Part shown: positions 1-64,000 of the stretch, one piece after another | How positions within the stretch are numbered: the first letter of the stretch is position 1 | Layout of the letters: each line of letters opens with the position of its first letter | Assembly: GCF_014467015.1 (NCBI RefSeq) | Contig: NZ_CP058559.1 | Location: forward strand, 2,976,001-3,040,000 | DNA length: 64,000 bases | Direction of reading: 5' to 3' | DNA from: Alkalicella caledoniensis | GTDB taxonomy: Bacteria > Bacillota > Proteinivoracia > Proteinivoracales > Proteinivoracaceae | The notes under the pieces: generated by a model | The model's database searches: none | Told to the model about the DNA's origin: nothing | Seen by the model: only the letters and a program-made list of their open reading frames with translations | Translations under genes and position numbers: made by a program

Positions 1-3000
1 ATAAAAGAAACGGAATTAGTAGCATTTGTAACAGTTGCTAGCAAAGCGGAAAAAGATAATATCATGCTATTAGATGCAAGATACCATATGTTCGTTAGAG
101 CCTTGGAAGGAGCATATTTAACTCTAGGATGCCATAAAGACCTATCCATAATTCCCCGTGAGAAAACATATGTCAATGGACAAGAACATAAAAACTACAA
201 AATTTCGGTTTGCAGATACTGTGGGCAAATATACATAGAGGCAACAATAGAAGGCTCTTTCTTAACCCAGAAAAAGGAAAACGAGGCTACGGAGAAAAAC
301 AACTTTTTTATGCTAATTGATGGTCAAAATCATGAATCAACAGACGAAGATATAATAGATACGGAAGAAGAACAAATATACAACCTTTGTGGTAAATGTG
401 GAAAAATTGAAAAGGCAAATGTATTAAGAAGCCAAATGTGTCACTGTGGACAAGCACACGTAGTAAAAGTAAAAGAACCAATAGATAAAAAGAAGACTTT
501 GAAAAAATGTATGAGTTGCGGATTACAAGATACTCAGGGAAGTGTTCTAAGGGGATTTTACTTAGGACAAGAAGCTGCAGCCAGCGTTATAGGGTCCAGT
601 CTTTACGAAGAAATTCCATCTATACATGTGGAAGTGTTGGAACAAACCCATCACTATGAAGATGACTTTTTTGGAAGCCTTACTAGTAGCACAGTAAGCG
701 TAAAAGATGTTATAAATAAACCCACTGCAAAACAGTTATTAGTTTTCTCTGACAGTAGACAAGAAGCTGCTTACTTCGCAAGTTATTTTGACTTCACATA
801 CAATAATATTTTGAGAAGAAGATTGTTTATTGAGGCTTTAAAAGAAGTCGGTGAGTATTCAGATGAAAAAGGAATTGAAATAAAAAAGGCAGCTATAAGA
901 CTAGCTGCACTTTTAGAACAGCATGATATTGTGGAATCAGAGATATCCCTTAAAGAAGCGTGGAAGACAATACTTTATGAAATTTCCAGCAATGATAGAA
1001 ATAGCTTGGAAAATCTAGGTCTAGTGTCTTTTGAATACCAAGGATTTGTTGCTCCTCAAATAGGCTTTTATAAAGGGGAAGAAGTCCAAGCCATTCAAAG
1101 AGTATTAGCAAATAGCTTTAAGCGAGATTGTATGTTTGACTTTCCCCTTGCTAAAGAAATGCTAAAATCCGATAAAGAATATTACACATACAAAGGCCTC
1201 GAATGTACCATGTCATTAACGAAAATAGACAAGAAAAACAACTACTGTAAATCATGGATATCAAACAAGAATTCAAACATTAGAATAAATTATGTTGAAA
1301 AAACTACAGGAAATAACAAAAAAGAGATCAATAATTTCTTAGAAGGCGTATGGCAAAGAATCTTTTTGCAACAAAATCAGTTCTATGGAGGCCTAGTAGC
1401 AAAAAGGCCAAACGAGTATATAATGGACATCAGTAAATTTAAAATCCGCACCCCATTTACACATAAAATGCAGTGGTATATCTGTGATAAATGTGGCAAA
1501 ATTACTGTCAACAATATAAAAAACATTTGTTTAGCCTACAGGTGTGAAGGGAAATTAACACTCTGTGATTTTGAAAATGAATTTGCTAACAATCATTATA
1601 GAAAACAATATTTAGAACTAGATATTTTCCCGATGAAAGTAAAAGAACATACCGCACAGCTTAGTCCAGAGAGTGCAAAAAAATACCAAGAGATGTTTGT
1701 AAAGAAAGATATCAATGTACTAAGCTGCTCTACAACATTTGAAATGGGCGTAGATGTTGGGGAACTAGAAACAGTATTCATGAAAAACATGCCACCTACT
1801 CCAGCAAACTATGCACAACGGGCTGGTCGTGCTGGTAGAAGGAAAGATTCAGTGGCATACTCCTTGACATTTTGTAGGCTGTCTTCCCATGACTTAACAT
1901 ACTTCAATTCACCCATAAAGATGATAAGAGGAAAGATATATCCCCCTAAATTCAAGACTGAAAATGAAAAAATAGTAAAAAGACATATTAATGCAGCTAT
2001 CTTAGCAGCCTTTTGGAGAGCCAATACAGAGCTATTTAAAGATGTAGGAACTTTTTTTGATGACGACACTTACACTTGCTTGCTAGACTTTATAAAGAAC
2101 CTTCCCGAACTTGTCAAAGACTATATCGAAAAATTTGTACCTAAAGAAGTAGTAAAACAAGTAAAGCTGTGGATAGAAGATCTGGTACATGAAGACGGAA
2201 TTTTAAACAAAGAATACTTGGTTTATAAAAATGAACTAAAGGAACTACATGACCTAAAAATAGAAGCATTAAGCAAATCAAGTGCTGGTGAATCCATGGG
2301 GGACTATATTAAAAGAATAGACTTTTATGTAGAAAAAATAAAAGCTGAAAATATATTGGCATTCCTGTCAAAGAAGAACATTATTCCAAAATATGGATTC
2401 CCTGTAGATACTGTTGAGCTGGTAACATCATTTGATAAAGGGTCATTAGCGACTAACTATACGAAAACATCAAAACTAAGGCTACAAAGAGATTTAATGA
2501 TAGCAATTTCTGAATATGCACCTGGATCTGAAGTAATAGCGGACGGTGACATGTATACAAGTCAATACATCAAAAGGCCAACAGGCCAAAGTAAAGTTTG
2601 GCATCAATACGATTTTGGAATATGTCCTGATAAAAAATGTGGCCACCTGAACATAAAAAGGCATATTGCCGAACAAAAAGAGAAATATCTCCAGGATTGT
2701 GAAATTTGCAGTGAAAAGGTATATAAAGATAATACCTTTATAATCCCAGAATACGGATTTATCATTAGTCCTAAAGTAGATAAATCAACAACTAAAAAAC
2801 CAAAGAAAACATACAGAGGCGAGATTTTCTATGTAGGGGATAAAGAAGAAATAATCGAAAATGAGAACAAAGAAATAAAAATAAATAATACTATCATAAA
2901 AATCAAATCCACGTCCAATGATGAACTAGTTGTAATAAATACATCTGACTTTTATGTGTGCGATACATGCGGATACGCTAAAGTGGACGAAAAATTTAAA

Positions 3001-3513
3001 GAGGAGTTCACTAATGACAAAGCAGGTCACAAAAATCCTTACGGAAAACCTTGCAATACCAAAAGGCTATCAAAAAGAACACTAGGTCACAAGTTTAAAA
3101 CAGATGTAGCCTATATATCAGTAAGAAAATTTCTAGATAAGGAAAAAGCTTTAGCAGTGGTATATTGCCTTCTAGAGGGTATTAGTCAATACCTAGGAAT
3201 AGAAAGAAATGACATATCAGGAACCCTACATTACAATAAACTTGACTCAGGTAACTGGGAAACGAATTTCATACTTTTTGATACAGTACCAGGTGGAGCA
3301 GGTCATGTCAGAAGGATAGGCGAGGCTGACAACATCAAAATAGAAAGAATGCTAAAGAAATCCCTAGAAGTAGTGAAACAGTGCAATTGTGGAGAAGATA
3401 GTAACGGAGACTCATCATGCTACAGCTGTCTTTGTAATTACTATAACCAAAAACATCATGATATTATAAAAAGAAAATATGCTATTGAATTTTTAGAGGA
3501 ATTGCTTGGGTAA
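1..3513 (+). CDS. DEAD/DEAH-box helicase, C-terminal part, with DUF1998-like end (5' truncated by window)
   Basis: The frame is open from base 1, so the ATG at 64 is internal and the protein is longer than the roughly 1,170 residues seen. Counting from that ATG, the helicase C domain is visible: KQLLVFSDSRQEA near residue 220, FEMGVDVGELE near 560 and QRAGRAGRR (motif VI) near 585. Several CxxC zinc pairs lie before and after it, and the protein ends in the cysteine cluster CNCGEDSNGDSSCYSCLC, typical of DUF1998/MZB ends. Walker A and DEAH motifs would lie upstream of the window. Very large helicases of this design occur in Druantia (DruE) and in DISARM (the DrmA helicase and DrmB DUF1998 protein), where they act in phage defence. 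The downstream methylase fits a defence locus but has its own promoter. Which system it belongs to cannot be decided without the upstream genes. Confidence 0.82.
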   Translation: MKETELVAFVTVASKAEKDNIMLLDARYHMFVRALEGAYLTLGCHKDLSIIPREKTYVNGQEHKNYKISVCRYCGQIYIEATIEGSFLTQKKENEATEKNNFFMLIDGQNHESTDEDIIDTEEEQIYNLCGKCGKIEKANVLRSQMCHCGQAHVVKVKEPIDKKKTLKKCMSCGLQDTQGSVLRGFYLGQEAAASVIGSSLYEEIPSIHVEVLEQTHHYEDDFFGSLTSSTVSVKDVINKPTAKQLLVFSDSRQEAAYFASYFDFTYNNILRRRLFIEALKEVGEYSDEKGIEIKKAAIRLAALLEQHDIVESEISLKEAWKTILYEISSNDRNSLENLGLVSFEYQGFVAPQIGFYKGEEVQAIQRVLANSFKRDCMFDFPLAKEMLKSDKEYYTYKGLECTMSLTKIDKKNNYCKSWISNKNSNIRINYVEKTTGNNKKEINNFLEGVWQRIFLQQNQFYGGLVAKRPNEYIMDISKFKIRTPFTHKMQWYICDKCGKITVNNIKNICLAYRCEGKLTLCDFENEFANNHYRKQYLELDIFPMKVKEHTAQLSPESAKKYQEMFVKKDINVLSCSTTFEMGVDVGELETVFMKNMPPTPANYAQRAGRAGRRKDSVAYSLTFCRLSSHDLTYFNSPIKMIRGKIYPPKFKTENEKIVKRHINAAILAAFWRANTELFKDVGTFFDDDTYTCLLDFIKNLPELVKDYIEKFVPKEVVKQVKLWIEDLVHEDGILNKEYLVYKNELKELHDLKIEALSKSSAGESMGDYIKRIDFYVEKIKAENILAFLSKKNIIPKYGFPVDTVELVTSFDKGSLATNYTKTSKLRLQRDLMIAISEYAPGSEVIADGDMYTSQYIKRPTGQSKVWHQYDFGICPDKKCGHLNIKRHIAEQKEKYLQDCEICSEKVYKDNTFIIPEYGFIISPKVDKSTTKKPKKTYRGEIFYVGDKEEIIENENKEIKINNTIIKIKSTSNDELVVINTSDFYVCDTCGYAKVDEKFKEEFTNDKAGHKNPYGKPCNTKRLSKRTLGHKFKTDVAYISVRKFLDKEKALAVVYCLLEGISQYLGIERNDISGTLHYNKLDSGNWETNFILFDTVPGGAGHVRRIGEADNIKIERMLKKSLEVVKQCNCGEDSNGDSSCYSCLCNYYNQKHHDIIKRKYAIEFLEELLG

Positions 3514-3674
3514 GGAGAATTCTGCTAGCACTCGTTATTCAAGAGAAAGAAGCAAATGTACCTGATGTCATAACGCAGGAAGAATTCAGAAGAGCTTCCT
3601 GTAAAAGCCCTTAAAGTTAATTTCTATGGAAATAAATCAAAGGTATAATACGAATTTAATTTGTAAAATCGATA

Positions 3675-3710
3675 AAAATATACCCTGAAGTGTCATTCGG
3701 GGTATATTTT
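3675..3710 (+). terminator. Rho-independent terminator after the helicase gene
   Basis: An 11-bp inverted repeat (AAAATATACCC / GGGTATATTTT) with a 14-base loop ends in a T-rich run. It closes the helicase transcription unit. The rest of the 3514-3846 gap holds a short open stretch with no recognisable product, and then the promoter of the methylase. Confidence 0.8.
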
Positions 3711-3740
3711 ATATTATGAGTATAATTTTTAAATAACTAT

Positions 3741-3813
3741 TGGGTATACCATTATATCATTTATGGTTTTAAAAAACCATTGACATTATCGATTGCGTGG
3801 TTTATAATAACCA
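3741..3813 (+). promoter_or_regulatory. Paired palindromic operators around the methylase promoter
   Basis: Two 16-bp imperfect palindromes share the half-site TGGTT-N6-AACCA. One, at 3764-3779, lies just upstream of the -35 box. The other, at 3798-3813, covers the -10 box. Their centres are 34 bp apart, about three helical turns. A shorter palindrome, TGGGTATACCA, lies at 3741-3751. A dimeric repressor bound at both sites would block RNA polymerase. No regulator gene is adjacent in the window. Confidence 0.6.
3780..3808 (+). promoter_or_regulatory. Consensus sigma-A promoter for the methylase gene
   Basis: A perfect TTGACA (3780-3785) is separated by 17 bp from a perfect TATAAT (3803-3808). 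A strong ribosome-binding site (GAGGAGGG, 3833-3840) lies 6 bp before the TTG start codon. Confidence 0.85.
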
Positions 3814-3846
3814 TATAATAAATAATGCCTATGAGGAGGGCCTAAG

Positions 3847-5565
3847 TTGGATAAAAAAATGTATGAAAATCTAAAACATAAGAATTATAATGAAGCTGTG
3901 AATGACTTTACGACTATTCTTAGAGAAAAATTATCTACAGAGGATTCTATGCCTATTGTGGTAGCTGCTTCCACACTTGCACTAGTGATGAAGGAACGAG
4001 AGACTGAATCGGAGACCATTAGTTATGTAGAAAAGTTCATTGATGATGAAACTACACTATCTTTCTTGAGAAAAGTTCAAAAAGACTATGGCAACCGGAT
4101 CAAAGACTATTCTAAAAAATATGATAGTGACACTTTGAGAGCTGCTGCACTATTTTCAGAAACTAAACGATTTTCTGAAGGAGATATAAGTTCTACTCCA
4201 GAGGGGATATCAAATCTAGCTATATCTTTGCTATCTCTTACGAAAGATGATGTTATGCTAGACCTTGGATCTGGTGTAGCTTCATTCTCAATTCAAGCGG
4301 CTGTGAAATCCAATTGTGATATGCTGTATGGAGTTGAAATTAATACTAACAATGTGATAATTGCAAATTTACGCCGGTTTATAACTGGCCTACCTATAAA
4401 AATTATTCAAGGTAACATCGTTAGTCAAGATTATAGTGACTTATCCGCCAATAAAGTATTCTCAAATTTCCCATTAGGAATGAGGTTTTCTGCCTTAGAA
4501 AAGTATATAGTGAAAAATTCGAAACTCAAAAAGTATTTTAAAGAAGCAAAGAGAACAGTGTCCGGCGATTGGGTATTTGGGATGGCTTCATATCTCAACA
4601 CGAAAATGCCTGGTAAAGCAGTTGCATTAATGTCCAATGCAGGAACTTGGAATAAACCAGATGAACAATTTAGAAAAAACTTAGTAGAAGGCGGTTTCGT
4701 TGAGGGTGTAATTCTACTACCTCCTCGACTTCTATCATCAACTGGGATTCCTCTGACGATGATAGTACTTAGTGAAAATAATAAAGAGATAAAAATGGTT
4801 GATGCCACTGAAATATTCACAGCAGGCCGTAGACAAAATTCGTTAGAACCAAATGATGTAGAAACCATTATAAACGCATATCATAACAATACGAAAATTA
4901 GCAAAAGATTAAAAAATAATGAAGTTGCTCAGCAAGAGTTTATTCTAAATCCCCAAAGATATATAGGTACAGATAGTGGCTTAGTAGACGGCATCCCTTT
5001 GGGAGACCTAACCAAAGCAATTAATCGTGGGGCAATGATTAAATCAAATGAATTAGATGAACTTGTTAGTACAGAAGAAACAAACTATCATTATTTAATG
5101 TTACAGAATATCCAAGATGGTGTTGTCGACTCAAACCTACCTAGTTTACAAACTATAGATAAGAAGTATGAAAAGTACTGTATCAATGATAAAAATCTAA
5201 TTATTTCTAAAATTTCTCCATTCAAAGTAGCGATGGCGCATGTTAATGAAGAACAAGTTATTCTTGCTAATGGAAATTTATATTTTATTGAACTAGATGA
5301 ACAAAAGGTTAACCCTATTTTCGTTCAAGTTTTTTTGCAAAGTGAAATCGGGATGGCGCAACTTAATCGATTTGCTAAGGGTGCAGCTATGAAAAATATT
5401 AGCATTCAAGATTTGAAAATGATTGAAATTCCTAATATTCCAAGAGAAAAGCAAGACTTGATTGCAGAAGAATACGAGAATCTTGAAGATGAATTATTAG
5501 TTTTACAGAGGCAAACTGATATTATTCGAGATAGGAAGTCAAAATTGCTTGAGGAGGTGATTTAA
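3847..5565 (+). CDS. N6-adenine DNA methyltransferase, HsdM-like with HsdS-like C-terminus
   Basis: The 572-residue protein starts at TTG, chosen because GAGGAGGG ends 6 bp upstream. The SAM-binding motif I, DLGSGVASF, lies near residue 139. The catalytic motif IV appears as SNFPLGMRF near residue 206 where type I methylases have NPPY/F, so NFPL is a notable variant. The C-terminal third (RNAGAMIKSNEL-like turn, EKQDLIAEEYENLEDELL coiled end) resembles the target-recognition and spacer parts of HsdS. It probably methylates DNA as part of a defence system, perhaps with the upstream helicase, but it is transcribed from its own operator-controlled promoter. Its stop overlaps the start of the next, broken gene (TAATG), so the two were co-translated. 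Loss of activity through the motif IV change cannot be excluded. Confidence 0.72.
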   Translation: MDKKMYENLKHKNYNEAVNDFTTILREKLSTEDSMPIVVAASTLALVMKERETESETISYVEKFIDDETTLSFLRKVQKDYGNRIKDYSKKYDSDTLRAAALFSETKRFSEGDISSTPEGISNLAISLLSLTKDDVMLDLGSGVASFSIQAAVKSNCDMLYGVEINTNNVIIANLRRFITGLPIKIIQGNIVSQDYSDLSANKVFSNFPLGMRFSALEKYIVKNSKLKKYFKEAKRTVSGDWVFGMASYLNTKMPGKAVALMSNAGTWNKPDEQFRKNLVEGGFVEGVILLPPRLLSSTGIPLTMIVLSENNKEIKMVDATEIFTAGRRQNSLEPNDVETIINAYHNNTKISKRLKNNEVAQQEFILNPQRYIGTDSGLVDGIPLGDLTKAINRGAMIKSNELDELVSTEETNYHYLMLQNIQDGVVDSNLPSLQTIDKKYEKYCINDKNLIISKISPFKVAMAHVNEEQVILANGNLYFIELDEQKVNPIFVQVFLQSEIGMAQLNRFAKGAAMKNISIQDLKMIEIPNIPREKQDLIAEEYENLEDELLVLQRQTDIIRDRKSKLLEEVI

Positions 5566-6096
5566 TGAAAATCACCAATGAAAAACTTCTTGATATTTAT
5601 AACCGAGGCTTCCTACCGGCTTCATAAAGAAATAAAAAACGCCTACAAAAGTGGTAATATTGAAGATTACTTATCCAGTGTTTGAATGATTGATCTCTTT
5701 CCTTGTGAAGAAGAATCTACCCTTTACGATACTTATCCAGACGGCAAAATCTTGATAGTTGGGGATTCGAAAATTAAGGAAAATGATATTTATGGTTGCC
5801 TGAAAGAATATGGCATAACGAAAGAAAGAGTAGAGCTACACCTTGGTTATGATGAGGTAAAGAGCTTATCGTTCAATAAAATACAATATAATCCTAATTG
5901 GCTGATACTTGTAGGCCCAGTGCCCCATTCAGGAAAAGGGAAGCAGGACAAATCAAGCATTATCACTCAAATAGAGAATACAGATGGTTATCCTAAGGTT
6001 ATCCGCTTATCTGCTGGGCATGGATTAAAACTTGCAAAAGCAAGCATTACAAAAGCAGTAAGCTATGAAATTCAAAGAGGGTACCTTGCTGTATAG
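5565..6096 (+). pseudogene. Broken partner gene of the methylase (frameshift plus in-frame TGA)
   Basis: Reading begins at the ATG overlapping the methylase stop, after a good GAGGAGGTGA site, with MKITNEKLLDIYN. That frame stops after 20 codons. The +1-shifted frame continues the same helical sequence (EASYRLHKEIKNAYKSG) to a TGA at about 5683-5685, and the same frame then stays open to 6096. The downstream part (136 residues from ATG 5686) has a Rossmann-like strand, GKILIVGDSKI, and a conserved-looking PNWLILVGPVPHS segment. Reconstructed, the protein is about 175 residues. I do not recognise the family; the ILIVG strand vaguely resembles DUF2325-type domains. It was evidently in an operon with the methylase. 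Confidence 0.6.
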
Positions 6097-6313
6097 GACA
6101 ATTTAACATAATTAATTCTAACATTGCTCCAATATTTGCTGGTCTTAAAAAAAATTCTATGTGACATACATATGCCTCATAAGACGGATATATTTTTACA
6201 GTGAAATATGAAGGTTAATAGACTACTAATGTTGAACATTATACAAGGATAGAAAATACTACAAAATTTATTCAACCAAGAACTCGATAAAAAATAAATG
6301 GGGGTTATGATTT

Positions 6314-8422
6314 ATGAACACAATGTCACACAACCAAATTGTCAGTTTTATCTGGGGGATCGCAGACGATTGCCTTAGAGATGTATATGTAAGGGGAAAG
6401 TACAGAGATGTTATTTTGCCTATGACTGTTATAAGGCGTCTTGATGCTGTACTAGAAGAAACTAAAGAGTCAGTACTTGAAATGAAGAAAAGACTCGATG
6501 AGATGAACATTTTAAATCAGACTGATGCCCTTTGTAGTGCTTCAGGGCAAGCTTTTTATAACAGTTCACCTTTTGTTCTTAAAGACTTAAAATCGAGGGT
6601 AAAAAACCAGCAGCTTAGGGCGGACTTTATTGAGTACTTAGATGGATTTTCCCCAAATGTACAGGAAATTCTTGAGAAATTTAAATTTAGAAACCAAATA
6701 GACACCATGATTGAAGCCGATATACTTGGTGCGGTTATCGAAAAGTTCGTTTCACCAACCATTAACTTAAGTCCAAAACCAGTCCTTAATGATCAGGGTG
6801 AGGTTAGATTATCTGGCTTAGATAACCATACAATGGGTGTGATTTTCGAGGAGTTAATTCGTAAATTCAATGAAGAGAACAACGAGGAAGCTGGGGAACA
6901 CTTTACACCACGGGATGTTGTGGAACTTATGGCAGATGTTATCTTTATGCCTATTAAAGACAAGATAACGGACGGAACATATCTATGTTATGACGGTGCC
7001 AGCGGTACAGGTGGTATGCTAACGATAGCTGATGAAAGGCTAACTCACCTAGCAGAGAAAAATAACATACAAGTATCAATACATTTATATGGGCAAGAGA
7101 TTAACCCAGAAACCTACGCCATCGCTAAAGCAGATTTACTGTTAAAAGGGGATGGAACGGAAGCTGAGAATATTAAATATGGTTCAACACTATCTAATGA
7201 CGGAAATGCTACTATGGAATTTGACTTTATGTTGTCAAACCCTCCTTACGGTAAGTCATGGAAAACCGATGCAGAAAGGCTTGGGGGTAAAAGTGACATA
7301 ACGGACCCAAGATTTATAGTTAATTTTAAAGATGAACCTGAGTTTAAAATGATACCAAGGGTAAATGATGGACAAATGCTTTTCCTAGCAAACAATATTG
7401 CTAAAATGAAGCATAGCACCGAACTGGGAAGTAGAATAGCAGAAGTTCACAATGGTTCTTCAATTTTCACTGGCGATGCAGGTCAAGGTGAAAGTAATCT
7501 CAGAAGATACATCATAGAAAGTGACTATCTAGAAGCCATCATCGCACTACCGGAAAATATGTTTTACAATACCGGAATAGCAACCTACATATGGGTTCTT
7601 TCCAACAGAAAAGAAGAGAAAAGAAAAGGTAAAGTCCAACTTATTGACGCAACAAGTCTAAAGTCTCCTCTAAGGAAAAACTTAGGAGATAAAAATTGTG
7701 AATTAACGAAAGAGATTAGAAAACAGATAATGGACATCTACCTAAGGTTTGAGGAAAATGAGTATAGCAAAATATTCAACAATGAAGAGTTTGGATATTG
7801 GAAGATAACTGTAAATAGGCCGTTGAGATTGAAGGTTGAAATAACTCACGAAAAACTAGATAAATTTAAGCAATTTGCAGATAAGGCTAAAGATAAAGTA
7901 GTTTATGATATAATGGCTGAACTATATAAACAAGCAGACAAAGACTATTTTATTGACTACAAAGAGTTTGAACAACTCTTAAAAAAAGTGGTAAAAAGCA
8001 AAGGCGAAAAATTACCAGCAAAGAGATTGAAAATGATTAGAGAATTCTTTACCAGTAAGGATGAAAATGCTGAGAGACTAATTTCAAAAGTACTTAAAAA
8101 TGAAGACATAGATGAGCTAAATGGCAAATTCAAACTTCAAAATACGATTGTTGAATTTGAAACCGATAAAGAACTAGAAGATACAGAGCAGATCCCATTG
8201 AGGTATGAAGGTGGTATAGAAACATTCTTTAAGAATGAAGTTCTACCATACGCACCAGACGCCTGGGTAGACCACGGTAAAACACAGATTGGTTATGAGA
8301 TTAGTTTTACCAAGTATTTCTACAAGTCTGTACAACTTCGTAGTCTAGATGATATTATGGCAGATATTAAAGCACTAGAGGAAGAAACTGAAGGTCTGCT
8401 AGAAGAAATCATAGGGGGTTAA
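6314..8422 (+). CDS. hsdM: Type I restriction-modification system DNA methyltransferase subunit HsdM
   Basis: The 702-residue protein has the HsdM N-terminal helical domain (about 10-150, with the VILPMTVIRRLDAVL signature). It then has an N6-adenine methylase domain with SAM motif YDGASGTGG near residue 224 and catalytic NPPYGKSW near 309. The long C-terminal region (about 520-702) is charged and helical. HsdM methylates adenine on both strands of the bipartite site recognised by HsdS and forms the M2S core of the restriction complex. It is followed after 3 bp by hsdS and then hsdR, a complete operon in M-S-R order. The ATG at 6314 was chosen; a GGGGGTT site precedes it. The 217 bp upstream hold no clear gene. 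Confidence 0.93.
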   Translation: MNTMSHNQIVSFIWGIADDCLRDVYVRGKYRDVILPMTVIRRLDAVLEETKESVLEMKKRLDEMNILNQTDALCSASGQAFYNSSPFVLKDLKSRVKNQQLRADFIEYLDGFSPNVQEILEKFKFRNQIDTMIEADILGAVIEKFVSPTINLSPKPVLNDQGEVRLSGLDNHTMGVIFEELIRKFNEENNEEAGEHFTPRDVVELMADVIFMPIKDKITDGTYLCYDGASGTGGMLTIADERLTHLAEKNNIQVSIHLYGQEINPETYAIAKADLLLKGDGTEAENIKYGSTLSNDGNATMEFDFMLSNPPYGKSWKTDAERLGGKSDITDPRFIVNFKDEPEFKMIPRVNDGQMLFLANNIAKMKHSTELGSRIAEVHNGSSIFTGDAGQGESNLRRYIIESDYLEAIIALPENMFYNTGIATYIWVLSNRKEEKRKGKVQLIDATSLKSPLRKNLGDKNCELTKEIRKQIMDIYLRFEENEYSKIFNNEEFGYWKITVNRPLRLKVEITHEKLDKFKQFADKAKDKVVYDIMAELYKQADKDYFIDYKEFEQLLKKVVKSKGEKLPAKRLKMIREFFTSKDENAERLISKVLKNEDIDELNGKFKLQNTIVEFETDKELEDTEQIPLRYEGGIETFFKNEVLPYAPDAWVDHGKTQIGYEISFTKYFYKSVQLRSLDDIMADIKALEEETEGLLEEIIGG

Positions 8423-8425
8423 GAC

Positions 8426-9838
8426 ATGAGTAGAGAGCTAAAACCTTATGAAGAGTATAAAGAGACGGAATATGATTGGTTAGGACCTGTTCCAAACCAC
8501 TGGAACAAATTATCCATCAGAAATATTACGGAGTTATCGTCTGAGCGTAATAGAACAAGGAACGACCTAGAGTTATTATCTGTTTATAGAGAATATGGTG
8601 TAATAAAGAAGTCATCGCGAGACGATAATCATAATGTTGAAAGTGAAGATTTAACTAATTATAAACTTGTTGATAAAGGATACTTGGTCTTAAATAAAAT
8701 GAAAATGTGGCAAGGGTCCTTAGGAGTATCAAGGTATAAAGGGATAGTCAGTCCAGCCTATATTGTTTGTAAATTACGGAAGGATCTGCACTCGGATTAT
8801 ATCAATTATTTACTGAGAGCTGCAGTATTTAAGACAATTTACAACAGACTTTCCTATGGTGTAAGAGTTGGACAATGGGATATGAGGTATGAGGATTTTA
8901 AAAATATAAAATTATATATTCCATCTAAAGAAGAGCAAGATCAGATTGTCCGCTACCTTGATAATAAGCTAGTGAAAATTAGTAAATTTATTAAGAATAA
9001 GAAAAAGCTAATAGAACTACTAAAAGAACAAAAACAAGCGGTAATAAATCAAGCAGTTACAAAAGGACTAGACCCAACCGCCAAAATGAAGCCGTCAGGA
9101 ATTGGTTGGTTAGGAGATATACCGGAAGATTGGGAAGTGAAAAGAATTAAACATTTTAGTCGAGTTAATCCGTCTATAAACAATAAGCTTAAAAAAATTA
9201 ATTTAGAAGATGAAGTGGTCTTCCTAAGTATGGATAAAATTTCAGATTATGGGGAAATAGTTCAGAATGAGCTAAAGCAATTAAAGTATGTTAAAACAGG
9301 GTATACGGCATTTGCAAAAGGAGATGTTGTCATTGCAAAAATTACCCCTTGTTTTGAAAATGGCAAAGGAGCTTGCTTATCAAAGCTAAATACAGACATT
9401 GGGTATGGAACAACGGAACTAGTAGTTCTTAGACCTAATAAAAGGGTGATATCAGAATTTTTATATTGGATAACTAGAACCAGTTACTTTAGAAATTTGG
9501 GAATAGAAGTTATGACAGGATCAGCTGGGCAGAAAAGGGTACCTGTAGAGTTTGTTACCAATTTTCAACTGGGAATACCTGATGTGGAAGAACAGAATAA
9601 AATTGTTAAATTAATTGAAGAAAAGATTTCGATTTTAAGCAAATTATTAGAAAAAGTAAACAAAGAAATCGACCTGATGGCAGAATATCGCACTAGCCTT
9701 ATCTCAAATGTAGTAACAGGTAAAGTAGATGTTCGCCATATTGAAATTGAGAATTTAACTGAAGATGTTGGAGAATCTTTCAGCGATTTGGATGATTTGG
9801 AGGTAGAAGACAACGATCTATTAGCAGAGGGGGAATAG
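8426..9838 (+). CDS. hsdS: Type I restriction-modification specificity subunit HsdS
   Basis: The 470-residue protein has the two-half architecture of HsdS. Target-recognition domain 1 (about 12-190) starts at DWLGPVPNHW; domain 2 (about 225-410) starts at the matching GWLGDIPEDW. Each half is followed by a coiled-coil spacer with the EEQ.xIV motif and the related endings VINQAVTKGLD and LISNVVTGKVDVR. The two domains read the two parts of the bipartite target and so set the specificity of both methylation and cleavage. It lies 3 bp after hsdM and 2 bp before hsdR. The acidic tail after about residue 440 is an extension. No inverted second hsdS copy suggesting phase-variable shuffling was seen nearby. 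Confidence 0.93.
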   Translation: MSRELKPYEEYKETEYDWLGPVPNHWNKLSIRNITELSSERNRTRNDLELLSVYREYGVIKKSSRDDNHNVESEDLTNYKLVDKGYLVLNKMKMWQGSLGVSRYKGIVSPAYIVCKLRKDLHSDYINYLLRAAVFKTIYNRLSYGVRVGQWDMRYEDFKNIKLYIPSKEEQDQIVRYLDNKLVKISKFIKNKKKLIELLKEQKQAVINQAVTKGLDPTAKMKPSGIGWLGDIPEDWEVKRIKHFSRVNPSINNKLKKINLEDEVVFLSMDKISDYGEIVQNELKQLKYVKTGYTAFAKGDVVIAKITPCFENGKGACLSKLNTDIGYGTTELVVLRPNKRVISEFLYWITRTSYFRNLGIEVMTGSAGQKRVPVEFVTNFQLGIPDVEEQNKIVKLIEEKISILSKLLEKVNKEIDLMAEYRTSLISNVVTGKVDVRHIEIENLTEDVGESFSDLDDLEVEDNDLLAEGE

Positions 9839-9840
9839 GT

Positions 9841-12804
9841 ATGTCAACCAATACAAGAGAATCTGGATTGGAAAGCTTAATTGTTAACCATTTAGTGAAT
9901 AACAATGGATATGAGCTAGGGGGAAATGAAGATTATAATAGGGATTATGCTGTTGATGAAACAAGACTCATAAGGTTTCTAAAGGAAACCCAGCTTGATG
10001 AGATCGAAAAGACTGGCATATTAAACAGCGACCATAAAAAGCAGCAGTTTCTTAACAGGCTACAAGGGGAGATAACAAAGCGTGGAGTAATTGATGTATT
10101 AAGAAATGGTTTTAGTTTCTACCCTGCAAATCTTATCATGTTTTATATGACTCCAACGGAGAAGAATGTAACTTCAAAGAAGATGTTTGATCAAAACATA
10201 TACAGTGTAACTAGGCAGCTGATGTATTCTAAAGATAACACTCAGTTGGCCTTAGACTTTGCCATCTTTATAAATGGTATACCTGTCATAACCTGTGAAC
10301 TTAAGAATAGACTCACCAAACAAAGTGTAGACGGTGCAGTGTACCAGTATAAAACAGATAGGGATCCTAGGGAAATTTTATTTCAATTCAAGCGTTGCAT
10401 GGTTCATTTTGCCGTGGATGACAATGAAGTCAAGTTCTGTACAAAGCTTGAAGGGAAAAAGTCCTGGTTCCTACCATTTAATAAAGGAAACAATGGTGGA
10501 GCTGGTAACCCACCTAACCCGAACGGGATTAAGACTGACTACTTGTGGAAAGAGATACTGATCAAAGAAGAACTTGCCAATATTATTGAAAACTATGCTC
10601 AGGTGGTTTTTGAAGAAGATGAACATACAAAGAAAAAGAAGGCTAAGCAGATATTTCCTCGTTATCATCAACTCACCGTAGTGAAATCGCTTCTTGCTGA
10701 TGCTAAAGATAATGGGGTAGGTAAGAAGTATCTTATCCAACACAGTGCAGGAAGTGGAAAATCTAACTCCATAGCTTGGACAGCACATCAACTTGTGGGA
10801 TTAGAGAAGGATGGCACTAATATATTTGACTCTGTAATTGTAGTAACAGACAGAGTTAACCTTGATAAACAGATCAGAAATACCATTAAACAATTTATGC
10901 AAGTAGGAAATACAGTGGGCCACGCAAACAGCTCAGGAGATTTAAAAAAACTTATAACTGAAGGTAAAAAAACAATTGTCACAACTGTTCATAAATTCCC
11001 TTATATCTTAGATGAGATTGGTACTGATCATAAAGGAAGCAAATTTGCTATCATAATCGATGAAGCACACTCAAGCCAAAGCGGGAGTATGTCAGCAAAG
11101 ATGAATATGGCTTTATCGGGGGATTACACCACTGACGATGAAGAAACAATCGAAGATAAGATTAATAAGATGATGGAAGGTAGGAAGATGTTAAGAAATG
11201 CAAGCTATTTTGCATTTACAGCTACGCCTAAAAATAAAACCCTTGAGATGTTTGGGGTGCCAGTACCAAACGGTCATGAAGTACAACATAAACCCTTCCA
11301 TGTCTATACAATGAAACAAGCAATTCAAGAAGGCTTTATATTAGATGTACTTAAACACTATACACCCATCAGTAGTTACTATAGAGTAGCTAAAGTGGTT
11401 GAAGATGACCCCATGTTCGACAAGAAAAAGGCCCAAAAGAAGCTAAGAACTTATGTGGAGTCTAACAGCCATGCCATTGAACAGAAAGCCGATATTATGG
11501 TTACACACTTCCATGAGCAGGTTATAGCAAAAGGCAAGATTGGTGGTCAAGCCAGAGCTATGGTTGTGACCAGTAGCATAGAAAGGGCTATTGAGTATTA
11601 CTACACCATAAGTAAATGTCTCCAGAAGAGGAAAAGTCAATACAAGCCTATAATTGCTTTTTCAGGTGATAAGGAATACAACGATAAAATGGTTAATGAA
11701 GCAACTATAAACGGCTTCCCAAGTAACAAGATTGAAAGCGAGTTTAAAAAAGATCCATATAGATTCTTAGTTGTGGCAAACAAGTTCCAAACAGGTTATG
11801 ATGAGCCCCTGTTACACACCATGTATGTCGATAAAATGCTAACAGACATTAAAGCAGTACAGACACTATCACGGCTAAATAGGGCACATCCAGGGAAAAA
11901 TGATACTTTCGTACTAGATTTTGCAAACGATACTGATATAATCAAAAAAGCCTTTGAAACATACTACACAACAACTGTTTTGTCAGATGAAACAGACCCC
12001 AACAAACTATATGACCTTATAGGAGAAATGGAAAAACATCAGGTGTATACTGACTACCATATAGAAACTTTGTTGGAACTTTACCTAAATGATGCTGAGC
12101 GCGACAGACTAGACCCAATCTTAGATGCGTGCGCCAGTAACTATGAATCTTTAGAAGAAGATGAACAAGTTAGCTTTAAAAGCAACGCCAAAGCCTTTGT
12201 AAGAACTTACGGTTTCCTTGGGGCGATATTACCATATGCAAACATAGAATGGGAGAAGTTATCGCTGTTTTTAAACCTGCTTATTCCTAAACTACCGTCC
12301 CCGAGGCAGGATGATCTTTCAAAAGGTGTGTTAGATGCGGTGGATCTAGATAGTTATCGTGCAGAAATAAAGCAAACCATGTCAATTATCTTAGAGGAAG
12401 AACCAGAGTACGGAGTAGGACCTGTACCAACCAGTACAGGAGGAGGTACACAAGAGCCTGAGATGGACCTACTAAGTAACATACTTCAGTCATTTCATGA
12501 TATGTGGGGCAATATAGATTGGAAAGACGAAGACCAAGTAAAAAGACACATAGCAGGTATACCAGCTGCCGTTGCCAAAGATGTAGCTTACCAAAACGCT
12601 ATGAGGAACTCAGACAAGCAAAATGCTAGAATAGAAAGCGAAAGAGCATTGGGCAGAGCGGTAATTAACATGATGTCCGACAACATGGAGCTCTTTAAGC
12701 AATTCAATGACAACCCATCATTTAAAAAATGGCTCTCGGATATGGTGTTTAATTTAACTTACAATACAAAAGGCGAGCAATTCAAAGGTGACATGATAGT
12801 TTAA
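9841..12804 (+). CDS. hsdR: Type I restriction endonuclease subunit HsdR
   Basis: The 987-residue length is typical for HsdR. The N-terminal PD-(D/E)xK nuclease core is seen as LDFAIFINGIPVITCELKN near residues 138-158. The SF2 translocase follows, with Walker A HSAGSGKSNS near 301-310, DEAH (IIIDEAHSSQSG) near 405, AFTATPKN near 460, and helicase C motifs NKFQTGYDEP and QTLSRLNRAHPGK near 643 and 678. It pumps unmethylated DNA past the complex and cuts when translocation stalls. All key residues are present and the frame is intact, so the hsdMSR operon looks functional. The start follows an AGAGGGGG ribosome-binding site. Confidence 0.94.
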   Translation: MSTNTRESGLESLIVNHLVNNNGYELGGNEDYNRDYAVDETRLIRFLKETQLDEIEKTGILNSDHKKQQFLNRLQGEITKRGVIDVLRNGFSFYPANLIMFYMTPTEKNVTSKKMFDQNIYSVTRQLMYSKDNTQLALDFAIFINGIPVITCELKNRLTKQSVDGAVYQYKTDRDPREILFQFKRCMVHFAVDDNEVKFCTKLEGKKSWFLPFNKGNNGGAGNPPNPNGIKTDYLWKEILIKEELANIIENYAQVVFEEDEHTKKKKAKQIFPRYHQLTVVKSLLADAKDNGVGKKYLIQHSAGSGKSNSIAWTAHQLVGLEKDGTNIFDSVIVVTDRVNLDKQIRNTIKQFMQVGNTVGHANSSGDLKKLITEGKKTIVTTVHKFPYILDEIGTDHKGSKFAIIIDEAHSSQSGSMSAKMNMALSGDYTTDDEETIEDKINKMMEGRKMLRNASYFAFTATPKNKTLEMFGVPVPNGHEVQHKPFHVYTMKQAIQEGFILDVLKHYTPISSYYRVAKVVEDDPMFDKKKAQKKLRTYVESNSHAIEQKADIMVTHFHEQVIAKGKIGGQARAMVVTSSIERAIEYYYTISKCLQKRKSQYKPIIAFSGDKEYNDKMVNEATINGFPSNKIESEFKKDPYRFLVVANKFQTGYDEPLLHTMYVDKMLTDIKAVQTLSRLNRAHPGKNDTFVLDFANDTDIIKKAFETYYTTTVLSDETDPNKLYDLIGEMEKHQVYTDYHIETLLELYLNDAERDRLDPILDACASNYESLEEDEQVSFKSNAKAFVRTYGFLGAILPYANIEWEKLSLFLNLLIPKLPSPRQDDLSKGVLDAVDLDSYRAEIKQTMSIILEEEPEYGVGPVPTSTGGGTQEPEMDLLSNILQSFHDMWGNIDWKDEDQVKRHIAGIPAAVAKDVAYQNAMRNSDKQNARIESERALGRAVINMMSDNMELFKQFNDNPSFKKWLSDMVFNLTYNTKGEQFKGDMIV

Positions 12805-12819
12805 CATTGACCAAAGCAT

Positions 12820-12851
12820 GATTAGCTCAGTAAGTTTTTACTGGGCTAATC
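12820..12851 (+). terminator. Stem-loop after hsdR
   Basis: A 14-bp stem (GATTAGCTCAGTAA with TTACTGGGCTAATC, one mismatch) lies 15 bp past the hsdR stop. Only a weak T-rich tail follows. It probably separates the restriction operon from the small gene and Gabija, possibly with some read-through. Confidence 0.6.
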
Positions 12852-12875
12852 AATTAATTTGAGGAGGTAACTAGC

Positions 12876-13244
12876 ATGGATACAGTTTATAGCACTATAA
12901 ATATCTATAACATTATTAAGAATAAATATAATGACTATTTAAAACCAGAAATAACTTCAATTACCATTATACAATCAGAAGAAAGTGTATGGCTTGAGTC
13001 AGTAGAAGTAGAAAATGTAGGAGGATCATTGGAAAAACAAACGGTAAGAAGGATAGACCTTGATTTTATAGCAGATGAACCTGAAGAACCTTATTTTAAT
13101 CCGAAGGATACGATAGAAGAAAATGTTAGAAGGTTTATAAAAGAATTCTCTCCATACTCTATTATTCAAACTACAGAACTATTTCGTAAAGAAGCCTGTG
13201 ATAAGATAGCTATGAAATATGAGAGGTTTGGAGTGGATAGGTAG
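12876..13244 (+). CDS. Small acidic protein of unknown function between hsdR and Gabija
   Basis: The 122-residue acidic protein starts at an ATG with a strong GAGGAGGTAA site 8 bp upstream. It shows no signal peptide, no membrane segment and no cysteine motif; it has one cysteine. The predicted pattern is an N-terminal helix, two strands (SITIIQSEES, TVRRIDLDFIA) and C-terminal helices. I do not recognise the family. It lies between a terminator-like hairpin and gajA (65 bp gap), so it may be co-transcribed with Gabija or be an independent small defence or regulatory gene. Confidence 0.7.
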   Translation: MDTVYSTINIYNIIKNKYNDYLKPEITSITIIQSEESVWLESVEVENVGGSLEKQTVRRIDLDFIADEPEEPYFNPKDTIEENVRRFIKEFSPYSIIQTTELFRKEACDKIAMKYERFGVDR

Positions 13245-13309
13245 CCGATTAATGGGATAACTTATAGTTGGTTAAGCACCAGTATTAAATTATAAATGGG
13301 GGAGTAAAA

Positions 13310-15331
13310 TTGCAAATAAGGAAAATAATAATTCGTAATTTTCAAGGGTTTGGTGAAGAGGATACTCATATTGAATTATCTGACTTGACCACCTTTATCG
13401 GGGCTAATAGTAGTGGTAAAACGGCAGTACTTCAAGCACTATCAAGAATTTTTGGATTGTATAACAGCCAACGTGAAATTAAAAAAACAGATTTTTATAC
13501 ACAAAATAATGAAAGAATTGAAGAGATTGATACCAAGGAATTAAAAATTGAGGCTATATTAGACTTTCCCGAACTTGTTAATAATGATTCTAGTGATACA
13601 GTTCCAACTTTTTTTAATCAAATGGTTATTGAAGAACAAGGAACAGTACCCTACTGTCGAATACGGCTGACGGCAGTATGGAAAAAAGGAGTAAGGCCTG
13701 AGGGAGACATAGAAACTAAATTACAGTTTATAGTAGTACCAGAGGGGGAAGAAGAGGATGATTCTAATTATGTAAACATGCAGAATCACCAACGTTCAAT
13801 GATTCAGTTTATATATGTACCAGCAGTTAGAGATCCCTTACATCAACTCAAACTAGCATCAAGTACTATTCTAGGAAGAATTTTGAGGTCAATTAAGTGG
13901 TCAGAAGATCTAAAAGAAAACCTTAAGAAACAAAAAGAAAACATTAGCCAATTAATTGATGCACAAGAAGGAATGGACTTAGTAGCCCAATGCCTAGATA
14001 GAAATTGGAAAGCTTATCATGGAGATGATAGGTACTCAAAAGCACTCCTTAATTTTGGAGGGAATGATTTAGATGATACATTAAGAAAACTAGAAGTGAT
14101 ATTTGAATCTATTGATGGTAATAATGTATTTTCAATGCAAGATTTAGGTGATGGTCTGAGATCGCTATTCTATCTTTCGTTAATTAACATGTCACTTGAA
14201 ATTGAAACCAAGGTAAGGAAAAATAACGACATAGTCAATGATAATCCATTCGAATTTATACCTTCACTATTAACAATCCTAGCTGTAGAAGAACCTGAAA
14301 ATCACATATCACCTCACTTATTAGGAAGGGTAGTTAAGAATTTAAGAGAGATATCTAAACAAGAAAATGCACAAGTTATAGTTACATCTCATTCTCCAAG
14401 TATTGTAAAAAGAGTAGACCCTGAAGATATCAGGCACATAAGGATATGTAAACAGAATTCATGTACTGTTGTAAGGCGTATTTATCTACCAGCAGAAGAA
14501 GTCGAAGCATATAAGTATGTAAAAGAGGCTGTGATAGCATATCCAGAATTGTATTTCGCCAAGCTGGTAATATTAGGTGAAGGAGACAGTGAGGAGCTTA
14601 TACTATCTAAATTGATAGAACTAAAAGGAGTTGAAATAGACAGTAGCGGTATTAGTATAGTGCCCCTAGGAGGAAGATTTGTTAATCACTTCTGGAAACT
14701 TTTAAAGCAGCTAGATATCCCGTTTATAACTTTGCTTGACTTGGATTTAGAGCGTAATACAGGTGGGTGGTCTAGGTTAAAGTACATTTTTCAACAATTA
14801 ATCGAAAATGGTGAGTCTATAGAAAATATATTAGGTGATGAAATAGACTTAGATCAAATACATCTAATGAACTATACCGAAAACAGCAGAGAAGAATTAG
14901 AAGTGTTAACTAAAGTTCTAGAAGAATTTAATGTGTTTTTTTCAGCTCCATTAGATATAGATTTTATTATGTTAGAAAAATACATAGATATTTATAAGCA
15001 AATAGTCCCTCCAAATGGAGGACCAAAAATTCCTGATAGAGTGAATGAGTATGATATATATCTTCAGAGAATCGAAAAAGATGTTAAAACCGTACTGAAA
15101 TCAGAAGATGCAGAAGGGATTACATATAGTGCTGAAGAAAAAGAGCTGATGATTTGGTATAAATATCACTTTCTTGGAAGGGGGAAACCAAGCACTCATT
15201 TGATGGCTCTATCGAAGATAGGGGAAGAATTAGCTCAGAGCTACCCTCTCGTGCTAGATAAAATTATTGAAAGTGTAAAATTTTTATTATCTAAACAATC
15301 TAATTTATCATCGGAGGAAATGGAGGACTAG
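13310..15331 (+). CDS. gajA: Gabija-type OLD-family ATP-dependent endonuclease GajA
   Basis: The 673-residue protein begins with the SMC/RecF-like ATPase half: Walker A GANSSGKT at residues 31-38, then SMQDLGDGLRSLFYL (signature-like) and AVEEPENHISPHL (Walker B) near 325-340. The C-terminal TOPRIM nuclease has LVILGEGDSEEL near 420-430 and TLLDLDLERNTGGW near 474-487, which supply the acidic metal ligands. In Gabija, GajA forms the nuclease core and GajB the helicase; ATP and nucleotide depletion by phage releases DNA nicking. The protein is about 100 residues longer than the reference Bacillus cereus GajA as I remember it. The TTG start was chosen because GGGGGAG lies about 7 bp upstream. 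It is separated by one base from gajB. A truncated gajA start related in sequence lies at 35703. Confidence 0.88.
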   Translation: MQIRKIIIRNFQGFGEEDTHIELSDLTTFIGANSSGKTAVLQALSRIFGLYNSQREIKKTDFYTQNNERIEEIDTKELKIEAILDFPELVNNDSSDTVPTFFNQMVIEEQGTVPYCRIRLTAVWKKGVRPEGDIETKLQFIVVPEGEEEDDSNYVNMQNHQRSMIQFIYVPAVRDPLHQLKLASSTILGRILRSIKWSEDLKENLKKQKENISQLIDAQEGMDLVAQCLDRNWKAYHGDDRYSKALLNFGGNDLDDTLRKLEVIFESIDGNNVFSMQDLGDGLRSLFYLSLINMSLEIETKVRKNNDIVNDNPFEFIPSLLTILAVEEPENHISPHLLGRVVKNLREISKQENAQVIVTSHSPSIVKRVDPEDIRHIRICKQNSCTVVRRIYLPAEEVEAYKYVKEAVIAYPELYFAKLVILGEGDSEELILSKLIELKGVEIDSSGISIVPLGGRFVNHFWKLLKQLDIPFITLLDLDLERNTGGWSRLKYIFQQLIENGESIENILGDEIDLDQIHLMNYTENSREELEVLTKVLEEFNVFFSAPLDIDFIMLEKYIDIYKQIVPPNGGPKIPDRVNEYDIYLQRIEKDVKTVLKSEDAEGITYSAEEKELMIWYKYHFLGRGKPSTHLMALSKIGEELAQSYPLVLDKIIESVKFLLSKQSNLSSEEMED

Positions 15332-15332
15332 A

Positions 15333-17228
15333 ATGTTTATAAAAGAGAATTGGGTTGAAGTGGACGGAATCACTTTAGAAAAAGGTGCTAAGGCTGTGGT
15401 AAGGAGTGATAAAAATTATGCTGTTATGGCTGGACCAGGAGCAGGTAAGACTGAATTACTAGCACAGCGCGCATCATATTTATTGCAAACTCATGTTTGC
15501 GAATACCCTAAAAAAATACTGGCAATAAGTTTTAAGAAAGATGCAGCCAAAAACTTAAAAGATAGAGTAAATTTAAGATGTGGGAAAAAATTAGGTAATA
15601 GGTTTGAATCTATGACATATGACTCTTTTGCCAAAAATTTAATTGATCATTTTAGGAATGCTCTTCCACAAGAGTACGCTTTGAAAAAGGGCTATAATAT
15701 ACTAGTTAGTTTAAGTAGAGATAATATTAGAGATTATTTGTTGAATTTTGAAGGTGAAGAACCTTCACACTTAAAGGGGAATATATCTGTTGTTAGGCAG
15801 ATAGATATGAAGGAATTTTGGGATAGATTCTTAACTAGACAAAAACTGCCTTTTGAAGAACCTAAAACACCAAACGAGTGGTTAAGAGAAGAAGTCTGGA
15901 TGAAACTTCTAAAAGGTGAGGGAGGGTTTGATGCAGGAGTCACATTCCCTATGTTAACTTTGCTAGCAGAATTCTTATTAAGGTCAAATCCTCTTATAGT
16001 TAAGGCCTTAAATATGACATATTCTCATGTTTTTTTAGATGAATTCCAGGATACTACTGAATTACAATATGAATTACTTAAAACTGCTTTTTTAGAATCA
16101 AATGTAATAATTACTGCTGTTGGAGATAGAAAACAAAGAATAATGGCTTGGGCAGGCGCCCTTCCTGATGCTTTTAAGCTCTTTATAAACGATTTTAATG
16201 CTTGTGAGGAAAATTTAGTAATGAACCATAGATCAGCCCCTAGACTAATCGAAATTCAGAGAGCTTTTGCTAAGAAACTTAAGGACAGTGAAACAGATAT
16301 AATAGCAGGTGATAAATGGGAAGAAAATGATGGGATATGTGAAATATGGAGATTTCAAGATTTTAACCTCGAAGCTGAGACTATTACAGCAACAATTATC
16401 CAATTGATTGAAAACGAAAAAATAAATGCTAGAGATATCTGTATACTAGTTAAACAAAAAACAGAGGATTATAGTAAAAGAATTGTTGAAGAACTCCATG
16501 CAAAAGGAATAAAAGCTCGAGATGAGAGCAGGTTACAAGACTTACTAGCTGATGATTTAGTCGGGTTTATATTAGATATTTTTTATGTTAGTATAGGGCG
16601 AAACAACTCTAAGGAGTATGACAGAACTTTAAACACCCTAATTCAGTTAAAGGGTTATGATAAGGATCGAGATTTAGAAAGATTGATAACTTTAGAAACA
16701 AAGTTGCAAACTTTTTGTTTAGAAATTAAGGATTTGATTAAAGAAGCTAAAACTGAAGAGCAATTTAAAGTTATTATTATTGAAGTAATCAATTTCATAA
16801 ATATAGATGTTTGGAAAGCACATTACCCTCAATATAAAAATAAGAAGTGGCTATCGGAATTATTAATGAGTTTTTTTCGCCAACTATGGGATGAGTATAC
16901 AAAAAATGATGACTGGCTAAAAGCTATAAAAGATTTCAAAGGGGAGAACACTGTTGCAATAATGACAATTCATAAAAGTAAAGGATTAGAATACGATACT
17001 ATTTTTTTTGTTGGTCTCGAAGATGCTGCATTTTGGAATATTAAAAATCAAGAAGAAGAAGAAACATGTACGTTTTTTGTAGCACTTTCTCGAGCAAAGA
17101 CCAGGATATTTATAACATATAGTGGATACAGAGAAGTAGGAAGAAACTTTAATCAAAGGACTGATAACGTAATTGGATTCTATAATACTTTAGAGGAGTC
17201 AGGTCTAGTTAAAATATGTGATTATTAG
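15333..17228 (+). CDS. gajB: Gabija UvrD/PcrA-like helicase GajB
   Basis: The 631-residue SF1A helicase has Walker A AGPGAGKTEL at residues 33-42, FLDEFQDTTELQ (Walker B and motif II) near 235-246, GDRKQRIMAWAGA (motif III) near 263-275, TIHKSKGLEYD near 545 and VALSRAKTR (motif VI) near 585. It couples to GajA in the Gabija complex and is thought to sense DNA ends or termini. Its ATG follows the gajA stop after one base, with GGAGGAAATGGAGGA overlapping the gajA end as ribosome-binding site, so translation is coupled. The frame is intact. A terminator at 17279-17323 ends the operon. Confidence 0.87.
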   Translation: MFIKENWVEVDGITLEKGAKAVVRSDKNYAVMAGPGAGKTELLAQRASYLLQTHVCEYPKKILAISFKKDAAKNLKDRVNLRCGKKLGNRFESMTYDSFAKNLIDHFRNALPQEYALKKGYNILVSLSRDNIRDYLLNFEGEEPSHLKGNISVVRQIDMKEFWDRFLTRQKLPFEEPKTPNEWLREEVWMKLLKGEGGFDAGVTFPMLTLLAEFLLRSNPLIVKALNMTYSHVFLDEFQDTTELQYELLKTAFLESNVIITAVGDRKQRIMAWAGALPDAFKLFINDFNACEENLVMNHRSAPRLIEIQRAFAKKLKDSETDIIAGDKWEENDGICEIWRFQDFNLEAETITATIIQLIENEKINARDICILVKQKTEDYSKRIVEELHAKGIKARDESRLQDLLADDLVGFILDIFYVSIGRNNSKEYDRTLNTLIQLKGYDKDRDLERLITLETKLQTFCLEIKDLIKEAKTEEQFKVIIIEVINFINIDVWKAHYPQYKNKKWLSELLMSFFRQLWDEYTKNDDWLKAIKDFKGENTVAIMTIHKSKGLEYDTIFFVGLEDAAFWNIKNQEEEETCTFFVALSRAKTRIFITYSGYREVGRNFNQRTDNVIGFYNTLEESGLVKICDY

Positions 17229-17278
17229 ACATGTAGACAAATTTGCAAACTCTATGTTTCGAGTTTTTAACTCAAATA

Positions 17279-17323
17279 TCCCCACCTTTCAATGTATAAG
17301 TTCAGAAGGAGGGATTTTTTTTT
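17279..17323 (+). terminator. Terminator of the Gabija operon
   Basis: TCCCCACCTT pairs with AAGGAGGGA and is followed by nine T residues. The T run leads directly into a GCAGGATT repeat (17324), the same hairpin-then-motif layout found at several other places in the window. Confidence 0.7.
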
Positions 17324-17353
17324 GCAGGATTTATAATCATCTTTATTGAAATA
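17324..17353 (+). repeat. GCAGGATT...TATTGAA dispersed motif, copy 1
   Basis: GCAGGATTTATAATC is followed by CTTTATTGAAATA, the most diverged of the better copies. It directly follows a terminator T tract and precedes a gene start (17383). Confidence 0.6.
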
Positions 17354-17382
17354 TATAGTATAACTTAGTTGGAGGTAATTGG

Positions 17383-17434
17383 ATGATTAGGAAAAAACTT
17401 CTTTCTTACGAATATAAGACTATTACTCTGCAAA
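17383..17434 (+). pseudogene. 5' fragment of a gene cut by an IS21-type end
   Basis: An ATG with TTGGAGGT 6-7 bp upstream opens MIRKKLLSYEYKTITL. The sequence then runs into the TGT end of an IS21-like element at 17435. Only about 17 codons remain, too few to name the gene. It was the original neighbour downstream of Gabija. Confidence 0.5.
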
Positions 17435-17730
17435 TGTCAACGATTTTTTTTACCACTTGCTATTCAATTTGTTTACCACTAGTGATATCTAAAAAGTTTA
17501 CCACCAGCATAGCTATCGCTACTCAAAAAGTTTACCACAAAGTTGTTTAACAATAGGAAATACCCCACGAGTGTTTACTTAGTTTAATTAATCCATATCT
17601 TGTTCGGAGTTTTCACTGCGATAAGATGGGCCATTCATGTTAAGTACGTGAGATCTGAATGTAAGTCTATCAACTAATGCGGCGACCATTGTTTCGTTTT
17701 CAAAAAGGGTTGTCCACTCTGTAGGGCTGT
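17435..17730 (-). mobile_element. IS21-family terminal fragment
   Basis: It begins TGTCAACGA and carries four spaced copies of TTTACCAC (17449, 17472, 17497, 17531). This matches the multiple terminal transposase-binding repeats of IS21-family elements. Behind them, in reverse orientation, lies the C-terminal end of the helper ATPase gene istB. The rest of the element (istA and most of istB) is missing: the sequence changes abruptly to the GGGGTCAGGAC repeat and the group II intron near 17731. Confidence 0.68.
17588..17730 (-). pseudogene. istB: istB 3' fragment (IS21 helper ATPase)
   Basis: Read on the minus strand, SPTEWTTLFENETMVAALVDRL and HVLNMNGPSYR match the C-terminal end of IstB, where EW..VF.DE..A.A..DRL and H...I.G.SYR are typical. 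About 47 residues remain of roughly 250, so it cannot function. Its upstream part is lost at the junction with the GGGGTCAGGAC repeat. Confidence 0.72.
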
Positions 17731-18245
17731 GGGGGTCAGGACGTGCGGCAGAGCTTAGGTCGTACCATATAGCGGGTGGAATTCCCGTCGAGAAAGAACT
17801 AGCCATTCACTCGTAGCGAGTCTTGGAGGGCAGCGGGTAACCGTTGCTTATAAGCGTAGACAGTTAGGTAGTGGGCCGAAAGCCGTAAGGTTGAAGGGAT
17901 TGAGCTTCGAAAACCCGAATCAGAAGGGCTGATGTCATGTCCTGTACAGAAAGCAACATTTCTTTTCTCGAAATGGCAAGAGGAAAGGAACCTTCTCGGA
18001 GTCATTGACCTCGGCACGTTACACATTGATATGTTATGGCAACTCTGGAGGTCCTGCAGGTCTTTTCACTAAAAGTGAAGAGTATGGCGTACAAGCGATA
18101 CAAAGTGAGGAAACCAAATGCCTTGCAGAAAGTCGGATAACAGCGTAGTACCAATGAAATCGGGTAATGCTGATGGAGGAAAGGCTGTTACCTGTCATCG
18201 TTCTTCTTAGGGACACATTAACTACACACAGAGGTGGAATAATTA

Positions 18246-19564
18246 ATGGAAACAAAACTAATGAGAATAGCAGAATTAGCGAAATCTCAACCTAAGATGC
18301 AATTCACTGCTCTTGCACATTAATTGAATGAGGAGACACTTAAACAGTGCCACCATGAACTACCAAACAATAAAGCCGCAGGAGTAAACCGAACCACTAA
18401 GGAAGAGTATGAAGAACAGTTAAATGAAAACATTCGAAATCTAGTTAAGAGGCTCAAGCAGAAAAGCTACCATCCAAGTCCCGTAAGAAGGACTTACATT
18501 CCTAAAGCAGGTAGTAACAAGAAACGCCCTTTAGGAATACCGGAACACGAAGACAAGATAGTGCAGAGAGCTATTGCAAAGATTTTAAACGAACAAGATT
18601 TCTTGGATTCATCTTTTGGATTTCGTCCAAACCGTAATTGTCACGACGCCTTAAAGATTCTCAATGTCTACCTAGAAGGAAGAAAGATTAATTTCATAGT
18701 GGATGCCGATATTAAAGGGTTCTTTGATAACGTCAGCCATACATGGATGATGAAGTTTCTGAATCACCGAATCAATGATCTTAACTTTTTGAGAATCATT
18801 GAAAGATTCCTAAAAGGTGGGTACATGGAAGACGGAAAGACATATGTGACAGACTCCGGAACCCCCAGGGTGGATTGATTTCACCAATTATCGCGAATCT
18901 TTATCTTCACTATGTACTTGACTTATGGTTTGAGAAAATCATCAGGAAACACTGTAAAGGTCAAGCTTACATGGTTAGATATGCAGATGATTTTGTATGT
19001 TGCTTTCAGTTTGAAGAAGATGCACAATTATTTTACCGCGCATTAATCGAGAGATTAGAGAAATTTGATCTCGAGGTTGCAGAGGGTAAAACAAAGATTA
19101 TCCCTTTTGGAAGGTTTGCTAGTGAACGTTGTAAGGATGATGGGATGAAGAAGCCCGCGACATTCGATTTTCTAGGATTCACCCATTACTGTAGCAAAAG
19201 CCAGAAAGGTAATTTCCGTGTAAAGCGGAAAACCATTGCTAAGAAAATGCGTGCTAAAATCATACAGTGCAAAGAATGGCTGAAAATCAACAGATATAAA
19301 AGCATAACGGAGATAATGAAAAGCTTGAGTCGTTCGTTAAAAGGCTATTACAATTATTATTGCATAACGGACAACTCAATCACAGTAAATAACTTCATGG
19401 ATAAAGTAAGAAGTTTACTGTTCAAATGGATGAATCGAAGAAGCCAACGTAAATCTTTTAACTGGGATAAATTCATACTATTCGTGAGGAAATTCCCATT
19501 ACCTAAACCAAGTATGAAGGTGAGTATTTACGATTTAGGAAAAGAGATTAGTTACATTCTGTAA
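18246..19564 (+). pseudogene. ltrA: Group II intron reverse transcriptase/maturase (LtrA), nonsense plus frameshift
   Basis: The gene starts at the ATG after GAGGTGG, with METKLMRIAELAKSQP. A TAA at about 18322 replaces an expected leucine codon between FTALAH and LNEETLKQC. The second lesion is at about 18865, where DSGTP should continue QGGLISPIIANLYLH: one base is missing from the run ACCCCCAGG. Reconstructed, the protein has about 439 residues with RT domains (FGFRPNRNCHDAL, DADIKGFFDNVSH, YADDFVCC catalytic motif) and a maturase domain (SLKGYYNYYCI). The catalytic YADD is intact but the polypeptide is cut twice. Confidence 0.88.
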
Positions 19565-19577
19565 ATGGTGTTAGGAG

Positions 19578-19610
19578 GAGCCGTGTGCGTTAATTGCGCA
19601 AGCACGGTTC
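19578..19610 (+). ncRNA. Group II intron domain V
   Basis: GAGCCGTGTGCG pairs with CGCAAGCACGGTTC around a TTAATTG loop, giving the 33-nt catalytic hairpin of group II introns. Domain VI and the branch-point region follow up to 19661. Confidence 0.82.
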
Positions 19611-19726
19611 TGAGAGGGGGAAGAACTCAATCCGTTTAGGAAAGGTTCTTCTCTACTCGACTGCCATCATGCAATTTGTAACTTATTGTGGACATCACGA
19701 ACTCTCAAAAAATGGACAACCAAAAG

Positions 19727-19759
19727 CCCCATGAATTGATACAAAGTCAATTCATGGGG
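19727..19759 (+). terminator. Hairpin of the recurring hairpin/GCAGGATT unit (copy A)
   Basis: CCCCATGAATTGA and TCAATTCATGGGG form a perfect 13-bp stem around TACAAAG. A moderately T-rich stretch and then the GCAGGATT motif follow. It probably acts as a bidirectional terminator. Confidence 0.65.
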
Positions 19760-19772
19760 TTGTTATATTCCA

Positions 19773-19800
19773 GCAGGATTTCCATGCTTGGTTATTGAAT
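19773..19800 (+). repeat. GCAGGATT...TATTGAAT dispersed motif, copy 2
   Basis: GCAGGATTTCCATGC is followed by TTGGTTATTGAAT, 28 bp in total, 13 bp after a terminator-like hairpin. It is almost identical to the copies at 40205 and 41924 (reverse strand). Confidence 0.8.
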
Positions 19801-19839
19801 TATATAATATAATACTAACATACTTAGTAAGTGTTTTTA

Positions 19840-20002
19840 ATGGAATTGGCTGGATTCTAAGGAGAAGCGTAATAAGGTTCTCAATGTTATAAACTTATAT
19901 TTGAAATGGGTTGTTCTGAACCTACATCGTCGAAATCAAAGAATATCTTATCGAATGTTCTGTATTAACCCAAATGTAAAGCTAGTGAATTATGGTTTAT
20001 AA
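19840..20002 (+). pseudogene. DUF6361-like gene start, decayed (copy A)
   Basis: A leader shared with the copies at 35531 and 40271 (ACTTAGTAAGTGTTTTT) precedes a degenerate start. One frame then reads DSKEKRNKVLNVINLYLKWV, matching IDFSREQRNKMLNVIKFL of the best-preserved fragment at 35531. Those fragments resemble the N-terminus of DUF6361 proteins (KxGWIDFSxExRxKVLxVLDLL). The family match rests on memory of that motif. No complete gene is present. Confidence 0.5.
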
Positions 20003-20031
20003 AGAAAATTTGAGTGCTGAGGTGATGACCA

Positions 20032-20767
20032 ATGAATTACAGCTCCATAGATATAGATGGTTTTAAAGGAAAATGGATAGCTGTTTATATAAGTGATGAT
20101 GGTTTTGATGTGGGGCAGTTTGACACTATAGCTGATATATGTGAAAGGTACCCTAACTGTGATAGCTACCTTATGGATATGCCCATAGGACTTGTGGAAA
20201 GTAGAAATGAGCTGCGCCCTGATTTGTTGGTTAAGAAGGAACTTGGTAGAAAGGGGTCAAGTATTTTCCAGGTCCCTTGTAGGCAGGCAGTTTATGCTGA
20301 GGATAAGGTTAGGGCTAGGGAGTCAAATATACAAGTGCTAGGCAAGAGTTTGTCGGAGCAAACTTTAGGGATAGTTAAGGGGATCAGGCAAGTGGATGAG
20401 TTCTTATTTACTAACCCAGCTTGGAAGAATAGGTTGCTGGAAAGTCACCCGGAGTTTTGCCTTGCAAAGCTAAACGGAGGACAGCCAGTTTTGGAACACA
20501 AGGCCCCCTTGAGGGACAAGAAATAAGGATGGAGATATTGAGGAGATACTACCCCCAGGCAGATGGTGTTTTAGATAAGTATCGGGCATATTTTCCAAGA
20601 AGAAAAAAACTCGATGATGTAATAGACGCTTTATGTTTAGCGGTTATGGGGAAGATGAGTTCAGAAATGGTATAAAGACAATACCAGAACAGCCTATGAA
20701 GGATAGTAGAGGGTTGCTCATGCAGATTGTTTATGCAAGTTGTGAACACTCTAGGGGGAAGGAAAAA
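20032..20767 (+). pseudogene. DUF429 family protein, two frameshifts (copy A)
   Basis: The ATG at 20032 follows GAGGTGATGACC and opens a DUF429 (predicted RNase H-fold nuclease) protein: IDGFKGKWIAVYI, DMPIGLV and RQAVYAEDKVRARE. Compared with copy B at 40467, one base is lost near 20505-20515 (CCCCCTTGAGGG), ending the first frame at 20526. A second base is lost near 20662 (GAAATGG versus GAAAATGG). The C-terminal part, through IPEQPMKDSRGLLMQIVYA, lies in the same frame as the following acetyltransferase. The function of DUF429 proteins is unproven. This copy is probably inactive. Confidence 0.75.
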
Positions 20768-21274
20768 GTGTTGATAAATACTAATATAGACGGATTCAAA
20801 CTAAGATTTGCTACAGAAGATGATATTCGATTGATTCTAGAATTTATTAGGGAACTAGCTGAGTATGAGAAGTTGTTACATGAGGTTGTGGCAACTGAGG
20901 AAGTTTTAATGGACTCTTTGTTTAAGAGAAAAGTGGCAGAGGTTGTTATAGGTGAATATGATGGTAAGCCTGTAGCATTTGCTTTGTTCTTCCATAATTT
21001 CTCTACTTTCTTAGGTAGACCTGGTATATATTTAGAGGACTTATATGTGAAGCCTGGGATGAGGGGGAAGGGGATAGGTAAGATTATGTTGTCTTTCCTC
21101 TCTAACCTTGCATTGGAGCGTAATTGTGGAAGGTTAGAATGGTGGTGCCTTGATTGGAACAAGTCCTCCATTGAGTTTTATAAACAGATGGGAGCAGTTC
21201 CAATGGATGAGTGGACTACTTTTAGAGTTCACGATGATGCACTTAAGGGTTTAGCAGCAAATTTTAGAGAGTAA
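20768..21274 (+). CDS. GNAT family N-acetyltransferase (copy A, intact)
   Basis: The protein has about 168 residues from GTG 20768, or one codon fewer from TTG 20771; AGGGGGAAGG a few bases upstream supports either. It shows the GNAT fold: FKLRFATEDDIRLILEFI at the start, YLEDLYVKPGMRGKGIGKIML (strand 4 and the acetyl-CoA pyrophosphate loop, RGKGIG) near residue 90-110, and LEWWCLDWNKSSIEFYKQMGA near 120-140. It resembles diamine or amino-acid acetyltransferases. The open frame continues upstream into the tail of DUF429 with no stop between, so a DUF429-GNAT fusion is possible. Copy B (41210) has lost one base in this gene. Confidence 0.85.
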   Translation: MLINTNIDGFKLRFATEDDIRLILEFIRELAEYEKLLHEVVATEEVLMDSLFKRKVAEVVIGEYDGKPVAFALFFHNFSTFLGRPGIYLEDLYVKPGMRGKGIGKIMLSFLSNLALERNCGRLEWWCLDWNKSSIEFYKQMGAVPMDEWTTFRVHDDALKGLAANFRE

Positions 21275-21333
21275 TACTTTTATTATTATGTAAAGGTGTT
21301 GCACCAAATATATTACAGAAACGTGGGGCTAAT

Positions 21334-22320
21334 ATGTTAATAGAGCAAACCATAGATGAGTTTTTGCGTAAGAAAAGCAATTACATTGGGTACGAGATAG
21401 ATACAGTACAAAATCTATTACAAAGCGATAAAAAATATAGTCTTCTATACATTTGTGGACTTGGAGAAATTGAAGGTGATTCATTAAAATATAGTATAAA
21501 AACATCGGTAAAGGCTTATTCAAGCATTAAAGACAGTGCAATTGATATTTATAAGAAGTACCTAGGATTCTTAAGTAAAAAATTTGGCATATATGTGGAT
21601 GTGGATTTTCCGCCAATACCTATATCCATTAGCTTTGAGCGGATCATGTACATCGCCAAGTACCTGCAAAACCCGGAGCATGAGGTCAAACACTTAGAAG
21701 ATATATTATGGGTCAGCCACAGAACTGTTTTAGATGATATTGCAAAACTTAGGGGGAATACGGATGATCCCCTTCAGGTATGTGGTAAGAAGTTTATTAT
21801 TGAAGATATGGAACGTAGAAGAGGAAGAGTTACCATGGCTTCAACAGCTCATCCGATCTTTCTTACAGGTAATTTGACACAAGTGATTGTAACTTTAAAA
21901 GGCCTAAAAAGCATGAGTCAAGATTCTGCTTATAGGAGCTATGCCATGGAGATGGCAAAATCTATATGGACTCAGCTTTCTGATTATGCAAAAGATAGAA
22001 TTATTCTTGTTGTAACTGAGATGCTGCCAGATGAAGTTGAGTGGTATTTGAGCTTAGGTGACAAGGATGATAATAGCTTTTATAGTGAATATATGTGTAG
22101 CAACACAGAAGGTGCAGGCTGTGTTATTGATTGCTTGAAAAATCGTAAAGAGTGCTATATAGAGTATCAAAGGGAAGATAATTCCGTTGTTTTCTATGAG
22201 GATTGCAAGGTAATTGATTATGATGATACATCATTTACTGTTATACATAAGGGGGAGAAAGTAAGGTTAATAAGTGACAATATCCTCCGAAGTAGTTATA
22301 CAATTGAAGAATTAGTTTAA
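21334..22320 (+). CDS. HTH/WYL-like transcriptional regulator (copy A, intact)
   Basis: The 328-residue protein has an N-terminal helical region and a helix-turn-helix segment near 105-150 (FERIMYIAKYLQNP...LEDILWVSHRTVLDDIAKLRG). A central domain follows, and a C-terminal region (about 258-328: CVIDCLKNRKECYIEYQ..., IDYDDTSFTVIHKGEKVRL) has the strand pattern of WYL-type ligand domains. It probably senses a small molecule or nucleic acid and regulates the block. The C-terminal WYL assignment is by pattern only. It is followed by a strong inverted repeat that covers the ribosome-binding site of the next gene. Copy B (42192) has a nonsense codon, so this is the only intact copy. Confidence 0.68.
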   Translation: MLIEQTIDEFLRKKSNYIGYEIDTVQNLLQSDKKYSLLYICGLGEIEGDSLKYSIKTSVKAYSSIKDSAIDIYKKYLGFLSKKFGIYVDVDFPPIPISISFERIMYIAKYLQNPEHEVKHLEDILWVSHRTVLDDIAKLRGNTDDPLQVCGKKFIIEDMERRRGRVTMASTAHPIFLTGNLTQVIVTLKGLKSMSQDSAYRSYAMEMAKSIWTQLSDYAKDRIILVVTEMLPDEVEWYLSLGDKDDNSFYSEYMCSNTEGAGCVIDCLKNRKECYIEYQREDNSVVFYEDCKVIDYDDTSFTVIHKGEKVRLISDNILRSSYTIEELV

Positions 22321-22331
22321 AACTTGAAGCC

Positions 22332-22396
22332 CAGCCCTCATATTTATTTAGTTCGGAGTAATTTATAATGAACTTAACAAATAAATATGGGGGCTG
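22332..22396 (+). promoter_or_regulatory. Long inverted repeat covering the ribosome-binding site (copy A)
   Basis: CAGCCCTCATATTTATTT (from 22332) pairs with AAATAAATATGGGGGCTG (to 22396), and the stem is extended by AGTTC/GAACTT. The right arm contains the GGGGG ribosome-binding site 7-8 bp before the ATG at 22403, so the stem would hide it. The same structure, with a different loop, precedes the homologous gene in copy B (43191-43255). Confidence 0.72.
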
Positions 22397-22402
22397 ATTA
22401 TT

Positions 22403-24156
22403 ATGAAAAACACTTTTTACAGACCAGAGGAAATCAATGTAGAGGAGTTTGATTCAATAGTATCAAAGCTTAATAAGGATCTCATGGACATTTCAAGAGG
22501 CTATGTTAATGAATATGATTTAAAAAGATATGTGGAAAAGCTAGTTGAGGATCAAAAGGATTTCGAAGGAAACGATAAGATAGGGTTTTGGGGGCTTTGG
22601 GATCCAAATAAGCTCCCAACGGATGCTCGAGTTGAGTACTTCTACATGCCATCTTATATTGCCACCGGGGTACTTGTTAGCTGTAAGCTAGATTATCCTC
22701 ACATTGCTAGTGAGGTAACGGGATTTGAAGCTGCTTTAGAAAAAGGGTTGCTGGGTTCAACCACTAGAGGTTTTCAAGGGCATGGTTATGATAACCTAGA
22801 TGGTTTAGTTAAGGCTTTAAATGTATTTATCACTGCTAAAACTCATATCTTTATTGAGAAGTTTCCAGAGATATGTAAAGAGTTCACAAAGCTTTTTAAA
22901 GATTCACTGGAATTTTGTGAAAACAGTCTACAAACAGGTAATACAAAAGGGGATTGGGGGGAAGATTACTCGGTTCAATATAAATGTATTCTTCAAAGCA
23001 TTTATCCCCACAGATATTTGAACTAGAGGGAAAACTTCAAATGGATAAAGAAGAGGTAAATATATTTGTCTACGGTACTCTGATGAAAAATAACCGCAAG
23101 GGAATGACCTATTTAGATGATGCTAGATACTTAGGTGAAGCTACATTAAAGGGTTATGACCTCTATGACTTAGGATGCTTTCCAGGGATTGTAGAAGGAG
23201 ATGATATGGTAAAGGGAGAGCTATATGCTATTTCTGTGGATAGATTACCTGAGATTGACCGTTATGAGGGGGAAGGGTCTTTATATAGAAGAAAGATGGT
23301 AGAAGTTTTTAGCAACGAGAACAATGCTCCAGTGGAGAGTTATGTTTATGTGTATAATAAAGCTGTCTTGGGTAAGTTGAAGATAGAAAATAGCTATCAT
23401 CCATGGTATCAGGGTATAGTAGAAGAGATTAAAGGTGATAATCTTGTTTGGTATGCCACCTATGGGTCAAATGTTAACAAGGAAAGGTTTATGAAATATA
23501 TAAATGGTTGTTGCGATACTACACCTCCACAAAAGGAAAGACCTATAATCATAGATCATCCAATATACTTTGCCAATAGAAGTAGCACATGGGAAGATAG
23601 AGGAGTTGCATTTCTAGACTTACAAAAGGAAGGCAAAACCTATGGAAAGATGTACTTGATAACAAAGGAACAATTGAGAGAGATTCAAAGACAAGAGGGT
23701 CCAGGGTGGTATGATGCGGTAGGGGATTTGGGTAATAAGGATGGAATACCTGTGAAGACACTGACACATTCTTCAAGGTTTGTAGAGGAGAATATACCAT
23801 GCAGGGCATACTTTGATATTATTAAACAGGGTATTAGTACTACTTACCCCACATTAAAAGATGATGAAATTGATGCTTACTTACTAGGTCACTGCCTGGA
23901 TGGGGATATGGTTGAGGTACTGCGATACCTTAGGAAACAACAGCATGGAGTTAAAATCTCTAAGATATGTACCGACTTAAATAAAAATGAGAAGATGGTC
24001 ATAGATTCACTTTCGGGGTTACGTGACCTAGGTTTAGTAGTACAAGATGGTAGGAACGTAAGGGAAGGAGTTACTGCAAACTCACCTGAGGCTGTATATT
24101 ATACTGTAAAGGGAATTAGGGAAGCTATAGATAAGGTTGTGGTAAGTTTTGAGTAA
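22403..24156 (+). pseudogene. Four-domain protein with two GGCT-like domains, split by a frameshift (copy A)
   Basis: This is homologous over its full length to the intact 584-residue protein at 43262. One base is lost at about 23020-23026 (TTGAACTAG where copy B has TTAAAACTAG), so the first frame ends after 207 codons. The second part resumes with MDKEEVNIFVYGTLMKNNRKG and runs to 24156. The first half is an unknown domain; the second holds two gamma-glutamylcyclotransferase-like domains and a winged-helix end. Translation of the second half could restart at ATG 23041, so a partial function is conceivable. Confidence 0.82.
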
Positions 24157-24253
24157 GGTGGGTTAAAGGTTTTACTCAGATGAGAAATGATCTTATGTAC
24201 TATATTTGTAATATATAGAGTAGTCATTAAAATATATAAGGGGAGGTGATGTA

Positions 24254-24352
24254 ATGAGTAGAAAAAACATCTTATTATTTGTCGCTGGTATATTGGCAGG
24301 AATATTTATCTTTAGTCCTTTGCTGAGGAATCTCATAAATTGGCTATTTTAA
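24254..24352 (+). CDS. 32-residue single-span membrane peptide
   Basis: The ATG has a strong GGGGAGGTGATGTA site. The peptide has a short basic start (MSRKN), one hydrophobic helix (ILLFVAGILAGIFIFSPLL) and the tail RNLINWLF. Its good ribosome-binding site and following hairpins suggest it is real. Its role is unknown; small spans like this may be regulators or toxins. Confidence 0.55.
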   Translation: MSRKNILLFVAGILAGIFIFSPLLRNLINWLF

Positions 24353-24420
24353 CTAAATAAATATAGCGAGAGGATAAATAGCTACTAGATTTTGTTTTCT
24401 AGTGGTTATTTATTTGCTTA

Positions 24421-24484
24421 ACCCTCGTTTCGATGCGAGGGTTTTTTAAAATCTAGGAAAGTATGTAACCTAGATTTTAAAAAA
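24421..24484 (+). terminator. Terminator hairpin abutting a second long hairpin
   Basis: CCCTCG (24422-24427) pairs with CGAGGG (24436-24441) and is followed by TTTTTT, a standard terminator. The T run is also the left arm of a 16-bp perfect stem, TTTTTTAAAATCTAGG (24442-24457) with CCTAGATTTTAAAAAA (24469-24484). The rest of the 24157-24695 gap, apart from the small membrane ORF at 24254, shows no gene. Confidence 0.72.
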
Positions 24485-24695
24485 GTGGGGTTATCTGGGC
24501 GCTATGCAGCCCTTGGGACTTTAAGGAGGGTGCTTTTTTTAATCCATTTCTTCATGAAGGATTTTATCAAATAAAATAGAATTATGGATATAAACAAATA
24601 CTGCTGAGTTCTTATTGAAGTATGTATTTAATACTTAGAAAGGGTAGACTTATTTAAACGGATCAAAAAAGTTTATATAGCCGAAAGGAGTCAAT

Positions 24696-25742
24696 ATGAT
24701 AAGTGGAATTAAACCAAAACATAAAATAACCCCAGTGCGTCTTCATCTAGAGATAAAAGGTGAATATCTGACAAATTATCAAAAAAGGATGCTTAAAAGA
24801 TATGGAGAGTCCTCAACGCGTGAATCCATAACCAGGGATATTCTTATACCGTCGGATATGCCATTACATAACCTTCATTATGCAATTCAAAAATTGTTTG
24901 GATGGCAGAACTCTCATCTACGGAGTTTTTATTTGCCAGAAGAAAGGTATCAAGAGTTGACAGGTGGAACTGTTAAGGGGTGGTCTGATTTAGTAGGCGT
25001 ATTATTCCAACCTCCATCAGAAGCAGAACATGATATTTTTTGGGATGATGATTACCAGAGGGGTAACATCAATACATGGCTTAAGAAAAAGTACGCAGGG
25101 CCATATTTCTATGGAGGCATACTAGAACATCCAGACGCTGCAAGACGAGACATGAAAAGACTATTAGATAGGTTCAATATGGTTGAAGTCATTGAATCCT
25201 TTAGTGACTATTGGGAACGTTCAAAAGGAGATGACGATGAAGAAATGAGAGTTTTACGAAGGGCACCGCTAATTGAATTAACCCTTGAAGAAATGAATTC
25301 ATCCATTATGATTGAAGGAGGGACAGAGAGCTTATTGGAGCGTTTAGAAGTTGATAAAATAATAGCAGCACAAGATGAGGTTATGGATTCTAAGAATCTG
25401 TTCCCTGTAACAAAGGAACTAATTTATAATTATGACTTTGGTGATAATTGGATTATAAAAATAACTAAGTACAAAGATTGTGAAGATTTGATAAGAGATA
25501 ATCTTATTGACCGAGATGAGCTTGAAGAGGCAGAAGATACTGTAGTAAATAAGCATAAGCCAGTTTGTCTTAACAAAGATGGAATATCCGTCCTTGATGA
25601 TGTTGGAGGATTGAGTGGATTTGCTGACTTATTAGGAGTTATTTATGAAGGTGAAGATAAAGAAGAGAAGGCTAATGCTCGTGCTTGGGCACAAAGCCTT
25701 GGTTGGAGTGCTAAAAAGATGTCTAATAAAATGATGATATAG
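24696..25742 (+). CDS. Plasmid pRiA4b ORF-3-like family protein
   Basis: The 348-residue protein starts at the ATG after AAAGGAG. It has the hallmarks of the PRiA4_ORF3 family: VRLHLEIKG...RDILIPSDMPLHNLHYAIQKLFGWQNSHLRSFYL near residues 12-90 and NYDFGDNWIIKITKYKDC near 246-265. A long acidic insert lies between. Members occur on plasmids and in mobile or defence regions and their function is not established. It is followed by a small gene and a broken HTH gene, then the Wadjet operon. Confidence 0.8.
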   Translation: MISGIKPKHKITPVRLHLEIKGEYLTNYQKRMLKRYGESSTRESITRDILIPSDMPLHNLHYAIQKLFGWQNSHLRSFYLPEERYQELTGGTVKGWSDLVGVLFQPPSEAEHDIFWDDDYQRGNINTWLKKKYAGPYFYGGILEHPDAARRDMKRLLDRFNMVEVIESFSDYWERSKGDDDEEMRVLRRAPLIELTLEEMNSSIMIEGGTESLLERLEVDKIIAAQDEVMDSKNLFPVTKELIYNYDFGDNWIIKITKYKDCEDLIRDNLIDRDELEEAEDTVVNKHKPVCLNKDGISVLDDVGGLSGFADLLGVIYEGEDKEEKANARAWAQSLGWSAKKMSNKMMI

Positions 25743-25807
25743 TCAAGTGATTTGAAATTAGATTTAGCAAAATGAAATGTGTGTTTTATAACTACTTAGG
25801 AGGATTT

Positions 25808-26033
25808 ATGGGGAAGAAAAAAAAAAGATAGAATGCGGAATAGGAATGAGCATTTGAATTTCATCGATAAAAACATAGAGGACAACCAAAGTGATGAATA
25901 TTTTTACTATATTGCTGGATATACAGAAGGCGGAATGCCATTTGGTATAACATGGGAAGAGGCTATTGAACAAGGTTTAGTAGAAGAAAAGCCATCAAAT
26001 GAAGATGATGATTTCTTATTAAATGAGGTATAG
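25808..26033 (+). pseudogene. Small acidic protein gene with a frameshift in a run of ten A's
   Basis: The ATG at 25808 with AGGAGG just upstream reads MGKKKKR and stops. Deleting one A from the ten-A run (25817-25826) joins MGKKKK to DRMRNRNEHLNFIDKN and the rest of the frame to 26033, ending in IAGYTEGGMPFGITWEEAIEQG and an acidic tail. The combined protein, about 74 residues, looks like a natural small protein. As written only the internal ATG at 25833 gives a product, and it lacks a ribosome-binding site. Long A runs can slip during transcription, so expression is still possible. Confidence 0.62.
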
Positions 26034-26245
26034 GATTGGTTGTCTAAGAAGCCTGTGGTTTTGTTTTGTTCTTAAATGGGTATATGATTTACATAGAAGC
26101 GAAAACAAGTGGTTGGCTTTGAGGGGAGGAAAGTAGTATTTTACGTTTAGTTGATCAGTATGATATCTAAAAAGTGCTAGAGAGTATTTTTAGTTACTCG
26201 GAGTTTGTAGCAATTAGAGGGAGTATAAAAAAAAGGGCTGTCGTA

Positions 26246-26262
26246 CAATGAATAATTCATTG
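26246..26262. repeat. 17-bp perfect palindrome
   Basis: CAATGAATAATTCATTG is a perfect palindrome with a single central base, 60 bp upstream of the broken HTH gene. It may be an operator. The 26034-26323 gap otherwise shows no gene. Confidence 0.4.
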
Positions 26263-26323
26263 GCAACAGTAATTATTTTCCGAAAAGTAGGTATAAAGAA
26301 TGAGTTTTTATGGAGGGATTTTA

Positions 26324-26644
26324 ATGAGCGAGCAACGATTACTTACAAAAATAGATTTAGCTGAAAGGTGGTAGCTAAGCCAAAGGACAATCGAACAATA
26401 TGTTGCAGATGGCATAATTCAAAGAGTAAAAGGCATTACAGTACCAAGATTTAACCCACAACATATAGCAGAAATTGAAGAAACTAAGATGGAAAGATTT
26501 AGTCCATCGGAACGAAGACTACTTGAACAATAGATAGAAAAACTACGCAACGAGAATGAGGAACTGAGGAAAGTAGCAAAAGGGGTCTTAATGGATTTGA
26601 GAATTGAAAACCACCAACCCCGTGTAGGTGGTTTTTACGCATAA
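26324..26644 (+). pseudogene. HTH protein gene with two in-frame TAG codons
   Basis: The ATG after GGAGGGA opens MSEQRLLTKIDLAERW, then TAG, then LSQRTIEQYVADGIIQRVKG, a MerR/excisionase-like helix-turn-helix. It continues IAEIEETKMERFSPSERRLLEQ, TAG, IEKLRNENEELRKVAKGVL, a coiled coil. Both TAG codons lie where glutamine or another polar residue would fit, so single C-to-T changes from CAG are the simplest explanation. The last 12 codons run into a terminator hairpin, so the natural end may be lost. Confidence 0.7.
26607..26636 (+). terminator. Terminator before the Wadjet operon
   Basis: AAAACCACC pairs with GGTGGTTTT around CAACCCCGTGTA, followed by T residues. The 26645-26765 stretch after it carries a short open end (ALAGVLKEIEKKVKRYKN) that may be a gene remnant, then the ribosome-binding site of jetA. 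Confidence 0.72.
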
Positions 26645-26765
26645 ATAAAAGAATAAATACTAGATATCTTTCACACAGTAAAAACAATCGAGCCCTAGCA
26701 GGAGTTTTAAAAGAAATAGAGAAAAAGGTAAAAAGATATAAAAATTAATTCAGGGAGAAAACAAA

Positions 26766-28163
26766 ATGAAATTATTTGAACGGATTCCAGAAAGATTATT
26801 TAGTATATTAACATCATCTAATAAGGAGCTCTATGTTGAAGCCTTGTTTGTATTACGCCAAGCATTTAAGACAGAACTGGTGATTCGACGTATAGACCTT
26901 GTGGCAATGATGATTGATGCTATGGAAGTAAAAATAATCCAAGCAGATTTTTCCGAAGAAGCTGAAGAAATGGATGAAGGAATTAAGGTAGATGTAAGTT
27001 TATCGGGAAAAGCATACTTGATAATCCGTAAACTGAAAGAGACAGGGTGGTTAGAGGTTGAATACCAAAACAGCTCTTTCGAAGAGGATATAACCATACC
27101 AGATTACGCAATTTCCATAATTAACTTGTTATACGATATCTCCACAGAGCGGATGAAAGAATACAACAGCTACGTTTTTGCAACATATTCTGCATTGAAA
27201 AATACTGAGGAAAACCCAGACTATATGTATCAGGCTTTGCAAGCTGCATATCAGAACACAGTTCAACTGGTGGATGAATTAAAGCTTTTATTTAATAACA
27301 TTAGGCGGTACTACCAAAGAATGACAACAGAGCTTAATATTAATGAGTTGCTAGCTGAACACTTTGACTATTATAAAGAGCAAATAATTGATAACATTTA
27401 CTACCCTCTTAAGACTATCGATTCTGTACCTAGGTTTAAGCATGCTATATTGTTGCGCTTAAATGAATGGGTGTTACAAGATGAGGTTATTGAAATGATG
27501 GTTATGCAAGGAAAAAAGCGGCGTATCTATACATCAGAGGAAGAGGGCAAAGAAGATATCTTAGAGAAGATTAACTATATTGCAAATACCTTTGAAAACA
27601 TAGAAGGAATGATTGCAGAAATCGACAAGAAGCATGTGGCGTATACCAATGCGTCCATTGATCGTATCCGCTATATGATGAACTCTGATAGAAGTGTAAA
27701 AGGGAAACTTGTTGAACTGTTAAAGCAATCTGACAAAGCTGAAATATATTCAAAACTTTCAGAAGGGGTACTTGTATATCAGCAAGGATACATTGATGAC
27801 GGCTCTTTGTACAATAGAACTAAACGCACAGTAAAATCGGAAGGGAAGCCTACACCCATAGAAGAAATAGAAGTTGATAATGGGTTAATTGATACCTTTT
27901 TGGAAGATATTCGAAAGCAATATAGTTTTAGAAAAATTAACGAGTTTGTTTTAGAGTGTTTTAGCGGGAAAGACAAGTTCTGTACCGAGGATATGGAAAT
28001 TAGATGTCAGGAAGAATTTATTCTACTTATTTTGGCAACGTTCCAGACAGGACAGAGAAATACCACATACTGTATGGAATTTTTAGATGGAACTGTAGAA
28101 AAAAATGGATATCGATTGCCTAAGGCTATTTTTAACAGGAAAGGGTTGGAAAATAGTGTTTGA
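26766..28163 (+). CDS. jetA: Wadjet system protein JetA
   Basis: The 465-residue protein is mostly helical and opens MKLFERIPERLFSILTSSNKELYVEALFVLRQ, which matches the JetA family annotated as DUF5716. It corresponds to the kleisin MksF of MukBEF/MksBEF-like SMC complexes and would bridge the JetC ATPase heads. A winged-helix-like start, a central helical region and a C-terminal domain are expected. It is the first gene of a jetA-B-C-D operon, overlapping jetB by 8 bp. Wadjet complexes detect and cleave closed circular plasmids by loop extrusion. The type (I, II or III) cannot be fixed by eye; the DUF5716-like JetA points away from type I. Confidence 0.85.
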   Translation: MKLFERIPERLFSILTSSNKELYVEALFVLRQAFKTELVIRRIDLVAMMIDAMEVKIIQADFSEEAEEMDEGIKVDVSLSGKAYLIIRKLKETGWLEVEYQNSSFEEDITIPDYAISIINLLYDISTERMKEYNSYVFATYSALKNTEENPDYMYQALQAAYQNTVQLVDELKLLFNNIRRYYQRMTTELNINELLAEHFDYYKEQIIDNIYYPLKTIDSVPRFKHAILLRLNEWVLQDEVIEMMVMQGKKRRIYTSEEEGKEDILEKINYIANTFENIEGMIAEIDKKHVAYTNASIDRIRYMMNSDRSVKGKLVELLKQSDKAEIYSKLSEGVLVYQQGYIDDGSLYNRTKRTVKSEGKPTPIEEIEVDNGLIDTFLEDIRKQYSFRKINEFVLECFSGKDKFCTEDMEIRCQEEFILLILATFQTGQRNTTYCMEFLDGTVEKNGYRLPKAIFNRKGLENSV

Positions 28164-28791
28164 TGAGAATTTTGAAAAACTTGGTATAGCAGAGCAAGAA
28201 AGTTTTAAAAGAATTATAAACTGGATTTTAGCACATACCTTTTTATTACAGGTACAATATGATTTTTCCAATAACTTACGATATACTAACCAGGATTATG
28301 TATTCGTGGAAAGAAATTTCGAGTTATTTCAAGAATACCTGAACTACAGTGGATTTTATTTAGAAAGAGATAGTAATTACGGGGTAATCTGTTTGACTAG
28401 CTCTTATGACGCAAATAGGCAGAGATTTGATAAGCTAACGACTTTAATGGTTTATGTTCTAAGGCTAATTTATGAGGAAGAAAGGGAAAAACTATCTCTA
28501 TCAAAGGAGATTTTCACATCCACTGGGGAATTAGTACATAAGATGATTTCACTGGGAGTTATCACTAAGAAGCCGGCGGATATTGCCCTTAGAGAAGCCT
28601 TAAGGCGTCTTAATCGTTTTCGGGTTATAGATAAGGCTGAAGGGTTTTGGGAAAATGCAGGAACAAAACTTTTAATCCTCCCTACTATCCTTTTTATTGT
28701 AACAAACGAGAGGATTAGTAACATGTATGCTTTGTTGGATAAAGTGGAGGAGGTAGGGGACAAAGAGGATTATTTGGAGGAACAAGGATGA
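28156..28791 (+). CDS. jetB: Wadjet system protein JetB
   Basis: From GTG 28156 the protein has 211 residues; an ATG at 28105 would add 17, but it overlaps jetA more deeply and its added residues look like out-of-frame jetA. AGGAAAGGG about 10 bp before the GTG supports the later start. The sequence FEKLGIAEQESFKRIINWILAHTFLL and the following winged-helix pattern fit the MksE/JetB (KITE) subunit that binds the kleisin JetA. It overlaps the jetC start by 4 bp (ATGA), so translation is coupled. Confidence 0.83.
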   Translation: MFDENFEKLGIAEQESFKRIINWILAHTFLLQVQYDFSNNLRYTNQDYVFVERNFELFQEYLNYSGFYLERDSNYGVICLTSSYDANRQRFDKLTTLMVYVLRLIYEEEREKLSLSKEIFTSTGELVHKMISLGVITKKPADIALREALRRLNRFRVIDKAEGFWENAGTKLLILPTILFIVTNERISNMYALLDKVEEVGDKEDYLEEQG

Positions 28792-31700
28792 AAAAATTAA
28801 AGAGAATGCTCTTAGTAAATTGGCATAACTATGCAAAAGAAGTGATAGAGTTTGACACAATTAACTTTCTTACAGGAAAGACAGCGGCAGGAAAATCAAC
28901 TATAATCGATGCTTTACAATTAGTACTATTAGGGGATACAACGGGTTCTTTTTTCAATAAAGCTGCTAATCAGAAATCAGCTCGAACATTAAAGGGCTAT
29001 TTATTTGGTGAAACAGGCGATGATGGTGAAACAGGGTTCAATTATTTGAGAAATGAAAGATTTACTAGTTATGTGGCATTAGAGTTTGAGGATACCACTC
29101 AAAGGCGGATGTTTACAACTGGAATTGTCTGTGATTGCTATAAAGATCAAACATTTGATTATAAATGGTTTATACTAAATAACCGAGGACTACCCGAAAA
29201 TCTATTTGTTGATGAAAAAAGTAGGGTTCCCTATGACATTAGGAATTTAAGGGCACTCTTAGCTGAATGGTTGAAAGGTAAAAAGGGGTATGATTTTGAG
29301 TTATTGGATACAAATAAGCGCTATCAGGAAGTAACCCTTGGAAAATTTGGTCAGGTTAAGAATAAATACAGGGTCTTGCTTAAAAAGGCTGTCCCATTTT
29401 CACCAATTGCAGATATTGAACAGTTTATTACAGAGTCTATTTGTGATATAAAGGATAGAATTGATGTCGATCAGATGCAAAGTGATATAAGACAATATAA
29501 GCAATTAGAGCAGGATGCTCTAGGCATCCAAGAGAGAATAACTAAACTCCAAGAAATTTGTAGTATTAATAAGAATTATGAAAATGAAAAAGAGAAATTT
29601 AAGCAGCAGGATTATATATTTATAAGGGCAGGCAAAGCAGAGGCAGAGCGGCAGGAAAATGAGATTAATAACCTCATTCTAGAAAAAAGAGAGTCGATAA
29701 TGCTGAATGAGGAAGCAATGAAAAATCTGAAAAGTGAATTATCAATTATAATAAAGAAACTTGAACAACTAGAAATTGAATACCGTACTTCTGATATTGC
29801 AAAGAGGGAAAGAGAGTTAAAAGAAGGAATAGCTAAAATTAGGAAAGAAATAAATGAGTTAGAAAAGAGTATACAAGCAATGTTGGAACGGATAAATGGT
29901 TATGGAAAAAAATGGTTAGTACTATCAGACAATCTCAAGTCGTGTGGCTTTTCGACAGAAATAGTTGAAGAAGGACAATTACTATTTGCCGAAATGAAAG
30001 ATTTAGATGTGAAAGAAGCTAAGAGTTATCCGTTTGTAGATGTAGCCATTAAGTTTGACAACTTAAAATCAGAAGTAAATGGCTATCAAGCAGAGCTAAA
30101 AAAGCGGGGAGAGCAATTAAAACACGATATTGAAGAGTTAGAAGGAAAAATATCTAATATTAATAAGGGGATAAAGCCTTATCCTTATGAGGTGACTTCC
30201 TTAAAGCGGATTATCGAAGAACAGCTGTTTAAGCTTCATAAAAAGGCTGTTCCAGTATATATTCTTGCGGATTTATTAGAAATACCAGAGCCCAGATGGA
30301 GAAATGCTATTGAAGGGTATCTTGATAAGCAGAAGTTCTACCTCCTTGTAAATGAAGAATACTATCGAGATTCCCTTCGTATTTACAGTCAGGAAAAAGA
30401 AGAAAAGAAGATTCACGATGTAGGGCTGATAGATATAGGAAAATTAAAAAAATACACAAGACCGCTAAGGTCAGGCTCCCTTGCAGAAGAAGTTGAATCA
30501 GATAATAAGTGCGGGAAGCTATATGCTAACTATCTCCTAGGTGGAGTAATGAAGTGTGATCATGTAGATGATTTACGCAACCATAAAATTGCTATAACAG
30601 ATGACGGGATGTTATACAAAGGATTTGTTTCACGTAGGATTAACCCAGCTAGATATTCCAACCCATTTATTGGTCGGAAATCACTGGAGCTTCTCATTAT
30701 TAAGTTGGAAAAGGATTTAGAACAACAGAAGAAGCTTTATGAAGAGGTAATAAATTATCACAGAATTGTAAAGGATGCAAGCTCTGCTATGACTCTTAGT
30801 AGGTATGAAGGGGAAGAAAATGAAAAGTTAATTAAAGAAGCAGGAATAATTCCACAACTGAAGGAGCGATTGCTTAAGATTCAGCAGGAATACGATGGGC
30901 TTGATATTTTGTTTCTGGAGCGTATGGAGAAAAAGATAGTTATGTATAAAGAAGAAATTAAAGAAAAAGATGGCCAGAAGCATGAATTGGATAAGGACAA
31001 TACTCGCTTGGATACAGAAATAGAGAACATGGAAAAAGAAAAGTTGCCAGAAATTAAGAGGAAAGTCCTACAAATTCAAGGTGAAATCGATGAAGAATTT
31101 GAACTTGATTGGATAGAGAAAGTAGGAGAGCCTCGCTTCTTGCGCGAAAGTGCAGCAAATAGAACCATGGCGTCCTTGAAAAGTGGCTTTTATTCAGCTA
31201 AGCAACAGACTGCAAAAAAGCGGGATTCCCTGCGAAGCCAAAGGACAGAAAAAAGATCTAGATATAATGGTGAGTATAAAATGCCCTTTGACATTGAAGC
31301 AGAAAGTAACCGTGATTTTGATAAGGAGTTACAAGACTTAGATGATATCAGGTTACCTGAGTATATCGAGAAGATTAAAGATTCTAAGGTTAAGGCATAT
31401 AACCAATTCCGTGATGATTTTATCGCGAAGCTGAAATCTAACATTGAGACTGTGACAGAACAACTTAATGAGTTAAACGCTTCTCTAAAACAAAGTGTTT
31501 TTGGAACAGATACTTATCGCTTTGAAAAGAAGCCAAGGCCTGAATACCGCGCCTATTACGATATGATTATGGATCCATTGCTAATGGATACCAGTGGTTG
31601 GAATATTTCATCCAAAAGCTTCAATGAAAAATATAAAAAGGAAATTGATGAACTTTTTCGGTTACTGATTTTAAATGATAATAATGTAAGCGCAGAACGT

Positions 31701-32153
31701 AGGTCGGAGTATGAACGGAATATAAAGAAATTTACAGATTACAAGACCTATCTAATATTTGACTTGGTAGTGACCAATGAACAGGGGGATGAACAGAGAC
31801 TTTCTAAGACCCTTCTTAAAAAATCTGGAGGAGAGACACAAATTCCTTTTTATATTGCACTACTAGCTTCATTTTCACAAGTGTGTAGAATCAGAAGTAA
31901 AAAGCATAATAATACCATTCGTTTAATTATTTTAGATGAGGCTTTTAGTAAAATGGATGGAGAGCGGATACAGGAAAGTATACGGCTATTGAAACGCTTT
32001 GAGCTACAGGCTATTTTTTCTGCACCACCAGATAAAATTCCTGACATTGCGCCCTTAGTAAGCCGTAACATTGCTGTATATAAGGGAAGAAAACATTCAT
32101 TTACTAAAAATTTTGATCCAAAGGAAATAGATGAAGTTCTAATGGAGGAGTAA
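28788..32153 (+). CDS. jetC: Wadjet SMC-like ATPase JetC
   Basis: The 1,121-residue SMC/MukB-like ATPase has Walker A TGKTAAGKST at residues 29-38. Long coiled coils run at about 250-430 and 670-790 on either side of a hinge-like region (about 480-640). Near the C-terminus are the signature LKKSGGETQIPFYIALL at about 1010 and Walker B LIILDEAFSKMDGERIQ at about 1046. In Wadjet this subunit extrudes DNA loops with ATP and delivers circular DNA to JetD. Length and domain order are normal, and the frame is intact. Confidence 0.93.
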   Translation: MKKLKRMLLVNWHNYAKEVIEFDTINFLTGKTAAGKSTIIDALQLVLLGDTTGSFFNKAANQKSARTLKGYLFGETGDDGETGFNYLRNERFTSYVALEFEDTTQRRMFTTGIVCDCYKDQTFDYKWFILNNRGLPENLFVDEKSRVPYDIRNLRALLAEWLKGKKGYDFELLDTNKRYQEVTLGKFGQVKNKYRVLLKKAVPFSPIADIEQFITESICDIKDRIDVDQMQSDIRQYKQLEQDALGIQERITKLQEICSINKNYENEKEKFKQQDYIFIRAGKAEAERQENEINNLILEKRESIMLNEEAMKNLKSELSIIIKKLEQLEIEYRTSDIAKRERELKEGIAKIRKEINELEKSIQAMLERINGYGKKWLVLSDNLKSCGFSTEIVEEGQLLFAEMKDLDVKEAKSYPFVDVAIKFDNLKSEVNGYQAELKKRGEQLKHDIEELEGKISNINKGIKPYPYEVTSLKRIIEEQLFKLHKKAVPVYILADLLEIPEPRWRNAIEGYLDKQKFYLLVNEEYYRDSLRIYSQEKEEKKIHDVGLIDIGKLKKYTRPLRSGSLAEEVESDNKCGKLYANYLLGGVMKCDHVDDLRNHKIAITDDGMLYKGFVSRRINPARYSNPFIGRKSLELLIIKLEKDLEQQKKLYEEVINYHRIVKDASSAMTLSRYEGEENEKLIKEAGIIPQLKERLLKIQQEYDGLDILFLERMEKKIVMYKEEIKEKDGQKHELDKDNTRLDTEIENMEKEKLPEIKRKVLQIQGEIDEEFELDWIEKVGEPRFLRESAANRTMASLKSGFYSAKQQTAKKRDSLRSQRTEKRSRYNGEYKMPFDIEAESNRDFDKELQDLDDIRLPEYIEKIKDSKVKAYNQFRDDFIAKLKSNIETVTEQLNELNASLKQSVFGTDTYRFEKKPRPEYRAYYDMIMDPLLMDTSGWNISSKSFNEKYKKEIDELFRLLILNDNNVSAERRSEYERNIKKFTDYKTYLIFDLVVTNEQGDEQRLSKTLLKKSGGETQIPFYIALLASFSQVCRIRSKKHNNTIRLIILDEAFSKMDGERIQESIRLLKRFELQAIFSAPPDKIPDIAPLVSRNIAVYKGRKHSFTKNFDPKEIDEVLMEE

Positions 32154-32163
32154 TGAAGGGGAG

Positions 32164-33435
32164 ATGTCTATGAACTATCAAGCATTGATTTTAGAGAAGC
32201 TTATTGGAAAATACGAAAACAGCAAATCCTCCAAAGGGACCACATCTACAAGAAAGATTGCTTTTCGTATGCAGAATGAAAAAAAACTAAACCGTAACAT
32301 GGAAATCGCAGAAGAAAAGGAACAGTTTTTAGCTATATTAGAAAGACTTAAGCAAAGAGGCTTAATTGATTACTCTTGGGTCCGTTATGAAACAGGAAAT
32401 TTGGTAGATCGGATATGGCTGATTCTAGAAGAAGGTAAAATAAGAGAATGCTACCAGATACTTAAAAGAGTCCCAAAAGGAGATAAAGTTGATACCTTGA
32501 AGCAGTATATAGTAGACTCTCTCACCAAAATAAAGCAGGCTGAGGAAGAAATTCGTCCTTTTCTAGAAAAACAGTTAGAATACATACAACAAAAGCAATC
32601 AATTCCTCGTTTTTTTACTGATGACAGGGAGTTAAGCAACAGTATTTTAAACTGTTTATGTTACCTTGCCCAAAATGAACAAGAAATTCAGGAGAGGGTA
32701 CTCAGTAGTTATCTATATAATGATAGTAAATACTTTGAACGGCATGTGAAAGGAAAGGTCCTATCTATATTAAGGGCAATAAAGAAAGAAAAAGGGGAAG
32801 AGGTAGCGGAAGAAGAATTACTTCCTGAAAAAGGCGTTGTAAAATGGCCTGAGATTTTGGAGTTTACCGGTAAGGTGATAGTATATGTGAGTCAGGGGAC
32901 TCCAGTTGATTTCTCATCACAGCAGTATGGTGCATATATTAACTCACTAACGGTAGTAGAAGTGCAGCAGATTGATGTAAGTAAAGTAAAGAGAGTATTA
33001 TTTATTGAAAATAAAGCTAATTATGTATGGTATATACAGCAAAGAAAAGAAGAGGAGTTAGTCATTTACCACGGAGGATGCTACAGTCCTGTAAAGGGAA
33101 AATGGTTCAGGAAGCTTTATGAATCATTTGAACAAGAGAAAGAGGAAGTCGAGTTTTACCACTGGGGCGACATAGACTTGGGGGGCTTGAAGATATTCAT
33201 AAGATTGAAGGCGGAAATTATTCCGCATCTTAAGCCTTACAAGATGGATATAGAAACACTAGAAAATAATCAAGAAAAAGGTACATCAATGAAAGAATCT
33301 TATAGAAAGCTACTGGAGGAAATGAGAAAAGACATTAAGTATAAGGACTTTGATAACTTGATTAAACGAATGCTGGAGCTTGATATTCGTTTGGAGCAAG
33401 AACAGTTATTATATGAAGTACGCTCAAAGATGTAA
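32164..33435 (+). CDS. jetD: Wadjet TOPRIM-like nuclease JetD
   Basis: The 423-residue protein has a helical N-terminal half and a DUF2220-type TOPRIM C-terminal domain. The likely metal ligands are the glutamate in LFIENKANY (about residue 280) and the aspartates in HWGDIDLGGLKI (D336, D338). JetD cuts plasmid DNA once the JetABC complex has extruded the whole circle. The start could be ATG 32164 or ATG 32170; GGAGGAGTAATGAAGGGGAG overlapping the jetC end serves either. With all four jet genes complete and adjacent, the system is probably functional. Confidence 0.88.
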   Translation: MSMNYQALILEKLIGKYENSKSSKGTTSTRKIAFRMQNEKKLNRNMEIAEEKEQFLAILERLKQRGLIDYSWVRYETGNLVDRIWLILEEGKIRECYQILKRVPKGDKVDTLKQYIVDSLTKIKQAEEEIRPFLEKQLEYIQQKQSIPRFFTDDRELSNSILNCLCYLAQNEQEIQERVLSSYLYNDSKYFERHVKGKVLSILRAIKKEKGEEVAEEELLPEKGVVKWPEILEFTGKVIVYVSQGTPVDFSSQQYGAYINSLTVVEVQQIDVSKVKRVLFIENKANYVWYIQQRKEEELVIYHGGCYSPVKGKWFRKLYESFEQEKEEVEFYHWGDIDLGGLKIFIRLKAEIIPHLKPYKMDIETLENNQEKGTSMKESYRKLLEEMRKDIKYKDFDNLIKRMLELDIRLEQEQLLYEVRSKM

Positions 33436-33467
33436 ACAAAATTTTCTGATTATTACCTAGTTTATCC

Positions 33468-33496
33468 TTGACATATATCTATAAAAGTAATAGTAT
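33468..33496 (+). promoter_or_regulatory. Sigma-A promoter for the DUF488 operon
   Basis: TTGACA (33468-33473), a 17-bp spacer and TAGTAT (33491-33496) lie 75 bp before the first DUF488 start. This shows the operon is transcribed separately from the Wadjet genes. Confidence 0.75.
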
Positions 33497-33570
33497 GTAA
33501 ATAGAACAGGTGTTCATTGCTTTTGTATTATTAATAGGAAAAAAAGTATAGAAATGGTGGTGATAAAGGT

Positions 33571-34194
33571 ATGAAAGACATATTTACAATTGGTTACTCA
33601 TGTTTGAAAGTAGATGACTTTATAAGAATACTAAAAGAATATAAGATAACGAGCTTAATCGATGTTAGAAGTAAGCCATTTTCTATTCATCACGAAGAAT
33701 TTAACTATACCAATTTGTCTAAACTTTTGAAAAGCCATTCTATTATATACAGAAATTACAAGGATGAATTTGGAGCTAGGCAAGAAGACCCAATATATCA
33801 CCATAAGGGGTACTTAGATTTTAACCTATTTTCAAAATCAAATGTCTTTCAAGAGGGAGTTCGTAAAATAGAAGCTGGAATGAGGCTAAATTATTCTTTT
33901 GCATTTATGTGCGCAGAAAAAGACCCAAGTACTTGCCATAGGAACATAATGGTAGCTAGAGAATTTTACAATAGAGGTCACAATATTAAAAATGTATTAT
34001 CTGATGGTTCTTACGAAATTCAGGAAGAGCTTGAAAAGAGGCTAGTTGAAGACTACTTTCCAAACAGAGGTCAATTGGACTTATTCGAGGATAAACTATC
34101 TTGGATAGAAATGGTTCAAAAAAGCTATGACCTTAGAAATAAGGAGATAGGTTATAGAATGTATGAGGATGAGAGAAAGGTAAAAATATCATGA
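33571..34194 (+). CDS. DUF488 domain protein
   Basis: The 207-residue protein has DUF488 features: FTIGYSCLKVDDFIRIL at the start, SLIDVRSKPFSIHHEEFN near residue 29, FMCAEKDPSTCHR near 111-124. The conserved cysteine-histidine CHR end resembles rhodanese-like or nucleotide-handling folds, but the activity is unknown. It overlaps the next gene by 4 bp (ATGA), and the second gene is another DUF488, so they probably work as a pair. The ATG follows GGTGGTGATAAAGGT. Confidence 0.85.
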   Translation: MKDIFTIGYSCLKVDDFIRILKEYKITSLIDVRSKPFSIHHEEFNYTNLSKLLKSHSIIYRNYKDEFGARQEDPIYHHKGYLDFNLFSKSNVFQEGVRKIEAGMRLNYSFAFMCAEKDPSTCHRNIMVAREFYNRGHNIKNVLSDGSYEIQEELEKRLVEDYFPNRGQLDLFEDKLSWIEMVQKSYDLRNKEIGYRMYEDERKVKIS

Positions 34195-34634
34195 TGCAAA
34201 CTATATATACAATCGGATTTACTAAAAAAAGTGCTCAGGATTTTTTTGAATTATTAATAAATAATAAAATTGATCTAATAGTTGATATAAGACTGAACAA
34301 CACCTCTCAACTAGCAGCATTTGCAAAGTATCCAGACATCAAATACTTTTTGAAAAAAATTTACAATATCAGTTATATACATGACACTACTTTTTCTCCA
34401 ACTGAACTAACTTTGAAAAGATATAAAAAGAAAGAGATTGATTGGAACACATATGTTGACGAATTTTCTCAAACAATGGCTGCAAGAAGAATAGAAGAAT
34501 ATATTGGGAGAAAATTTTTCGCTGATGAGAGGATTTGCTTACTCTGTAGCGAATCCACTGCTGATAGATGTCATAGAGGGCTTGTAGCAAATATTTTTAA
34601 GAAGGTGAAAAACATAGATATTATTCATCTGTAG
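34191..34634 (+). CDS. Second, shorter DUF488 domain protein
   Basis: The 147-residue protein has the same core as its neighbour: TIYTIGFTKKSAQDFFELL, LIVDIRLNNTSQLAAFAK and the ending LLCSESTADRCHRGLVANIF, with the CHR motif near 125. It starts inside the stop of the first DUF488 gene (ATGATG; the first or second ATG could serve). Two non-identical DUF488 proteins in tandem suggest a hetero-oligomer. The following gene is 16 bp downstream. Confidence 0.85.
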   Translation: MMQTIYTIGFTKKSAQDFFELLINNKIDLIVDIRLNNTSQLAAFAKYPDIKYFLKKIYNISYIHDTTFSPTELTLKRYKKKEIDWNTYVDEFSQTMAARRIEEYIGRKFFADERICLLCSESTADRCHRGLVANIFKKVKNIDIIHL

Positions 34635-34650
34635 ACTGGGGGGGATACAA

Positions 34651-35295
34651 ATGGAGAAGGAGATTATTGTATTAGCAAAAAGTTCTAAGCAGGGTGAATA
34701 TTGTATTGCTGGTATCGATACATCTACAGGGGAATGGATTAGACCGATATCTAATAATGCAGCTAAAGAAGGTTCTGTGCCGATTGGAGATATTACATAT
34801 GAAAATGGAACGCAAGTAGAAATTCTAGACAAGGTAAGAATAAGATTCTCTTCGCATGCACCATCTAGATCTCAGCCTGAAAATTACATATATGACTCCT
34901 CATACTATTGGAGTAAAGAAGGTAGATATACCTTTTCTCAGGTGTTAAATATTCGTGGTTATGATAAACCCGAGATGATTTTTTATAATGCTTATAGGAG
35001 AGTTCCAGAAGTTGAGATAGGTGGGGAACCTTCTTTACTACTAGTAAATATTCAAGAGCCAACTGTTGTAATAAATACCGACGGTTTTCGTAGAAAAATA
35101 AGCCTAAATTTTGTATATAATAATACTCGATATTATGACTTCAGTATTAGTGATAGCTACATAAAGGGCCAGTATAATAATCATAGAGATGGTTGTTACC
35201 CCATAGGGCGGGATCTGACAATAGTTTTTAGTTTAACTGATGTGTTTATGGGTTATTATTATAAAATGGCTGCACAAATATTTCTAAATCACTAG
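34651..35295 (+). CDS. Dual OB-fold domain protein
   Basis: The 214-residue protein opens EIIVLAKSSKQGEYCIAGIDTSTGEWIRPISN and continues with strand-rich segments (VEILDKVRIRFSS, PSLLLVNIQEPTVV, KISLNFVYNNTRYYDFSISDSYI). This is the pattern of proteins annotated as 'dual OB domain-containing'. OB folds usually bind nucleic acid. Its position after two DUF488 genes, with a strong ribosome-binding site (GGGGGGA), makes it the third member of a compact three-gene operon. Its function is not established. Confidence 0.75.
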   Translation: MEKEIIVLAKSSKQGEYCIAGIDTSTGEWIRPISNNAAKEGSVPIGDITYENGTQVEILDKVRIRFSSHAPSRSQPENYIYDSSYYWSKEGRYTFSQVLNIRGYDKPEMIFYNAYRRVPEVEIGGEPSLLLVNIQEPTVVINTDGFRRKISLNFVYNNTRYYDFSISDSYIKGQYNNHRDGCYPIGRDLTIVFSLTDVFMGYYYKMAAQIFLNH

Positions 35296-35342
35296 ATGAC
35301 AATCTATCAGTCTATAAACAACACCTAAGAAAAAAGGGAGTA

Positions 35343-35367
35343 GGAGTCAGGACTACAATCATGCAAT
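35343..35367 (+). repeat. GGGGTCAGGACTGCAAT repeat, diverged copy
   Basis: GGAGTCAGGACTACAATCAT followed by GCAAT matches the copies at 40081 and 41811 and the intron-split copy at 17731/19662. Confidence 0.7.
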
Positions 35368-35425
35368 CCCCAATGTAATATTGAGTTCTTAGTAAAATAA
35401 ATTACAGCATAGGTATTAATAAAGA

Positions 35426-35467
35426 AGCCCAATGAGTTGACACAAAGTCAATTCACTGGGCTTTTTT
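35426..35467 (+). terminator. Hairpin of the recurring hairpin/GCAGGATT unit
   Basis: AGCCCAATGAGTTGAC and GTCAATTCACTGGGCT form a long stem (few mismatches) around ACAAA and are followed by TTTTTT. The inner TTGACACAAAGTCAA is shared with the hairpins at 40159 and 45102. Confidence 0.78.
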
Positions 35468-35470
35468 CCT

Positions 35471-35497
35471 GCAGATTTCCATCCCTTGCTATTGAAT
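35471..35497 (+). repeat. GCAGGATT...TATTGAAT dispersed motif, copy 3
   Basis: GCAGATTTCCATCC followed by CTTGCTATTGAAT. It directly follows the T tract of the preceding terminator and lies 34 bp before a DUF6361-like gene start. Confidence 0.72.
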
Positions 35498-35530
35498 ATA
35501 CAATACTAACTGACTAAGGAAGTGTTCTTG

Positions 35531-35623
35531 ATGAAATTTGGATGGATTGATTTTTCTAGGGAGCAGCGTAATAAGATGCTTAATGTTATAAAATTTTTGT
35601 CTGAGCCCTGGGCCTGTGGATAG
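35531..35623 (+). pseudogene. DUF6361-like gene start, best-preserved fragment
   Basis: The ATG opens MKFGWIDFSREQRNKMLNV and IKFLSEPWACG before a TAG. The start closely resembles that of DUF6361 proteins, in which the next residues after LLSEPG would continue for several hundred more. Only 30 codons remain. Decayed versions of the same start and leader are at 19840, 40271 and 42000. Confidence 0.6.
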
Positions 35624-35702
35624 GTCGGTCAAGTACTAGATTTTTTTTCTAGGCACTGTAAAAGTGATAAAAATGAGACTTCATATTTAAGCAAAGAGTA
35701 AA

Positions 35703-35802
35703 ATGCAGATAAGAAAAGTAATTATACGTAATTTCCAAGGATTTAGCGAAGAGGATACTCATATTGACTTATCTAACTTACCCACTCTTATTGGGGCTAA
35801 TA
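35703..35802 (+). pseudogene. gajA 5' fragment (second Gabija remnant)
   Basis: The ATG opens MQIRKVIIRNFQGFSEEDTH and IDLSNLPTLIGAN, then the match stops just before the Walker A lysine. The intact gajA at 13310 reads MQIRKIIIRNFQGFGEEDTH and IELSDLTTFIGAN over the same stretch, and the DNA is similarly close. This is the truncated start of a second, related OLD-family nuclease gene. It does not derive from a recent copy, since several silent and coding changes separate the two. Confidence 0.85.
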
Positions 35803-35887
35803 AATTAAGGATTGTTTTTTCTGGGTGAGTACTAATTACAAGGTTATGCTGGAAGGTTATTGGGAACTCTAAAATGGGTTTAGAACA

Positions 35888-35924
35888 AAAACGAGGGATC
35901 AGATACGTGAATCCCTCGTTTTAT
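35888..35924 (+). terminator. Perfect 12-bp stem terminator
   Basis: AAAACGAGGGAT and ATCCCTCGTTTT flank an 11-base loop and end in T residues. With no intact gene upstream, it is probably the leftover end of a lost transcription unit. Confidence 0.7.
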
Positions 35925-36076
35925 TAGCTACAACAGTGTGTAATTGAACATTCTAACGAAGTGGTAAATATAGTTGAATTCTGCCTAAGGGTTATTTGGA
36001 GATTTGTAAGTTACGATAAACATAGCTATTATGAAGAAAATTAAGAAACCATGGAAGTTTTAAATGGAGTATTCTA

Positions 36077-36679
36077 TCAGTATATGTAATAAATAAATTT
36101 ATCTCTTAAGTCGGATATAAGAGTTGACAAAAAAAATGCTAATTTTGTTGAAACACCACCTATTGTCAAAATCAATAAAGGCATCCATAGGTCTTTGAAA
36201 TCGCCATTATATAGAGTAGTAGCTGTAATTATAATTGATATAAGGATTAGAGCTCCTCCAATATATTCAGTTATGGCACACAACAACATAAATAAATTAT
36301 CCATGAGAACTAAAAAAAGGAGTATAGGTAAGCATATTAGTTTTATGACATTGGCAAATAATATCTTTCCAATTTTATTAAGTGATATCCTTTTAGTTAT
36401 TGGATCTCCGGAGGAGTAACTTTGTTGATCACTAGTTTCTTTTTTCCAGGTAGCATAAGTATTGTGCGTTGTGCGCCTGCCTATGTCATAAGTTAGCCTT
36501 CTTTTATCGTCATACAAATTATCATATGCTTCTTTTATTAAAGAAAAGACAAACGCTGCATTAGATGAAGGATTTACATCGGGATGATAATTTTTGGAAA
36601 GATTTCTGTAAGCACTTTTTATTTCATCCTTAGTAGCACTTTCATTAACCCCTAAAATTCTGTAAAAGTCATTGTTCAA
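36077..36679 (-). CDS. J-domain (DnaJ-like) membrane protein
   Basis: The 200-residue protein starts with a J domain (residues 4-70: DFYRILGVNESATKDEIKSAYRNLSKNYHPDV), including the HPD triad at 32-34 that activates DnaK ATPase. After a linker (about 70-105) come two or three hydrophobic segments (about 108-135, 138-155, 163-185), so it is anchored in the membrane with the J domain in the cytoplasm. It lacks the G/F and zinc regions of DnaJ, so it is a specialised co-chaperone. It is divergent from the SF1 helicase gene, with 250 bp between them. Confidence 0.85.
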   Translation of the reverse strand: MNNDFYRILGVNESATKDEIKSAYRNLSKNYHPDVNPSSNAAFVFSLIKEAYDNLYDDKRRLTYDIGRRTTHNTYATWKKETSDQQSYSSGDPITKRISLNKIGKILFANVIKLICLPILLFLVLMDNLFMLLCAITEYIGGALILISIIITATTLYNGDFKDLWMPLLILTIGGVSTKLAFFLSTLISDLRDKFIYYIY

Positions 36680-36706
36680 GTTGGTTTCTCCCTCCTTATT
36701 TCTATG

Positions 36707-36736
36707 ATATATAATATTCTGATATATAATATTCTA
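36707..36736. repeat. Tandem 15-bp repeat in the divergent promoter region
   Basis: GATATATAATATTCT occurs twice in tandem. Each unit holds TATAAT-like sequence. It lies between the divergent J-protein and helicase genes and may be part of the J-protein promoter or an operator. Confidence 0.5.
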
Positions 36737-36929
36737 CTTGGTATCCGAATTACCTTCAATAGAAGGACTTATAAATTTCTGCATAACTCAATATCAGTGT
36801 AATTTTCTTTAGAAATTTGCGTTGGTGCAGGATTTTTAGCTAAGTTATAGAAATGATAGTTTATAGGAAAAAAGTATATGTTCCTTAGACGATATTTTTA
36901 AATAGAGGTTTATTAGAAGGAGTGATTTT

Positions 36930-39857
36930 TTGACAACTAAACTAAGAGAGATGACTGATTACATGAGGCGGGCTGTAGCAACTCAAGGAAGTCGTCCCGT
37001 TGATTTTAAGAAAGACTTATTTGTACAAATTACAGCTAAAGAGCTTGAAGAAGGGAAAAGCCATCCAGGTATTTTTACAGAACTAACCAAAGAAAGAGGT
37101 AATGTACAGGACTTAGTACCAGTTTTCATAGCAGCAAAAACTATTAAAACAAATTATAGCGAACAGACTAAGGAAGTTAAAGAAATAAATGACTTAACAG
37201 CTGTATATTTTATCCCAGCGCTTCTCTCAAAGGATGGTTACTTTAAGCCTTATGACGATAAGGATAAAAAGCCATGGATTCCAAGGGAATTTTTAACCCC
37301 AAATATAGATAGTGTGTTAGCTGTTGGCGATTCTAACAGGCTAGATGATTTCCTAAGTAATAATGTAGGGAAAAGTTGGATGATAGGAAACTGGACACAA
37401 TATCTCGTATACGCTAAAGAATTATTTGAGTATACTACAAAAGTTACATATGAAAGTAGACAGCTTGAAAATGGAGAACAATTGGACGAAAATATCTATG
37501 TGTTTAATGACAAGACAATTAATGCTACTAAGGCAATTTTAAGCTTATATGATCATATGCTAAGAGGCACTGAGGAAAACTCTAATGATTCAATATTGAG
37601 AACAAAAGTACCTACTTACGAGAATTTTGTGTCTTTAGAATCTAAACCAGTAAAGGACCTAGTGAAAAATGAACTCGATCAAATGAAAAGACACGTTGGT
37701 CAGATGGGTGGAGAATATCCTTTATCCCCTTCACAGAGAGAATGCATAAATCACTTTGTAAATATGGATGATACGGATATTCTAGCAGTAAATGGTCCTC
37801 CAGGTACAGGTAAGACCACTTTACTTCAATCTATTGTTGCTGACACATATGTAAAAAGAGCTCTAGCTGAAGCAGAACCTCCAATTATTGTAGCATCTTC
37901 TACCAATAATCAAGCAGTAACAAACATTATAGAATCCTTTGGGAATATAAATAAGGTGGGTTTAAATAATCTAGAGGAACGGTGGATTACTGGAGTTCAT
38001 AGCTTTGCTACATATTTCCCCTCATCATCAAGCAAAGATAAAGCAGAGAAAAATGGATACCAGTATACAAATCAAAAGGGCAATTATTTTGTTGAAAAGA
38101 TTGAAACGGAAAAAAACATCACAGACTCCAGAGTGAAATTTCAAAGTTCTTTTATCAAATTCTTTGATTTAGACATATCGTTTAATGAAATGGGAAGAAA
38201 ATTGAATTCAGAACTAAAAAGAGTTAATCAAATAAGAATGGAGCTCCTTACTATAACTTCTGAATTGGGTAAACACATAAAACATGTTACTGTTAATCAG
38301 TGCATAGATAATTTAAGTAAAGAAAAAAAGGATATTCTACTGGATATAGAGGAAACGAAAAACAGGTTACAAGAATGGAAGGACCATTTCAAAAATATAC
38401 CAATATTAAATAGGATGTTATGGTTTATACTACAGTTTAGACGGAAAATAATTTTGGATAATATGTCTTTCGTTAGTTTAGGAGAAGAGTTTCTAGAGGA
38501 AGATATGTCAATAGATGGGATCAAATATAAATATGCTTGTATCTTAAAGGAACTTAGAAACAAGGCTAGAAAAAGAGATGAAATTGTAAAGGAAATAAGT
38601 AATCTGCAAATTAAATATAACCTCTGCCTGAAGGAACTTAAAAACTACCTTGATGATAAAGAATTAAATAGATTTAATAGTGGTTTAGATATAAGTGAGA
38701 TTAATGATGTGTTTGATACTACCTTAAGGTATATACAATTCTGGTTGGCAGTGCATTACTATGAACATCAGTGGCTTAGCGGAGTGAACCAAATACCTAT
38801 AACTAAAAAACATACAACTTTTGAGGATGTCTTAAATCGCAGATATAAGCGACTTGCAATGCTTACACCCTGTTTTGTTATGACTTTTTTTCAGCTTCCT
38901 AAGAATTTTTCTTTCTATGTCAGTGAAGGTAGTGAAAAATATGGTTATTTTTACAACTATATTGATCTGTTAATCGTTGATGAAGCTGGACAAGTCTCGC
39001 CAGAGATAGCAGCTTGCTCTTTTGCCCTAGCTAACAAAGCTTTAGTGGTTGGTGATGTTTACCAAATACAGCCCGTATGGAATATTAGCAAACCCCTAGA
39101 TAAAGTTCTAGCTGTTTGCTCTAACGTTATTGATTGTCCTCAAAAATTTGATGAGTTAGAACGACTGGGACTAAATACATCCGAGTCCAGTGTCATGAAG
39201 GTAGCAGCAAAAAGCTGTAAATACGAAAAATATGGGAATAAAGGACTTTTTCTTAGTGAGCACAGAAGATGTTACGATGAGATAATTCAGTTTTGTAATG
39301 AGCTAGTTTACAATAGTAAATTAGAACCAAAAAGAGAGAAGGGGGTAAAAGATCAAAACTATAAAATTAGGCATATACCACATATGGGGTATAAACAGAT
39401 AGATACTCAGAAATCGAGCAAAAAATGTGGTAGTAGATTCAATTATAAGGAAGCGGAAGAGATAGTATTATGGGTTAAAGAGAATTTTTCATCTATTAAA
39501 GATGGTTATAAAAATGAAGAACCCAAAAATCTTCTTGGGATTATAACACCCTTCAAGGCGCAGGCTGATTGTATTCAAAAACTTATCAAAAAAATCGCTC
39601 CAGAAATTACAGAATATATTAGTGTAGGGACAGTACATACCTTTCAGGGTGCTGAAAGAAAAATTATCATACTATCAACGGTATACGGCTATGGGGAAGA
39701 TTGTTCTTTTATCGATTCAAATGAAAGTATGTTAAATGTTGCAATTTCTAGGGCTAAAGACAGCTTTTTAGTATTCGGAGATTTAAACTGTTTGAGTAAT
39801 GATCCCAAAAAACCTAGTGGTCTACTACGATACAATGTGGTAGCAAAAGGTATCTAA
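36930..39857 (+). CDS. Large SF1 (UPF1/DNA2-like) helicase, probable defence protein
   Basis: The 975-residue protein starts at TTG after AGAAGGAG. An N-terminal domain of about 270 residues (no known match) precedes the SF1B core: NGPPGTGKTTLLQ near residue 289, ASSTNNQAVTNI near 325, LLIVDEAGQVSPEIA near 680, VGDVYQIQPVW near 707. A coiled-coil insertion (about 390-610) separates motifs Ia and II. C-terminal motifs are VGTVHTFQGAERKIIILS near 900 and LNVAISRAKDSFLVFGD near 940. All helicase motifs are present. Stand-alone AAA/SF1 helicases with unknown N-terminal domains are common in defence islands. Which system it belongs to is unknown. Confidence 0.85.
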   Translation: MTTKLREMTDYMRRAVATQGSRPVDFKKDLFVQITAKELEEGKSHPGIFTELTKERGNVQDLVPVFIAAKTIKTNYSEQTKEVKEINDLTAVYFIPALLSKDGYFKPYDDKDKKPWIPREFLTPNIDSVLAVGDSNRLDDFLSNNVGKSWMIGNWTQYLVYAKELFEYTTKVTYESRQLENGEQLDENIYVFNDKTINATKAILSLYDHMLRGTEENSNDSILRTKVPTYENFVSLESKPVKDLVKNELDQMKRHVGQMGGEYPLSPSQRECINHFVNMDDTDILAVNGPPGTGKTTLLQSIVADTYVKRALAEAEPPIIVASSTNNQAVTNIIESFGNINKVGLNNLEERWITGVHSFATYFPSSSSKDKAEKNGYQYTNQKGNYFVEKIETEKNITDSRVKFQSSFIKFFDLDISFNEMGRKLNSELKRVNQIRMELLTITSELGKHIKHVTVNQCIDNLSKEKKDILLDIEETKNRLQEWKDHFKNIPILNRMLWFILQFRRKIILDNMSFVSLGEEFLEEDMSIDGIKYKYACILKELRNKARKRDEIVKEISNLQIKYNLCLKELKNYLDDKELNRFNSGLDISEINDVFDTTLRYIQFWLAVHYYEHQWLSGVNQIPITKKHTTFEDVLNRRYKRLAMLTPCFVMTFFQLPKNFSFYVSEGSEKYGYFYNYIDLLIVDEAGQVSPEIAACSFALANKALVVGDVYQIQPVWNISKPLDKVLAVCSNVIDCPQKFDELERLGLNTSESSVMKVAAKSCKYEKYGNKGLFLSEHRRCYDEIIQFCNELVYNSKLEPKREKGVKDQNYKIRHIPHMGYKQIDTQKSSKKCGSRFNYKEAEEIVLWVKENFSSIKDGYKNEEPKNLLGIITPFKAQADCIQKLIKKIAPEITEYISVGTVHTFQGAERKIIILSTVYGYGEDCSFIDSNESMLNVAISRAKDSFLVFGDLNCLSNDPKKPSGLLRYNVVAKGI

Positions 39858-40080
39858 CATGTGGAATGTTAGAGAATAAAAATGCTTCGGTGCCTGTAAC
39901 TAAGTTAGCAAGTTATTGAATATTTTGAAATAAGGGGGAGGACTTCACTTATCTTATAAGTGAGGTATTTGCTTTTTATTTTGTCGCCTAATATCTAATT
40001 TAGCTCTAATCAAAATTAGAATGCTAAGAAGGACTTTTACGCCTTTTATTGAATCAATTCAAAATAATCAGAAGGAAATT

Positions 40081-40108
40081 GGGGTTCAGGACTGCAATCG
40101 TGCAATTT
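40081..40108 (+). repeat. GGGGTCAGGACTGCAAT repeat, empty intron site
   Basis: GGGGTTCAGGACTGCAATCG followed by TGCAATTT. It is the counterpart of the intron-split copy, with CAGGAC and TGCAATC joined, so it proves the intron ends. The homology to copy A continues into AACTTATAGTGGAC. Confidence 0.8.
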
Positions 40109-40158
40109 CTAACTTATAGTGGACCTCCATGAGCTCACAAAAAATAGGAATATAATAG

Positions 40159-40191
40159 CCTCATGAATTGACACAAAGTCAATTCATGGGG
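40159..40191 (+). terminator. Hairpin of the recurring hairpin/GCAGGATT unit (copy B)
   Basis: CCTCATGAATTGAC and GTCAATTCATGGGG pair around ACAAA. A T-rich tail and the GCAGGATT motif follow, as in copy A. Confidence 0.65.
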
Positions 40192-40204
40192 TTATTATAT
40201 TCCA

Positions 40205-40232
40205 GCAGGATTTCCCTGCTTTGTTATTGAAT
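40205..40232 (+). repeat. GCAGGATT...TATTGAAT dispersed motif, copy 4
   Basis: GCAGGATTTCCCTGC followed by TTTGTTATTGAAT, 28 bp, as in copy A. Confidence 0.8.
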
Positions 40233-40270
40233 ATATAATATAATAATAACTTACTAAGTAAGTGTTTTTG

Positions 40271-40440
40271 ATGAAATTTGGCTGGATGATTCTATGGAGA
40301 AGCGTAATAAGGTTCTCAATGTTATAAATTTTTATTTGAAATGGGTTGTTCTGAACCTATTTTCGCCGCAACCCAAGAGTATCTTAGAATGTTCTGTATT
40401 AACCCAAATGTAAAGCATAATCAATTATGAGTTCATAAGA
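40271..40440 (+). pseudogene. DUF6361-like gene start, decayed (copy B)
   Basis: The ATG opens MKFGW, then a frameshift; another frame reads DSMEKRNKVLNVINFYLKWVV. It is nearly the same as the fragment at 19840, so the decay predates the block duplication. Confidence 0.52.
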
Positions 40441-40466
40441 AAACTTAAGTACTGAGGTGATGACCA

Positions 40467-41203
40467 ATGAATTACAGCTGGATAGGTATAGATGGTTTTA
40501 AAGGAAAGTGGATAGCTGTTTATATAAGTGATGATAGTTTTGATGTGAGACAGTTTGATACTATAGCTGATATATGTGAAAGATATCCTAACTGTGATAG
40601 CTACCTTATTGATATGCCCATAGGGCTTGTGAAAAATAGAAATGAGCTGCGTCCTGATTTGCTGGTTAAGAAGGAACTTGGTAAGAGGGGGTCAAGTATC
40701 TTCCAGGTCCCTTGTAGGCAGGCAGTTTATGCTGATGATAAAGTTCGAGCTAGGGAGTCAAATATCGAAGTGCTAGGAAAGAGTTTGTCGGAGCAAACTT
40801 TAGGAATAGTTAAGGGGATCAGGCAAGTGGATGAGTTCTTACTTAGTCATCCAGTTTGGAAAAATAGGCTGCTGGAGAGTCATCCGGAGTTTTGTTTTGC
40901 AAAGCTAAACGGAGGACAGCCAGTTTTGGAACACAAGGCCTCCATTGAAGGGCAAGAAATAAGGATGGAGATTTTGAGGAGATACTACCCCCAGGCAGAT
41001 GGTGTTTTGGAAAAGTATAAGGCATACTTTCCAAGAAGAAAGAGGCTGGATGATGTAATAGATGCTTTGTGTTGGCAGTGATGGGTAAGATGATTGCAGA
41101 AAATGGTATGAAGACAATACCAGAGCTGCCTATGAAGGATAGTAGAGGGTTGTTCATGCAGATTGTTTATGCAAGTGGTGAACATTCTAGGGGGAAGGAA
41201 AAA
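40467..41203 (+). pseudogene. DUF429 family protein, C-terminal frameshift (copy B)
   Basis: The ATG after GAGGTGATGACC opens an uninterrupted frame of 204 codons to 41081: IGIDGFKGKWIAVYIS-like start, DMPIGLV, RQAVYADDKVRARE, ESHPEFCFAKLNGG and RRKRLDDVIDALC. One base is missing at about 41073 (TTGTGTTGGCAG where copy A has TTATGTTTAGCGG). About 35 final residues (LAVMGKMIAENG, TIPELPMKDSRGLFMQIVYA) are therefore in another frame. The main domain is intact, so this copy might keep activity. DUF429 proteins are predicted RNase H-fold nucleases of unknown function. Confidence 0.72.
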
Positions 41204-41209
41204 GTGTTA

Positions 41210-41709
41210 ATGGATACTGGTATAGACGGATTCAAACTAAGATTTGCTAAGGAAGAGGATGTCCCACTGATTCTTGAATTTATTAGGGAGTTAGCTGAGT
41301 ATGAAAAATTATTGCATGAGGTTGTCGCAACTGAAGAGGTTTTAATGGACTCACTGTTTAAGAGAAAAGTGGCAGAGGTAGTTATAGGTGAATATGATGA
41401 TAAGCCTGTAGCATTTGCTTTGTTCTTCCATAATTTCTCTACTTTCTTAGGTAGACCTGGTATATATTTAGAAGACTTATATGTAAAGCCTGAGATGAGG
41501 GGAAAGGGGTAGGTAAGATTATGTTGGCTTTTCTTGCTAATTTGGCTTTGGAACGTGATTGTGGAAGGTTAGAATGGTGGTGCCTTGATTGGAATGAGTC
41601 TTCCATTGAGTTTTATAAGCAGATGGGAGCAGTTCCCATGGATGAATGGACTACTTTTAGGGTTCATGATGAAGCCCTTAAGGATTTGGCAGGGAAATTT
41701 AGAGATTAA
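41210..41709 (+). pseudogene. GNAT acetyltransferase, frameshifted in the acetyl-CoA loop (copy B)
   Basis: The ATG at 41210 follows AGGGGGAAGG. The frame runs to VKPEMRGKG and then stops: GGAAAGGGGTAGG lacks the A present in copy A's GGGATAGG. The rest (MLAFLANLALERDCGRLEWW to 41709) continues in another frame. The lesion hits the RGKGIG loop that binds acetyl-CoA, so this copy is inactive unless slippage restores the frame. Confidence 0.82.
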
Positions 41710-41729
41710 AGGGTTCTCATTAGATGCTT

Positions 41730-41770
41730 AGGCCCGTGATTTGACTTTGCGTCAAATCATAGGCCTTTTT
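41730..41770 (+). terminator. Strong terminator inside copy B
   Basis: AGGCC, then TGATTTGAC and GTCAAATCA around TTTGC, then GGCC and TTTTT. It lies in the part of copy B that has no match in copy A and would cut the WYL gene off from upstream transcription. Confidence 0.78.
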
Positions 41771-41810
41771 CGATACTGGCTCTTAAACTCTGAAAAAATA
41801 CAGAGAATTC

Positions 41811-41836
41811 GGGGTCAGGACTGCAATCATGCAATT
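41811..41836 (+). repeat. GGGGTCAGGACTGCAAT repeat, copy in the extra segment
   Basis: GGGGTCAGGACTGCAATCAT followed by GCAATT, the closest match to the consensus of the four copies in the window. Confidence 0.78.
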
Positions 41837-41923
41837 CTCAGCCTAGTTAAGTGATTTTTAGTCACATCGTGGGGAGTTTTCTGTGTTGTTATAAGTTATG
41901 TGAGAATGATAGTTCACTGTGTA

Positions 41924-41951
41924 ATTCAATAACCAAACATGGAAATCCTGC
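41924..41951 (-). repeat. GCAGGATT...TATTGAAT dispersed motif, copy 5 (inverted)
   Basis: On the minus strand it reads GCAGGATTTCCATG followed by TTTGGTTATTGAAT. It is the only inverted copy. Confidence 0.75.
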
Positions 41952-41999
41952 TGAAAACCCCCCCCATCAATAGTATCAACTTACTAGGGAAGTGCTTTG

Positions 42000-42060
42000 A
42001 TGGTGCCTGGATTGACTTTTATAAGGGAGCAGCAGTAAGGTGCTTATATAGTAGTAGCAT
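42000..42060 (+). pseudogene. DUF6361-like gene start, strongly decayed
   Basis: After a leader resembling the other copies (ACTTACTAGGGAAGTGCTTTG), TGGATTGACTTTTATAAGG reads WIDFYK, then the match fades. It is the fourth and weakest remnant of this gene start. Confidence 0.42.
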
Positions 42061-42191
42061 TTTAGACACCTTAAGCCGGGGGAGCATATAGAGGATGTAA
42101 GTCCTAGCAAACGTTATTTCTTAAGTCAAAGACAGATTGAGAAGTGATGAATAGTATGAATGTGACGAAATAAAAAATCGGAGGTTCAGAT

Positions 42192-43178
42192 ATGTTACTT
42201 GAGGAGACCATTGAGGAGTTTTTGAGTTCAAAGAAAAAATACATGGGTTATGATGAAAAAATGGTAAGAAATTTATTACAAGTAAGTAAAAAGTATAGCC
42301 TTTTAGAGATATGTGGCTATGGAGAGATTTAAGTCGATTCTTTGAAAGTAAGTATTAAAGAATCGGTAAAGGCTTATTCCAGTAGCAAGGATAATGCTAT
42401 TGATATTTACAGGAAGTACCTTGGATTCTTAAGTAAAGAATATGGTATACATGTGGAGATAGATTTTCCGCCTATACCTGTGTCCATTAGTTTTGAAAGG
42501 ATAATGTACATAGCTAAATATCTGCAGAACCCGGATCATAAGGTGAAAGACTTAGCAGATATCTTATGGGTAAGTGAGAGGACTGTGTTGGACGATATAG
42601 CAAAGCTAAGGGGGAATACAGATGACCCCCTTCAGGTATGTGGTAAGAAGTTTATTATTGAAGATATGGAGCGTAGAAGAGGAAGAGTTACCATGGCTTC
42701 AACAGCTCATCCGATCTTTCTTACAGGTAATTTGACACAAGTGATTGTAACTTTAAAAGGCCTAAAAAGCATGAGTCAAGACTCTGCTTATAGGAGCTAT
42801 GCCATTGAGATGGCAAAGTCCATCTGGACTCAACTTTCTGACTATGCAAAGGAAAGAATTATTTATGTTACAACTGAAATGCTGCCTGATGAAGTTGAGT
42901 GGTATTTAAGTCTTGGTGATAAAGATGAGAATAGCTTTTATAGTGAATATATGTGTAGCAATACAGAAGGTGCAGGTTGTGTTATTGACTGCTTAAAAAA
43001 CCGTAAATCATGCTGTATTGAGTATCAAGAAGATGATAACACAGTAGTTTTCTATGAAGACTGTATGGTACGTGATTATGATGGAAAAACTTTTAAAGTT
43101 ATCTATAAGGGAGAGAAAATGGAACTGTTAAGTGACAATGTTCTTCGCAGTGGTTATACAATAGAAGAGTTAATCTAA
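42192..43178 (+). pseudogene. HTH/WYL-like regulator with a nonsense codon (copy B)
   Basis: The ATG at 42192 (GGAGGTTCAGAT upstream) opens MLLEETIEEFLSSKKKYMGY, homologous to the intact regulator at 21334. A TAA at 42330-42332 replaces the glutamate codon of copy A (GEIEGDSL versus GEI*VDSL). The rest of the frame (278 codons from 42342), with the HTH and the WYL-like part, is intact. A restart product lacking about 50 residues is possible but no good ribosome-binding site precedes the next ATG. Confidence 0.78.
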
Positions 43179-43190
43179 AAACTTGAAGCT

Positions 43191-43255
43191 CAGCCCTCAT
43201 ATTTATTTAGTTCAGATTCTTTTACAATGAACTTAACAAATAAATATGGGGGCTG
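43191..43255 (+). promoter_or_regulatory. Long inverted repeat covering the ribosome-binding site (copy B)
   Basis: CAGCCCTCATATTTATTT pairs with AAATAAATATGGGGGCTG, extended by AGTTC/GAACTT. The stem is unchanged from copy A while the loop has changed (CAGATTCTTTTACAAT here). Conservation of the stem only suggests a functional RNA structure. Confidence 0.75.
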
Positions 43256-43261
43256 ATTATT

Positions 43262-45016
43262 ATGAAAAACACTTTTTACAGACCAGAGGAAATTAACGTG
43301 GAGGAGTTTGAGTATATAGTATCAAAGCTTAATAATGACCTAGTTAATATTTCCAGAGGCTTTGTTAATGAATTTGATTTAAGGAGATACGTACAAAAGC
43401 TAGTTGAGGATCAGAAGGATTTAGATCGAAATCCAAAGATGGGCTTTTGGGGGCTTTGGGATCCACAAGACCTACCAAGCGATGCTCGAGTTGATTTTTT
43501 CTATATGCCAACTTATATAGCAACTGGGATCCTGATAAGCTGCAAACTCAATTTTCCTCACATTGCAGCTGAGGTAGAAGGATTTGATGTGGCTTTAGAA
43601 AAAGGTTTGCTGGCTTCAACAGGCAGAGGTTTTCAGGGACACGGTCATGATAATCTAGATGGCTTGGTTAAAGCTCTTAATGTCTTTATCACAGCTAAAG
43701 TTCATATCTACCTTGAGAAATTTCCAGATACATGCAAAGAGTTTACAAAGCTGTTCAATGAGTCAATAGCTTTTTGTGAAAATAGCTTATTAACTGGTAA
43801 CACAAAAGGAGATTGGGGAGAAGATTATTCAGCTCAGTATAGATGTATCCTTCAAAGTCTATATCCTCACAAATATTTAAAACTAGAACAAAGAATTGAA
43901 GTGGATAAAGAAGAAGTGAATGTATTTGTGTATGGAACACTAATGAAAAGTAACCGAAATGGAATGACTTATTTAAAAGACGCAAAGTGTTTAGGTGAAG
44001 CTACATTAGAAGGTTATGAGCTTTATGACTTAGGTAGTTTCCCAGGCATAGTTCAAGGGGATGGCAAGGTAAAGGGAGAGGTATATACGATCTCAGTTGA
44101 TAAGTTACCGGAGCTTGATAGATATGAGGGGGAAGGTTCTTTATATAAGAGAAATAAGGTAGAAGTTTATAGTGAGGAAAGTAAAGAGAAAGTCAACTGT
44201 TATGTTTATGTCTATAACAGGTCAACTACAGGTAGACCTAAGGTAGAATACAAATACCAACCTTGGCATGAGGGAGTAGTAGCTAAGATGAACGATGATA
44301 ATCTTGTTTGGTATGCAACCTATGGATCCAATGTAAATAAAGAGAGGTTCATGAAATATATTGAAGGCTGTAGTGATACTACACCTCCCAAAAAAGAAAG
44401 ACCTATAATTATAGATCATGAGCTATATTTTGCTAACAGAAGTGGTAGATGGGATAGCAGAGGTGTGGCTTTCCTAGACTTAGGTAAAGAAGGCAAAACC
44501 TATGGAAAGATGTACTTGATCACTGAGGAACAATTTAAAGAGATTCAGCAACAAGAGGGCCCAACCTGGTATGATGGTGTAGGGAGCTTAGGGTTTAAAG
44601 ATGGTATTGCAGTAAAAACACTGACACACTCTACACGATTTGTAGATGAAAATATTCCTTGTAAAGCATACTTTAACACAATAAAACAGGGTATACGTAG
44701 TACATACCCTACATTAAGTGAAGAAGAAATTGATGCATACTTGCTAGGGCGTTGTCTAGATAGGAACACAGTTGAGGTATTGCAATATATTAGAAAGCAA
44801 CAGCATGGTGTTAGAATCTCTAAGATCTGTAACCACTTAAATAAGAATGACAAGATGGTCGTAGATTCGCTTTCGGGATTAAGAGAATTGGGCTTAGTAG
44901 TACAAGACAGTAGGAGCGTAAGGGAAGGAGTTGCACCAAACTCAGCTGAAGCTGTTTACTATACTGTAAGAAGTAGGAGAGCAGCTATAGATATGGTGGT
45001 AGGAAGGTCTAAATAG
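43262..45016 (+). CDS. Four-domain protein: unknown N-domain, two GGCT-like domains, winged helix (copy B, intact)
   Basis: The 584-residue protein starts at the ATG after GGGGGCTGATTATT. Residues 1-210 form a helical domain of unknown type (FWGLWDPQDLPSDARV, GRGFQGHGHDNLDGLVKALNVF). Residues about 218-330 begin VNVFVYGTLMKSNRNGMTYL and resemble gamma-glutamylcyclotransferase/AIG2 folds. A second such domain (about 345-490) begins LVWYATYGSNVNKERFMKYI. Both keep the YGTL/YGSN phosphate-loop-like motif. Residues about 500-584 look like a winged helix (VEVLQYIRKQQHGVRISKICNHLNKNDKMVVDSLSGLRELGLV). The fusion suggests a small-molecule-processing enzyme linked to DNA or partner binding. The combined function is unknown. 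Copy A of this gene is frameshifted. Confidence 0.78.
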   Translation: MKNTFYRPEEINVEEFEYIVSKLNNDLVNISRGFVNEFDLRRYVQKLVEDQKDLDRNPKMGFWGLWDPQDLPSDARVDFFYMPTYIATGILISCKLNFPHIAAEVEGFDVALEKGLLASTGRGFQGHGHDNLDGLVKALNVFITAKVHIYLEKFPDTCKEFTKLFNESIAFCENSLLTGNTKGDWGEDYSAQYRCILQSLYPHKYLKLEQRIEVDKEEVNVFVYGTLMKSNRNGMTYLKDAKCLGEATLEGYELYDLGSFPGIVQGDGKVKGEVYTISVDKLPELDRYEGEGSLYKRNKVEVYSEESKEKVNCYVYVYNRSTTGRPKVEYKYQPWHEGVVAKMNDDNLVWYATYGSNVNKERFMKYIEGCSDTTPPKKERPIIIDHELYFANRSGRWDSRGVAFLDLGKEGKTYGKMYLITEEQFKEIQQQEGPTWYDGVGSLGFKDGIAVKTLTHSTRFVDENIPCKAYFNTIKQGIRSTYPTLSEEEIDAYLLGRCLDRNTVEVLQYIRKQQHGVRISKICNHLNKNDKMVVDSLSGLRELGLVVQDSRSVREGVAPNSAEAVYYTVRSRRAAIDMVVGRSK

Positions 45017-45101
45017 GATGAAGTAGCGGTGCAAGAGATGGGTTAAAGGTAAATGTTGGATTCTTAGTAAAAATTAAAGTTACAGTTTAGGTATTAACAA
45101 A

Positions 45102-45145
45102 GAAGCCCAAAGTAGTTGACACAAAGTCAATTAATTGGGCTTCTT
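45102..45145. terminator. Bidirectional terminator between convergent genes
   Basis: GAAGCCCAA and TTGGGCTTC form the outer stem; TTGAC ACAAA GTCAA forms the inner one. T runs lie on both strands. The leader before it (TTCTTAGTAAAA, GTATTAA.AAAGAAGCCCAA) repeats the sequence at 35387-35430. Confidence 0.78.
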
Positions 45146-45172
45146 TTCGCTTTTACAAGCTTTAGAAAGATA

Positions 45173-46333
45173 TTATAGGGCATGTTTTTTTTGTTTTATT
45201 ATTACTAGTGCAATTGCTAAGAAAGCAAAAGAGAAAGCCAACTGAACTAATATTCCATAGAAGATCGGCTTAAGGGTGGACTGGTTGATAATAGTGAGAT
45301 CACCAATGGTATTATTAACCTTTACATACCAAAAAATAGGATTAAAGTTACCTAGGGTTTTTAGTGTATCGCTTAGCAGTGCCTGGGGAACAAAGGAACC
45401 AGCTAAAAATGATAATCCTAAAGAGAAGCAGTTTGCTATAGGGTCAATAGATTTTTTAGTTGCAAAGCTTGCAACAAAAAAGCTTATGCATAAGCAAAGA
45501 ATCGTAAGGACAAATGAATTAGCTACAAACATCAGTGTGCTAACCTGGTTAATTGAGTTACTGAAAATAAAAAAGGGAAGACCAACAAAGATTAACCAAA
45601 TCACAATGGCGATGGAAAGGTTGCCTGCGAGAAGCTGAAAACTATAACTTTTACTAGTTACTGGGGCACAGTAATTACGCATTTTTATTTGCTTATCATT
45701 AAAAATTAACATTACCCGTCCTACCATTGATATAAGCATTGCAATTAAAATATAGGATAAGAAATTAAAATATCCGTTCAGGTTGGTTACAGTCTTACTT
45801 GCTGCTTGATGGAGAAAGGATACATTTGCCTCTTGTGAAATATCACCAAGTACCCTTTCATTGATCTCTTCAATGGACATTTCGGGAAAAGCTTCAAAAT
45901 AAAGCCTTGCAGCATTTAAATACTTATCAATGATTGTTCTTGCGTAATGGGAGCTTGTTGAATCAGGAACAGACATTGTATTTATCTTTTTTGGATCTGG
46001 TGAAGAAAAGCTATTTTGAAAACCTTCGGGAATAGTGACAATAAACTCTGTTTCCCGGAAAAACAATGCATCTTTAATGCTTTCTTCATCGGTTTTAATG
46101 TCAACAGGCCTTGCAATACCGTTAATATAGGCTTCAAGTTCATTGGCCAATGGTGAATTGTCATGGTTTATAACAGATACCCTTACTTTGGAAAGCTCAA
46201 AGGCATCCTCTGTTTGCTTAGATTCGCTGTATGAGAAAAATGCCATAATTCCAACAAAGATTAAAGTATAAATCATGAAAACAACTAAAAATTTCCGTGG
46301 TACAATCTTATAAAAAGCTTTAAATGCTTGCAT
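45173..46333 (-). CDS. ABC-2 type transporter permease (second subunit)
   Basis: The 386-residue protein has one N-terminal membrane helix (about 14-34), a large extracellular domain (about 40-185) and five further helices from about 190, ending in KQKKHAL. This is the ABC2_membrane_3 layout of drug or lipopeptide exporters. It overlaps the first permease gene by 14 bp and forms an operon with it and the ATPase. The arrangement with a DesK-family two-component system resembles the LnrLMN linearmycin-resistance exporter of Bacillus. The substrate is not known from sequence. Confidence 0.82.
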   Translation of the reverse strand: MQAFKAFYKIVPRKFLVVFMIYTLIFVGIMAFFSYSESKQTEDAFELSKVRVSVINHDNSPLANELEAYINGIARPVDIKTDEESIKDALFFRETEFIVTIPEGFQNSFSSPDPKKINTMSVPDSTSSHYARTIIDKYLNAARLYFEAFPEMSIEEINERVLGDISQEANVSFLHQAASKTVTNLNGYFNFLSYILIAMLISMVGRVMLIFNDKQIKMRNYCAPVTSKSYSFQLLAGNLSIAIVIWLIFVGLPFFIFSNSINQVSTLMFVANSFVLTILCLCISFFVASFATKKSIDPIANCFSLGLSFLAGSFVPQALLSDTLKTLGNFNPIFWYVKVNNTIGDLTIINQSTLKPIFYGILVQLAFSFAFLAIALVIIKQKKHAL

Positions 46334-47438
46334 ATTTTTGCCTCCTTAGCACAAAGATGGTAACAGTGCAGAAGATTACTCCCAAGATACCTAGTAAGGT
46401 CAGGTTAAATAGATATCTATCGAAGGTATCATAATAGTACAGTGCATAAAGACCATCGGTGATTAAATTAGCTGGGTTTATATAGGCTAAAATTGGGGCT
46501 TTTTCTTGGACTATATATTTGATTTGTAAAATCATCAATCCTGATAGAAAACACATGCCCATTGTGATATTTGATACTAACATATCTTTGACTTCTGGTT
46601 TAAATTTGGTAATTGCTCCAAACATAGCACCAAACATTGTGCCTGTGAAGCATCCAACTAGACATATTATACCGATTTGAAGGATACGATTACCAAAGTC
46701 TACATTTAAAAACTGGGTAATATAGGTTATTGCAATAATTGTAGACACAAACTGAAAACAAATTGAAGCAGCAATCATGGATAAAAAGGCTTTTAACTTT
46801 TTAGTTGGTGCAACATTTATCCTTGCTGCTAAGCTAGATTGATTTGCTTGAATTATTGTAGTTGCATTACACCCTGCAAATGCAGAATATAAACAAGTCA
46901 TAGCCAATAGAGCAAAATAATACACAACTACAACATTCATAGAACTATTTGTAGGCAATTCCTCTGCTGTGAAACTTTGGTTAAGGGCTATGTTATCCAA
47001 AAATCCCTCTTGCAACAACTCAGGGTTTCCTTCAATTACATTGACAACAGTGGTGGAGATTTGAACATAATTATCCAGAAAGACTTTAGCAATTGACTGG
47101 TTTATACCAGAACTTCTAATAACAAGCTCAAGATTGTTTTGATTTTTTATATAACCAGTGATTTCTTTGTCGGATAAAAGCTCTTTGGCTTCTGCTTCTG
47201 TTGTGTGAGTAATTATGAAAAGATTACTTTCATCCATTGCATCCAGGAGTCCCGCTGGCATTTCCTGATCACCAATTACTGCGATGTTAACCTTCTCGAA
47301 ACCTTCTGAGGACATAAGATTACCTAGGGCTAGGTTGAAAAAAGTAGCTAAGATTAGGGGGAAAGCTAACATCCAGAATAAGGCCGTTCTGTCTTTGACC
47401 AGGGATTTTATACTATATTTAAAAATATGAAATGACAT
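46320..47438 (-). CDS. ABC-2 type transporter permease (first subunit)
   Basis: The 372-residue protein has an N-terminal helix (about 17-39), an extracellular domain (about 45-160, including a coil of polar residues) and five membrane helices from about 168 to 365. It pairs with the following permease to form the membrane channel. It lies 12 bp after the ATPase stop. Paralogy to its partner is visible in helix order. It probably exports an antimicrobial or lipid-like compound, by analogy with LnrM/LnrN. Confidence 0.82.
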   Translation of the reverse strand: MSFHIFKYSIKSLVKDRTALFWMLAFPLILATFFNLALGNLMSSEGFEKVNIAVIGDQEMPAGLLDAMDESNLFIITHTTEAEAKELLSDKEITGYIKNQNNLELVIRSSGINQSIAKVFLDNYVQISTTVVNVIEGNPELLQEGFLDNIALNQSFTAEELPTNSSMNVVVVYYFALLAMTCLYSAFAGCNATTIIQANQSSLAARINVAPTKKLKAFLSMIAASICFQFVSTIIAITYITQFLNVDFGNRILQIGIICLVGCFTGTMFGAMFGAITKFKPEVKDMLVSNITMGMCFLSGLMILQIKYIVQEKAPILAYINPANLITDGLYALYYYDTFDRYLFNLTLLGILGVIFCTVTIFVLRRQKYASI

Positions 47439-47450
47439 AAACTAACCTCC

Positions 47451-48383
47451 TTAATCTCTTAATTCTTTCCCTGTTATTTCAAGGAACACATCATTTAGGG
47501 TAGGTAACTCAGAGTAAATTTTACCATAACTAATATCATTTTCAGCAATAAAATTCATTATGTTTACAAGGTTTGAAGCACCATTTTTTTGTCTAATTAT
47601 CAAGGTGTTTTCTTTTAAATCAACATCAAAAACATTAGGTATTTCCCGGATTTTATCTAAATGATTCTCTGTTAAGTTAAATGTTTGTACCACAATCTTT
47701 TCACCTAGGGAAATCATTCCCTTAACTTCATCCTTAGTCCCCGATGCAATAACCTTTCCTTTATCTAAAATAGCAAGCCTTGAACAAAGCTGTTCGATTT
47801 CCTCCATGTAGTGGGAGGTATAAATAATTGTAGCCCCCTGCTCGTTTAGTTTTTTGATACCTTCTAAAATGTTATTTCTACTTTGTGGGTCAACTGCCAC
47901 CGTGGGCTCATCTAATATAACAAGCTTTGGCTTATGAGCAATCCCACAGGCAATGTTAAGCCTTCTTAAAAGGCCGCCACTTAACTTTGGAGGATAAAAC
48001 TTAACGAACTCTTGTAAAGCAACAAATTCTATGGCTTGCTCCACTAGTTCTTTACGTTTTTTCTTATCAGTGACATAAAGACCACAGAAATAATCTATGT
48101 TCTCATACACAGTGAGTTCATCGAAAACCGCCACATCTTGCATGACAACACCTATGTTATTCTTTACATCGTAGGATGTGGGAGTCATCTCTTTATCGAA
48201 GATTTCAATGCTTCCTTTATCATATTTCAAAAGTGAAAGAAGGCAATTTATAGCCGTGGTTTTTCCAGACCCGTTTGGACCTAAAAGACCAAAAATTTCT
48301 CCTTCTTTAATTTCAAGGTTTAGATGATCTAAAGCGATTAAATCACCATATCTTTTAACTAGATTTTCCATTTTTACTATCAT
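47451..48383 (-). CDS. ABC transporter ATP-binding protein
   Basis: The 310-residue protein has Walker A LLGPNGSGKTT near 33-43, the signature LSGGLLRRLNIACGIA near 134-149, Walker B LVILDEPTVAVDP near 154-166 and the H-loop in YTSHYMEE near 190. The C-terminal 80 residues form the regulatory extension found in drug-exporter ATPases (DrrA/LnrL class). It is the first gene of the exporter operon, divergent from the sensor kinase gene. The intervening 162 bp carry a long palindrome that is the likely site of control. Confidence 0.9.
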   Translation of the reverse strand: MIVKMENLVKRYGDLIALDHLNLEIKEGEIFGLLGPNGSGKTTAINCLLSLLKYDKGSIEIFDKEMTPTSYDVKNNIGVVMQDVAVFDELTVYENIDYFCGLYVTDKKKRKELVEQAIEFVALQEFVKFYPPKLSGGLLRRLNIACGIAHKPKLVILDEPTVAVDPQSRNNILEGIKKLNEQGATIIYTSHYMEEIEQLCSRLAILDKGKVIASGTKDEVKGMISLGEKIVVQTFNLTENHLDKIREIPNVFDVDLKENTLIIRQKNGASNLVNIMNFIAENDISYGKIYSELPTLNDVFLEITGKELRD

Positions 48384-48451
48384 ACTATCAGTCCCCTTTC
48401 TTATAATCCAATTGTATTTGAAATTTTAGGTAATAGTGAGTGTGAAATGTC

Positions 48452-48485
48452 ATAAGGTAACATGACAAATGTCATATTACCTTAT
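48452..48485. promoter_or_regulatory. 34-bp palindrome, likely response-regulator operator
   Basis: ATAAGGTAACATGACAA is followed by ATGTCATATTACCTTAT: the arms ATAAGGTAA/TTACCTTAT and the inner ATGACA/TGTCAT are all symmetric, with few mismatches. It ends 2 bp before the -35 box of the kinase promoter and lies between the divergent kinase and exporter operons. The placement fits an activator bound by the LuxR-type regulator encoded at 49623. Confidence 0.75.
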
Positions 48486-48486
48486 C

Positions 48487-48515
48487 TTGTCAATAGTCAT
48501 TGCTAAGTTTATAAT
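48487..48515 (+). promoter_or_regulatory. Sigma-A promoter of the two-component system
   Basis: TTGTCA (48487-48492), a 17-bp spacer and TATAAT (48510-48515) lie 31 bp before the kinase ATG. Confidence 0.75.
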
Positions 48516-48545
48516 TATAGTAATACTAAAAATGGGAGTGGAGCC

Positions 48546-49610
48546 ATGGGTGATATATTAAACAGAATAATTATCTTTTCTGCTTTATCTGGGATTCTTT
48601 TGCTCACATATAATCCTTACCAGGGAATTATAGCCATGTCAATAGCCATAGGCATAAGTGGATTTTTAGAATACTTTAATAATAAAAAATTAGCTAAGGT
48701 CTTGTTTATAGCTCATTTAATGATAGCAGCATTGCATCCTAAATTTATACTTTTTTTGCCTTTAACGGGTTATGATCTAATCAAAAATAATCAACAGGGG
48801 CTAATATTTTTAGCTATAATCCCTTATACACTACACTTTAATGAAACTTCACCACTTACCATGGGAGCTTTGATGGTGATTTCTGTTATCGTATATCTAC
48901 TAAAAATACGGTCTCTAAATGAAAGGAAGCTTAGGGAAGATTACATAAACCAAAGGGACTACTTAACAGAGCTTTCCATTTCCCTTGAAGAAAAGATCAA
49001 CGAGTTAGTTATCAAACAAGATATAGAAGTGAATCTGGCCACATTGAACGAAAGGAATAGAATTGCCAGGGAAATTCATGATAATGTTGGTCATCTACTT
49101 TCAAGTTCAATTTTGCAAATTGGAGCTATAATGACTGTAAGCAAAGAAGAGAAAACCATAAAAAATCTTGAAATAGTTAAAAACACCCTAAATGAAGGGA
49201 TGAACTCTATAAGGCAAAGTCTTCACGATCTACATGACCATTCCATTGACCTTTATGGTGAGATCAATAAAATTCTCAGAAACTTTACCTTTTGTAAAGT
49301 AACACTGGATTATGAAATTACTGGTGAGATGCCTGTTAAGGCAAAATACGCAATTATAGCTATTATCAAAGAGGCCCTAGCAAATGTTATTAAACATTCA
49401 GATGGTGACCGTGTATTTATAAATCTGTACGAACACCCGAAGCTTTTTCAGCTTATTATACATGATAATGGAAAGAAAAAGGCAGATTTAGAGAGCTTTA
49501 AAGGAATGGGACTTGAGAGTATAAAACAAAGGGTTGCATCATTAAATGGAATCATCAATTTTGATCAAACCAAGGGGTTTAAGATATTTATCTCGTTTAT
49601 GAAGCCTTAG
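48546..49610 (+). CDS. Sensor histidine kinase, NarL/DesK (HisKA_3) type
   Basis: The 354-residue protein has four to five N-terminal membrane helices (about 6-120) with almost no extracellular loop, typical of intramembrane-sensing kinases. A coiled coil follows, then the HisKA_3 dimerisation domain with NRIAREIHDNVGHLL (phospho-acceptor H178). The HATPase domain (about 255-354) has KEALANVIKHSDG (N box) and IHDNG/GMGLESIKQRV (G boxes). It probably senses membrane stress or an exporter substrate and phosphorylates the regulator 12 bp downstream. Layout and neighbours resemble LnrJ. The ATG follows GGGAGTGGAGCC. Confidence 0.87.
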   Translation: MGDILNRIIIFSALSGILLLTYNPYQGIIAMSIAIGISGFLEYFNNKKLAKVLFIAHLMIAALHPKFILFLPLTGYDLIKNNQQGLIFLAIIPYTLHFNETSPLTMGALMVISVIVYLLKIRSLNERKLREDYINQRDYLTELSISLEEKINELVIKQDIEVNLATLNERNRIAREIHDNVGHLLSSSILQIGAIMTVSKEEKTIKNLEIVKNTLNEGMNSIRQSLHDLHDHSIDLYGEINKILRNFTFCKVTLDYEITGEMPVKAKYAIIAIIKEALANVIKHSDGDRVFINLYEHPKLFQLIIHDNGKKKADLESFKGMGLESIKQRVASLNGIINFDQTKGFKIFISFMKP

Positions 49611-49622
49611 AGGAGGGGTAGG

Positions 49623-50249
49623 ATGAAGATAATAATTGTTGACGACGATATTTTAGTTTCATCATCGTTAAAAACCATCATAGAAGCAACCGAGGGTTTT
49701 GAAGTTTTAGCAATAGCCAATAGTGGTGAAGAAGCAATAAAACTATATAAAGAACACCAACCTGACATTTTATTGATGGACATAAGAATGGGTGAAATGA
49801 GTGGCCTAGAAGCTGCGGAGAAAATACTAGCCACTTATGCCAAGGCAAAAATACTTTTTTTAACCACATTTGCAGACGATGAATATATAATTACAGCCCT
49901 GAAAATAGGGGCTAAGGGCTATATCTTAAAACAGCATTATAATAGTATAATTCAGGCACTAAACGCTGTCTACTCTGGACAAAGTGTTTTTGGTGAAGAA
50001 ATTATTAGTAAGATTCCAGCCGTTATGTCTAACCAAACAGACAAAAACGATTATCAAAGCTATGGCATTTTAGATAAGGAATTTGAAATAATCACTTTGG
50101 TTTCCAAGGGTCTTTCAAATAAGGAAATTGGAAAAGAACTGTATTTAAGTGAGGGAACCATAAGAAACTACATAAGTGTTATTTTAGATAAGCTTGACCT
50201 AAGAGATCGAACCCAACTTGCAATCTTTTACTTTAATCACTTAGCTTAA
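49623..50249 (+). CDS. LuxR/NarL-family response regulator
   Basis: The 208-residue protein has a receiver domain (1-120, IIIVDDD acidic pocket, phospho-acceptor D53 in LLMDIRM, conserved T/K in FLTTFAD and GYILK). A C-terminal LuxR-type HTH follows (about 145-205: GLSNKEIGKELYLSEGTIRNYISVILDKL). It should bind the palindrome at 48452-48485 and activate the divergent exporter operon and perhaps its own. The start follows AGAGGAGGGGTAGG. It is co-transcribed with the kinase. Confidence 0.9.
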   Translation: MKIIIVDDDILVSSSLKTIIEATEGFEVLAIANSGEEAIKLYKEHQPDILLMDIRMGEMSGLEAAEKILATYAKAKILFLTTFADDEYIITALKIGAKGYILKQHYNSIIQALNAVYSGQSVFGEEIISKIPAVMSNQTDKNDYQSYGILDKEFEIITLVSKGLSNKEIGKELYLSEGTIRNYISVILDKLDLRDRTQLAIFYFNHLA

Positions 50250-50267
50250 AAAAAGAACTTTCATTGA

Positions 50268-50313
50268 TTAGCCAATAAGAAAATCCTCGTATGGGGATTT
50301 TTTTATTGGCTAA
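50268..50313 (+). terminator. Terminator of the two-component operon
   Basis: TTAGCCAATAAGAAAATCC pairs with GGGGATTTTTTTATTGGCTAA around TCGTAT, with an internal T run. The stem is 17 bp or more. Confidence 0.75.
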
Positions 50314-50421
50314 GAAAGTATAGCGTCCTGCCAGTAAAGATTTTCTAAAAAGATTTTGTTTATTGTAACGAAAACATAATATTTATACACTAATATTATG
50401 AAAGGGGTGAAGGAGGTTTAT

Positions 50422-50859
50422 ATGAAGAACCTGTTTAATGAGTTTGTAGAAAGCCTTATGGAACACAAGAAAGAAAAGTGTGTTCAAATGGTTCTTGACT
50501 GTTTAAGTAGTGATGAAATAAATGTCGTAGATCTATATACTGAAATCTTAACACCGGCATTGAACAATATCCCATGTCATAACAGAGAGGATCAGCACTG
50601 TATATAGGAAGAACATGTAAAAACGGCAATAGTTCTTACAGTTATAGACTGTTGCTACCCCTATGTTTTAAAGGAACAGAATGACAAAGGATTTCGCAAA
50701 AATGAAAAAGTAGTGGTTATATGCCCTCAGTACCCCGATCTCAAGGAGGTAACAGCTGCTGTTGAGCTACCTGCATTCGTAGATTTCAATGGCTTGAAAA
50801 AGCAGATCGCATAGTTGAAGTGAAGGATGGAAGAATCAATCTAAACATATATAAATGAT
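50422..50859 (+). pseudogene. Mosaic remnant: corrinoid-binding protein start and ABC ATPase end
   Basis: The ATG after GAAGGAGGT opens MKNLFNEFVESLMEHKKEKC and continues VVDLYTEILTPALNNIPCHN, the N-terminal helical domain of cobalamin-binding proteins. A TAG at about 50606-50608 interrupts DQHCI and EEHVKTAIVLTVIDCCYPYV, where a tryptophan is usual. After VVVICP the expected Rossmann domain is missing. A further frame near 50792-50859 reads EKADRIVEVKDGRINLNIYK, the typical last residues of an ABC transporter ATPase. Two unrelated gene ends are thus joined by deletion. Confidence 0.62.
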
Positions 50860-50973
50860 TATAGGAAGATTGGGTGTCAAAATGAGTATTTTAGAAGGCT
50901 GAGGTACTACAATAGACTGACCTATGAACGTGGGTGATTTTAACATGCAATTGCATAACTGTCTTAACCATAG

Positions 50974-51016
50974 AAAACCGCCCAAAGGGGAAATTCAACT
51001 CCCTTTGGGCGGTTTT
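50974..51016. terminator. Bidirectional terminator, copy 1 of a repeated hairpin
   Basis: AAAACCGCCCAAAGGG pairs with CCCTTTGGGCGGTTTT around GAAATTCAACT-type loop sequence. The same hairpin with the same preceding ACCATAG occurs at 52924-52965. Confidence 0.85.
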
Positions 51017-51032
51017 AATTTCATAGTTACCT

Positions 51033-51119
51033 TCAATCCTTAGCTTTTGCAAAAGTATCCTGGAATTCCTGTAAAAGATCTAAATCAATTACGTCCTTTA
51101 GTCTTAGCTCTTGCGACAT
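51033..51119 (-). pseudogene. 28-codon PocR-domain N-terminal fragment
   Basis: On the minus strand an ATG with AGGAGG upstream opens MSQELRLKDVIDLDLLQEFQ and DTFAKAKD, then stops. The sequence matches the opening of PocR sensory domains (LxDIIDxxxLQxIQDxFAKATG), which normally continue with a ligand-binding domain and a kinase or regulator. The stop comes exactly where the core would begin, so this is a leftover of a larger gene. It might still be translated as a short peptide. Confidence 0.6.
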
Positions 51120-51738
51120 TAGTATTCCTCCTAATTTAAAATTTTTTATACAGATTTATTCTGCAAAAACTATCAAAACCTTTCTAAAGTGTATGTCTTG
51201 TAGGGTAATTTTTAGCTAACATAGTTTAATAAATTAAAAATGTGAAGGGATTATGAAGAGTTTATGGATCTATTTGAATGGGTATTCTGAGTTAGATTTA
51301 GGTACAGGGAATAGATAATAGAGCCGTGGAAGAGGTATTATGCTATTCGTTTGATTGAGCATGGAGATTTTTAGTTAGAAATATTAACAAAAAATTAAAC
51401 TTTAGCTATCCAACATTGCTAACTAGAAAAATGTGGTATAGAATTAGTTATAATCATACTGGAAGGTGTGGGAAGATGATAGTTACTACTTGCTAATTCA
51501 CTGAAGTGAATATTGAAGAAGTGTAAAGGCCAGGGCATGAAGGTTTTAATAAAAATTTGGCTGTAAGAAGGCTTCTTCTTGCAGTTTTTTATATCTAAAA
51601 AATATATACTTGCTATTAGATGTTCAATGAAGCCCCTAAAGGAGATAATAACAAATGTCCCTTTAGATTTGAAGCTAGCAAGCAATACTGAGGATAACTT
51701 AAAAGAACAGAGGATTATACCGAAGGGAGAAGAGATTT
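51120..51738. other. Intergenic stretch with decayed sequence and a promoter-peptide-terminator unit
   Basis: 51120-51400 shows only short frames (for example RYYAIRLIEHGDF near 51335) that look like gene debris. 51416-51590 carries the duplicated leader unit described separately. The rest leads to the ribosome-binding site of the EEP gene. Confidence 0.6.
51416..51590 (+). ncRNA. Promoter / six-codon peptide / terminator unit, copy 1 (candidate small RNA or attenuator)
   Basis: A promoter (TTGCTA 51416-51421, 17 bp, TAGAAT 51439-51444) is followed by ATG ATA GTT ACT ACT TGC TAA (51476-51496, MIVTTC) behind GGAAGGTGTGGGAAG. Next are a small hairpin (TTCACTGAAGTGAA, 51497-51510) and a terminator (CTGTAAGAAG/CTTCTTGCAG plus T run, 51561-51590). 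The same order, with the same conserved stretches, occurs at 59525-59785. Confidence 0.5.
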
Positions 51739-52533
51739 ATGAAGATAGCTACGTATAATATTTGGAACTCGGAAAAAGGAATGCCAGAAAGGGAAAATCA
51801 GATAATAAATGAAATAAATGCACTGGACTCAGATGTAATTGTGTTACAAGAAGTTAAAAACGAAGAATTCAACGAAAATTTATTAAAGTCTACTAGCTAC
51901 AAACACTACTCTTTTGCACAACACGAAGGTAGAGTGGTTGTTGCTGAGCCATGGAAGGACAGAGAAGGTTTGGCTGTTTACAGTAAATATCCCATTACAT
52001 ACACTAAGTATATTGAATATGCACTTATTGTTCTTGTTGAGCAAATGGGTAGTTCGATTCTTTTTGTTAATGTTCATTTACCGTGGGATAGTGTGATTGT
52101 AAAGGAAGAATGTATAGTAAATATCATCAAAGAAATTTCGACTATCCAATCGGATTACAGATTTATTTTGGGGGATTTTAACTGTTCTGACACCTCCAGT
52201 GTACATCAATTTTTAAAGGGTGACAGAAGTTTAAATGGGGCAGAAGTTACCCCTTATTGGACCGACCTAGCTTATGTAGCCGAAGAGTTTTTGGGTATTA
52301 AGAGAGAGTTGACCTTGGATTTAAGCACCAACCCCCGTTGGAAGGGACAAAGTCTTACAGATGTAAGCACGAGAGTTGACTGTATTTTTATACATGACTG
52401 TTTCCCAAAACCATATCCGAAATTGAAAGATCTACTATATTTTGGAAAAGAGGTTGATGAAAAATCAGGCATGTGTGCCAGTGACCACTATGGAGTATTT
52501 ATAGACATTCAAATGCCATTTGAGAAACTATAG
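51739..52533 (+). CDS. Endonuclease/exonuclease/phosphatase (EEP) family protein
   Basis: The 264-residue protein has the DNase I-like fold motifs: MKIATYNIWNS at the start (catalytic N), VIVLQEVKNE near 34-43 (metal-binding E), FVNVHLPWDS near 112-121 (H), ILGDFNCSDTSS near 141-152 (DxN) and SDHYGVFIDI at the end (catalytic DH). It is a metal-dependent phosphodiesterase or nuclease; the substrate may be nucleic acid, inositol phosphate or a lipid. It has no signal peptide. The start follows AGGGAGAAGAG. It lies behind the leader unit at 51416. Confidence 0.85.
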   Translation: MKIATYNIWNSEKGMPERENQIINEINALDSDVIVLQEVKNEEFNENLLKSTSYKHYSFAQHEGRVVVAEPWKDREGLAVYSKYPITYTKYIEYALIVLVEQMGSSILFVNVHLPWDSVIVKEECIVNIIKEISTIQSDYRFILGDFNCSDTSSVHQFLKGDRSLNGAEVTPYWTDLAYVAEEFLGIKRELTLDLSTNPRWKGQSLTDVSTRVDCIFIHDCFPKPYPKLKDLLYFGKEVDEKSGMCASDHYGVFIDIQMPFEKL

Positions 52534-52598
52534 GTGTAGGAGTAGGATAGGGATTCAGAGGGTAGATAAGCTAAGAAAAAGCGTTTAGGGGGATAAAA

Positions 52599-52915
52599 TT
52601 GAAGGCTGTGAATGTAGCAAAAAGTACTAAACCCTCAAATATAATAGCAAGTATTCCACATGGGTCTTCTAGTATAACTTCCGAGATGAGATCTGTTATG
52701 AGGGATGAAGTTCTACTTACAAACAATGACTGGTTTTTAAACGAGCTATTTAGTTTTCTTAACGAACTAAATATTACCACTGTATCTGCCAATTACAGTC
52801 GATATTTGATAGATGTAAACCGGGACATAGGGAAGAAGGAAATAGATGGTGATTATACTGATTCTTTGATATATCGCAAGACAACCTTTGGTAAAGAAAT
52901 TTGTACAAATGTCTG
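52599..52915 (+). pseudogene. N-formylglutamate amidohydrolase-like gene, 3' truncated
   Basis: A TTG after GGGGGATAAAA opens a protein with IIASIPHGSSSITSEMR, NNDWFLNELFSFLNELNITTV and NYSRYLIDVNRDI, all typical of the N-formylglutamate amidohydrolase family. The match ends at about residue 105, where the sequence enters the ACCATAG-hairpin repeat at 52919. About 140 C-terminal residues are missing; the frame runs on by chance through the hairpin to 53054. It is unlikely to be active. Confidence 0.72.
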
Positions 52916-52923
52916 GACCATAG

Positions 52924-52965
52924 AAAACCGCCCAAAGGGAGATTCAACTCCCTTTGGGCGGTTTT
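52924..52965. terminator. Bidirectional terminator, copy 2 of a repeated hairpin
   Basis: AAAACCGCCCAAAGGGA pairs with TCCCTTTGGGCGGTTTTT. It serves as terminator for brnQ on the minus strand, whose stop codon lies at its right edge, and closes the truncated gene on the plus strand. Confidence 0.85.
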
Positions 52966-54275
52966 TAGTTTGGAATATATTCCACTTTCTTTCTGGTGTG
53001 ATTGATATATTGATCCCTTGCATAGAAGGTCATACCGGTGAGGATTGCTGGTAAAATCCATCCCAGACCTTGAGTAGTCAAGGGAAGTCCCTGAATTATT
53101 GGAGTTATAATAGGTATTGGGATGATAAAGCTTCCTATGACATCAAGTACGCTAATCCCTAAGGTGCAATACACAGCACTTTTATATACTGCTGCACTTT
53201 TTACATACTTATCTAGAAAGGTTAAGGCTACTAGTACAATAATAATAGGGTAAAGAATGAGTAAAATTGGTTCTGCTAAACTGATGATTCTATCTACTCC
53301 CAAGTTGGATATTCCCATGCTTACCAGGGCAGTAGTGATAGCAGCTGCTTTATAACTTAACTTTCCACTAGAAGACTTACTAAAGAATTCTCCAGCGGTG
53401 GCAGTTATTCCAATGGCTGTAGTCAAGCAGGCAATTCCCACAGCAACCCCCAGTAAACCTTGACCTAAGGTCCCAAGAAGATTATTGGTGATTTGGATAA
53501 TTAATGCAGATCGTGATATGTCCATGGGCAAATCGCCAGCGGTGGCTCCTAAATAAGCTAGCCCCCCATATATGATGGTTAATCCTACTGCTGCTATAAG
53601 TCCAGCTTGTACAGTAATTTCTGAGATTTCCTTGGTTTTTGTATATCCCTTGGCTCGAATGGCCCCTAAAATAATTCCTCCTAAAATAGTGGCTACCATG
53701 GCATCCATGGTTTGGTAGCCCTCTGAAAATCCATTTGAAAAAGGACTATTTATCCCAGTAGTTGTAAGCATTCCTTGGGGCTGAAAGACACCCTTTGTAA
53801 TAATGGTAATCATGGTTAAAAGAAGAATCGGTGTAAGGACCTTTCCAATATTATCAATTAAGGAAGAAGGCCTTAATACAAATACCAACACAATAATAAA
53901 ATATATGGCTGAAAAGAGAATAGGATTAAAATTAGGGAAAAAAGGAACAATGGCCATTTCATAAGTAGTGGCACTTGTTCTCGGTATAGCAACTAATGGC
54001 CCTAGGGTTAAAATCGCAGCACAGGTTAAAAATTTCCCAAACTTTTTATTAGTCTTAGAAGCTAAGCTTTCTAGACCGCCGCCAGATTTTGAAACTGCAA
54101 TAATTCCTAAAAGTGGTAGCCCAACTCCTGTTAATAAAAACCCAAGGACCGCTGGAACTAACTGTACCCCTGCCCCTTGGCCTAATGCCGGGGGGAAAAT
54201 CAAATTACCTGCACCAAAAAACATGGCAAACAAAGCAAAACCCACTACCAAAACATCTTTTCTTTTTTGTGTCAT
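52965..54275 (-). CDS. brnQ: Branched-chain amino acid transport system II carrier protein
   Basis: The 436-residue protein has about twelve membrane helices and the LIVCS family signatures: FALFAMFFGAGNLIFPPALG near residues 13-32, GPLVAIPRTSATTYEMA near 92-108 and TTAIGITATAGEFF near 285-298. It is a sodium-coupled symporter for leucine, isoleucine and valine. It is transcribed alone, with a good AGGGAGTATT site before its ATG and the strong hairpin at 52924-52965 behind it. The frame is intact. Confidence 0.92.
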   Translation of the reverse strand: MTQKRKDVLVVGFALFAMFFGAGNLIFPPALGQGAGVQLVPAVLGFLLTGVGLPLLGIIAVSKSGGGLESLASKTNKKFGKFLTCAAILTLGPLVAIPRTSATTYEMAIVPFFPNFNPILFSAIYFIIVLVFVLRPSSLIDNIGKVLTPILLLTMITIITKGVFQPQGMLTTTGINSPFSNGFSEGYQTMDAMVATILGGIILGAIRAKGYTKTKEISEITVQAGLIAAVGLTIIYGGLAYLGATAGDLPMDISRSALIIQITNNLLGTLGQGLLGVAVGIACLTTAIGITATAGEFFSKSSSGKLSYKAAAITTALVSMGISNLGVDRIISLAEPILLILYPIIIVLVALTFLDKYVKSAAVYKSAVYCTLGISVLDVIGSFIIPIPIITPIIQGLPLTTQGLGWILPAILTGMTFYARDQYINHTRKKVEYIPN

Positions 54276-54841
54276 AATACTCCCTCCGATGTTAGAAAAT
54301 TATTTATATTGTGCTATTTTTCACATAACTTAGTAAAAAAAGAATTATACGTTTTAAGGAGTATAATTTTTCCTGAACAAATTCACTCACATCAATATTT
54401 TCGTCAGTTATAAATCCATCCCACTGACTCTTTAAGATGTATAAGGGTAACAATTTTTTTATCTAGATAAGTATTTACTGATATTATATAATGTGTTTAA
54501 TATTATTACAATAGGTTGTCATGCATTTTTAACGCTATACTACAATAGTTTTTGCCCCTGTGTCATTTGTGTTATAGCAACTGTTATAGTGTAAGGGGAG
54601 GACGTTAGTCAGTATACATTACATCCCCATGAAGTTATCTAGAGTCACTCATGGGGATGTTTTTCCCAGCAGGATTTCCTTATTTGTTATTGAATTATAC
54701 ATATAGTACTACTTTACTATGTATCACAAAGGGGGAGTTATATGATGGGGTTGGCAATCGTGCATAATATAAGAAGGTGCGTAACTATCCACGTTAAAGC
54801 CCTTCTTTTGGATTTTTTATATAATTTCAGGAGGTTTTCTA
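54276..54841. other. Intergenic stretch with a hairpin/GCAGGATT unit and a second hairpin
   Basis: It contains a terminator (ACATCCCCATGA with TCATGGGGATGT, 54621-54660, then TTTT). Next are the GCAGGATT motif at 54669, the phrase GGGGTTGGCAATCGTGCA (a possible distant relative of the GGGGTCAGGACTGCAAT repeat), and a hairpin AAGAAGG/CCTTCTT (54771-54807) before the NUDIX gene. No gene was seen. Confidence 0.65.
54669..54695 (+). repeat. GCAGGATT...TATTGAAT dispersed motif, copy 6
   Basis: GCAGGATTTCCTTATT followed by TGTTATTGAAT. It comes 8 bp after the TGGGGATGT arm of a terminator. Confidence 0.78.
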
Positions 54842-55282
54842 ATGAAAAATATTAATGATTTAAAAGCTGGTGTAGCAGTTGTTATTTTTAACAATCAAAA
54901 GCAAGTATTACTACAAAAAAGGTCTGATGTAGGACTTTGGGGTATCCCTTCAGGGCATGTGGAAATAGGCGAAACAGTTTCTCAGGCAGCTATTAGGGAA
55001 GTGAAAGAAGAAACCAATTTGGATATAAGTATAAAAAAAATAATAGGTGTATACTCTGACCCTAATTCACAGGTATTTGAATATCCCAATGGCAAAGTGA
55101 CACACTTTATAACAACTTGTTTTCTTGCTGAAGTTACAGGCGGAGAACTTAAGTGTAATTCAAAGGAGTCATTAGATATAAGGTTCTTTGAACATGATAA
55201 TTTACCCCAAGACTTATTGAAAATGAATCCGAGATGGTTAAAAGACGCTTTATCAAATAGAAAATCAGCATTTATTCGGTAA
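54842..55282 (+). CDS. NUDIX hydrolase
   Basis: The 146-residue protein carries the NUDIX box GHVEIGETVSQAAIREVKEE (residues 38-57, GX5EX7REUXEE), with the usual following glycine replaced by asparagine (TNLD). The start region LKAGVAVVIFNNQKQVLLQKRSDVGLWGIPSGH is typical. It hydrolyses a nucleoside diphosphate derivative; the exact substrate is not predictable. The ATG follows CAGGAGGTTTTCTA. It is preceded by a hairpin with T-rich tail that might attenuate expression. Confidence 0.88.
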   Translation: MKNINDLKAGVAVVIFNNQKQVLLQKRSDVGLWGIPSGHVEIGETVSQAAIREVKEETNLDISIKKIIGVYSDPNSQVFEYPNGKVTHFITTCFLAEVTGGELKCNSKESLDIRFFEHDNLPQDLLKMNPRWLKDALSNRKSAFIR

Positions 55283-55393
55283 AAGGGCATTAGCAATCAA
55301 GGGGCTCTATTAGGATTATGATATCCTAAGGATGCGCCTGGACAGCTATGGGATTTATTTATATCTGTAAAGAGGATATACCTAATTTACTAC

Positions 55394-55420
55394 AGGACGG
55401 AATCCATCCGTCCTTATTTT
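55394..55420 (+). terminator. Terminator before the glutathione peroxidase gene
   Basis: AGGACGGA and TCCGTCCT pair around ATCCA and are followed by TATTTTAT. Confidence 0.65.
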
Positions 55421-55440
55421 ATGCTGTAGTGAAAAAATGT

Positions 55441-55492
55441 TTGACATGATAAGTTGGATGGGGTAAAATTAAATTGTAAACAATTTAATTTT
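55441..55492 (+). promoter_or_regulatory. Promoter with perfect MarR/OhrR-like operator
   Basis: A sigma-A promoter (TTGACA 55441-55446, 17 bp, TAAAAT 55464-55469) overlaps a perfect 12-bp inverted repeat: AAAATTAAATTG (55465-55476), TAAA, CAATTTAATTTT (55481-55492). The inner AATTG-N4-CAATT symmetry resembles operators of MarR-family peroxide sensors such as OhrR. A repressor bound here would cover the -10 box and start site. No such regulator gene is adjacent. Confidence 0.72.
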
Positions 55493-55506
55493 AGGGAGGG
55501 CAAATT

Positions 55507-55980
55507 ATGAGCATTTATAATTATGAAGTCAAGGACAAAGATGGTAAAGTAGTATCCTTAGAGCAATACAAAGGGAAAGTTTTGTTGATAGTCAATACGG
55601 CTACTAGTTGTGGCTTTACTCCTCAGTATGAAGGATTACAAAATCTATATAGTAAATATAATGATGAAGGATTTGAAGTCCTTGACTTTCCTTGCAACCA
55701 ATTTGGCAATCAAGCTCCTGGATCCAATGAGGAAATAGCTGAGTTTTGTACTTTAAAATACAATACTACTTTTAAGACTTTTGCTAAAATAGATGTAAAC
55801 GGAGATAATGAAGAAGGCTTATATACTTACTTAAAGAAAGAAAAGGCAGGTATATTTGGCCCCAATGTAAAATGGAACTTTACTAAATTTTTGGTTGATA
55901 AAGAAGGTAAAGTAGTAGGACGTTACGCACCTACCTTTAAGCCTGACCAGATTGAAAGATATATACAAAAGTTTGTTTAA
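55507..55980 (+). CDS. Glutathione peroxidase family protein (cysteine type)
   Basis: The 157-residue protein keeps the family motifs: NTATSCGFTPQY with the peroxidatic Cys35, LDFPCNQFGNQ with the catalytic Gln and a resolving-type Cys63 near residues 60-68, and VKWNFTKFLV with the catalytic Trp and Asn. Bacterial proteins of this type are usually thioredoxin-dependent peroxidases despite the name. The ATG has a strong AGGGAGGGCAAATT site and is controlled by the operator at 55465-55492, which fits a role in peroxide defence. Confidence 0.92.
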   Translation: MSIYNYEVKDKDGKVVSLEQYKGKVLLIVNTATSCGFTPQYEGLQNLYSKYNDEGFEVLDFPCNQFGNQAPGSNEEIAEFCTLKYNTTFKTFAKIDVNGDNEEGLYTYLKKEKAGIFGPNVKWNFTKFLVDKEGKVVGRYAPTFKPDQIERYIQKFV

Positions 55981-56032
55981 ATAGTCTCAGGGAAGAGAGA
56001 CTACAGAACCTATTTAAAAACTTTATAATATT

Positions 56033-56073
56033 ACATCCCCATGAAGTGACATCTGTCATTTCAATGGGGATGT
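56033..56073 (+). terminator. Hairpin of the recurring hairpin/GCAGGATT unit
   Basis: ACATCCCCATGAA-GTGAC and GTCAT-TTCAATGGGGATGT form a long stem. It terminates the glutathione peroxidase transcript and is followed 8 bp later by the GCAGGATT motif. Confidence 0.75.
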
Positions 56074-56081
56074 TTCATTAA

Positions 56082-56108
56082 GCAGGATTTTTGTGCTTTT
56101 TATTGAAT
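56082..56108 (+). repeat. GCAGGATT...TATTGAAT dispersed motif, copy 7
   Basis: GCAGGATTTTTGTGC followed by TTTTTATTGAAT. It lies 82 bp before the peptidase start. Confidence 0.76.
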
Positions 56109-56189
56109 ATACAGTGTAGATGGTAACTATATAGATTTTGCGGGGCAAGGACGAATGCCATTTAATAATTATATTAAGGAGAGAACTAG

Positions 56190-56885
56190 ATGACATATAC
56201 ACTTAATTTATCAAGGGAAACAGATCATTTTACTTTGCGTTTTACTGACCATGATAAGGAATGTATCGATGAAGTATTCGAGGTTTTAGAAAGTAGTTAT
56301 AACAGAATTACCAGTGTCTTTAAAGAAAAGCTTGAGGAAAAGTTGATAGTAGAAGTTTACTCTGAACATAAAGAACTTCTTACAGCCCTGGGATTCCCCA
56401 ATGGGCCAGACTGGATAAGGGGAGGTATAGGGGCAGGTAAGATTCTCATAGCATCTCCTTTAAATCCTCCACCAGGTTCTCAGTTTGATAATGTTGTAAA
56501 CACTGCGGTCCACGAATTCGTACATAAAATAATTGATAAAATCAATGCTGATACACCTCGCTGGCTAAATGAAGGTATCGCCTCTTTTGAAGCAAAGGAT
56601 AATAGTGAAAACTGGATACGGAAAACTGTCAAGCATGGAATTGATACTTCAGAGATTCCAACTTTTGATGATTTAGATACAGGTAATGATTTTCAGACAT
56701 TCTTTAATGGAAACGGGTATCAGTTTTCCTATACCATGGTTGAATTCATTGTTTCGCAGTTTGGTTATGATAATTTGATAGAATTTATAAAGGAACCGAC
56801 TGATTTTGCAGGAGTATTTGGAGCTACTAAGGAACAGCTGCAAGGCCAATGGGTGGAATATATAAAGGGTAATTACTCTGTTTAG
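56190..56885 (+). CDS. Gluzincin-type zinc metallopeptidase-like protein
   Basis: The 231-residue protein has VHEFVHKII with the HExxH zinc motif (H108, E109, H112) and the downstream WLNEGIASFEA, whose Glu128 is the expected third zinc ligand of gluzincins. A later tyrosine-rich segment (GYQFSYTMVEFIVSQFG, about 175-190) fits the peptidase MA-like family. There is no signal peptide, so it is probably cytoplasmic. The substrate is unknown. The ATG follows TAAGGAGAGAACTAG. Confidence 0.82.
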   Translation: MTYTLNLSRETDHFTLRFTDHDKECIDEVFEVLESSYNRITSVFKEKLEEKLIVEVYSEHKELLTALGFPNGPDWIRGGIGAGKILIASPLNPPPGSQFDNVVNTAVHEFVHKIIDKINADTPRWLNEGIASFEAKDNSENWIRKTVKHGIDTSEIPTFDDLDTGNDFQTFFNGNGYQFSYTMVEFIVSQFGYDNLIEFIKEPTDFAGVFGATKEQLQGQWVEYIKGNYSV

Positions 56886-56967
56886 GGATTTAGGATATGT
56901 AAAAGACAGCAACTGGGAAAAAAAGTAGTCACCTTAGTTTTTTAAGCTAAGTTGACTACTTTATTTT

Positions 56968-58245
56968 TTATACTATATCTTTTCTTTTAAAGCTGTAGAC
57001 ACCTGCTACAAGGCATATGGCTGTGTAAACTAAGATTACTACCACTGAAAACGTCAGTGTTATACCTGGTACCACTAAGCCACCTTCAAGGTAGTTTAGG
57101 ATATTAATATGGGTTGTCAGTAGGTATTTAGATGCACTGAAGTTTCTCATTAAAGCACTTAAGATGTTGCCGAAAATTACTAACCCCATGGTGGCTACTA
57201 AGCTTATTGTAGCACTTTTAGTGAATACCGATATCAGCATACTAAAAGCAACTATCGCTGTCAGTAACACTAGGAACAATCCTAACATTATAAGTATATA
57301 TTGGAAGTTTGTTACTAAGAATGCACCAGAGTAGTCATGAAACCAGCCGCTCATGTTGTTGCCGGTAAATTCCATACCAACTACCCGTGTTAGGTTTGCC
57401 CCACCAAATCCTACGAAAAATCCACCTATTATATAGCCTATAATGCTAACAACTGCAAAAACAAAGAGACCGTATATCATTAAGGCCGTGTATTTAGAAA
57501 GGTATAGTTTAACTCGGGTGAAAGGTTTTATAAGCAAAAGTTTAATTGTACCTAAGCTGTACTCACCTGAGATAGTTTCTGATGCTACTAAAACTATAAC
57601 AAGGGGTAAAAGGAGACTTCCAACTGTGCTAAAGAACATGGTCAGGAGAAAGAAACTATTGAACTGATTATCTGGCTGAGTTGCTGCTATTTTTAACTTT
57701 AACTCTTTCTCTTGTGATTTCAGCTTAGATAGTTCCTCTGGAGAGTTATCCTTAGTTAGTTCTAAGGTTACTGACTCTAGTCTTTCTTCGTAATGTAGTT
57801 TTTGTACTTGATGTGAACTGTCCCCATGCTCTAGTTGTGCTTCTATAACCTCTATCCTTTTTTGCAGAAAAGGAATGTTCTCGCTGGGGGTATCAGGATT
57901 TGCTAGGCTTTCTTTAGCTTCTTCTAATTCTCTATTTAACCTAACTTCCCTTGCTTTTTCAAAACCCACTTCTAGTTCATATTTCATAAAATCTACTTCT
58001 TTTTGCAAGTCTTCTTTTACCTCTTTAGGTAAGTTAGGGTCATTTATCTGATTTTCGAGATATTCTATATTATGTCGAAGGTTTTCTTCATGCCATTGAC
58101 TTTCCCAGTGATTGTCATAAGTTCTACTTGAGCCATACGCCATGATTGTGAAGATCAATATCATGAAGCCTATGCCAAAAACAATTCTTTTTTTGTGAAA
58201 CATTTTAGAGAGTTCTAAGCCTACTAGTGTTGTGAATTTAGGCAA
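56968..58245 (-). CDS. ABC transporter permease with a coiled-coil extracellular insert
   Basis: The 425-residue protein starts with a membrane helix (about 20-38). A long charged, helical, coiled-coil region follows (about 50-190: LRHNIEYLENQIND, EVDFMKYELEVGFEKAREVRL, LKSQEKELKLKIAA), then five or six membrane helices (about 200-420). This is the ABC2_membrane_2 layout with an unusually long coiled insert. It overlaps the ATPase gene by 8 bp. It probably exports a peptide or antibiotic-like compound, as BcrB-type proteins do. Confidence 0.82.
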   Translation of the reverse strand: MPKFTTLVGLELSKMFHKKRIVFGIGFMILIFTIMAYGSSRTYDNHWESQWHEENLRHNIEYLENQINDPNLPKEVKEDLQKEVDFMKYELEVGFEKAREVRLNRELEEAKESLANPDTPSENIPFLQKRIEVIEAQLEHGDSSHQVQKLHYEERLESVTLELTKDNSPEELSKLKSQEKELKLKIAATQPDNQFNSFFLLTMFFSTVGSLLLPLVIVLVASETISGEYSLGTIKLLLIKPFTRVKLYLSKYTALMIYGLFVFAVVSIIGYIIGGFFVGFGGANLTRVVGMEFTGNNMSGWFHDYSGAFLVTNFQYILIMLGLFLVLLTAIVAFSMLISVFTKSATISLVATMGLVIFGNILSALMRNFSASKYLLTTHINILNYLEGGLVVPGITLTFSVVVILVYTAICLVAGVYSFKRKDIV

Positions 58246-59158
58246 TTACCTCACCTCCAGTTAGTTCTAGGAAGTAGTCTTCTAGGTTTCCATTACTAGC
58301 TGCTAAATGTGTTACATCAACATCTGCCAGTACTAAGGCTTTGTTTATCTGTGCCACTGAATCACCGCTGTATTTTACAGTTATCTTGTTTTCATCAACA
58401 ACTACATCTTGTATATACGGTAAGGCTTTAAGTATATGTTTAGCTTTATCACTATCACTAACCTCTATGGTAACTTCTTGGTATTCCTTAGTTAGTAAAG
58501 ATTTTACATCACCCTGTACAATAAGCTTGCCATTTGAGACTATGGCAACTTTGTTGCACAGTTGTTCAATTTCATGTAATAAATGACTTGATATAAATAT
58601 GGTTATTTTTTCTGTGTCCGCTAGGTGGCCAATGATCTGGCGGATTTCTTTCATCCCTTGGGGGTCTAAGCCATTGGTGGGTTCATCAAGAATTAAAACC
58701 TTTGGTTTATTTAAAAGGGCTTGGGCTAATCCTAGCCTTTGTCTCATACCCAGGGAGTATGTTTTTACTTTTGTATCGATTCTGTTTTCCAATCGTACTA
58801 GTTTGATAACTTCTTCAATTCTTTCTTTATCCACATCACCTGATAATTTAGCAAAATGGATTAGGTTTTGTCTACCAGTATAGAAAGGGTAAAGCTCAGG
58901 ATTTTCTACTATAGCTCCAACATCTTGTATGGCGTTTACGAAATCTGCTTGGATGTCCTTACCTAATATTTTGGCACTGCCTGATGTAGGCGCAATAAGG
59001 CCTACAAGCATTCTGATGGTTGTTGTTTTACCAGCACCGTTTGGGCCTAAAAAGCCAAATATATCCCCTTCGTTTATACATATACTGAGATTGTTTACAA
59101 CTGTTGTTTTGCCGAATTGTTTAGTCAGTTGTGTGGTTTCTATAACGCATTTTTCCAA
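58238..59158 (-). CDS. ABC transporter ATP-binding protein (BcrA-like)
   Basis: The 306-residue protein has Walker A GFLGPNGAGKTTTI near 34-47, the signature YSLGMRQRLGLAQALL near 134-149 and Walker B VLILDEPTNGLDPQG near 153-167. The C-terminal 80 residues form a regulatory extension. It is the ATPase of a two-gene exporter with the permease whose start it overlaps. The class resembles bacitracin and lantibiotic self-protection or resistance ATPases (BcrA). No two-component system is adjacent. Confidence 0.9.
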   Translation of the reverse strand: MEKCVIETTQLTKQFGKTTVVNNLSICINEGDIFGFLGPNGAGKTTTIRMLVGLIAPTSGSAKILGKDIQADFVNAIQDVGAIVENPELYPFYTGRQNLIHFAKLSGDVDKERIEEVIKLVRLENRIDTKVKTYSLGMRQRLGLAQALLNKPKVLILDEPTNGLDPQGMKEIRQIIGHLADTEKITIFISSHLLHEIEQLCNKVAIVSNGKLIVQGDVKSLLTKEYQEVTIEVSDSDKAKHILKALPYIQDVVVDENKITVKYSGDSVAQINKALVLADVDVTHLAASNGNLEDYFLELTGGEVIA

Positions 59159-59881
59159 TATTCAAATCCTCCTATTTCAAAGTTTTAATCAATTTTAAAA
59201 AATTACTAAGGTAAATACATTATATACCTTGCTATCTTTTAGTTGTAGGGGTAGATTATTAACTTTTTGTTAATAGTGTTAAGATAACAGACTGAGTAGA
59301 CGCTAGCTTTCTCAGTCTGTATCTCTCTTAAGGGCTATTTTTTAAGATGGGTTTCCATACTTGATTATTGAATTATGCAATGGATACTTAACTTACAAGA
59401 TGAAGAACAGTCAACAAAGGTAGCATAATAGCATATTGTTTATACACTTAGATGAGGATAAGAGTAAAGTTGCAGATAGGTTATGTATATATATTAATAA
59501 AAGATTAAGCTTAAGTTAAACGTATTGCTAACTAGAAAAATGTGGTATAAAATTATACATAATCTCAATTAGAAAGGGGCGGGAAGATGATAATTACTAT
59601 TTGCTAATTCACTAAAGTGAATATTGAAGAAGTGTTAGGCCATGCCTTGAAGGCTTATTTTGGTATGCTTCTTTATAGTAAGTAGAGAATTTAGTCTGTT
59701 CCACCTAAAATTTATTTTAACTTAGTACAAATTAAGATTAAATAAAACTTTGGCTGTAAGAAGGCTTCTTCTTGTAGCCTTTTTTAATAGCTAAAAACTA
59801 TACTTATCCATAAGCTTGCCCAAAAGCCTGACCGGTAAGGGAGCAAATAATTAAATAACTCAAAAAAGGGAGAGATATATT
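59159..59881. other. Intergenic stretch with terminators, a degenerate repeat and the second leader unit
   Basis: It carries a hairpin CAGACTGAG/CTCAGTCTG (59289-59319), a degenerate GCAGGATT-type motif (59346-59372: GGGTTTCCATACTTGATTATTGAAT) and the leader unit copy 2. No gene was seen. Confidence 0.65.
59525..59785 (+). ncRNA. Promoter / six-codon peptide / terminator unit, copy 2 (candidate small RNA or attenuator)
   Basis: TTGCTA (59525-59530), 17 bp, TAAAAT (59548-59553) form the promoter. ATG ATA ATT ACT ATT TGC TAA (59587-59607, MIITIC) follows GGGGCGGGAAG. Then come the hairpin TTCACTAAAGTGAA and a terminator GGCTGTAAGAAG/CTTCTTGTAGCC with T run (59752-59785). About 80 extra bases lie between the hairpin and terminator relative to copy 1. 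It precedes the NTF2-like gene at 59882. Confidence 0.5.
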
Positions 59882-61099
59882 ATGAAAGATATTAACAATG
59901 ATAAAATGGCTATAGCTAAGTTGCTGGAGATAATGCAAGAGGGATATACAAAAAGAGCAGTGGAAGATATCGACGAGTATACAGAGAAACTATTTGTTAA
60001 AAGTGATGAAATGATTATCCTTGGTACTAGCTGTGGGGAATGGTGCTTAGGTTATGAGGACAGTAAGATGTTAATTGAAAATGACTGGAAGTATTGGGGC
60101 AATGTGATCATAGATAGGGAAAATTTAGAACTAACAACTAAGGGGGACATAGCGTGGTTTAGCACCCTAGGAAGTGTGGAGAAAGACTTTAGTCTTTCTG
60201 ATAAAACATACGATAATTTTGTAAACTACGCTAAGGAATATTTATATGAAGAGAGATGCTGGCTTGGAGAGATTTCTGACGAAACCAGGCTTACTACTAT
60301 AGCGTGGGAGCTAACCCATCTTCTAACAGGACAAGGGAAAAAATATAGATGGGAAATTAGGCTTTCGGGATTAGCTATAAAAGAAGAAGATGGATGGAAA
60401 TTTACTCAGCTGCAATTCTCCTTTCCCACTACTTTAAGATATCCTGATGAAAGAATTTGGGACGATAACTTCTATGATAGATCCCATCAACATGGATTTG
60501 GCAAGCTAAGGGAATATAACAGCACTAAAGATGTAGAACAATCAGGTGAGGTTAGGGGCGTATTAAATAACTTCTCAAATGAATTCCTAAGCAAGGAACT
60601 AACCTCTGAGCAACTAGTTGATAAGTATTTCTCAAAAGAACAAGATATTAGGGTGCTAGGGACAGATACTGATAAGTACAATGGCCATGACCAAGTAATC
60701 CAATCAGTGCAAAACTACAAGACCCAGTGGGATGAGTTGAAAATAGGTGTAGAAGAGGCCATTGTATCAGTGTGCGGTGATACTGCATGGGTGATTACAC
60801 AAGGGGAAGCCAATGTTACTATTACCCGCAAAGACGCAATCCGTATGGAAATAGAAAAATCTAAAGAGATTCTTGAATCAGATCTACTACCTTCTAAGGA
60901 AAAGCTTCTTAGAATCAACAGGAATGTTATCACTATGTTGAACGAAGCATCTAAGGGAGAAAATAACATATGGTCCATTAGATTTGACGCTGTGCTTCTA
61001 AAGGAAAACAATACTTGGGTTATTCACACCATGCAATTTTCTTATCCAGCTAATATAATCTTAGAGGGTAAGACAGATGCAGCGACTTTGATTGGGTAG
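59882..61099 (+). CDS. Tandem NTF2/SnoaL-like domain protein
   Basis: The 405-residue protein consists of two similar halves (about 10-190 and 225-395). Each begins with a helix pair, then a strand containing a turn with GYEDSKMLI or GHDQVIQSV, then DIAWFST/DTAWVIT and a final WKFTQLQFSFPT/WVIHTMQFSYPA. This is the SnoaL/DUF4440 cone fold used for small-molecule binding or as an enzyme domain. It has no signal peptide. The function is unknown. The ATG follows AAAGGGAGAGATAT. Confidence 0.72.
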   Translation: MKDINNDKMAIAKLLEIMQEGYTKRAVEDIDEYTEKLFVKSDEMIILGTSCGEWCLGYEDSKMLIENDWKYWGNVIIDRENLELTTKGDIAWFSTLGSVEKDFSLSDKTYDNFVNYAKEYLYEERCWLGEISDETRLTTIAWELTHLLTGQGKKYRWEIRLSGLAIKEEDGWKFTQLQFSFPTTLRYPDERIWDDNFYDRSHQHGFGKLREYNSTKDVEQSGEVRGVLNNFSNEFLSKELTSEQLVDKYFSKEQDIRVLGTDTDKYNGHDQVIQSVQNYKTQWDELKIGVEEAIVSVCGDTAWVITQGEANVTITRKDAIRMEIEKSKEILESDLLPSKEKLLRINRNVITMLNEASKGENNIWSIRFDAVLLKENNTWVIHTMQFSYPANIILEGKTDAATLIG

Positions 61100-61136
61100 T
61101 GGTGGTAGTTATTAAATTTTGAGATACACTAATAAG

Positions 61137-61167
61137 CCCTCACTAGGTCAGAGACCTAGTGAGGGCT
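61137..61167. terminator. Bidirectional terminator between convergent genes
   Basis: GCCCTCACTAGGTC and GACCTAGTGAGGGC form a perfect 14-bp stem with a 3-base loop. It ends both the NTF2-like gene and the MATE gene. Confidence 0.85.
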
Positions 61168-61180
61168 TTGATATACTGTG

Positions 61181-62539
61181 CTAGCCTTCCACCAAAACAT
61201 TTACCCATTTTCCGCTGACAAGTCTCATGGTACATAGTGTGCTTCGGATTATTTCTTCAGTAGCCACTACAATCATTACTATGGTTATGCCGTAGCCGAG
61301 CTTTGCAGCAATATATGCGGCGGGAATTCCTATGAGGCATAGGGGTAGTGTATCTACATACATACTGAATTTTGTATCTCCCCCAGCCCTTAGGATGCCC
61401 ATTATATTAACTGTTGTCATGGCTCTAAAAATGAGCATAAGGGCATTGATTCTAATTATTATGTTCAAACTTTCCTTTGCGCTATCGGTTATATTGAAAA
61501 ATCCTCCTGCCATGGGGCCTATTACAGAGAGAAGAACACTGCATACTATTCCTATACTAAGGGCCACTACAAACAAGTGGTGGGCATTGGTCTTTCCCTT
61601 TTCCACATCACCTTCACCCAAAGCATTTCCCACAATGGTGGCGGTGGCATATGCTACACTTTGGGCGATGATATGAAATACACTAGCCATTGTGGCCGCT
61701 ATTTGAGTTGCTGATAAGGCATCTACAGAAACAATACCATAGATTTTTAGATAAACGGAAATACATATAACCCATACAACTTCAGTGATAAAGATAGGAA
61801 TACCTGTTTTTATTATACTGTTGTTGATCGTTCTATTGGCATTGGTAAGTAGTTTGCCCACGGATATATTTAGGACATCTGTTTTTTTATAGACATAGGT
61901 GATTATTACCAGACATTGAAAAATCCTTGCAATCAGTGTGGCTATGGCAGCCCCTACTACTCCCAGGGTTGGGAGACCAAGGTTGCCAAATATCAGTAAA
62001 TAGTTGAGCAACGTGTTTAACAACATGGAGAATATGGCTATATACATGGGATACTTGGTATCTCCTATGGCCCTTAACATACCAGAGTAGGCGAAGGTGA
62101 TAGCAGTGGGTATATAGGAGATTGCTACAATCCCTAAATACTTAGAACCTAAATCAACGACTCCTGCATTTGTATTAAAGACACCTATTAAATGGTTGGA
62201 GAAAAATAGTCCTCCCATGGTAAAAATTCCACCGAATAGAAGCAATAGAAGCCAAGAAAATGACATAATTTCAGCTATGCTTTTTTTGTCCCCCTTACCA
62301 TGGTACTGTGCTGTATACACAAAACATCCCCCTTGGGATCCAGTGATAAAGTATGTAAAGATTAGAAAGATCTGATTGGCTATACTGACAGAAGCTATAG
62401 GTATAGTGCCTAGACTTCCAATCATAAATATATCTATAAAATTTAGTGATGCACTGATGAAGTTTTGTATCATTACTGGTATTCCTATCCTATATAACTT
62501 CGTAAATACTTCTGTGTTAGTTGCCAATTGAAGTTTCAT
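61181..62539 (-). CDS. MATE family efflux transporter
   Basis: The 452-residue protein has twelve membrane helices in two related halves. MATE signatures are present: SLNFIDIFMIGSLGTIPIASVSIANQI near residues 32-58, YSGMLRAIGDTKYPM near 166-180, MGILRAGGDTKFSM near 383-396. It exports organic cations or drugs with sodium or proton exchange. It is transcribed alone. The hairpin between its stop and the preceding plus-strand gene (GCCCTCACTAGGTC/GACCTAGTGAGGGC, 61137-61167) serves both. Confidence 0.92.
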   Translation of the reverse strand: MKLQLATNTEVFTKLYRIGIPVMIQNFISASLNFIDIFMIGSLGTIPIASVSIANQIFLIFTYFITGSQGGCFVYTAQYHGKGDKKSIAEIMSFSWLLLLLFGGIFTMGGLFFSNHLIGVFNTNAGVVDLGSKYLGIVAISYIPTAITFAYSGMLRAIGDTKYPMYIAIFSMLLNTLLNYLLIFGNLGLPTLGVVGAAIATLIARIFQCLVIITYVYKKTDVLNISVGKLLTNANRTINNSIIKTGIPIFITEVVWVICISVYLKIYGIVSVDALSATQIAATMASVFHIIAQSVAYATATIVGNALGEGDVEKGKTNAHHLFVVALSIGIVCSVLLSVIGPMAGGFFNITDSAKESLNIIIRINALMLIFRAMTTVNIMGILRAGGDTKFSMYVDTLPLCLIGIPAAYIAAKLGYGITIVMIVVATEEIIRSTLCTMRLVSGKWVNVLVEG

Positions 62540-62822
62540 GGCTAGCCCCCTATAAATATAAGATGTCTAAATTATATCACAACATATTGGAACTGTAATT
62601 CTACATAGTAGAAAATTGCATATGAATGGGGTTAGAAGGAAGGGGAGGTGTGGGATGTAGCTCTTTCTTTTTCCTCGTATGCAGCGACAATCAGCGGTAT
62701 TAAAATCTTGTTGAACTGTCATTGGTTTTCTTCTCTGTTTAGCCATTTGTAACAGTACTTGGTAGATACCTTTGAAATTAAGCCCAAAATCACAGCAGAT
62801 GAGGATCAATAGTAGAAACTCC

Positions 62823-62853
62823 CTTTGATTTTTTAGGTTAAAGGGAGTTTTTT
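62823..62853 (+). terminator. Terminator upstream of the TasA-like gene
   Basis: ACTCCCTTTGA/TTAAAGGGAGT-type stem (AACTCCCTTT with AAAGGGAGTT) followed by TTTT. The stretch 62567-62815 before it shows a short minus-strand frame (MAKQRRKPMTVQQDFNTADC) that I cannot support as a gene. Confidence 0.65.
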
Positions 62854-62900
62854 GGCATGTTTTACAACTCTGCAGAATAATTAATAAAAGGAATTATTAT

Positions 62901-63716
62901 GTGGAGAGGAGTGTCTTTATGGGCGATAGTCCGGAAAAGAAGAGGAAAGTTGAAAGAATTACTCTGACTAGTATCATAGTCCTGCTGGTTATTATTATTG
63001 TCCTTATTCTATGTTGCTGTTGCAAAAACAGATATAATTCTATATCACTTAAAAACACCAATGAAGCAACAGCAGGCAGATTAAGTATAGGACTCAAACA
63101 TAATTCAGCAGAGAGTACTACTCTCATGCTGCAACCCCTAGTGCAACCCGGGGATATAATAACTGTTGGGGAGAATAATGTGCCAGGCATGACTAAAATA
63201 GAGATATTTAATAGGGGCAACACAGATCTATTATTTCTGTCTAACTTTGAGTTCAGTGGAGATACAGAGTTAGCAGAGGTTTTTATTTTCTGGGATCTAA
63301 AGGTAGCAATGAAGAATATTCAAGGAGATGAAAATATAGTAGAACATTGGTTAATTAAAGACGGGAAAATATTATCCCAACAGTTGCAAGGGGCCGATGG
63401 GAGCGTGAATGGACAAAAAGATGGTATCATTTCTCTAGCGGAATGGAATAGCGATGAAAATCAAGTAAATGGTATACAAAGAGGATGGGATCTTGCAGGT
63501 CTAACAAAGTCAGATGTATATGAGCTATCCTTTACACTAGTTTTTGACACTGCAGCAGGTAATGAATACCAAAACAAATCCATTGATATAACATATTCGG
63601 TGTTAGCTAGCCAAATGAGGGAAAAAGCTTTAGGAAAACTAATGCAGGATTATCAATTGCCTGAAGTAGAAGACCTAAGCCTACTATTTGCTGGGATAAA
63701 TAGTTCTAGACCTTAG
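62901..63716 (+). CDS. Membrane-anchored TasA/CalY-like protein
   Basis: The protein has 271 residues from 62901 (GTG); an ATG at 62919 is equally possible, with GGAGAGGAG between. A basic start (KKRKVERITL) precedes one membrane helix (about 19-38: SIIVLLVIIIVLILCCCC), then an extracellular domain. LQPLVQPGDIITVGENNVPG, IEIFNRGNTDLLFLSNFEFSG and ELSFTLVFDTAAGNEYQNKS follow the order of TasA/camelysin biofilm-fibre proteins, which have a DGxLKPGDxxxxxxxIxNxGxxDL motif. The cysteine stretch (CCCCK) at the membrane edge is unusual. A role in the matrix or envelope is inferred. Confidence 0.65.
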   Translation: MERSVFMGDSPEKKRKVERITLTSIIVLLVIIIVLILCCCCKNRYNSISLKNTNEATAGRLSIGLKHNSAESTTLMLQPLVQPGDIITVGENNVPGMTKIEIFNRGNTDLLFLSNFEFSGDTELAEVFIFWDLKVAMKNIQGDENIVEHWLIKDGKILSQQLQGADGSVNGQKDGIISLAEWNSDENQVNGIQRGWDLAGLTKSDVYELSFTLVFDTAAGNEYQNKSIDITYSVLASQMREKALGKLMQDYQLPEVEDLSLLFAGINSSRP

Positions 63717-63727
63717 ACTAGAAAAAG

Positions 63728-63764
63728 GAGCTCACAAAGAATAATTAAACTTTGTCGAGCTCTA
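63728..63764 (+). terminator. Terminator after the TasA-like gene
   Basis: GAGCTC-ACAAAG and CTTTGT-CGAGCTC pair around AATAATTAAA and are followed by TATTTTG. Confidence 0.72.
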
Positions 63765-63874
63765 TTTTGAAATCCCTAAACATTGAATAACCCCAACGGG
63801 AAGAAAGTATTTAGTTTATGTAAATCAGTGCTATAGATTTAAAACTAGAACTAGGGGGGAGCAAACTTGGGAAG

Positions 63875-64000
63875 TTGAAAATAATACTAGTCTATAGGTA
63901 TGTATCACTAATAGTCACCTCAGGGTTTTACCTTTTACTGACACCAGAACACACTATTTCGCGGAAGGTTTTTATTGTTTTATGTATTAGTATATCTTCT
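63875..64000 (+). CDS. Start of a membrane protein, cut by the window end
   Basis: A TTG at 63875, about 15 bp after CTAGGGGGGA, opens 42 codons with no stop: LKIILVYRYVSLIVTSGFYLLLTP, then SRKVFIVLCISISS. The two hydrophobic stretches look like membrane helices, as in the N-terminus of intramembrane-sensing kinases, but nothing further can be seen. The start codon is uncertain. Confidence 0.4.
   Translation, partial: MKIILVYRYVSLIVTSGFYLLLTPEHTISRKVFIVLCISISS

Follow-up and report, generated by a model that had tools for sequence, protein, structure and literature searches.

Defence islands show a turnover of passenger genes and contain pseudogenes, and WYL-domain regulators of defence loci are described in the BrxR family (PMC9122601). 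The region analysed here is a stretch of 64,000 nucleotides of the Alkalicella caledoniensis genome (termed the window; all coordinates are counted from its first base). It encodes a type I Wadjet system, the surroundings of which form a chromosomal defence island with Gabija and type I restriction genes. The explanation we hold to be probable is that, within this island, the Wadjet genes lie between two paralogous, degenerating copies of a pair of independent cassettes, and that both copies decayed late and independently of each other.

Self-comparison of the window by BLASTN resulted in the identification of two direct repeats (both E 0.0), the first matching 19659-21274 to 40090-41709 with 89% identity and the second matching 21332-24146 to 42190-45006 with 80% identity. 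These define copy A (19659-24146) and copy B (40090-45006), which have the same strand and gene order and lie approximately 20.4-20.9 kb apart. The original prediction had described duplicated DUF429, GNAT, regulator and GGCT genes in a common order, which was confirmed by BLASTN and by base-by-base alignment; its placement of the block from 17731 onwards did not hold, as 17731-19658 lies outside the block and is mostly group II intron. Both copies are located on the plus strand and consist of two cassettes. Cassette 1 comprises an upstream hairpin element followed by DUF429 and GNAT (19659-21274 in copy A, Pfam PF04250 and PF00583; 40090-41709 in copy B). Cassette 2 encodes an HTH regulator (21334-22320 in copy A, 328 aa; 42192-43178 in copy B) and a tandem-GGCT protein (22403-24156 in copy A; 43262-45016 in copy B, 584 aa; Pfam PF06094). 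The copy-to-copy spacing is 20,435 for cassette 1 and 20,859 for cassette 2, a difference arising because copy B has more than 400 extra bases between its cassettes. This inter-cassette DNA (41710-42189, plus strand) carries the border motif described below (copy at 41814), and part of the hairpin element lies there in inverted orientation at 41922-41967. Apart from short border elements, no further copy of either repeat is present in the 3.70-Mb single-contig genome.

Base-by-base alignment and piecewise translation revealed lesions in both copies. Copy A has lost single bases near 20508 and 20662, both in the DUF429 part, and near 23020 in the GGCT gene, where the frameshift at codon ~206 leaves the open reading frames 22403-23026 and 22984-24156. 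Copy B has lost single bases near 41071, at the DUF429 C-terminus, and near 41508 in GNAT. Furthermore, its regulator contains a TAA stop at 42330-42332 (codon 47), which is a substitution and not an indel, leaving an open reading frame of 278 aa from a TTG at 42342. The regulator of copy A and the GGCT gene of copy B are intact. It was predicted that the two copies jointly encode about one full set of the four genes, with DUF429 nearly intact in copy B. Instead, DUF429 is frameshifted in A and in B, having lost about 30-40 C-terminal residues in the latter compared to a stand-alone homologue of 239 aa (L019), and no full set survives because DUF429 is broken in both copies. Moreover, DUF429 and GNAT form one ancestral frame without a stop in both copies, so that each copy has two frameshifts in this joined frame. 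The remaining lesions were as described earlier, with one qualification for GNAT of copy A: the ATG at which GNAT starts in copy B is ATA at the same place in copy A, and the gene is therefore intact only if it has an independent start at a GTG or TTG just upstream. Partial products may be formed from some of the broken frames, namely from the regulator of copy B via the internal TTG and from GNAT of copy A via GTG/TTG.

Each frameshift in the copies is the loss of one base, in some cases next to a short homopolymer, and some long-read assemblies also yield single-base deletions. They might accordingly be assembly errors, both copies being intact in the living organism, and sequencing errors had been named beforehand as an observation that would speak against the predicted decay. 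We consider this unlikely. Six frameshifts, five in the copies and one in the intron reverse transcriptase, fall within 9.4 kb representing 19% of the checked coding sequence, whereas the other intact genes of the window, about 40 kb, contain none, a clustering with p ~4e-5 under a uniform error rate. Likewise, no frameshift split was detected in 39.5 kb of this genome aligned to 307 proteins of a same-family genome. This comparison with a relative's proteins replaced a Viterbi frame-switch scan, in which frameshifts were not distinguishable from natural gene junctions and known lesions went undetected. The genome completeness of 98.6% and the regulator TAA, which is a substitution, also argue against errors. 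A uniform sequencing error is thus unlikely as the source of the lesions; a local error cluster would be possible, given that every frameshift in the copies is of the single-base deletion type.

The ratio Ka/Ks is 0.06-0.16 for each aligned in-frame part of both cassettes, indicating that both copies were formerly under strong purifying selection. Lineage-specific changes number 30 vs 36 for the GGCT gene, the broken copy showing no acceleration, and 8 vs 17 for the regulator, a difference that is not significant. Together with the lack of acceleration in the broken GGCT gene, the low Ka/Ks of the two copies would mean that the lesions are late, although the identical signal is expected if the lesions are errors and the genes intact. 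The two cassettes have diverged to unequal extents. Silent changes affect 22.5/97, 10.5/25 and 22/83 sites in the DUF429-GNAT parts, 95.7/191 sites in the regulator and 202/360 sites in the GGCT gene, corresponding to a Ks of about 0.3 in DUF429 and GNAT (0.6 in one short part) vs 0.8-1.1 in the regulator and GGCT genes and thus to a roughly threefold difference in synonymous divergence. Alternatively, all four genes could have been duplicated once, with an extensive conversion event later affecting cassette 1 and giving rise to the unequal divergence.

The pattern of damage had been taken to suggest selection on the set as a whole. On this reading, a working set of four genes was duplicated once, the copies lost genes reciprocally, and selection preserved an intact version of every gene. 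In line with it, the regulator survives intact in copy A and the GGCT gene in copy B, each with a broken counterpart in the other copy, GNAT of copy A is open, and the purifying selection acted on both copies. However, DUF429 is broken on both sides and joined in frame to GNAT, the synonymous divergence of the halves is about threefold apart, and the four genes occur together in no other locus examined. Moreover, four random hits on eight gene copies leave an intact copy of all four genes in 23% of cases, which applies even on the lesion count of the original prediction, and with five copies hit the observed outcome of three of four genes kept arises in 57%. The complementarity is no more than chance gives and is not evidence of selection, and we regard the reciprocal loss of a selected set as improbable. 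If true, it would be a rare natural example in which two broken copies together preserve a whole gene set; the data instead fit an ordinary, independent decay of redundant copies and serve as a caution that complementary damage is likely to arise when genes and lesions are few.

The distribution in the sampled genomes likewise points to two separate cassettes and not to a natural four-gene set. The regulator gene has a GGCT gene as its neighbour in seven other loci (L014, L015, L016, L017, L098, L100 and L101), and matches to DUF429 or GNAT are missing from all seven. When 300 genomes were searched separately using the regulator profile, a GGCT gene lay beside the match in all three other matching genomes. 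Conversely, DUF429 and GNAT were found together in none of the 13 other genomes with GNAT and the 6 with DUF429, for which about 1.5 kb was read on each side, and these loci also lacked the regulator and GGCT genes; elsewhere GNAT stands alone, and DUF429 is alone or joined to another domain. An operon of DUF429, GNAT, regulator and GGCT genes was not found in the sampled genomes, and single-copy versions of the block, which the original prediction had called for, were absent from the sampled loci, contrary to its expectation as far as testable. No relatives of the GGCT protein were found in viral contigs. In two of the loci, a gene for an ADP-ribosylglycohydrolase and a DUF434/DUF5616 gene lie directly upstream of the pair (L015 1064-2637, L016 5615-7188), and two others encode a shorter pair of an HTH regulator and a two-domain protein composed of the N domain and GGCT (L100 922-2615, L101 4396-6104).

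Between the copies lies a cargo of about 15.9 kb, in agreement with the predicted 16-kb defence cargo; the features given here with coordinates are on the plus strand. It encodes a PRiA4 ORF3-like protein (24696-25742; PF07929, 6.2e-24) and contains adjacent and intact genes for JetA, JetB, JetC and JetD of Wadjet type I (26766-33435; PADLOC JetA1/B1/C1/D1, E 6.6e-74 to 0), two DUF488 proteins and a DuOB protein (33571-35295; PF04343, PF22557, PDC-M45B), an MkoC-like SF1 helicase (36930-39857; PDLC03924, 1.2e-279, model positions 1-963 of 1136) and a J-domain protein. About 170 positions at the end of the PADLOC model are not covered by the helicase. Within the cargo a relic is found at 35338-35802, which consists of a third copy of the motif and hairpin element that precede DUF429, matching 40149-40333 in the BLASTN self-comparison, followed by a fragment (35703-35802) that by translation is the N-terminus of GajA and is 84% identical to 13302-13409. 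The third border element and the GajA fragment at 35.34-35.80 kb suggest an earlier rearrangement of the island.

Just upstream of copy A, a group II intron (17743-19665, ends approximate, plus strand; Rfam RF02005 at 17779-18011 and RF00029 at 19576-19661) sits in the motif GGGTCAGGAC^TGCAATCATGC and splits it there, and the same motif is unsplit at 35346, 40085 and 41814. The reverse transcriptase/maturase of the intron (18324-19564, plus strand) is split by a frameshift into the pieces 18324-18878 and 18875-19564, which match TIGR04416 at positions 2-181 and 185-352, respectively. Before the intron, minus-strand sequence at the start of 17560-19665 resembles by eye the end of an IS21 istB gene. 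SigH-promoter-like boxes of the type GCAGGATTT-N-GAAT were observed at 19773, 40205, 41951, 54669 and 56082, and in strict form there are 5 in the window vs 4 in 400 kb elsewhere in the genome; the promoter reading of the border elements is a lead only because most boxes are copies of one repeat. DUF6361 was considered as the source of a short peptide in the upstream element, and PF19888 had no match in the genome.

The direct orientation of the repeats, their spacing of 20.4-20.9 kb, the border elements and the relics of an earlier rearrangement at 35.3-35.8 kb might suggest that a mobile unit with Wadjet as cargo, such as a composite transposon or an excisable island, is bounded by the repeats. 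This is extremely unlikely: profile searches of both copies detected neither a transposase nor a recombinase family, the copies are only 80-89% identical and diverged unequally, the repeats contain ordinary genes, and no other copy exists in the genome. The repeats have nevertheless probably exchanged sequence by gene conversion, judged from the alignment of the regulator genes. A stretch of 110 bp is perfectly identical between 21814-21923 (plus strand) and 42672-42781, and the run of 34 silent-identical codons is longer than expected, being reached in 0/10000 shuffles (permutation p<1e-4). Since the direct repeats are able to recombine and contain a conversion-like tract, a deletion of the cargo is mechanically plausible; a crossover would remove 20,435 or 20,859 bases including Wadjet, depending on the cassette, where a single value of about 20.4 kb had been proposed. 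A form lacking the cargo was not seen.

For the intact GGCT protein of 584 aa, four domains are predicted: a helical N domain is followed by a clear GGCT domain, then by a second, GGCT-like one, and the C-terminus forms a winged helix (low-confidence model, mean pLDDT 60). The first GGCT domain matches PF06094 with 5.7e-33, E. coli YtfP with 1.7e-20 and YkqA with 4.8e-7, and the residues of the YGTL and EGxGxLYxR-type motifs are invariant in the family, as for AIG2-like proteins; the glutamate of the GGCT motif is presumably the catalytic one. For the regulator, which had been called WYL-like, a WYL domain was absent by Pfam even at E<=2, NCBIfam gave no match, no solved WYL protein matched in sequence, the HTH_11 match was weak and below the cut-off, and the PDB profile search returned weak HTH matches only. 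In its low-confidence model (mean pLDDT 62) a small C-terminal beta-barrel is better modelled, with fold matches to Hfq, DriD and BrxR at E 0.05-0.2. On these weak fold matches the WYL-like assignment is possible. The literature search found no paper linking GGCT proteins to WYL regulators and none describing DUF429 in defence. The regulator and the helical-GGCT-GGCT-winged-helix protein might form a conserved two-gene module for signalling or stress, so far undescribed, that was recruited to the defence island and perhaps controls or assists defence, which we consider doubtful.

As a summary, we favour the independent late decay of two paralogous copies of two cassettes. Cassette 1 would be DUF429 and a GNAT acetyltransferase in one frame, and cassette 2 a conserved two-gene module in which an HTH regulator, whose C-terminus may fold into an Sm-type barrel, is paired with the helical-GGCT-GGCT-winged-helix protein. 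Repeated acquisition or duplication would have placed one copy on each side of Wadjet, the recurrent hairpin/motif elements at the cassette borders being the putative joining points of the pieces and the third element a relic. The copies would have exchanged sequence by probable gene conversion and have been under long purifying selection, until recent independent mutations inactivated genes in each; such late lesions are consistent with redundancy or loss of selection. We infer both the order of these events and the non-functionality of the broken copies. Of remaining interest are the recurrent regulator-GGCT pair and direct repeats that might delete Wadjet in one step.

Compared to described systems, the region resembles defence islands with passenger-gene turnover and pseudogenes in combining Gabija, type I restriction, Wadjet type I, an MkoC-like helicase, a group II intron and broken genes, but the genes of the paralogous cassettes on both sides of the cargo are not recognised as defence genes. 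Similarity to the BrxR family lies in an HTH regulator beside an effector-like gene and, at low confidence, in a predicted small C-terminal beta-barrel with weak DriD/BrxR fold matches, whereas the regulator has no WYL Pfam match and its partner is a GGCT protein. Judged by sequence, the first GGCT domain is a clear member of the YkqA/AIG2-like gamma-glutamyl(amine) cyclotransferases. The protein differs from these by a second GGCT-like domain with a YGSN motif and without Pfam match, by an extra helical N-terminal domain and a C-terminal winged helix, and by the HTH regulator gene that adjoins the GGCT gene in its closest relatives.

Follow-up and report, generated by a model that had tools for sequence, protein, structure and literature searches.

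We found that the gene of a WYL-like regulator and the gene of a protein with two cyclotransferase-like (GGCT) domains probably constitute, as judged from sequence comparison, an undescribed conserved two-gene operon, and that the spacer between them is predicted to fold into a hairpin hiding the ribosome-binding site of the second gene. The window, that is, the whole stretch of DNA analyzed, comprises 64,000 nt of Alkalicella caledoniensis (NZ_CP058559.1:2976001-3040000). Within it, the studied interval (20032-24156) had been proposed, in a sequence-only reading, to hold a single system of DUF429, GNAT, regulator, and double-GGCT genes; of this proposal, the regulator and the double-GGCT/winged-helix protein stand as a conserved pair, whereas DUF429 and GNAT fall into a separate unit.

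The studied interval is one of two diverged copies

Self-comparison of the window paired 19659-24137 with 40090-44997 as diverged duplicates, the studied interval being copy A of this duplication and 40090-45016 copy B. The features of both copies are the following.

20032..20665, + strand: copy A DUF429 gene (RNase H-like), PF04250 E 2.6e-35, frameshifts near 20508 and 20664 (frames compared with copy B)
20633..21274, + strand: copy A open frame with the DUF429 tail and an intact SSAT/thialysine-type GNAT, PF00583 4.3e-18
21334..22320, + strand: copy A regulator, 328 aa, intact, HTH and C-terminal Sm/SH3-like barrel (WYL-like)
22332..22396, + strand: copy A hairpin in the 82-nt spacer, 18-bp stem (22332-22349 / 22379-22396), z -5.6
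22403..24156, + strand: copy A helical-domain/GGCT/GGCT/winged-helix gene, split by a 1-nt indel near 23019
40467..41110, + strand: copy B DUF429 gene, PF04250 E 6.9e-46, 204 codons open, frame lost near 41071
41069..41709, + strand: copy B DUF429 tail and GNAT, frame lost near 41509 (copy comparison)
42192..43178, + strand: copy B regulator, in-frame TAA at 42332 (locus L068 of the regulator search, one TAA)
43190..43256, + strand: copy B hairpin, 19-bp stem, same position over the Shine-Dalgarno, z -7.2
43262..45016, + strand: copy B intact 584-aa protein with helical N-domain, GGCT 1, GGCT 2, and winged helix

The genes are broken differently in the two copies, by single-base indels and one stop codon, and part of the frameshifts could be assembly errors. 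In copy A, the regulator and the GNAT are intact and the GGCT gene is split into two ORFs (22403-23026 and 22984-24156). In copy B, the 584-aa GGCT protein is intact, the GNAT is broken, and the regulator has an early TAA, after which the remaining ORF (42342-43178) retains the HTH and the C-terminal domain; DUF429 is damaged in both copies. A 584-residue protein had been placed inside the studied interval, but the intact one is the paralogue at 43262-45016, and as a description of the copy A gene this length was rejected, given the broken frame. We read the two copies as diverged paralogues, each partly decayed, so that the genome would be left with an intact regulator in A and an intact enzyme in B.

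DNA identity between the copies is 89% over the DUF429/GNAT part and 80.5% over the regulator/GGCT part. Synonymous divergence (dS) of DUF429 and of most of GNAT is ~0.32-0.41, rising to 0.64 in the short 3' part of GNAT, and that of the regulator and the GGCT gene is ~0.83-1.13, so that the two units appear to have had separate histories or to have been unequally homogenized. In addition, ~420 nt of extra sequence lies between the two units in copy B only, and a 110-nt tract that is identical within the otherwise diverged regulator genes (21814-21923 and 42672-42781) points to local gene conversion between them. The dN/dS ratio between copies is ~0.10-0.14 in each unit (~0.13-0.14 for the regulator and the GGCT enzyme), which shows that both units were under purifying selection during most of the divergence. 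This selection, together with the one intact regulator and the one intact enzyme left and with intact relatives of the 584-aa protein at 39-54% identity, makes it very improbable that the two copies are decaying debris, i.e., functionless pseudogenes, even though each copy has frameshifts or a stop and decayed relatives occur in G309, in G240, and at the Clostridium locus L054.

A group II intron whose reverse transcriptase ORF is split in two (17779-19661) ends where the copy A homology starts. An intergenic repeat of ~90-180 nt, 76-80% identical and with no match in Rfam, lies beside island modules at 19724-19893, 35425-35598, 40157-40333, and 54625-54711, and a second intergenic repeat pair, 82-88% identical, is found at 51381-51606 and 59491-59802.

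DUF429 and GNAT appear to be an independent unit

Both the DUF429 and the GNAT genes claimed for the interval were recovered by their Pfam matches, the former in spite of its frameshifts, and copy B is a full match to the DUF429 (PF04250) family. The GNAT part occupies ~20774-21274 of the copy A open frame; its PDB matches are thialysine acetyltransferase (1e-40) and diamine acetyltransferases, and by sequence it is of the SSAT/thialysine acetyltransferase type, from which it differs by standing in frame with a DUF429 tail. The claim that tail and GNAT share a frame was borne out as well, with 20633-21274 open and the same junction open in copy B. At the sequence level, the in-frame junction is real in both copies and the fused protein only putative. 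DUF429 proteins are RNase H-like, mostly single-domain, of conserved context, and unlikely to be mobile (PMC3985635); in contrast to these usual members, the tail here continues into GNAT, while the nearest relative (L071) ends right after the tail.

A survey of 399 genomes sampled from the phylum gave DUF429 relatives in eight others, none of which has a GNAT, regulator, or GGCT gene within the ±1.5 kb examined. The regulator/GGCT pair, for its part, recurs elsewhere without DUF429 and GNAT, and the four genes together were found nowhere outside this window in the 399-genome survey. The four-gene system was rejected on this context survey and on the unequal divergence of the copies. The grouping of all four genes twice in this window speaks for a four-gene defense system; nevertheless, the absence of any such association in other genomes, the different synonymous divergence of the two units, the extra sequence separating them in copy B, and the conserved, hardly mobile context of the DUF429 family (PMC3985635) leave it scarcely credible. 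We infer that DUF429 and GNAT would be an independent unit that was duplicated alongside the pair.

The regulator/GGCT pair recurs in other Bacillota

Several other Bacillota lineages carry the pair too, with the regulator gene followed by a GGCT-type gene in constant order and strand and with a spacer of ~75-92 nt. Order and strand are kept in the Desulfosporosinus pair (L039/L053) and in L040, L051, and L049, and the regulator is damaged in L046 and L054. When the 399 genomes were searched with the regulator, four other genomes gave a match of useful length, in all four cases directly upstream of an N-domain gene; the 584-aa protein found a full-length relative (46%) in Desulfosporosinus acididurans (G015). 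Shorter architectures occur too, namely, a 485-aa relative without winged helix in G370 (L040) and short forms (L046-L049) that have the same N-domain and a single GGCT domain. Three more loci came from scanning a genome collection: a 54% relative in a Clostridiaceae MAG that the contig end truncates (L051), a Blautia MAG gene with the N-domain alone (L052), and the decayed Clostridium copy (L054). N-domain profile scans of further genome groups returned the known loci and a remnant in G240.

No regulator homologues were found in the plasmids or phages searched, no relative of the 584-aa protein was found in viral contigs, and phage records gave only YtfP-like partial matches to it. On an Azospirillum plasmid (L009, 2599-5622), the N-domain gene and the GGCT gene are separate, divergent neighbors, which also links the two domains. 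These Azospirillum genes lie near an ADP-ribosylglycohydrolase gene; a literature search for AIG2 with ADP-ribose and macro-domain operons returned nothing.

The regulator has a predicted WYL-like fold

The proposed WYL-like regulator was upheld as an HTH gene at 21334-22320 whose predicted fold may be WYL-like, but not by domain profile, since six members of the regulator family gave no match to the WYL Pfam domain at E up to 1. Weak matches of the family to HTH_11 and HTH_PafC were obtained. The regulator model, of moderate confidence, presents an HTH and then a C-terminal five-stranded Sm/Hfq-like barrel, whose fold matches are weak (none below E 0.001), with Hfq/Sm the best and BrxR and CapW lower; the predicted barrel is consistent with WYL identity and is not proof of it. 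In the WYL regulators BrxR, CapW, and PafC, an HTH is followed by a Sm-like barrel, an arrangement that the model predicts here as well, BrxR and CapW being among the weak fold matches and HTH_PafC the weak sequence match just mentioned. The regulator described here departs from them in three respects: it is without a WYL Pfam match, it has a long helical N-terminal part ahead of the HTH, and it is partnered with a GGCT protein.

The spacer hairpin is predicted to bury the Shine-Dalgarno of the GGCT gene

In both copies, the stop codon of the regulator lies 12 nt ahead of the hairpin, and the two copies have the same stem arms but differ in part of the loop. The 3' arm in copy A holds the Shine-Dalgarno (SD) of the GGCT gene, with an SD pairing probability of 1.00. 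Of the 8 loci that have a regulator or its remnant upstream (L054, whose regulator is a remnant only, included), 7 reach a probability of at least 0.95, compared with 6 of 31 operon-type controls reaching at least 0.94; the three loci that lack a regulator give 0.63, 0.26, and 0.50. For the seven SD-burying loci, 0 to 15 of 300 upstream shuffles were equally good. Analogous hairpins with differing stems bury the SD in L051, L053, L049, L046, and L054; L040 is the exception, showing a terminator-like hairpin after the regulator instead of strong SD sequestration. Hairpin z-scores, besides those listed for copies A and B, are -3.75 in L049 and -3.3 in L040, and hairpin energies are unremarkable by z-score in L051, L053, and L054. 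The signal of a covariation count over A, B, and L051 was only weak, as 57 of 500 shuffles scored equally well.

Because the stem leaves little space for a separate promoter, the two genes are probably transcribed together, with the GGCT gene under the control of the regulator gene. The hairpin might still be a DNA operator, yet its stem sequence varies among loci and the SD stays buried. A terminator was considered as well and rejected, there being no T-run after the stem, which ends just before the start codon.

For a toxin-antitoxin role, in which the GGCT protein would be toxic and the regulator would neutralize it, the predicted SD sequestration of the GGCT gene is no more than an indirect hint. 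One could picture an undescribed addiction-type or defense operon in which the Sm-like-domain regulator would control the double-cyclotransferase effector via both DNA and the ribosome-site hairpin, possibly by binding the hairpin RNA itself, and infection would lead the effector to modify a gamma-glutamyl metabolite; we hold this to be rather unlikely.

The 584-aa protein couples two GGCT domains to a helical domain and a winged helix

A cyclotransferase-like and winged-helix protein had been claimed for the interval, and the copy A protein indeed gave a GGACT match (1.6e-29) and a weak winged-helix match; for the 584-aa protein, the GGACT match reaches E 5.7e-33 (114.5 bits, against a cut-off of 22.8). 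Its domains are the N-domain (1 to ~204), GGCT 1 (~218-340), GGCT 2 (~346-495), and the winged helix (~499-570). Structure prediction of the N-domain, suggested in the sequence-only reading, gave an all-helical domain, the confidence being good for most of residues 13-52 and 76-200. The N-domain carries an invariant GHG motif; it has no Pfam match of note and no convincing match to PDB sequences, nor is one evident among the best 50 fold matches.

GGCT 1 matches solved GGCT structures by both fold and sequence (1XHS 1.6e-14) and retains the YGTL and EG..LY motifs of the GGACT/AIG2-type cyclotransferases (PF06094; YtfP 1XHS, GGCT 3CRY, GGACT 1VKB). GGCT 2, in which the model has low confidence, was recognized by its YGSN and QEG motifs and not by fold, and is weakly homologous to plasmid proteins annotated "histone deacetylase." The winged helix resembles MarR types by fold match. 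E289, in the DRxEGxxxLY region, is invariant in the alignment of relatives and is presumably the catalytic glutamate, by analogy with GGACT; the Glu of "YEGEGSLY" and that of "QEG" are unchanged across three relatives of full or nearly full length. Whereas 1XHS, 3CRY, and 1VKB are small single-domain proteins, here the GGCT domain shares one chain with a new helical domain, a second GGCT-like domain, and a winged helix, and the protein is paired with a regulator. Bacillus YkqA (2QIK) has two GGCT-type stretches per chain and a weak sequence match to both, but at 285 aa it has no room for the helical N-domain and the winged helix.

The operon may serve stress or phage defense

In the window, copy A is flanked by Gabija and Wadjet, and an MkoC-like (Mokosh) gene precedes copy B. 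In other genomes, BrxL (BREX) is found upstream of L051, Wadjet (Jet) genes upstream and a restriction-type helicase downstream of L052, and MkoC-like and SspB genes near L040. Decayed copies or fragments in L041 and L043 have AEP-TOTE primases nearby, and a relative of GGCT 2 (L044) has Mrr and type I restriction genes in its vicinity. The long form recurs near defense genes, but not every relative is in an island, and housekeeping settings also occur: the Desulfosporosinus pair (L039/L053) is outside an island, with arsenic-resistance-like genes and a RecD-like helicase around it, and for the short single-GGCT forms (L046-L049) the neighborhood is mostly ordinary. PADLOC gave no profile match for 21334-22317 (regulator) or 22403-23023 (N-domain part), and 23041-24153 matched CARF/CasR models only, over the HTH part; none of the papers searched mentions both gamma-glutamylcyclotransferase and anti-phage. 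The defense neighbors of the long form in several unrelated genomes are suggestive, not decisive, because BrxR-type WYL regulators, like the regulator here, are located in defense islands, co-localizing with defense systems in about half of cases (PMC9122601). From this context, a defense function of the pair is plausible.

We tentatively favor a regulator/GGCT operon with hairpin gating that most likely acts in a stress or phage-defense response in islands. The regulator would hold the operon silent until a ligand is sensed; on transcription, ribosomes ending the regulator, or another factor, would open the hairpin, and the enzyme would thus be produced only alongside its regulator. The enzyme may then split a gamma-glutamyl-amine-type compound, releasing 5-oxoproline, and the winged helix may take it to DNA or control transcription.

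GGCT families are metabolic enzymes, and in a competing explanation the pair is a metabolic or salvage operon, the regulator sensing and the enzyme degrading gamma-glutamyl compounds, with islands as mere transfer hot spots. The relatives of the short form near cysteine/methionine and iron-sulfur-type genes, with the same N-domain, and the Desulfosporosinus copy fit this explanation. However, the long form stands beside BrxL, JetABCD, MkoC-like, SspB, and TOTE genes in unrelated genomes, and tight (predicted) translational gating and frequent decay would be unusual in a simple catabolic enzyme; we consider it unlikely, although worth serious attention. More doubtful is a regulatory pair in which both proteins bind DNA and control the neighboring defense genes, the GGCT domains being sensors rather than effectors. 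The HTH of the regulator, the MarR-like winged helix of its partner, and the co-localization of WYL regulators with defense systems (PMC9122601) agree with such a role, but the pair is kept where the winged helix is missing (L040 and the short forms), and the key Glu is conserved in both GGCT domains.

If the hairpin-gated stress or defense operon is the correct reading, a regulator/cyclotransferase operon recurring in defense islands would extend bacterial immunity by a new chemistry. The conserved hairpin leads to a testable claim, namely, that the second gene is dangerous or has to be expressed only together with its regulator.

Two further observations concern the surroundings of these genes in the window. 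A PRiA4 ORF3-like protein is encoded near copy A (24696-25742), and it has a weak relative (L041, 7424-8575) beside the decayed copy of G309. Finally, the 5' end of gajA (35696-35802) is 84% identical to the intergenic stretch 13302-13409, which is perhaps a gajA remnant.

Follow-up and report, generated by a model that had tools for sequence, protein, structure and literature searches.

The 64,000-nucleotide stretch of Alkalicella caledoniensis DNA analyzed here (the window) contains a compact operon coding for two enzymes of the DUF488 family, P1 and P2, and for the dual OB-fold protein DuOB, which in PDC-M45 terms (see below) follow each other in the order B-C-A between positions 33571 and 35295 (Table 1). 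P1 and P2 overlap by the 4 bp ATGA at positions 34191-34194, or by only 1 bp if P2 starts at the alternative second ATG at 34194, and a gap of 16 bp with a G-rich ribosome-binding site precedes DuOB. The original prediction of two DUF488 reading frames overlapping by 4 bp and followed by an OB-fold protein is confirmed in its coordinates and in the ATGA junction, with Pfam assigning the three products to DUF488, DUF488, and DuOB. The genes had also been placed under one strong promoter. A TTGACA-17-TAGTAT box with 10 of 12 matches is indeed present, but such boxes are no commoner in this region than in shuffles (13 promoter-like sites versus 11.7 +/- 3.6), and the strength of this promoter is plausible but unproven. 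The unit ends at a terminator hairpin, which the earlier reader had not mentioned.

Table 1 Coordinates of the operon, its sequence motifs, and the surrounding defense genes in the window.
Feature	Position	Strand	Remarks
P1, DUF488 enzyme, 207 aa, PDC-M45B	33571..34194	+	PF04343 1.4e-14; PDLC04657 1.1e-45
P2, DUF488-N3a enzyme, 147 aa, PDC-M45C	34191..34634	+	PDLC04658 2.5e-49
DuOB, dual OB-fold protein, 214 aa, PDC-M45A	34651..35295	+	PF22557 6.8e-57; PDLC04653 1e-37
Candidate sigma-70-type promoter TTGACA-17-TAGTAT	33468..33496	+	10/12 matches; suggestive only
P1 predicted catalytic motif CAEKDPSTCHR, residues 114-124	33910..33942	+	Motif in 86/86 P1 relatives
P2 predicted catalytic motif CSESTADRCHR, residues 119-129	34545..34577	+	Both Cys, His, and Arg invariant in 15 aligned relatives
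P1 tail motif QLDLF, residues 168-172	34072..34086	+	Exact fit to beta-clamp (DnaN) consensus QL[S/D]LF
Intrinsic terminator, long hairpin then T-run	35424..35466	+	dG -24 kcal/mol, z -6.3, 0/200 shuffles as stable
Type I RM	6314-12804		Upstream of trio
Complete Gabija GajA-GajB pair	13310-17228	+	Directly after type I RM
Wadjet I	26766-33435		Upstream of trio
Mokosh MkoC-like SF1 helicase	36930-39857	+	Downstream of trio; model matched to 963 of 1136, C-terminal part missing

P1 passes the Pfam cut-off for PF04343 and P2 those for both PF04343 and PF22751 (DUF488, E 1.9e-16; DUF488-N3a, E 3.1e-11), while the PF22557 match of DuOB is full-length (positions 1-210 of 210). The CHR motif originally noted in both DUF488 proteins proves to be part of a C-x-E-x(5)-CHR signature, intact in both window enzymes and conserved in all P1 relatives and in 133 of the 135 P2 relatives. 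Pfam holds models for DUF488-N3a, DUF488-N3i, DuOB, and mSLOG, so the families have been described before, presumably in the 2023 rhodanese-phosphatase superfamily classification of Burroughs and colleagues (NAR Genom Bioinform). That work reportedly predicts DNA-end-processing activities in conflict systems for the RapZ-C-DUF488-DUF4326 clade; its DUF488-N3/DuOB systems share with the operon the Pfam families DUF488-N3a and DuOB, and to our knowledge it mentions neither clamp motifs nor a link to formaldehyde or excision repair.

Matches of PADLOC models PDC-M45 A, B, and C to the three adjacent window proteins (E 1e-37 to 2.5e-49) show that the trio is already listed in PADLOC-DB as the phage defense candidate PDC-M45, in addition to the presence of DuOB and DUF488-N3 in Pfam. 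The original description of the trio as uncharacterised holds, but the trio already figures among listed candidates. The PADLOC entry shares all three components with the window trio; however, it is a candidate without a mechanism, to which the exchange of the third subunit, the fusions to helicases, and the clamp motif described below are added here. The PDC class of PADLOC candidates is largely unvalidated (PMC12988326). We found nothing on this trio in literature naming DUF488, no mention of PDC-M45, nothing relevant on DuOB, dual OB, or mSLOG, no functional test of the trio, including phage or plasmid assays, and no established activity for the widespread DUF488 proteins. A sequence search for solved structures returned no relative of P1, P2, or DuOB.

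In line with the original prediction, the trio lies between Wadjet I and further defense genes, with a Mokosh-like helicase downstream and type I RM and Gabija in the same island. A short RT-like ORF of 184 aa (18324-19564, forward strand), whose best match is a PADLOC RT model and which is possibly a broken group II intron, is located between Gabija and Wadjet.

Using a P2 profile, we detected at least 566 genomic stretches encoding such a protein, and the best 80 of these, which span many bacterial phyla and archaea, were examined together with 39 proviral IMG/VR contigs, giving 119 loci in which the neighboring genes of the trio overlap or almost abut. The predominant gene sets are P1-P2-DuOB (52 loci), DuOB-P2-DUF4326 (30), and DuOB-P1-P2 (25), the rest being partial, duplicated, or at contig edges. 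From these counts, and from a comparison extended beyond the 119 loci to loci on plasmids and in E. coli, P2 and DuOB emerge as a near-constant core, with a third position that can be filled by P1, a divergent DUF488-N3a variant, or an mSLOG-DUF4326 protein. The DUF488-N3a variant occurs in certain relatives from the window's phylum and was found in none of the viral contigs or plasmids searched; mSLOG-DUF4326 occurs in Proteobacteria and in their phages and plasmids. At three loci (L026, L049, L096) two DuOB genes per operon flank P1-P2 on both sides.

The cohesion of the core is far beyond chance. Among 398 genomes of the phylum, P2 is also present in 10 of the 12 genomes with DuOB versus 0.66 expected (P 1.6e-12), and the two genes are adjacent in all ten; in the remaining two, DuOB lies at a contig edge in one case and is represented by fragments in the other. 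The trio is nevertheless sparse and patchy, with DuOB in 3% of the genomes of the phylum. It was found in 0/14 control genomes, and DuOB in 0/4 same-family genomes searched; since, in addition, the window's genome encodes no other DUF488 protein, the trio is accessory. This distribution already disfavors a routine housekeeping or RNA-metabolism operon located in a defense island by coincidence: the mixed metabolic neighbors at several chromosomal loci would suit such an operon, but its absence from control and same-family genomes, its patchiness, and its carriage by phages and plasmids make this explanation very improbable.

Natural fusions connect DuOB to DNA helicases. On the RecQ side, DuOB is joined to a whole RecQ (L032), to an RQC domain (L055), or, on a truncated contig, to the C-terminal part of RecQ with RQC and HRDC (L038); fusions to Pif1, with or without HRDC, occur at L046 and L080. 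On a viral contig (L119), P1 and P2 are fused into a single protein of 377 aa. The helicase fusions link the complex to DNA unwinding, and the L119 fusion ties P1 to P2. Separately, DuOB is fused to DUF1351 at L039 (10450-12303). Together with the PDC-M45 matches and the defense and mobile contexts, the helicase fusions support the originally proposed nucleic-acid-linked candidate defense module, and we consider it likely that the trio is directed at DNA.

A second clue to DNA lies in the variable C-terminal extension of P1, which in the window contains the sequence NRGQLDLFED. The canonical beta-clamp motif reads QL[S/D]LF, and its relaxed patterns are Q-phi-x-[LM]-[FL] as well as Q-phi-x-[LM]-x-[FL] (PMC9690074, PMC13254535). 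Of 69 dereplicated P1 tails, 21 fit the relaxed consensus, compared with 2.6 for shuffled sequences and with 3 of the 279 tails used as controls (Fisher P 1.4e-13, an optimistic value because the sequences are related); the exact QL[SD]LF occurs in 9/69 versus 0/279. No such motif is found in P2, DuOB, DUF4326, or the P1 core. The DUF488-N3a third subunit lacks the P1 extension, and 8 of 9 of these proteins have a clamp-like C-terminus (QLTLF, QLNLF, QLKLDL, QLRLF, QPALF, QSTIF, QLELF, QGRLF). A point against clamp docking is that three archaeal copies keep the bacterial-type motif although archaea use PCNA.

The sequence suggests a short clamp tag which, as far as we know, has not previously been noted for this cassette, and docking of P1 on the clamp is rather probable. 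The canonical motif is shared with SocB, a conflict protein acting through the clamp (PMC9690074). However, SocB blocks replication as a lone toxin, whereas here the motif forms the tail of an enzyme in a three-protein operon. In DuOB-P1-P2 operons, Q..[LI]F is kept in 5/29 cases and most tails are reduced to (D)LF, and P1 residue F172 is nearly invariant even where the Q is lost, so that the motif could partly be a structural anchor. A mere anchor of the DUF488 C-terminal extension, which would leave DNA processing otherwise unchanged and overlaps with the other readings discussed here, accounts for the retained LF, but it would not be expected at the extreme C-terminus of the N3a subunit, which in L213 follows a long low-complexity linker, and the other DUF488 proteins inspected end without a clamp-like tail. 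We regard the purely structural role as doubtful.

The contexts of the trio outside the window point to mobility. Relatives are found amid phage genes on the 39 IMG/VR contigs, where the genes around the proviral copies encode terminase, portal, baseplate, integrase, repressor, and endolysin proteins; DuOB and P2 have no match in 50,697 phage records. On one 65-kb IMG/VR contig (L140, 5795-13672), P1-P2 lie in a phage replication module, adjacent to genes for a DNA polymerase and a primase/helicase (DnaB/primase-like), with no recognized DuOB. The DUF4326-type trio is present in 12 of 5426 E. coli genomes, inserted between ffs and ybaA in two inspected islands and, in a third, at the e14 site by icd together with McrA. 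It is also present on many plasmids, of which the 4167-bp mobilizable CP052514 has the trio as almost its sole coding content (L016, 2370-4028), its other sizeable ORFs being short and unassigned. In plasmid pH205 (L017, 132-5820), ISEcp1 with blaCMY-36 is located between a truncated DuOB and a split DUF488 frame of a DUF4326-type trio. A C. difficile plasmid candidate (H35) was rejected, as it carries a lone P1-like DUF488.

Defense enrichment around the trio in other genomes had been put forward originally as the informative survey, and its outcome is divided. Plasmid trios adjoin CBASS, type III CRISPR, and viperin genes, which, with the McrA island and the mobile contexts, speaks for defense, but metabolic genes are among the varied chromosomal neighbors at several loci and solo P2 genes occur in formaldehyde and excision-repair loci. 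The 147 nearest neighbors match 123 PADLOC models compared with 44 for 147 random control genes, a tally in which the models are too redundant to establish enrichment, and no single family is clearly enriched in the nearest-neighbor scan of the loci. Weighing these observations, we lean slightly towards defense as the main role of the trio.

The solo P2 genes bring in the principal rival to this role. P2-type DUF488 proteins, trios and solos counted together, are encoded in 132 plasmid records, 82 of them conjugative. Among the solo loci inspected, four combine P2 with uvrA or uvrB and formaldehyde genes (frmR, frmA, fghA), on IncHI2, IncP, and other plasmids (L226, L227, L230, L232, about 7001-8432), and one pairs it with frmR and a rarA-like gene. 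A further candidate, L233, adjoins urea-transport genes and was rejected and not counted. In a tree of 148 columns with many unresolved forks, all P2 sequences group together in a single clade that excludes the other DUF488 proteins (100/100), within which the formaldehyde-associated solo P2 are nested among the trio P2 with at least two origins (Acinetobacter L227 and a clade of L226, L230, L231, and L232). The solo DUF488 of plasmid formaldehyde-resistance loci is thus of the same family and clade as P2, but these loci lack both DuOB and a third subunit.

This association fits the processing of DNA ends or adducts and suggests that the chemistry of P2 contributes to coping with aldehyde damage in DNA; repair is consequently the strongest competitor of defense. 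The trio could accordingly be a mobile repair or damage-tolerance module in which P2 processes adducted or crosslinked DNA at the fork (e.g., aldehyde damage or blocked ends), DuOB and P1 serve as loading factors, and the defense neighbors merely reflect mobile accessory islands. The nesting of the solo genes within the trio P2 clade favors such a module, and the RecQ/Pif1 fusions and clamp motifs fit it equally well. However, full trios reside on prophages, islands, tiny plasmids, and defense islands, none was seen in the formaldehyde or repair loci, and the trio is sparse and patchy across the phylum. We consider this module, taken as a whole, rather unlikely, and the same holds for repair as the main role of the trio.

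A different rival is suggested by the proteobacterial third subunit, in which mSLOG is combined with DUF4326, a domain for which an action on ADP-ribose-type phosphates within viral NAD+ networks has been proposed (PMC9503650). The DUF488, DUF4326, and mSLOG proteins could synthesize or break down a derivative of a nucleotide or of ADP-ribose in a signaling or abortive system, with DuOB sensing phage nucleic acid. Against such a system, the trio has no accompanying effector with a nuclease, membrane, or NADase domain, and both the fusions to helicases and the clamp motifs speak for DNA and not for a diffusible signal. We judge a signaling system improbable.

Tentatively, we favor a reading of the operon as a clamp-tethered complex that processes DNA ends or adducts and is probably defensive. 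The sequences themselves show the protein families, the combination of genes, the enrichment of the motif, the fusions found in nature, and the mobility; binding to DNA and to the clamp, the reaction, and a defensive effect are inferred from them. DuOB would bind DNA, probably single strands or ends that a helicase has exposed, and P1 and P2 would act on DNA ends or adducted DNA as paired cysteine-active enzymes of the rhodanese/phosphatase fold. The third subunit, here P1, would dock the complex on the beta sliding clamp via its QLDLF tail, delivering the chemistry to freshly replicated DNA. As accessory mobile cargo, the trio form would most likely target the DNA of phages and rival elements as it replicates, either attacking or blocking it. 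In favor of this model we count the tight operon across many phyla, archaea, and proviruses, the fusions, the motif enrichment, the defense context, and the mobility; against it stand the DUF4326 version without the motif, the solo P2 genes pointing to repair, the lack of an enriched neighbor family, and the lack of a match in the phage records.

New here are the swapping of the third enzyme, the clamp motifs, the helicase and P1-P2 fusions, the mobility, and the link of solo P2 to formaldehyde and uvrAB genes. The more far-reaching proposal of a new class of conflict systems, in which clamp-tagged rhodanese-fold cysteine enzymes would be brought to newly replicated DNA and process ends or adducts there, and the core enzyme would have been recruited repeatedly as a solo gene into formaldehyde repair, is speculative and, in our estimate, unlikely to hold in full. 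The versions on the 4.2-kb plasmid and in the E. coli islands are compact material, and the clamp motif, the helicase fusions, and the formaldehyde/uvrAB link are concrete clues to the role of DUF488 proteins, which would connect anti-phage defense with replication-coupled DNA repair.
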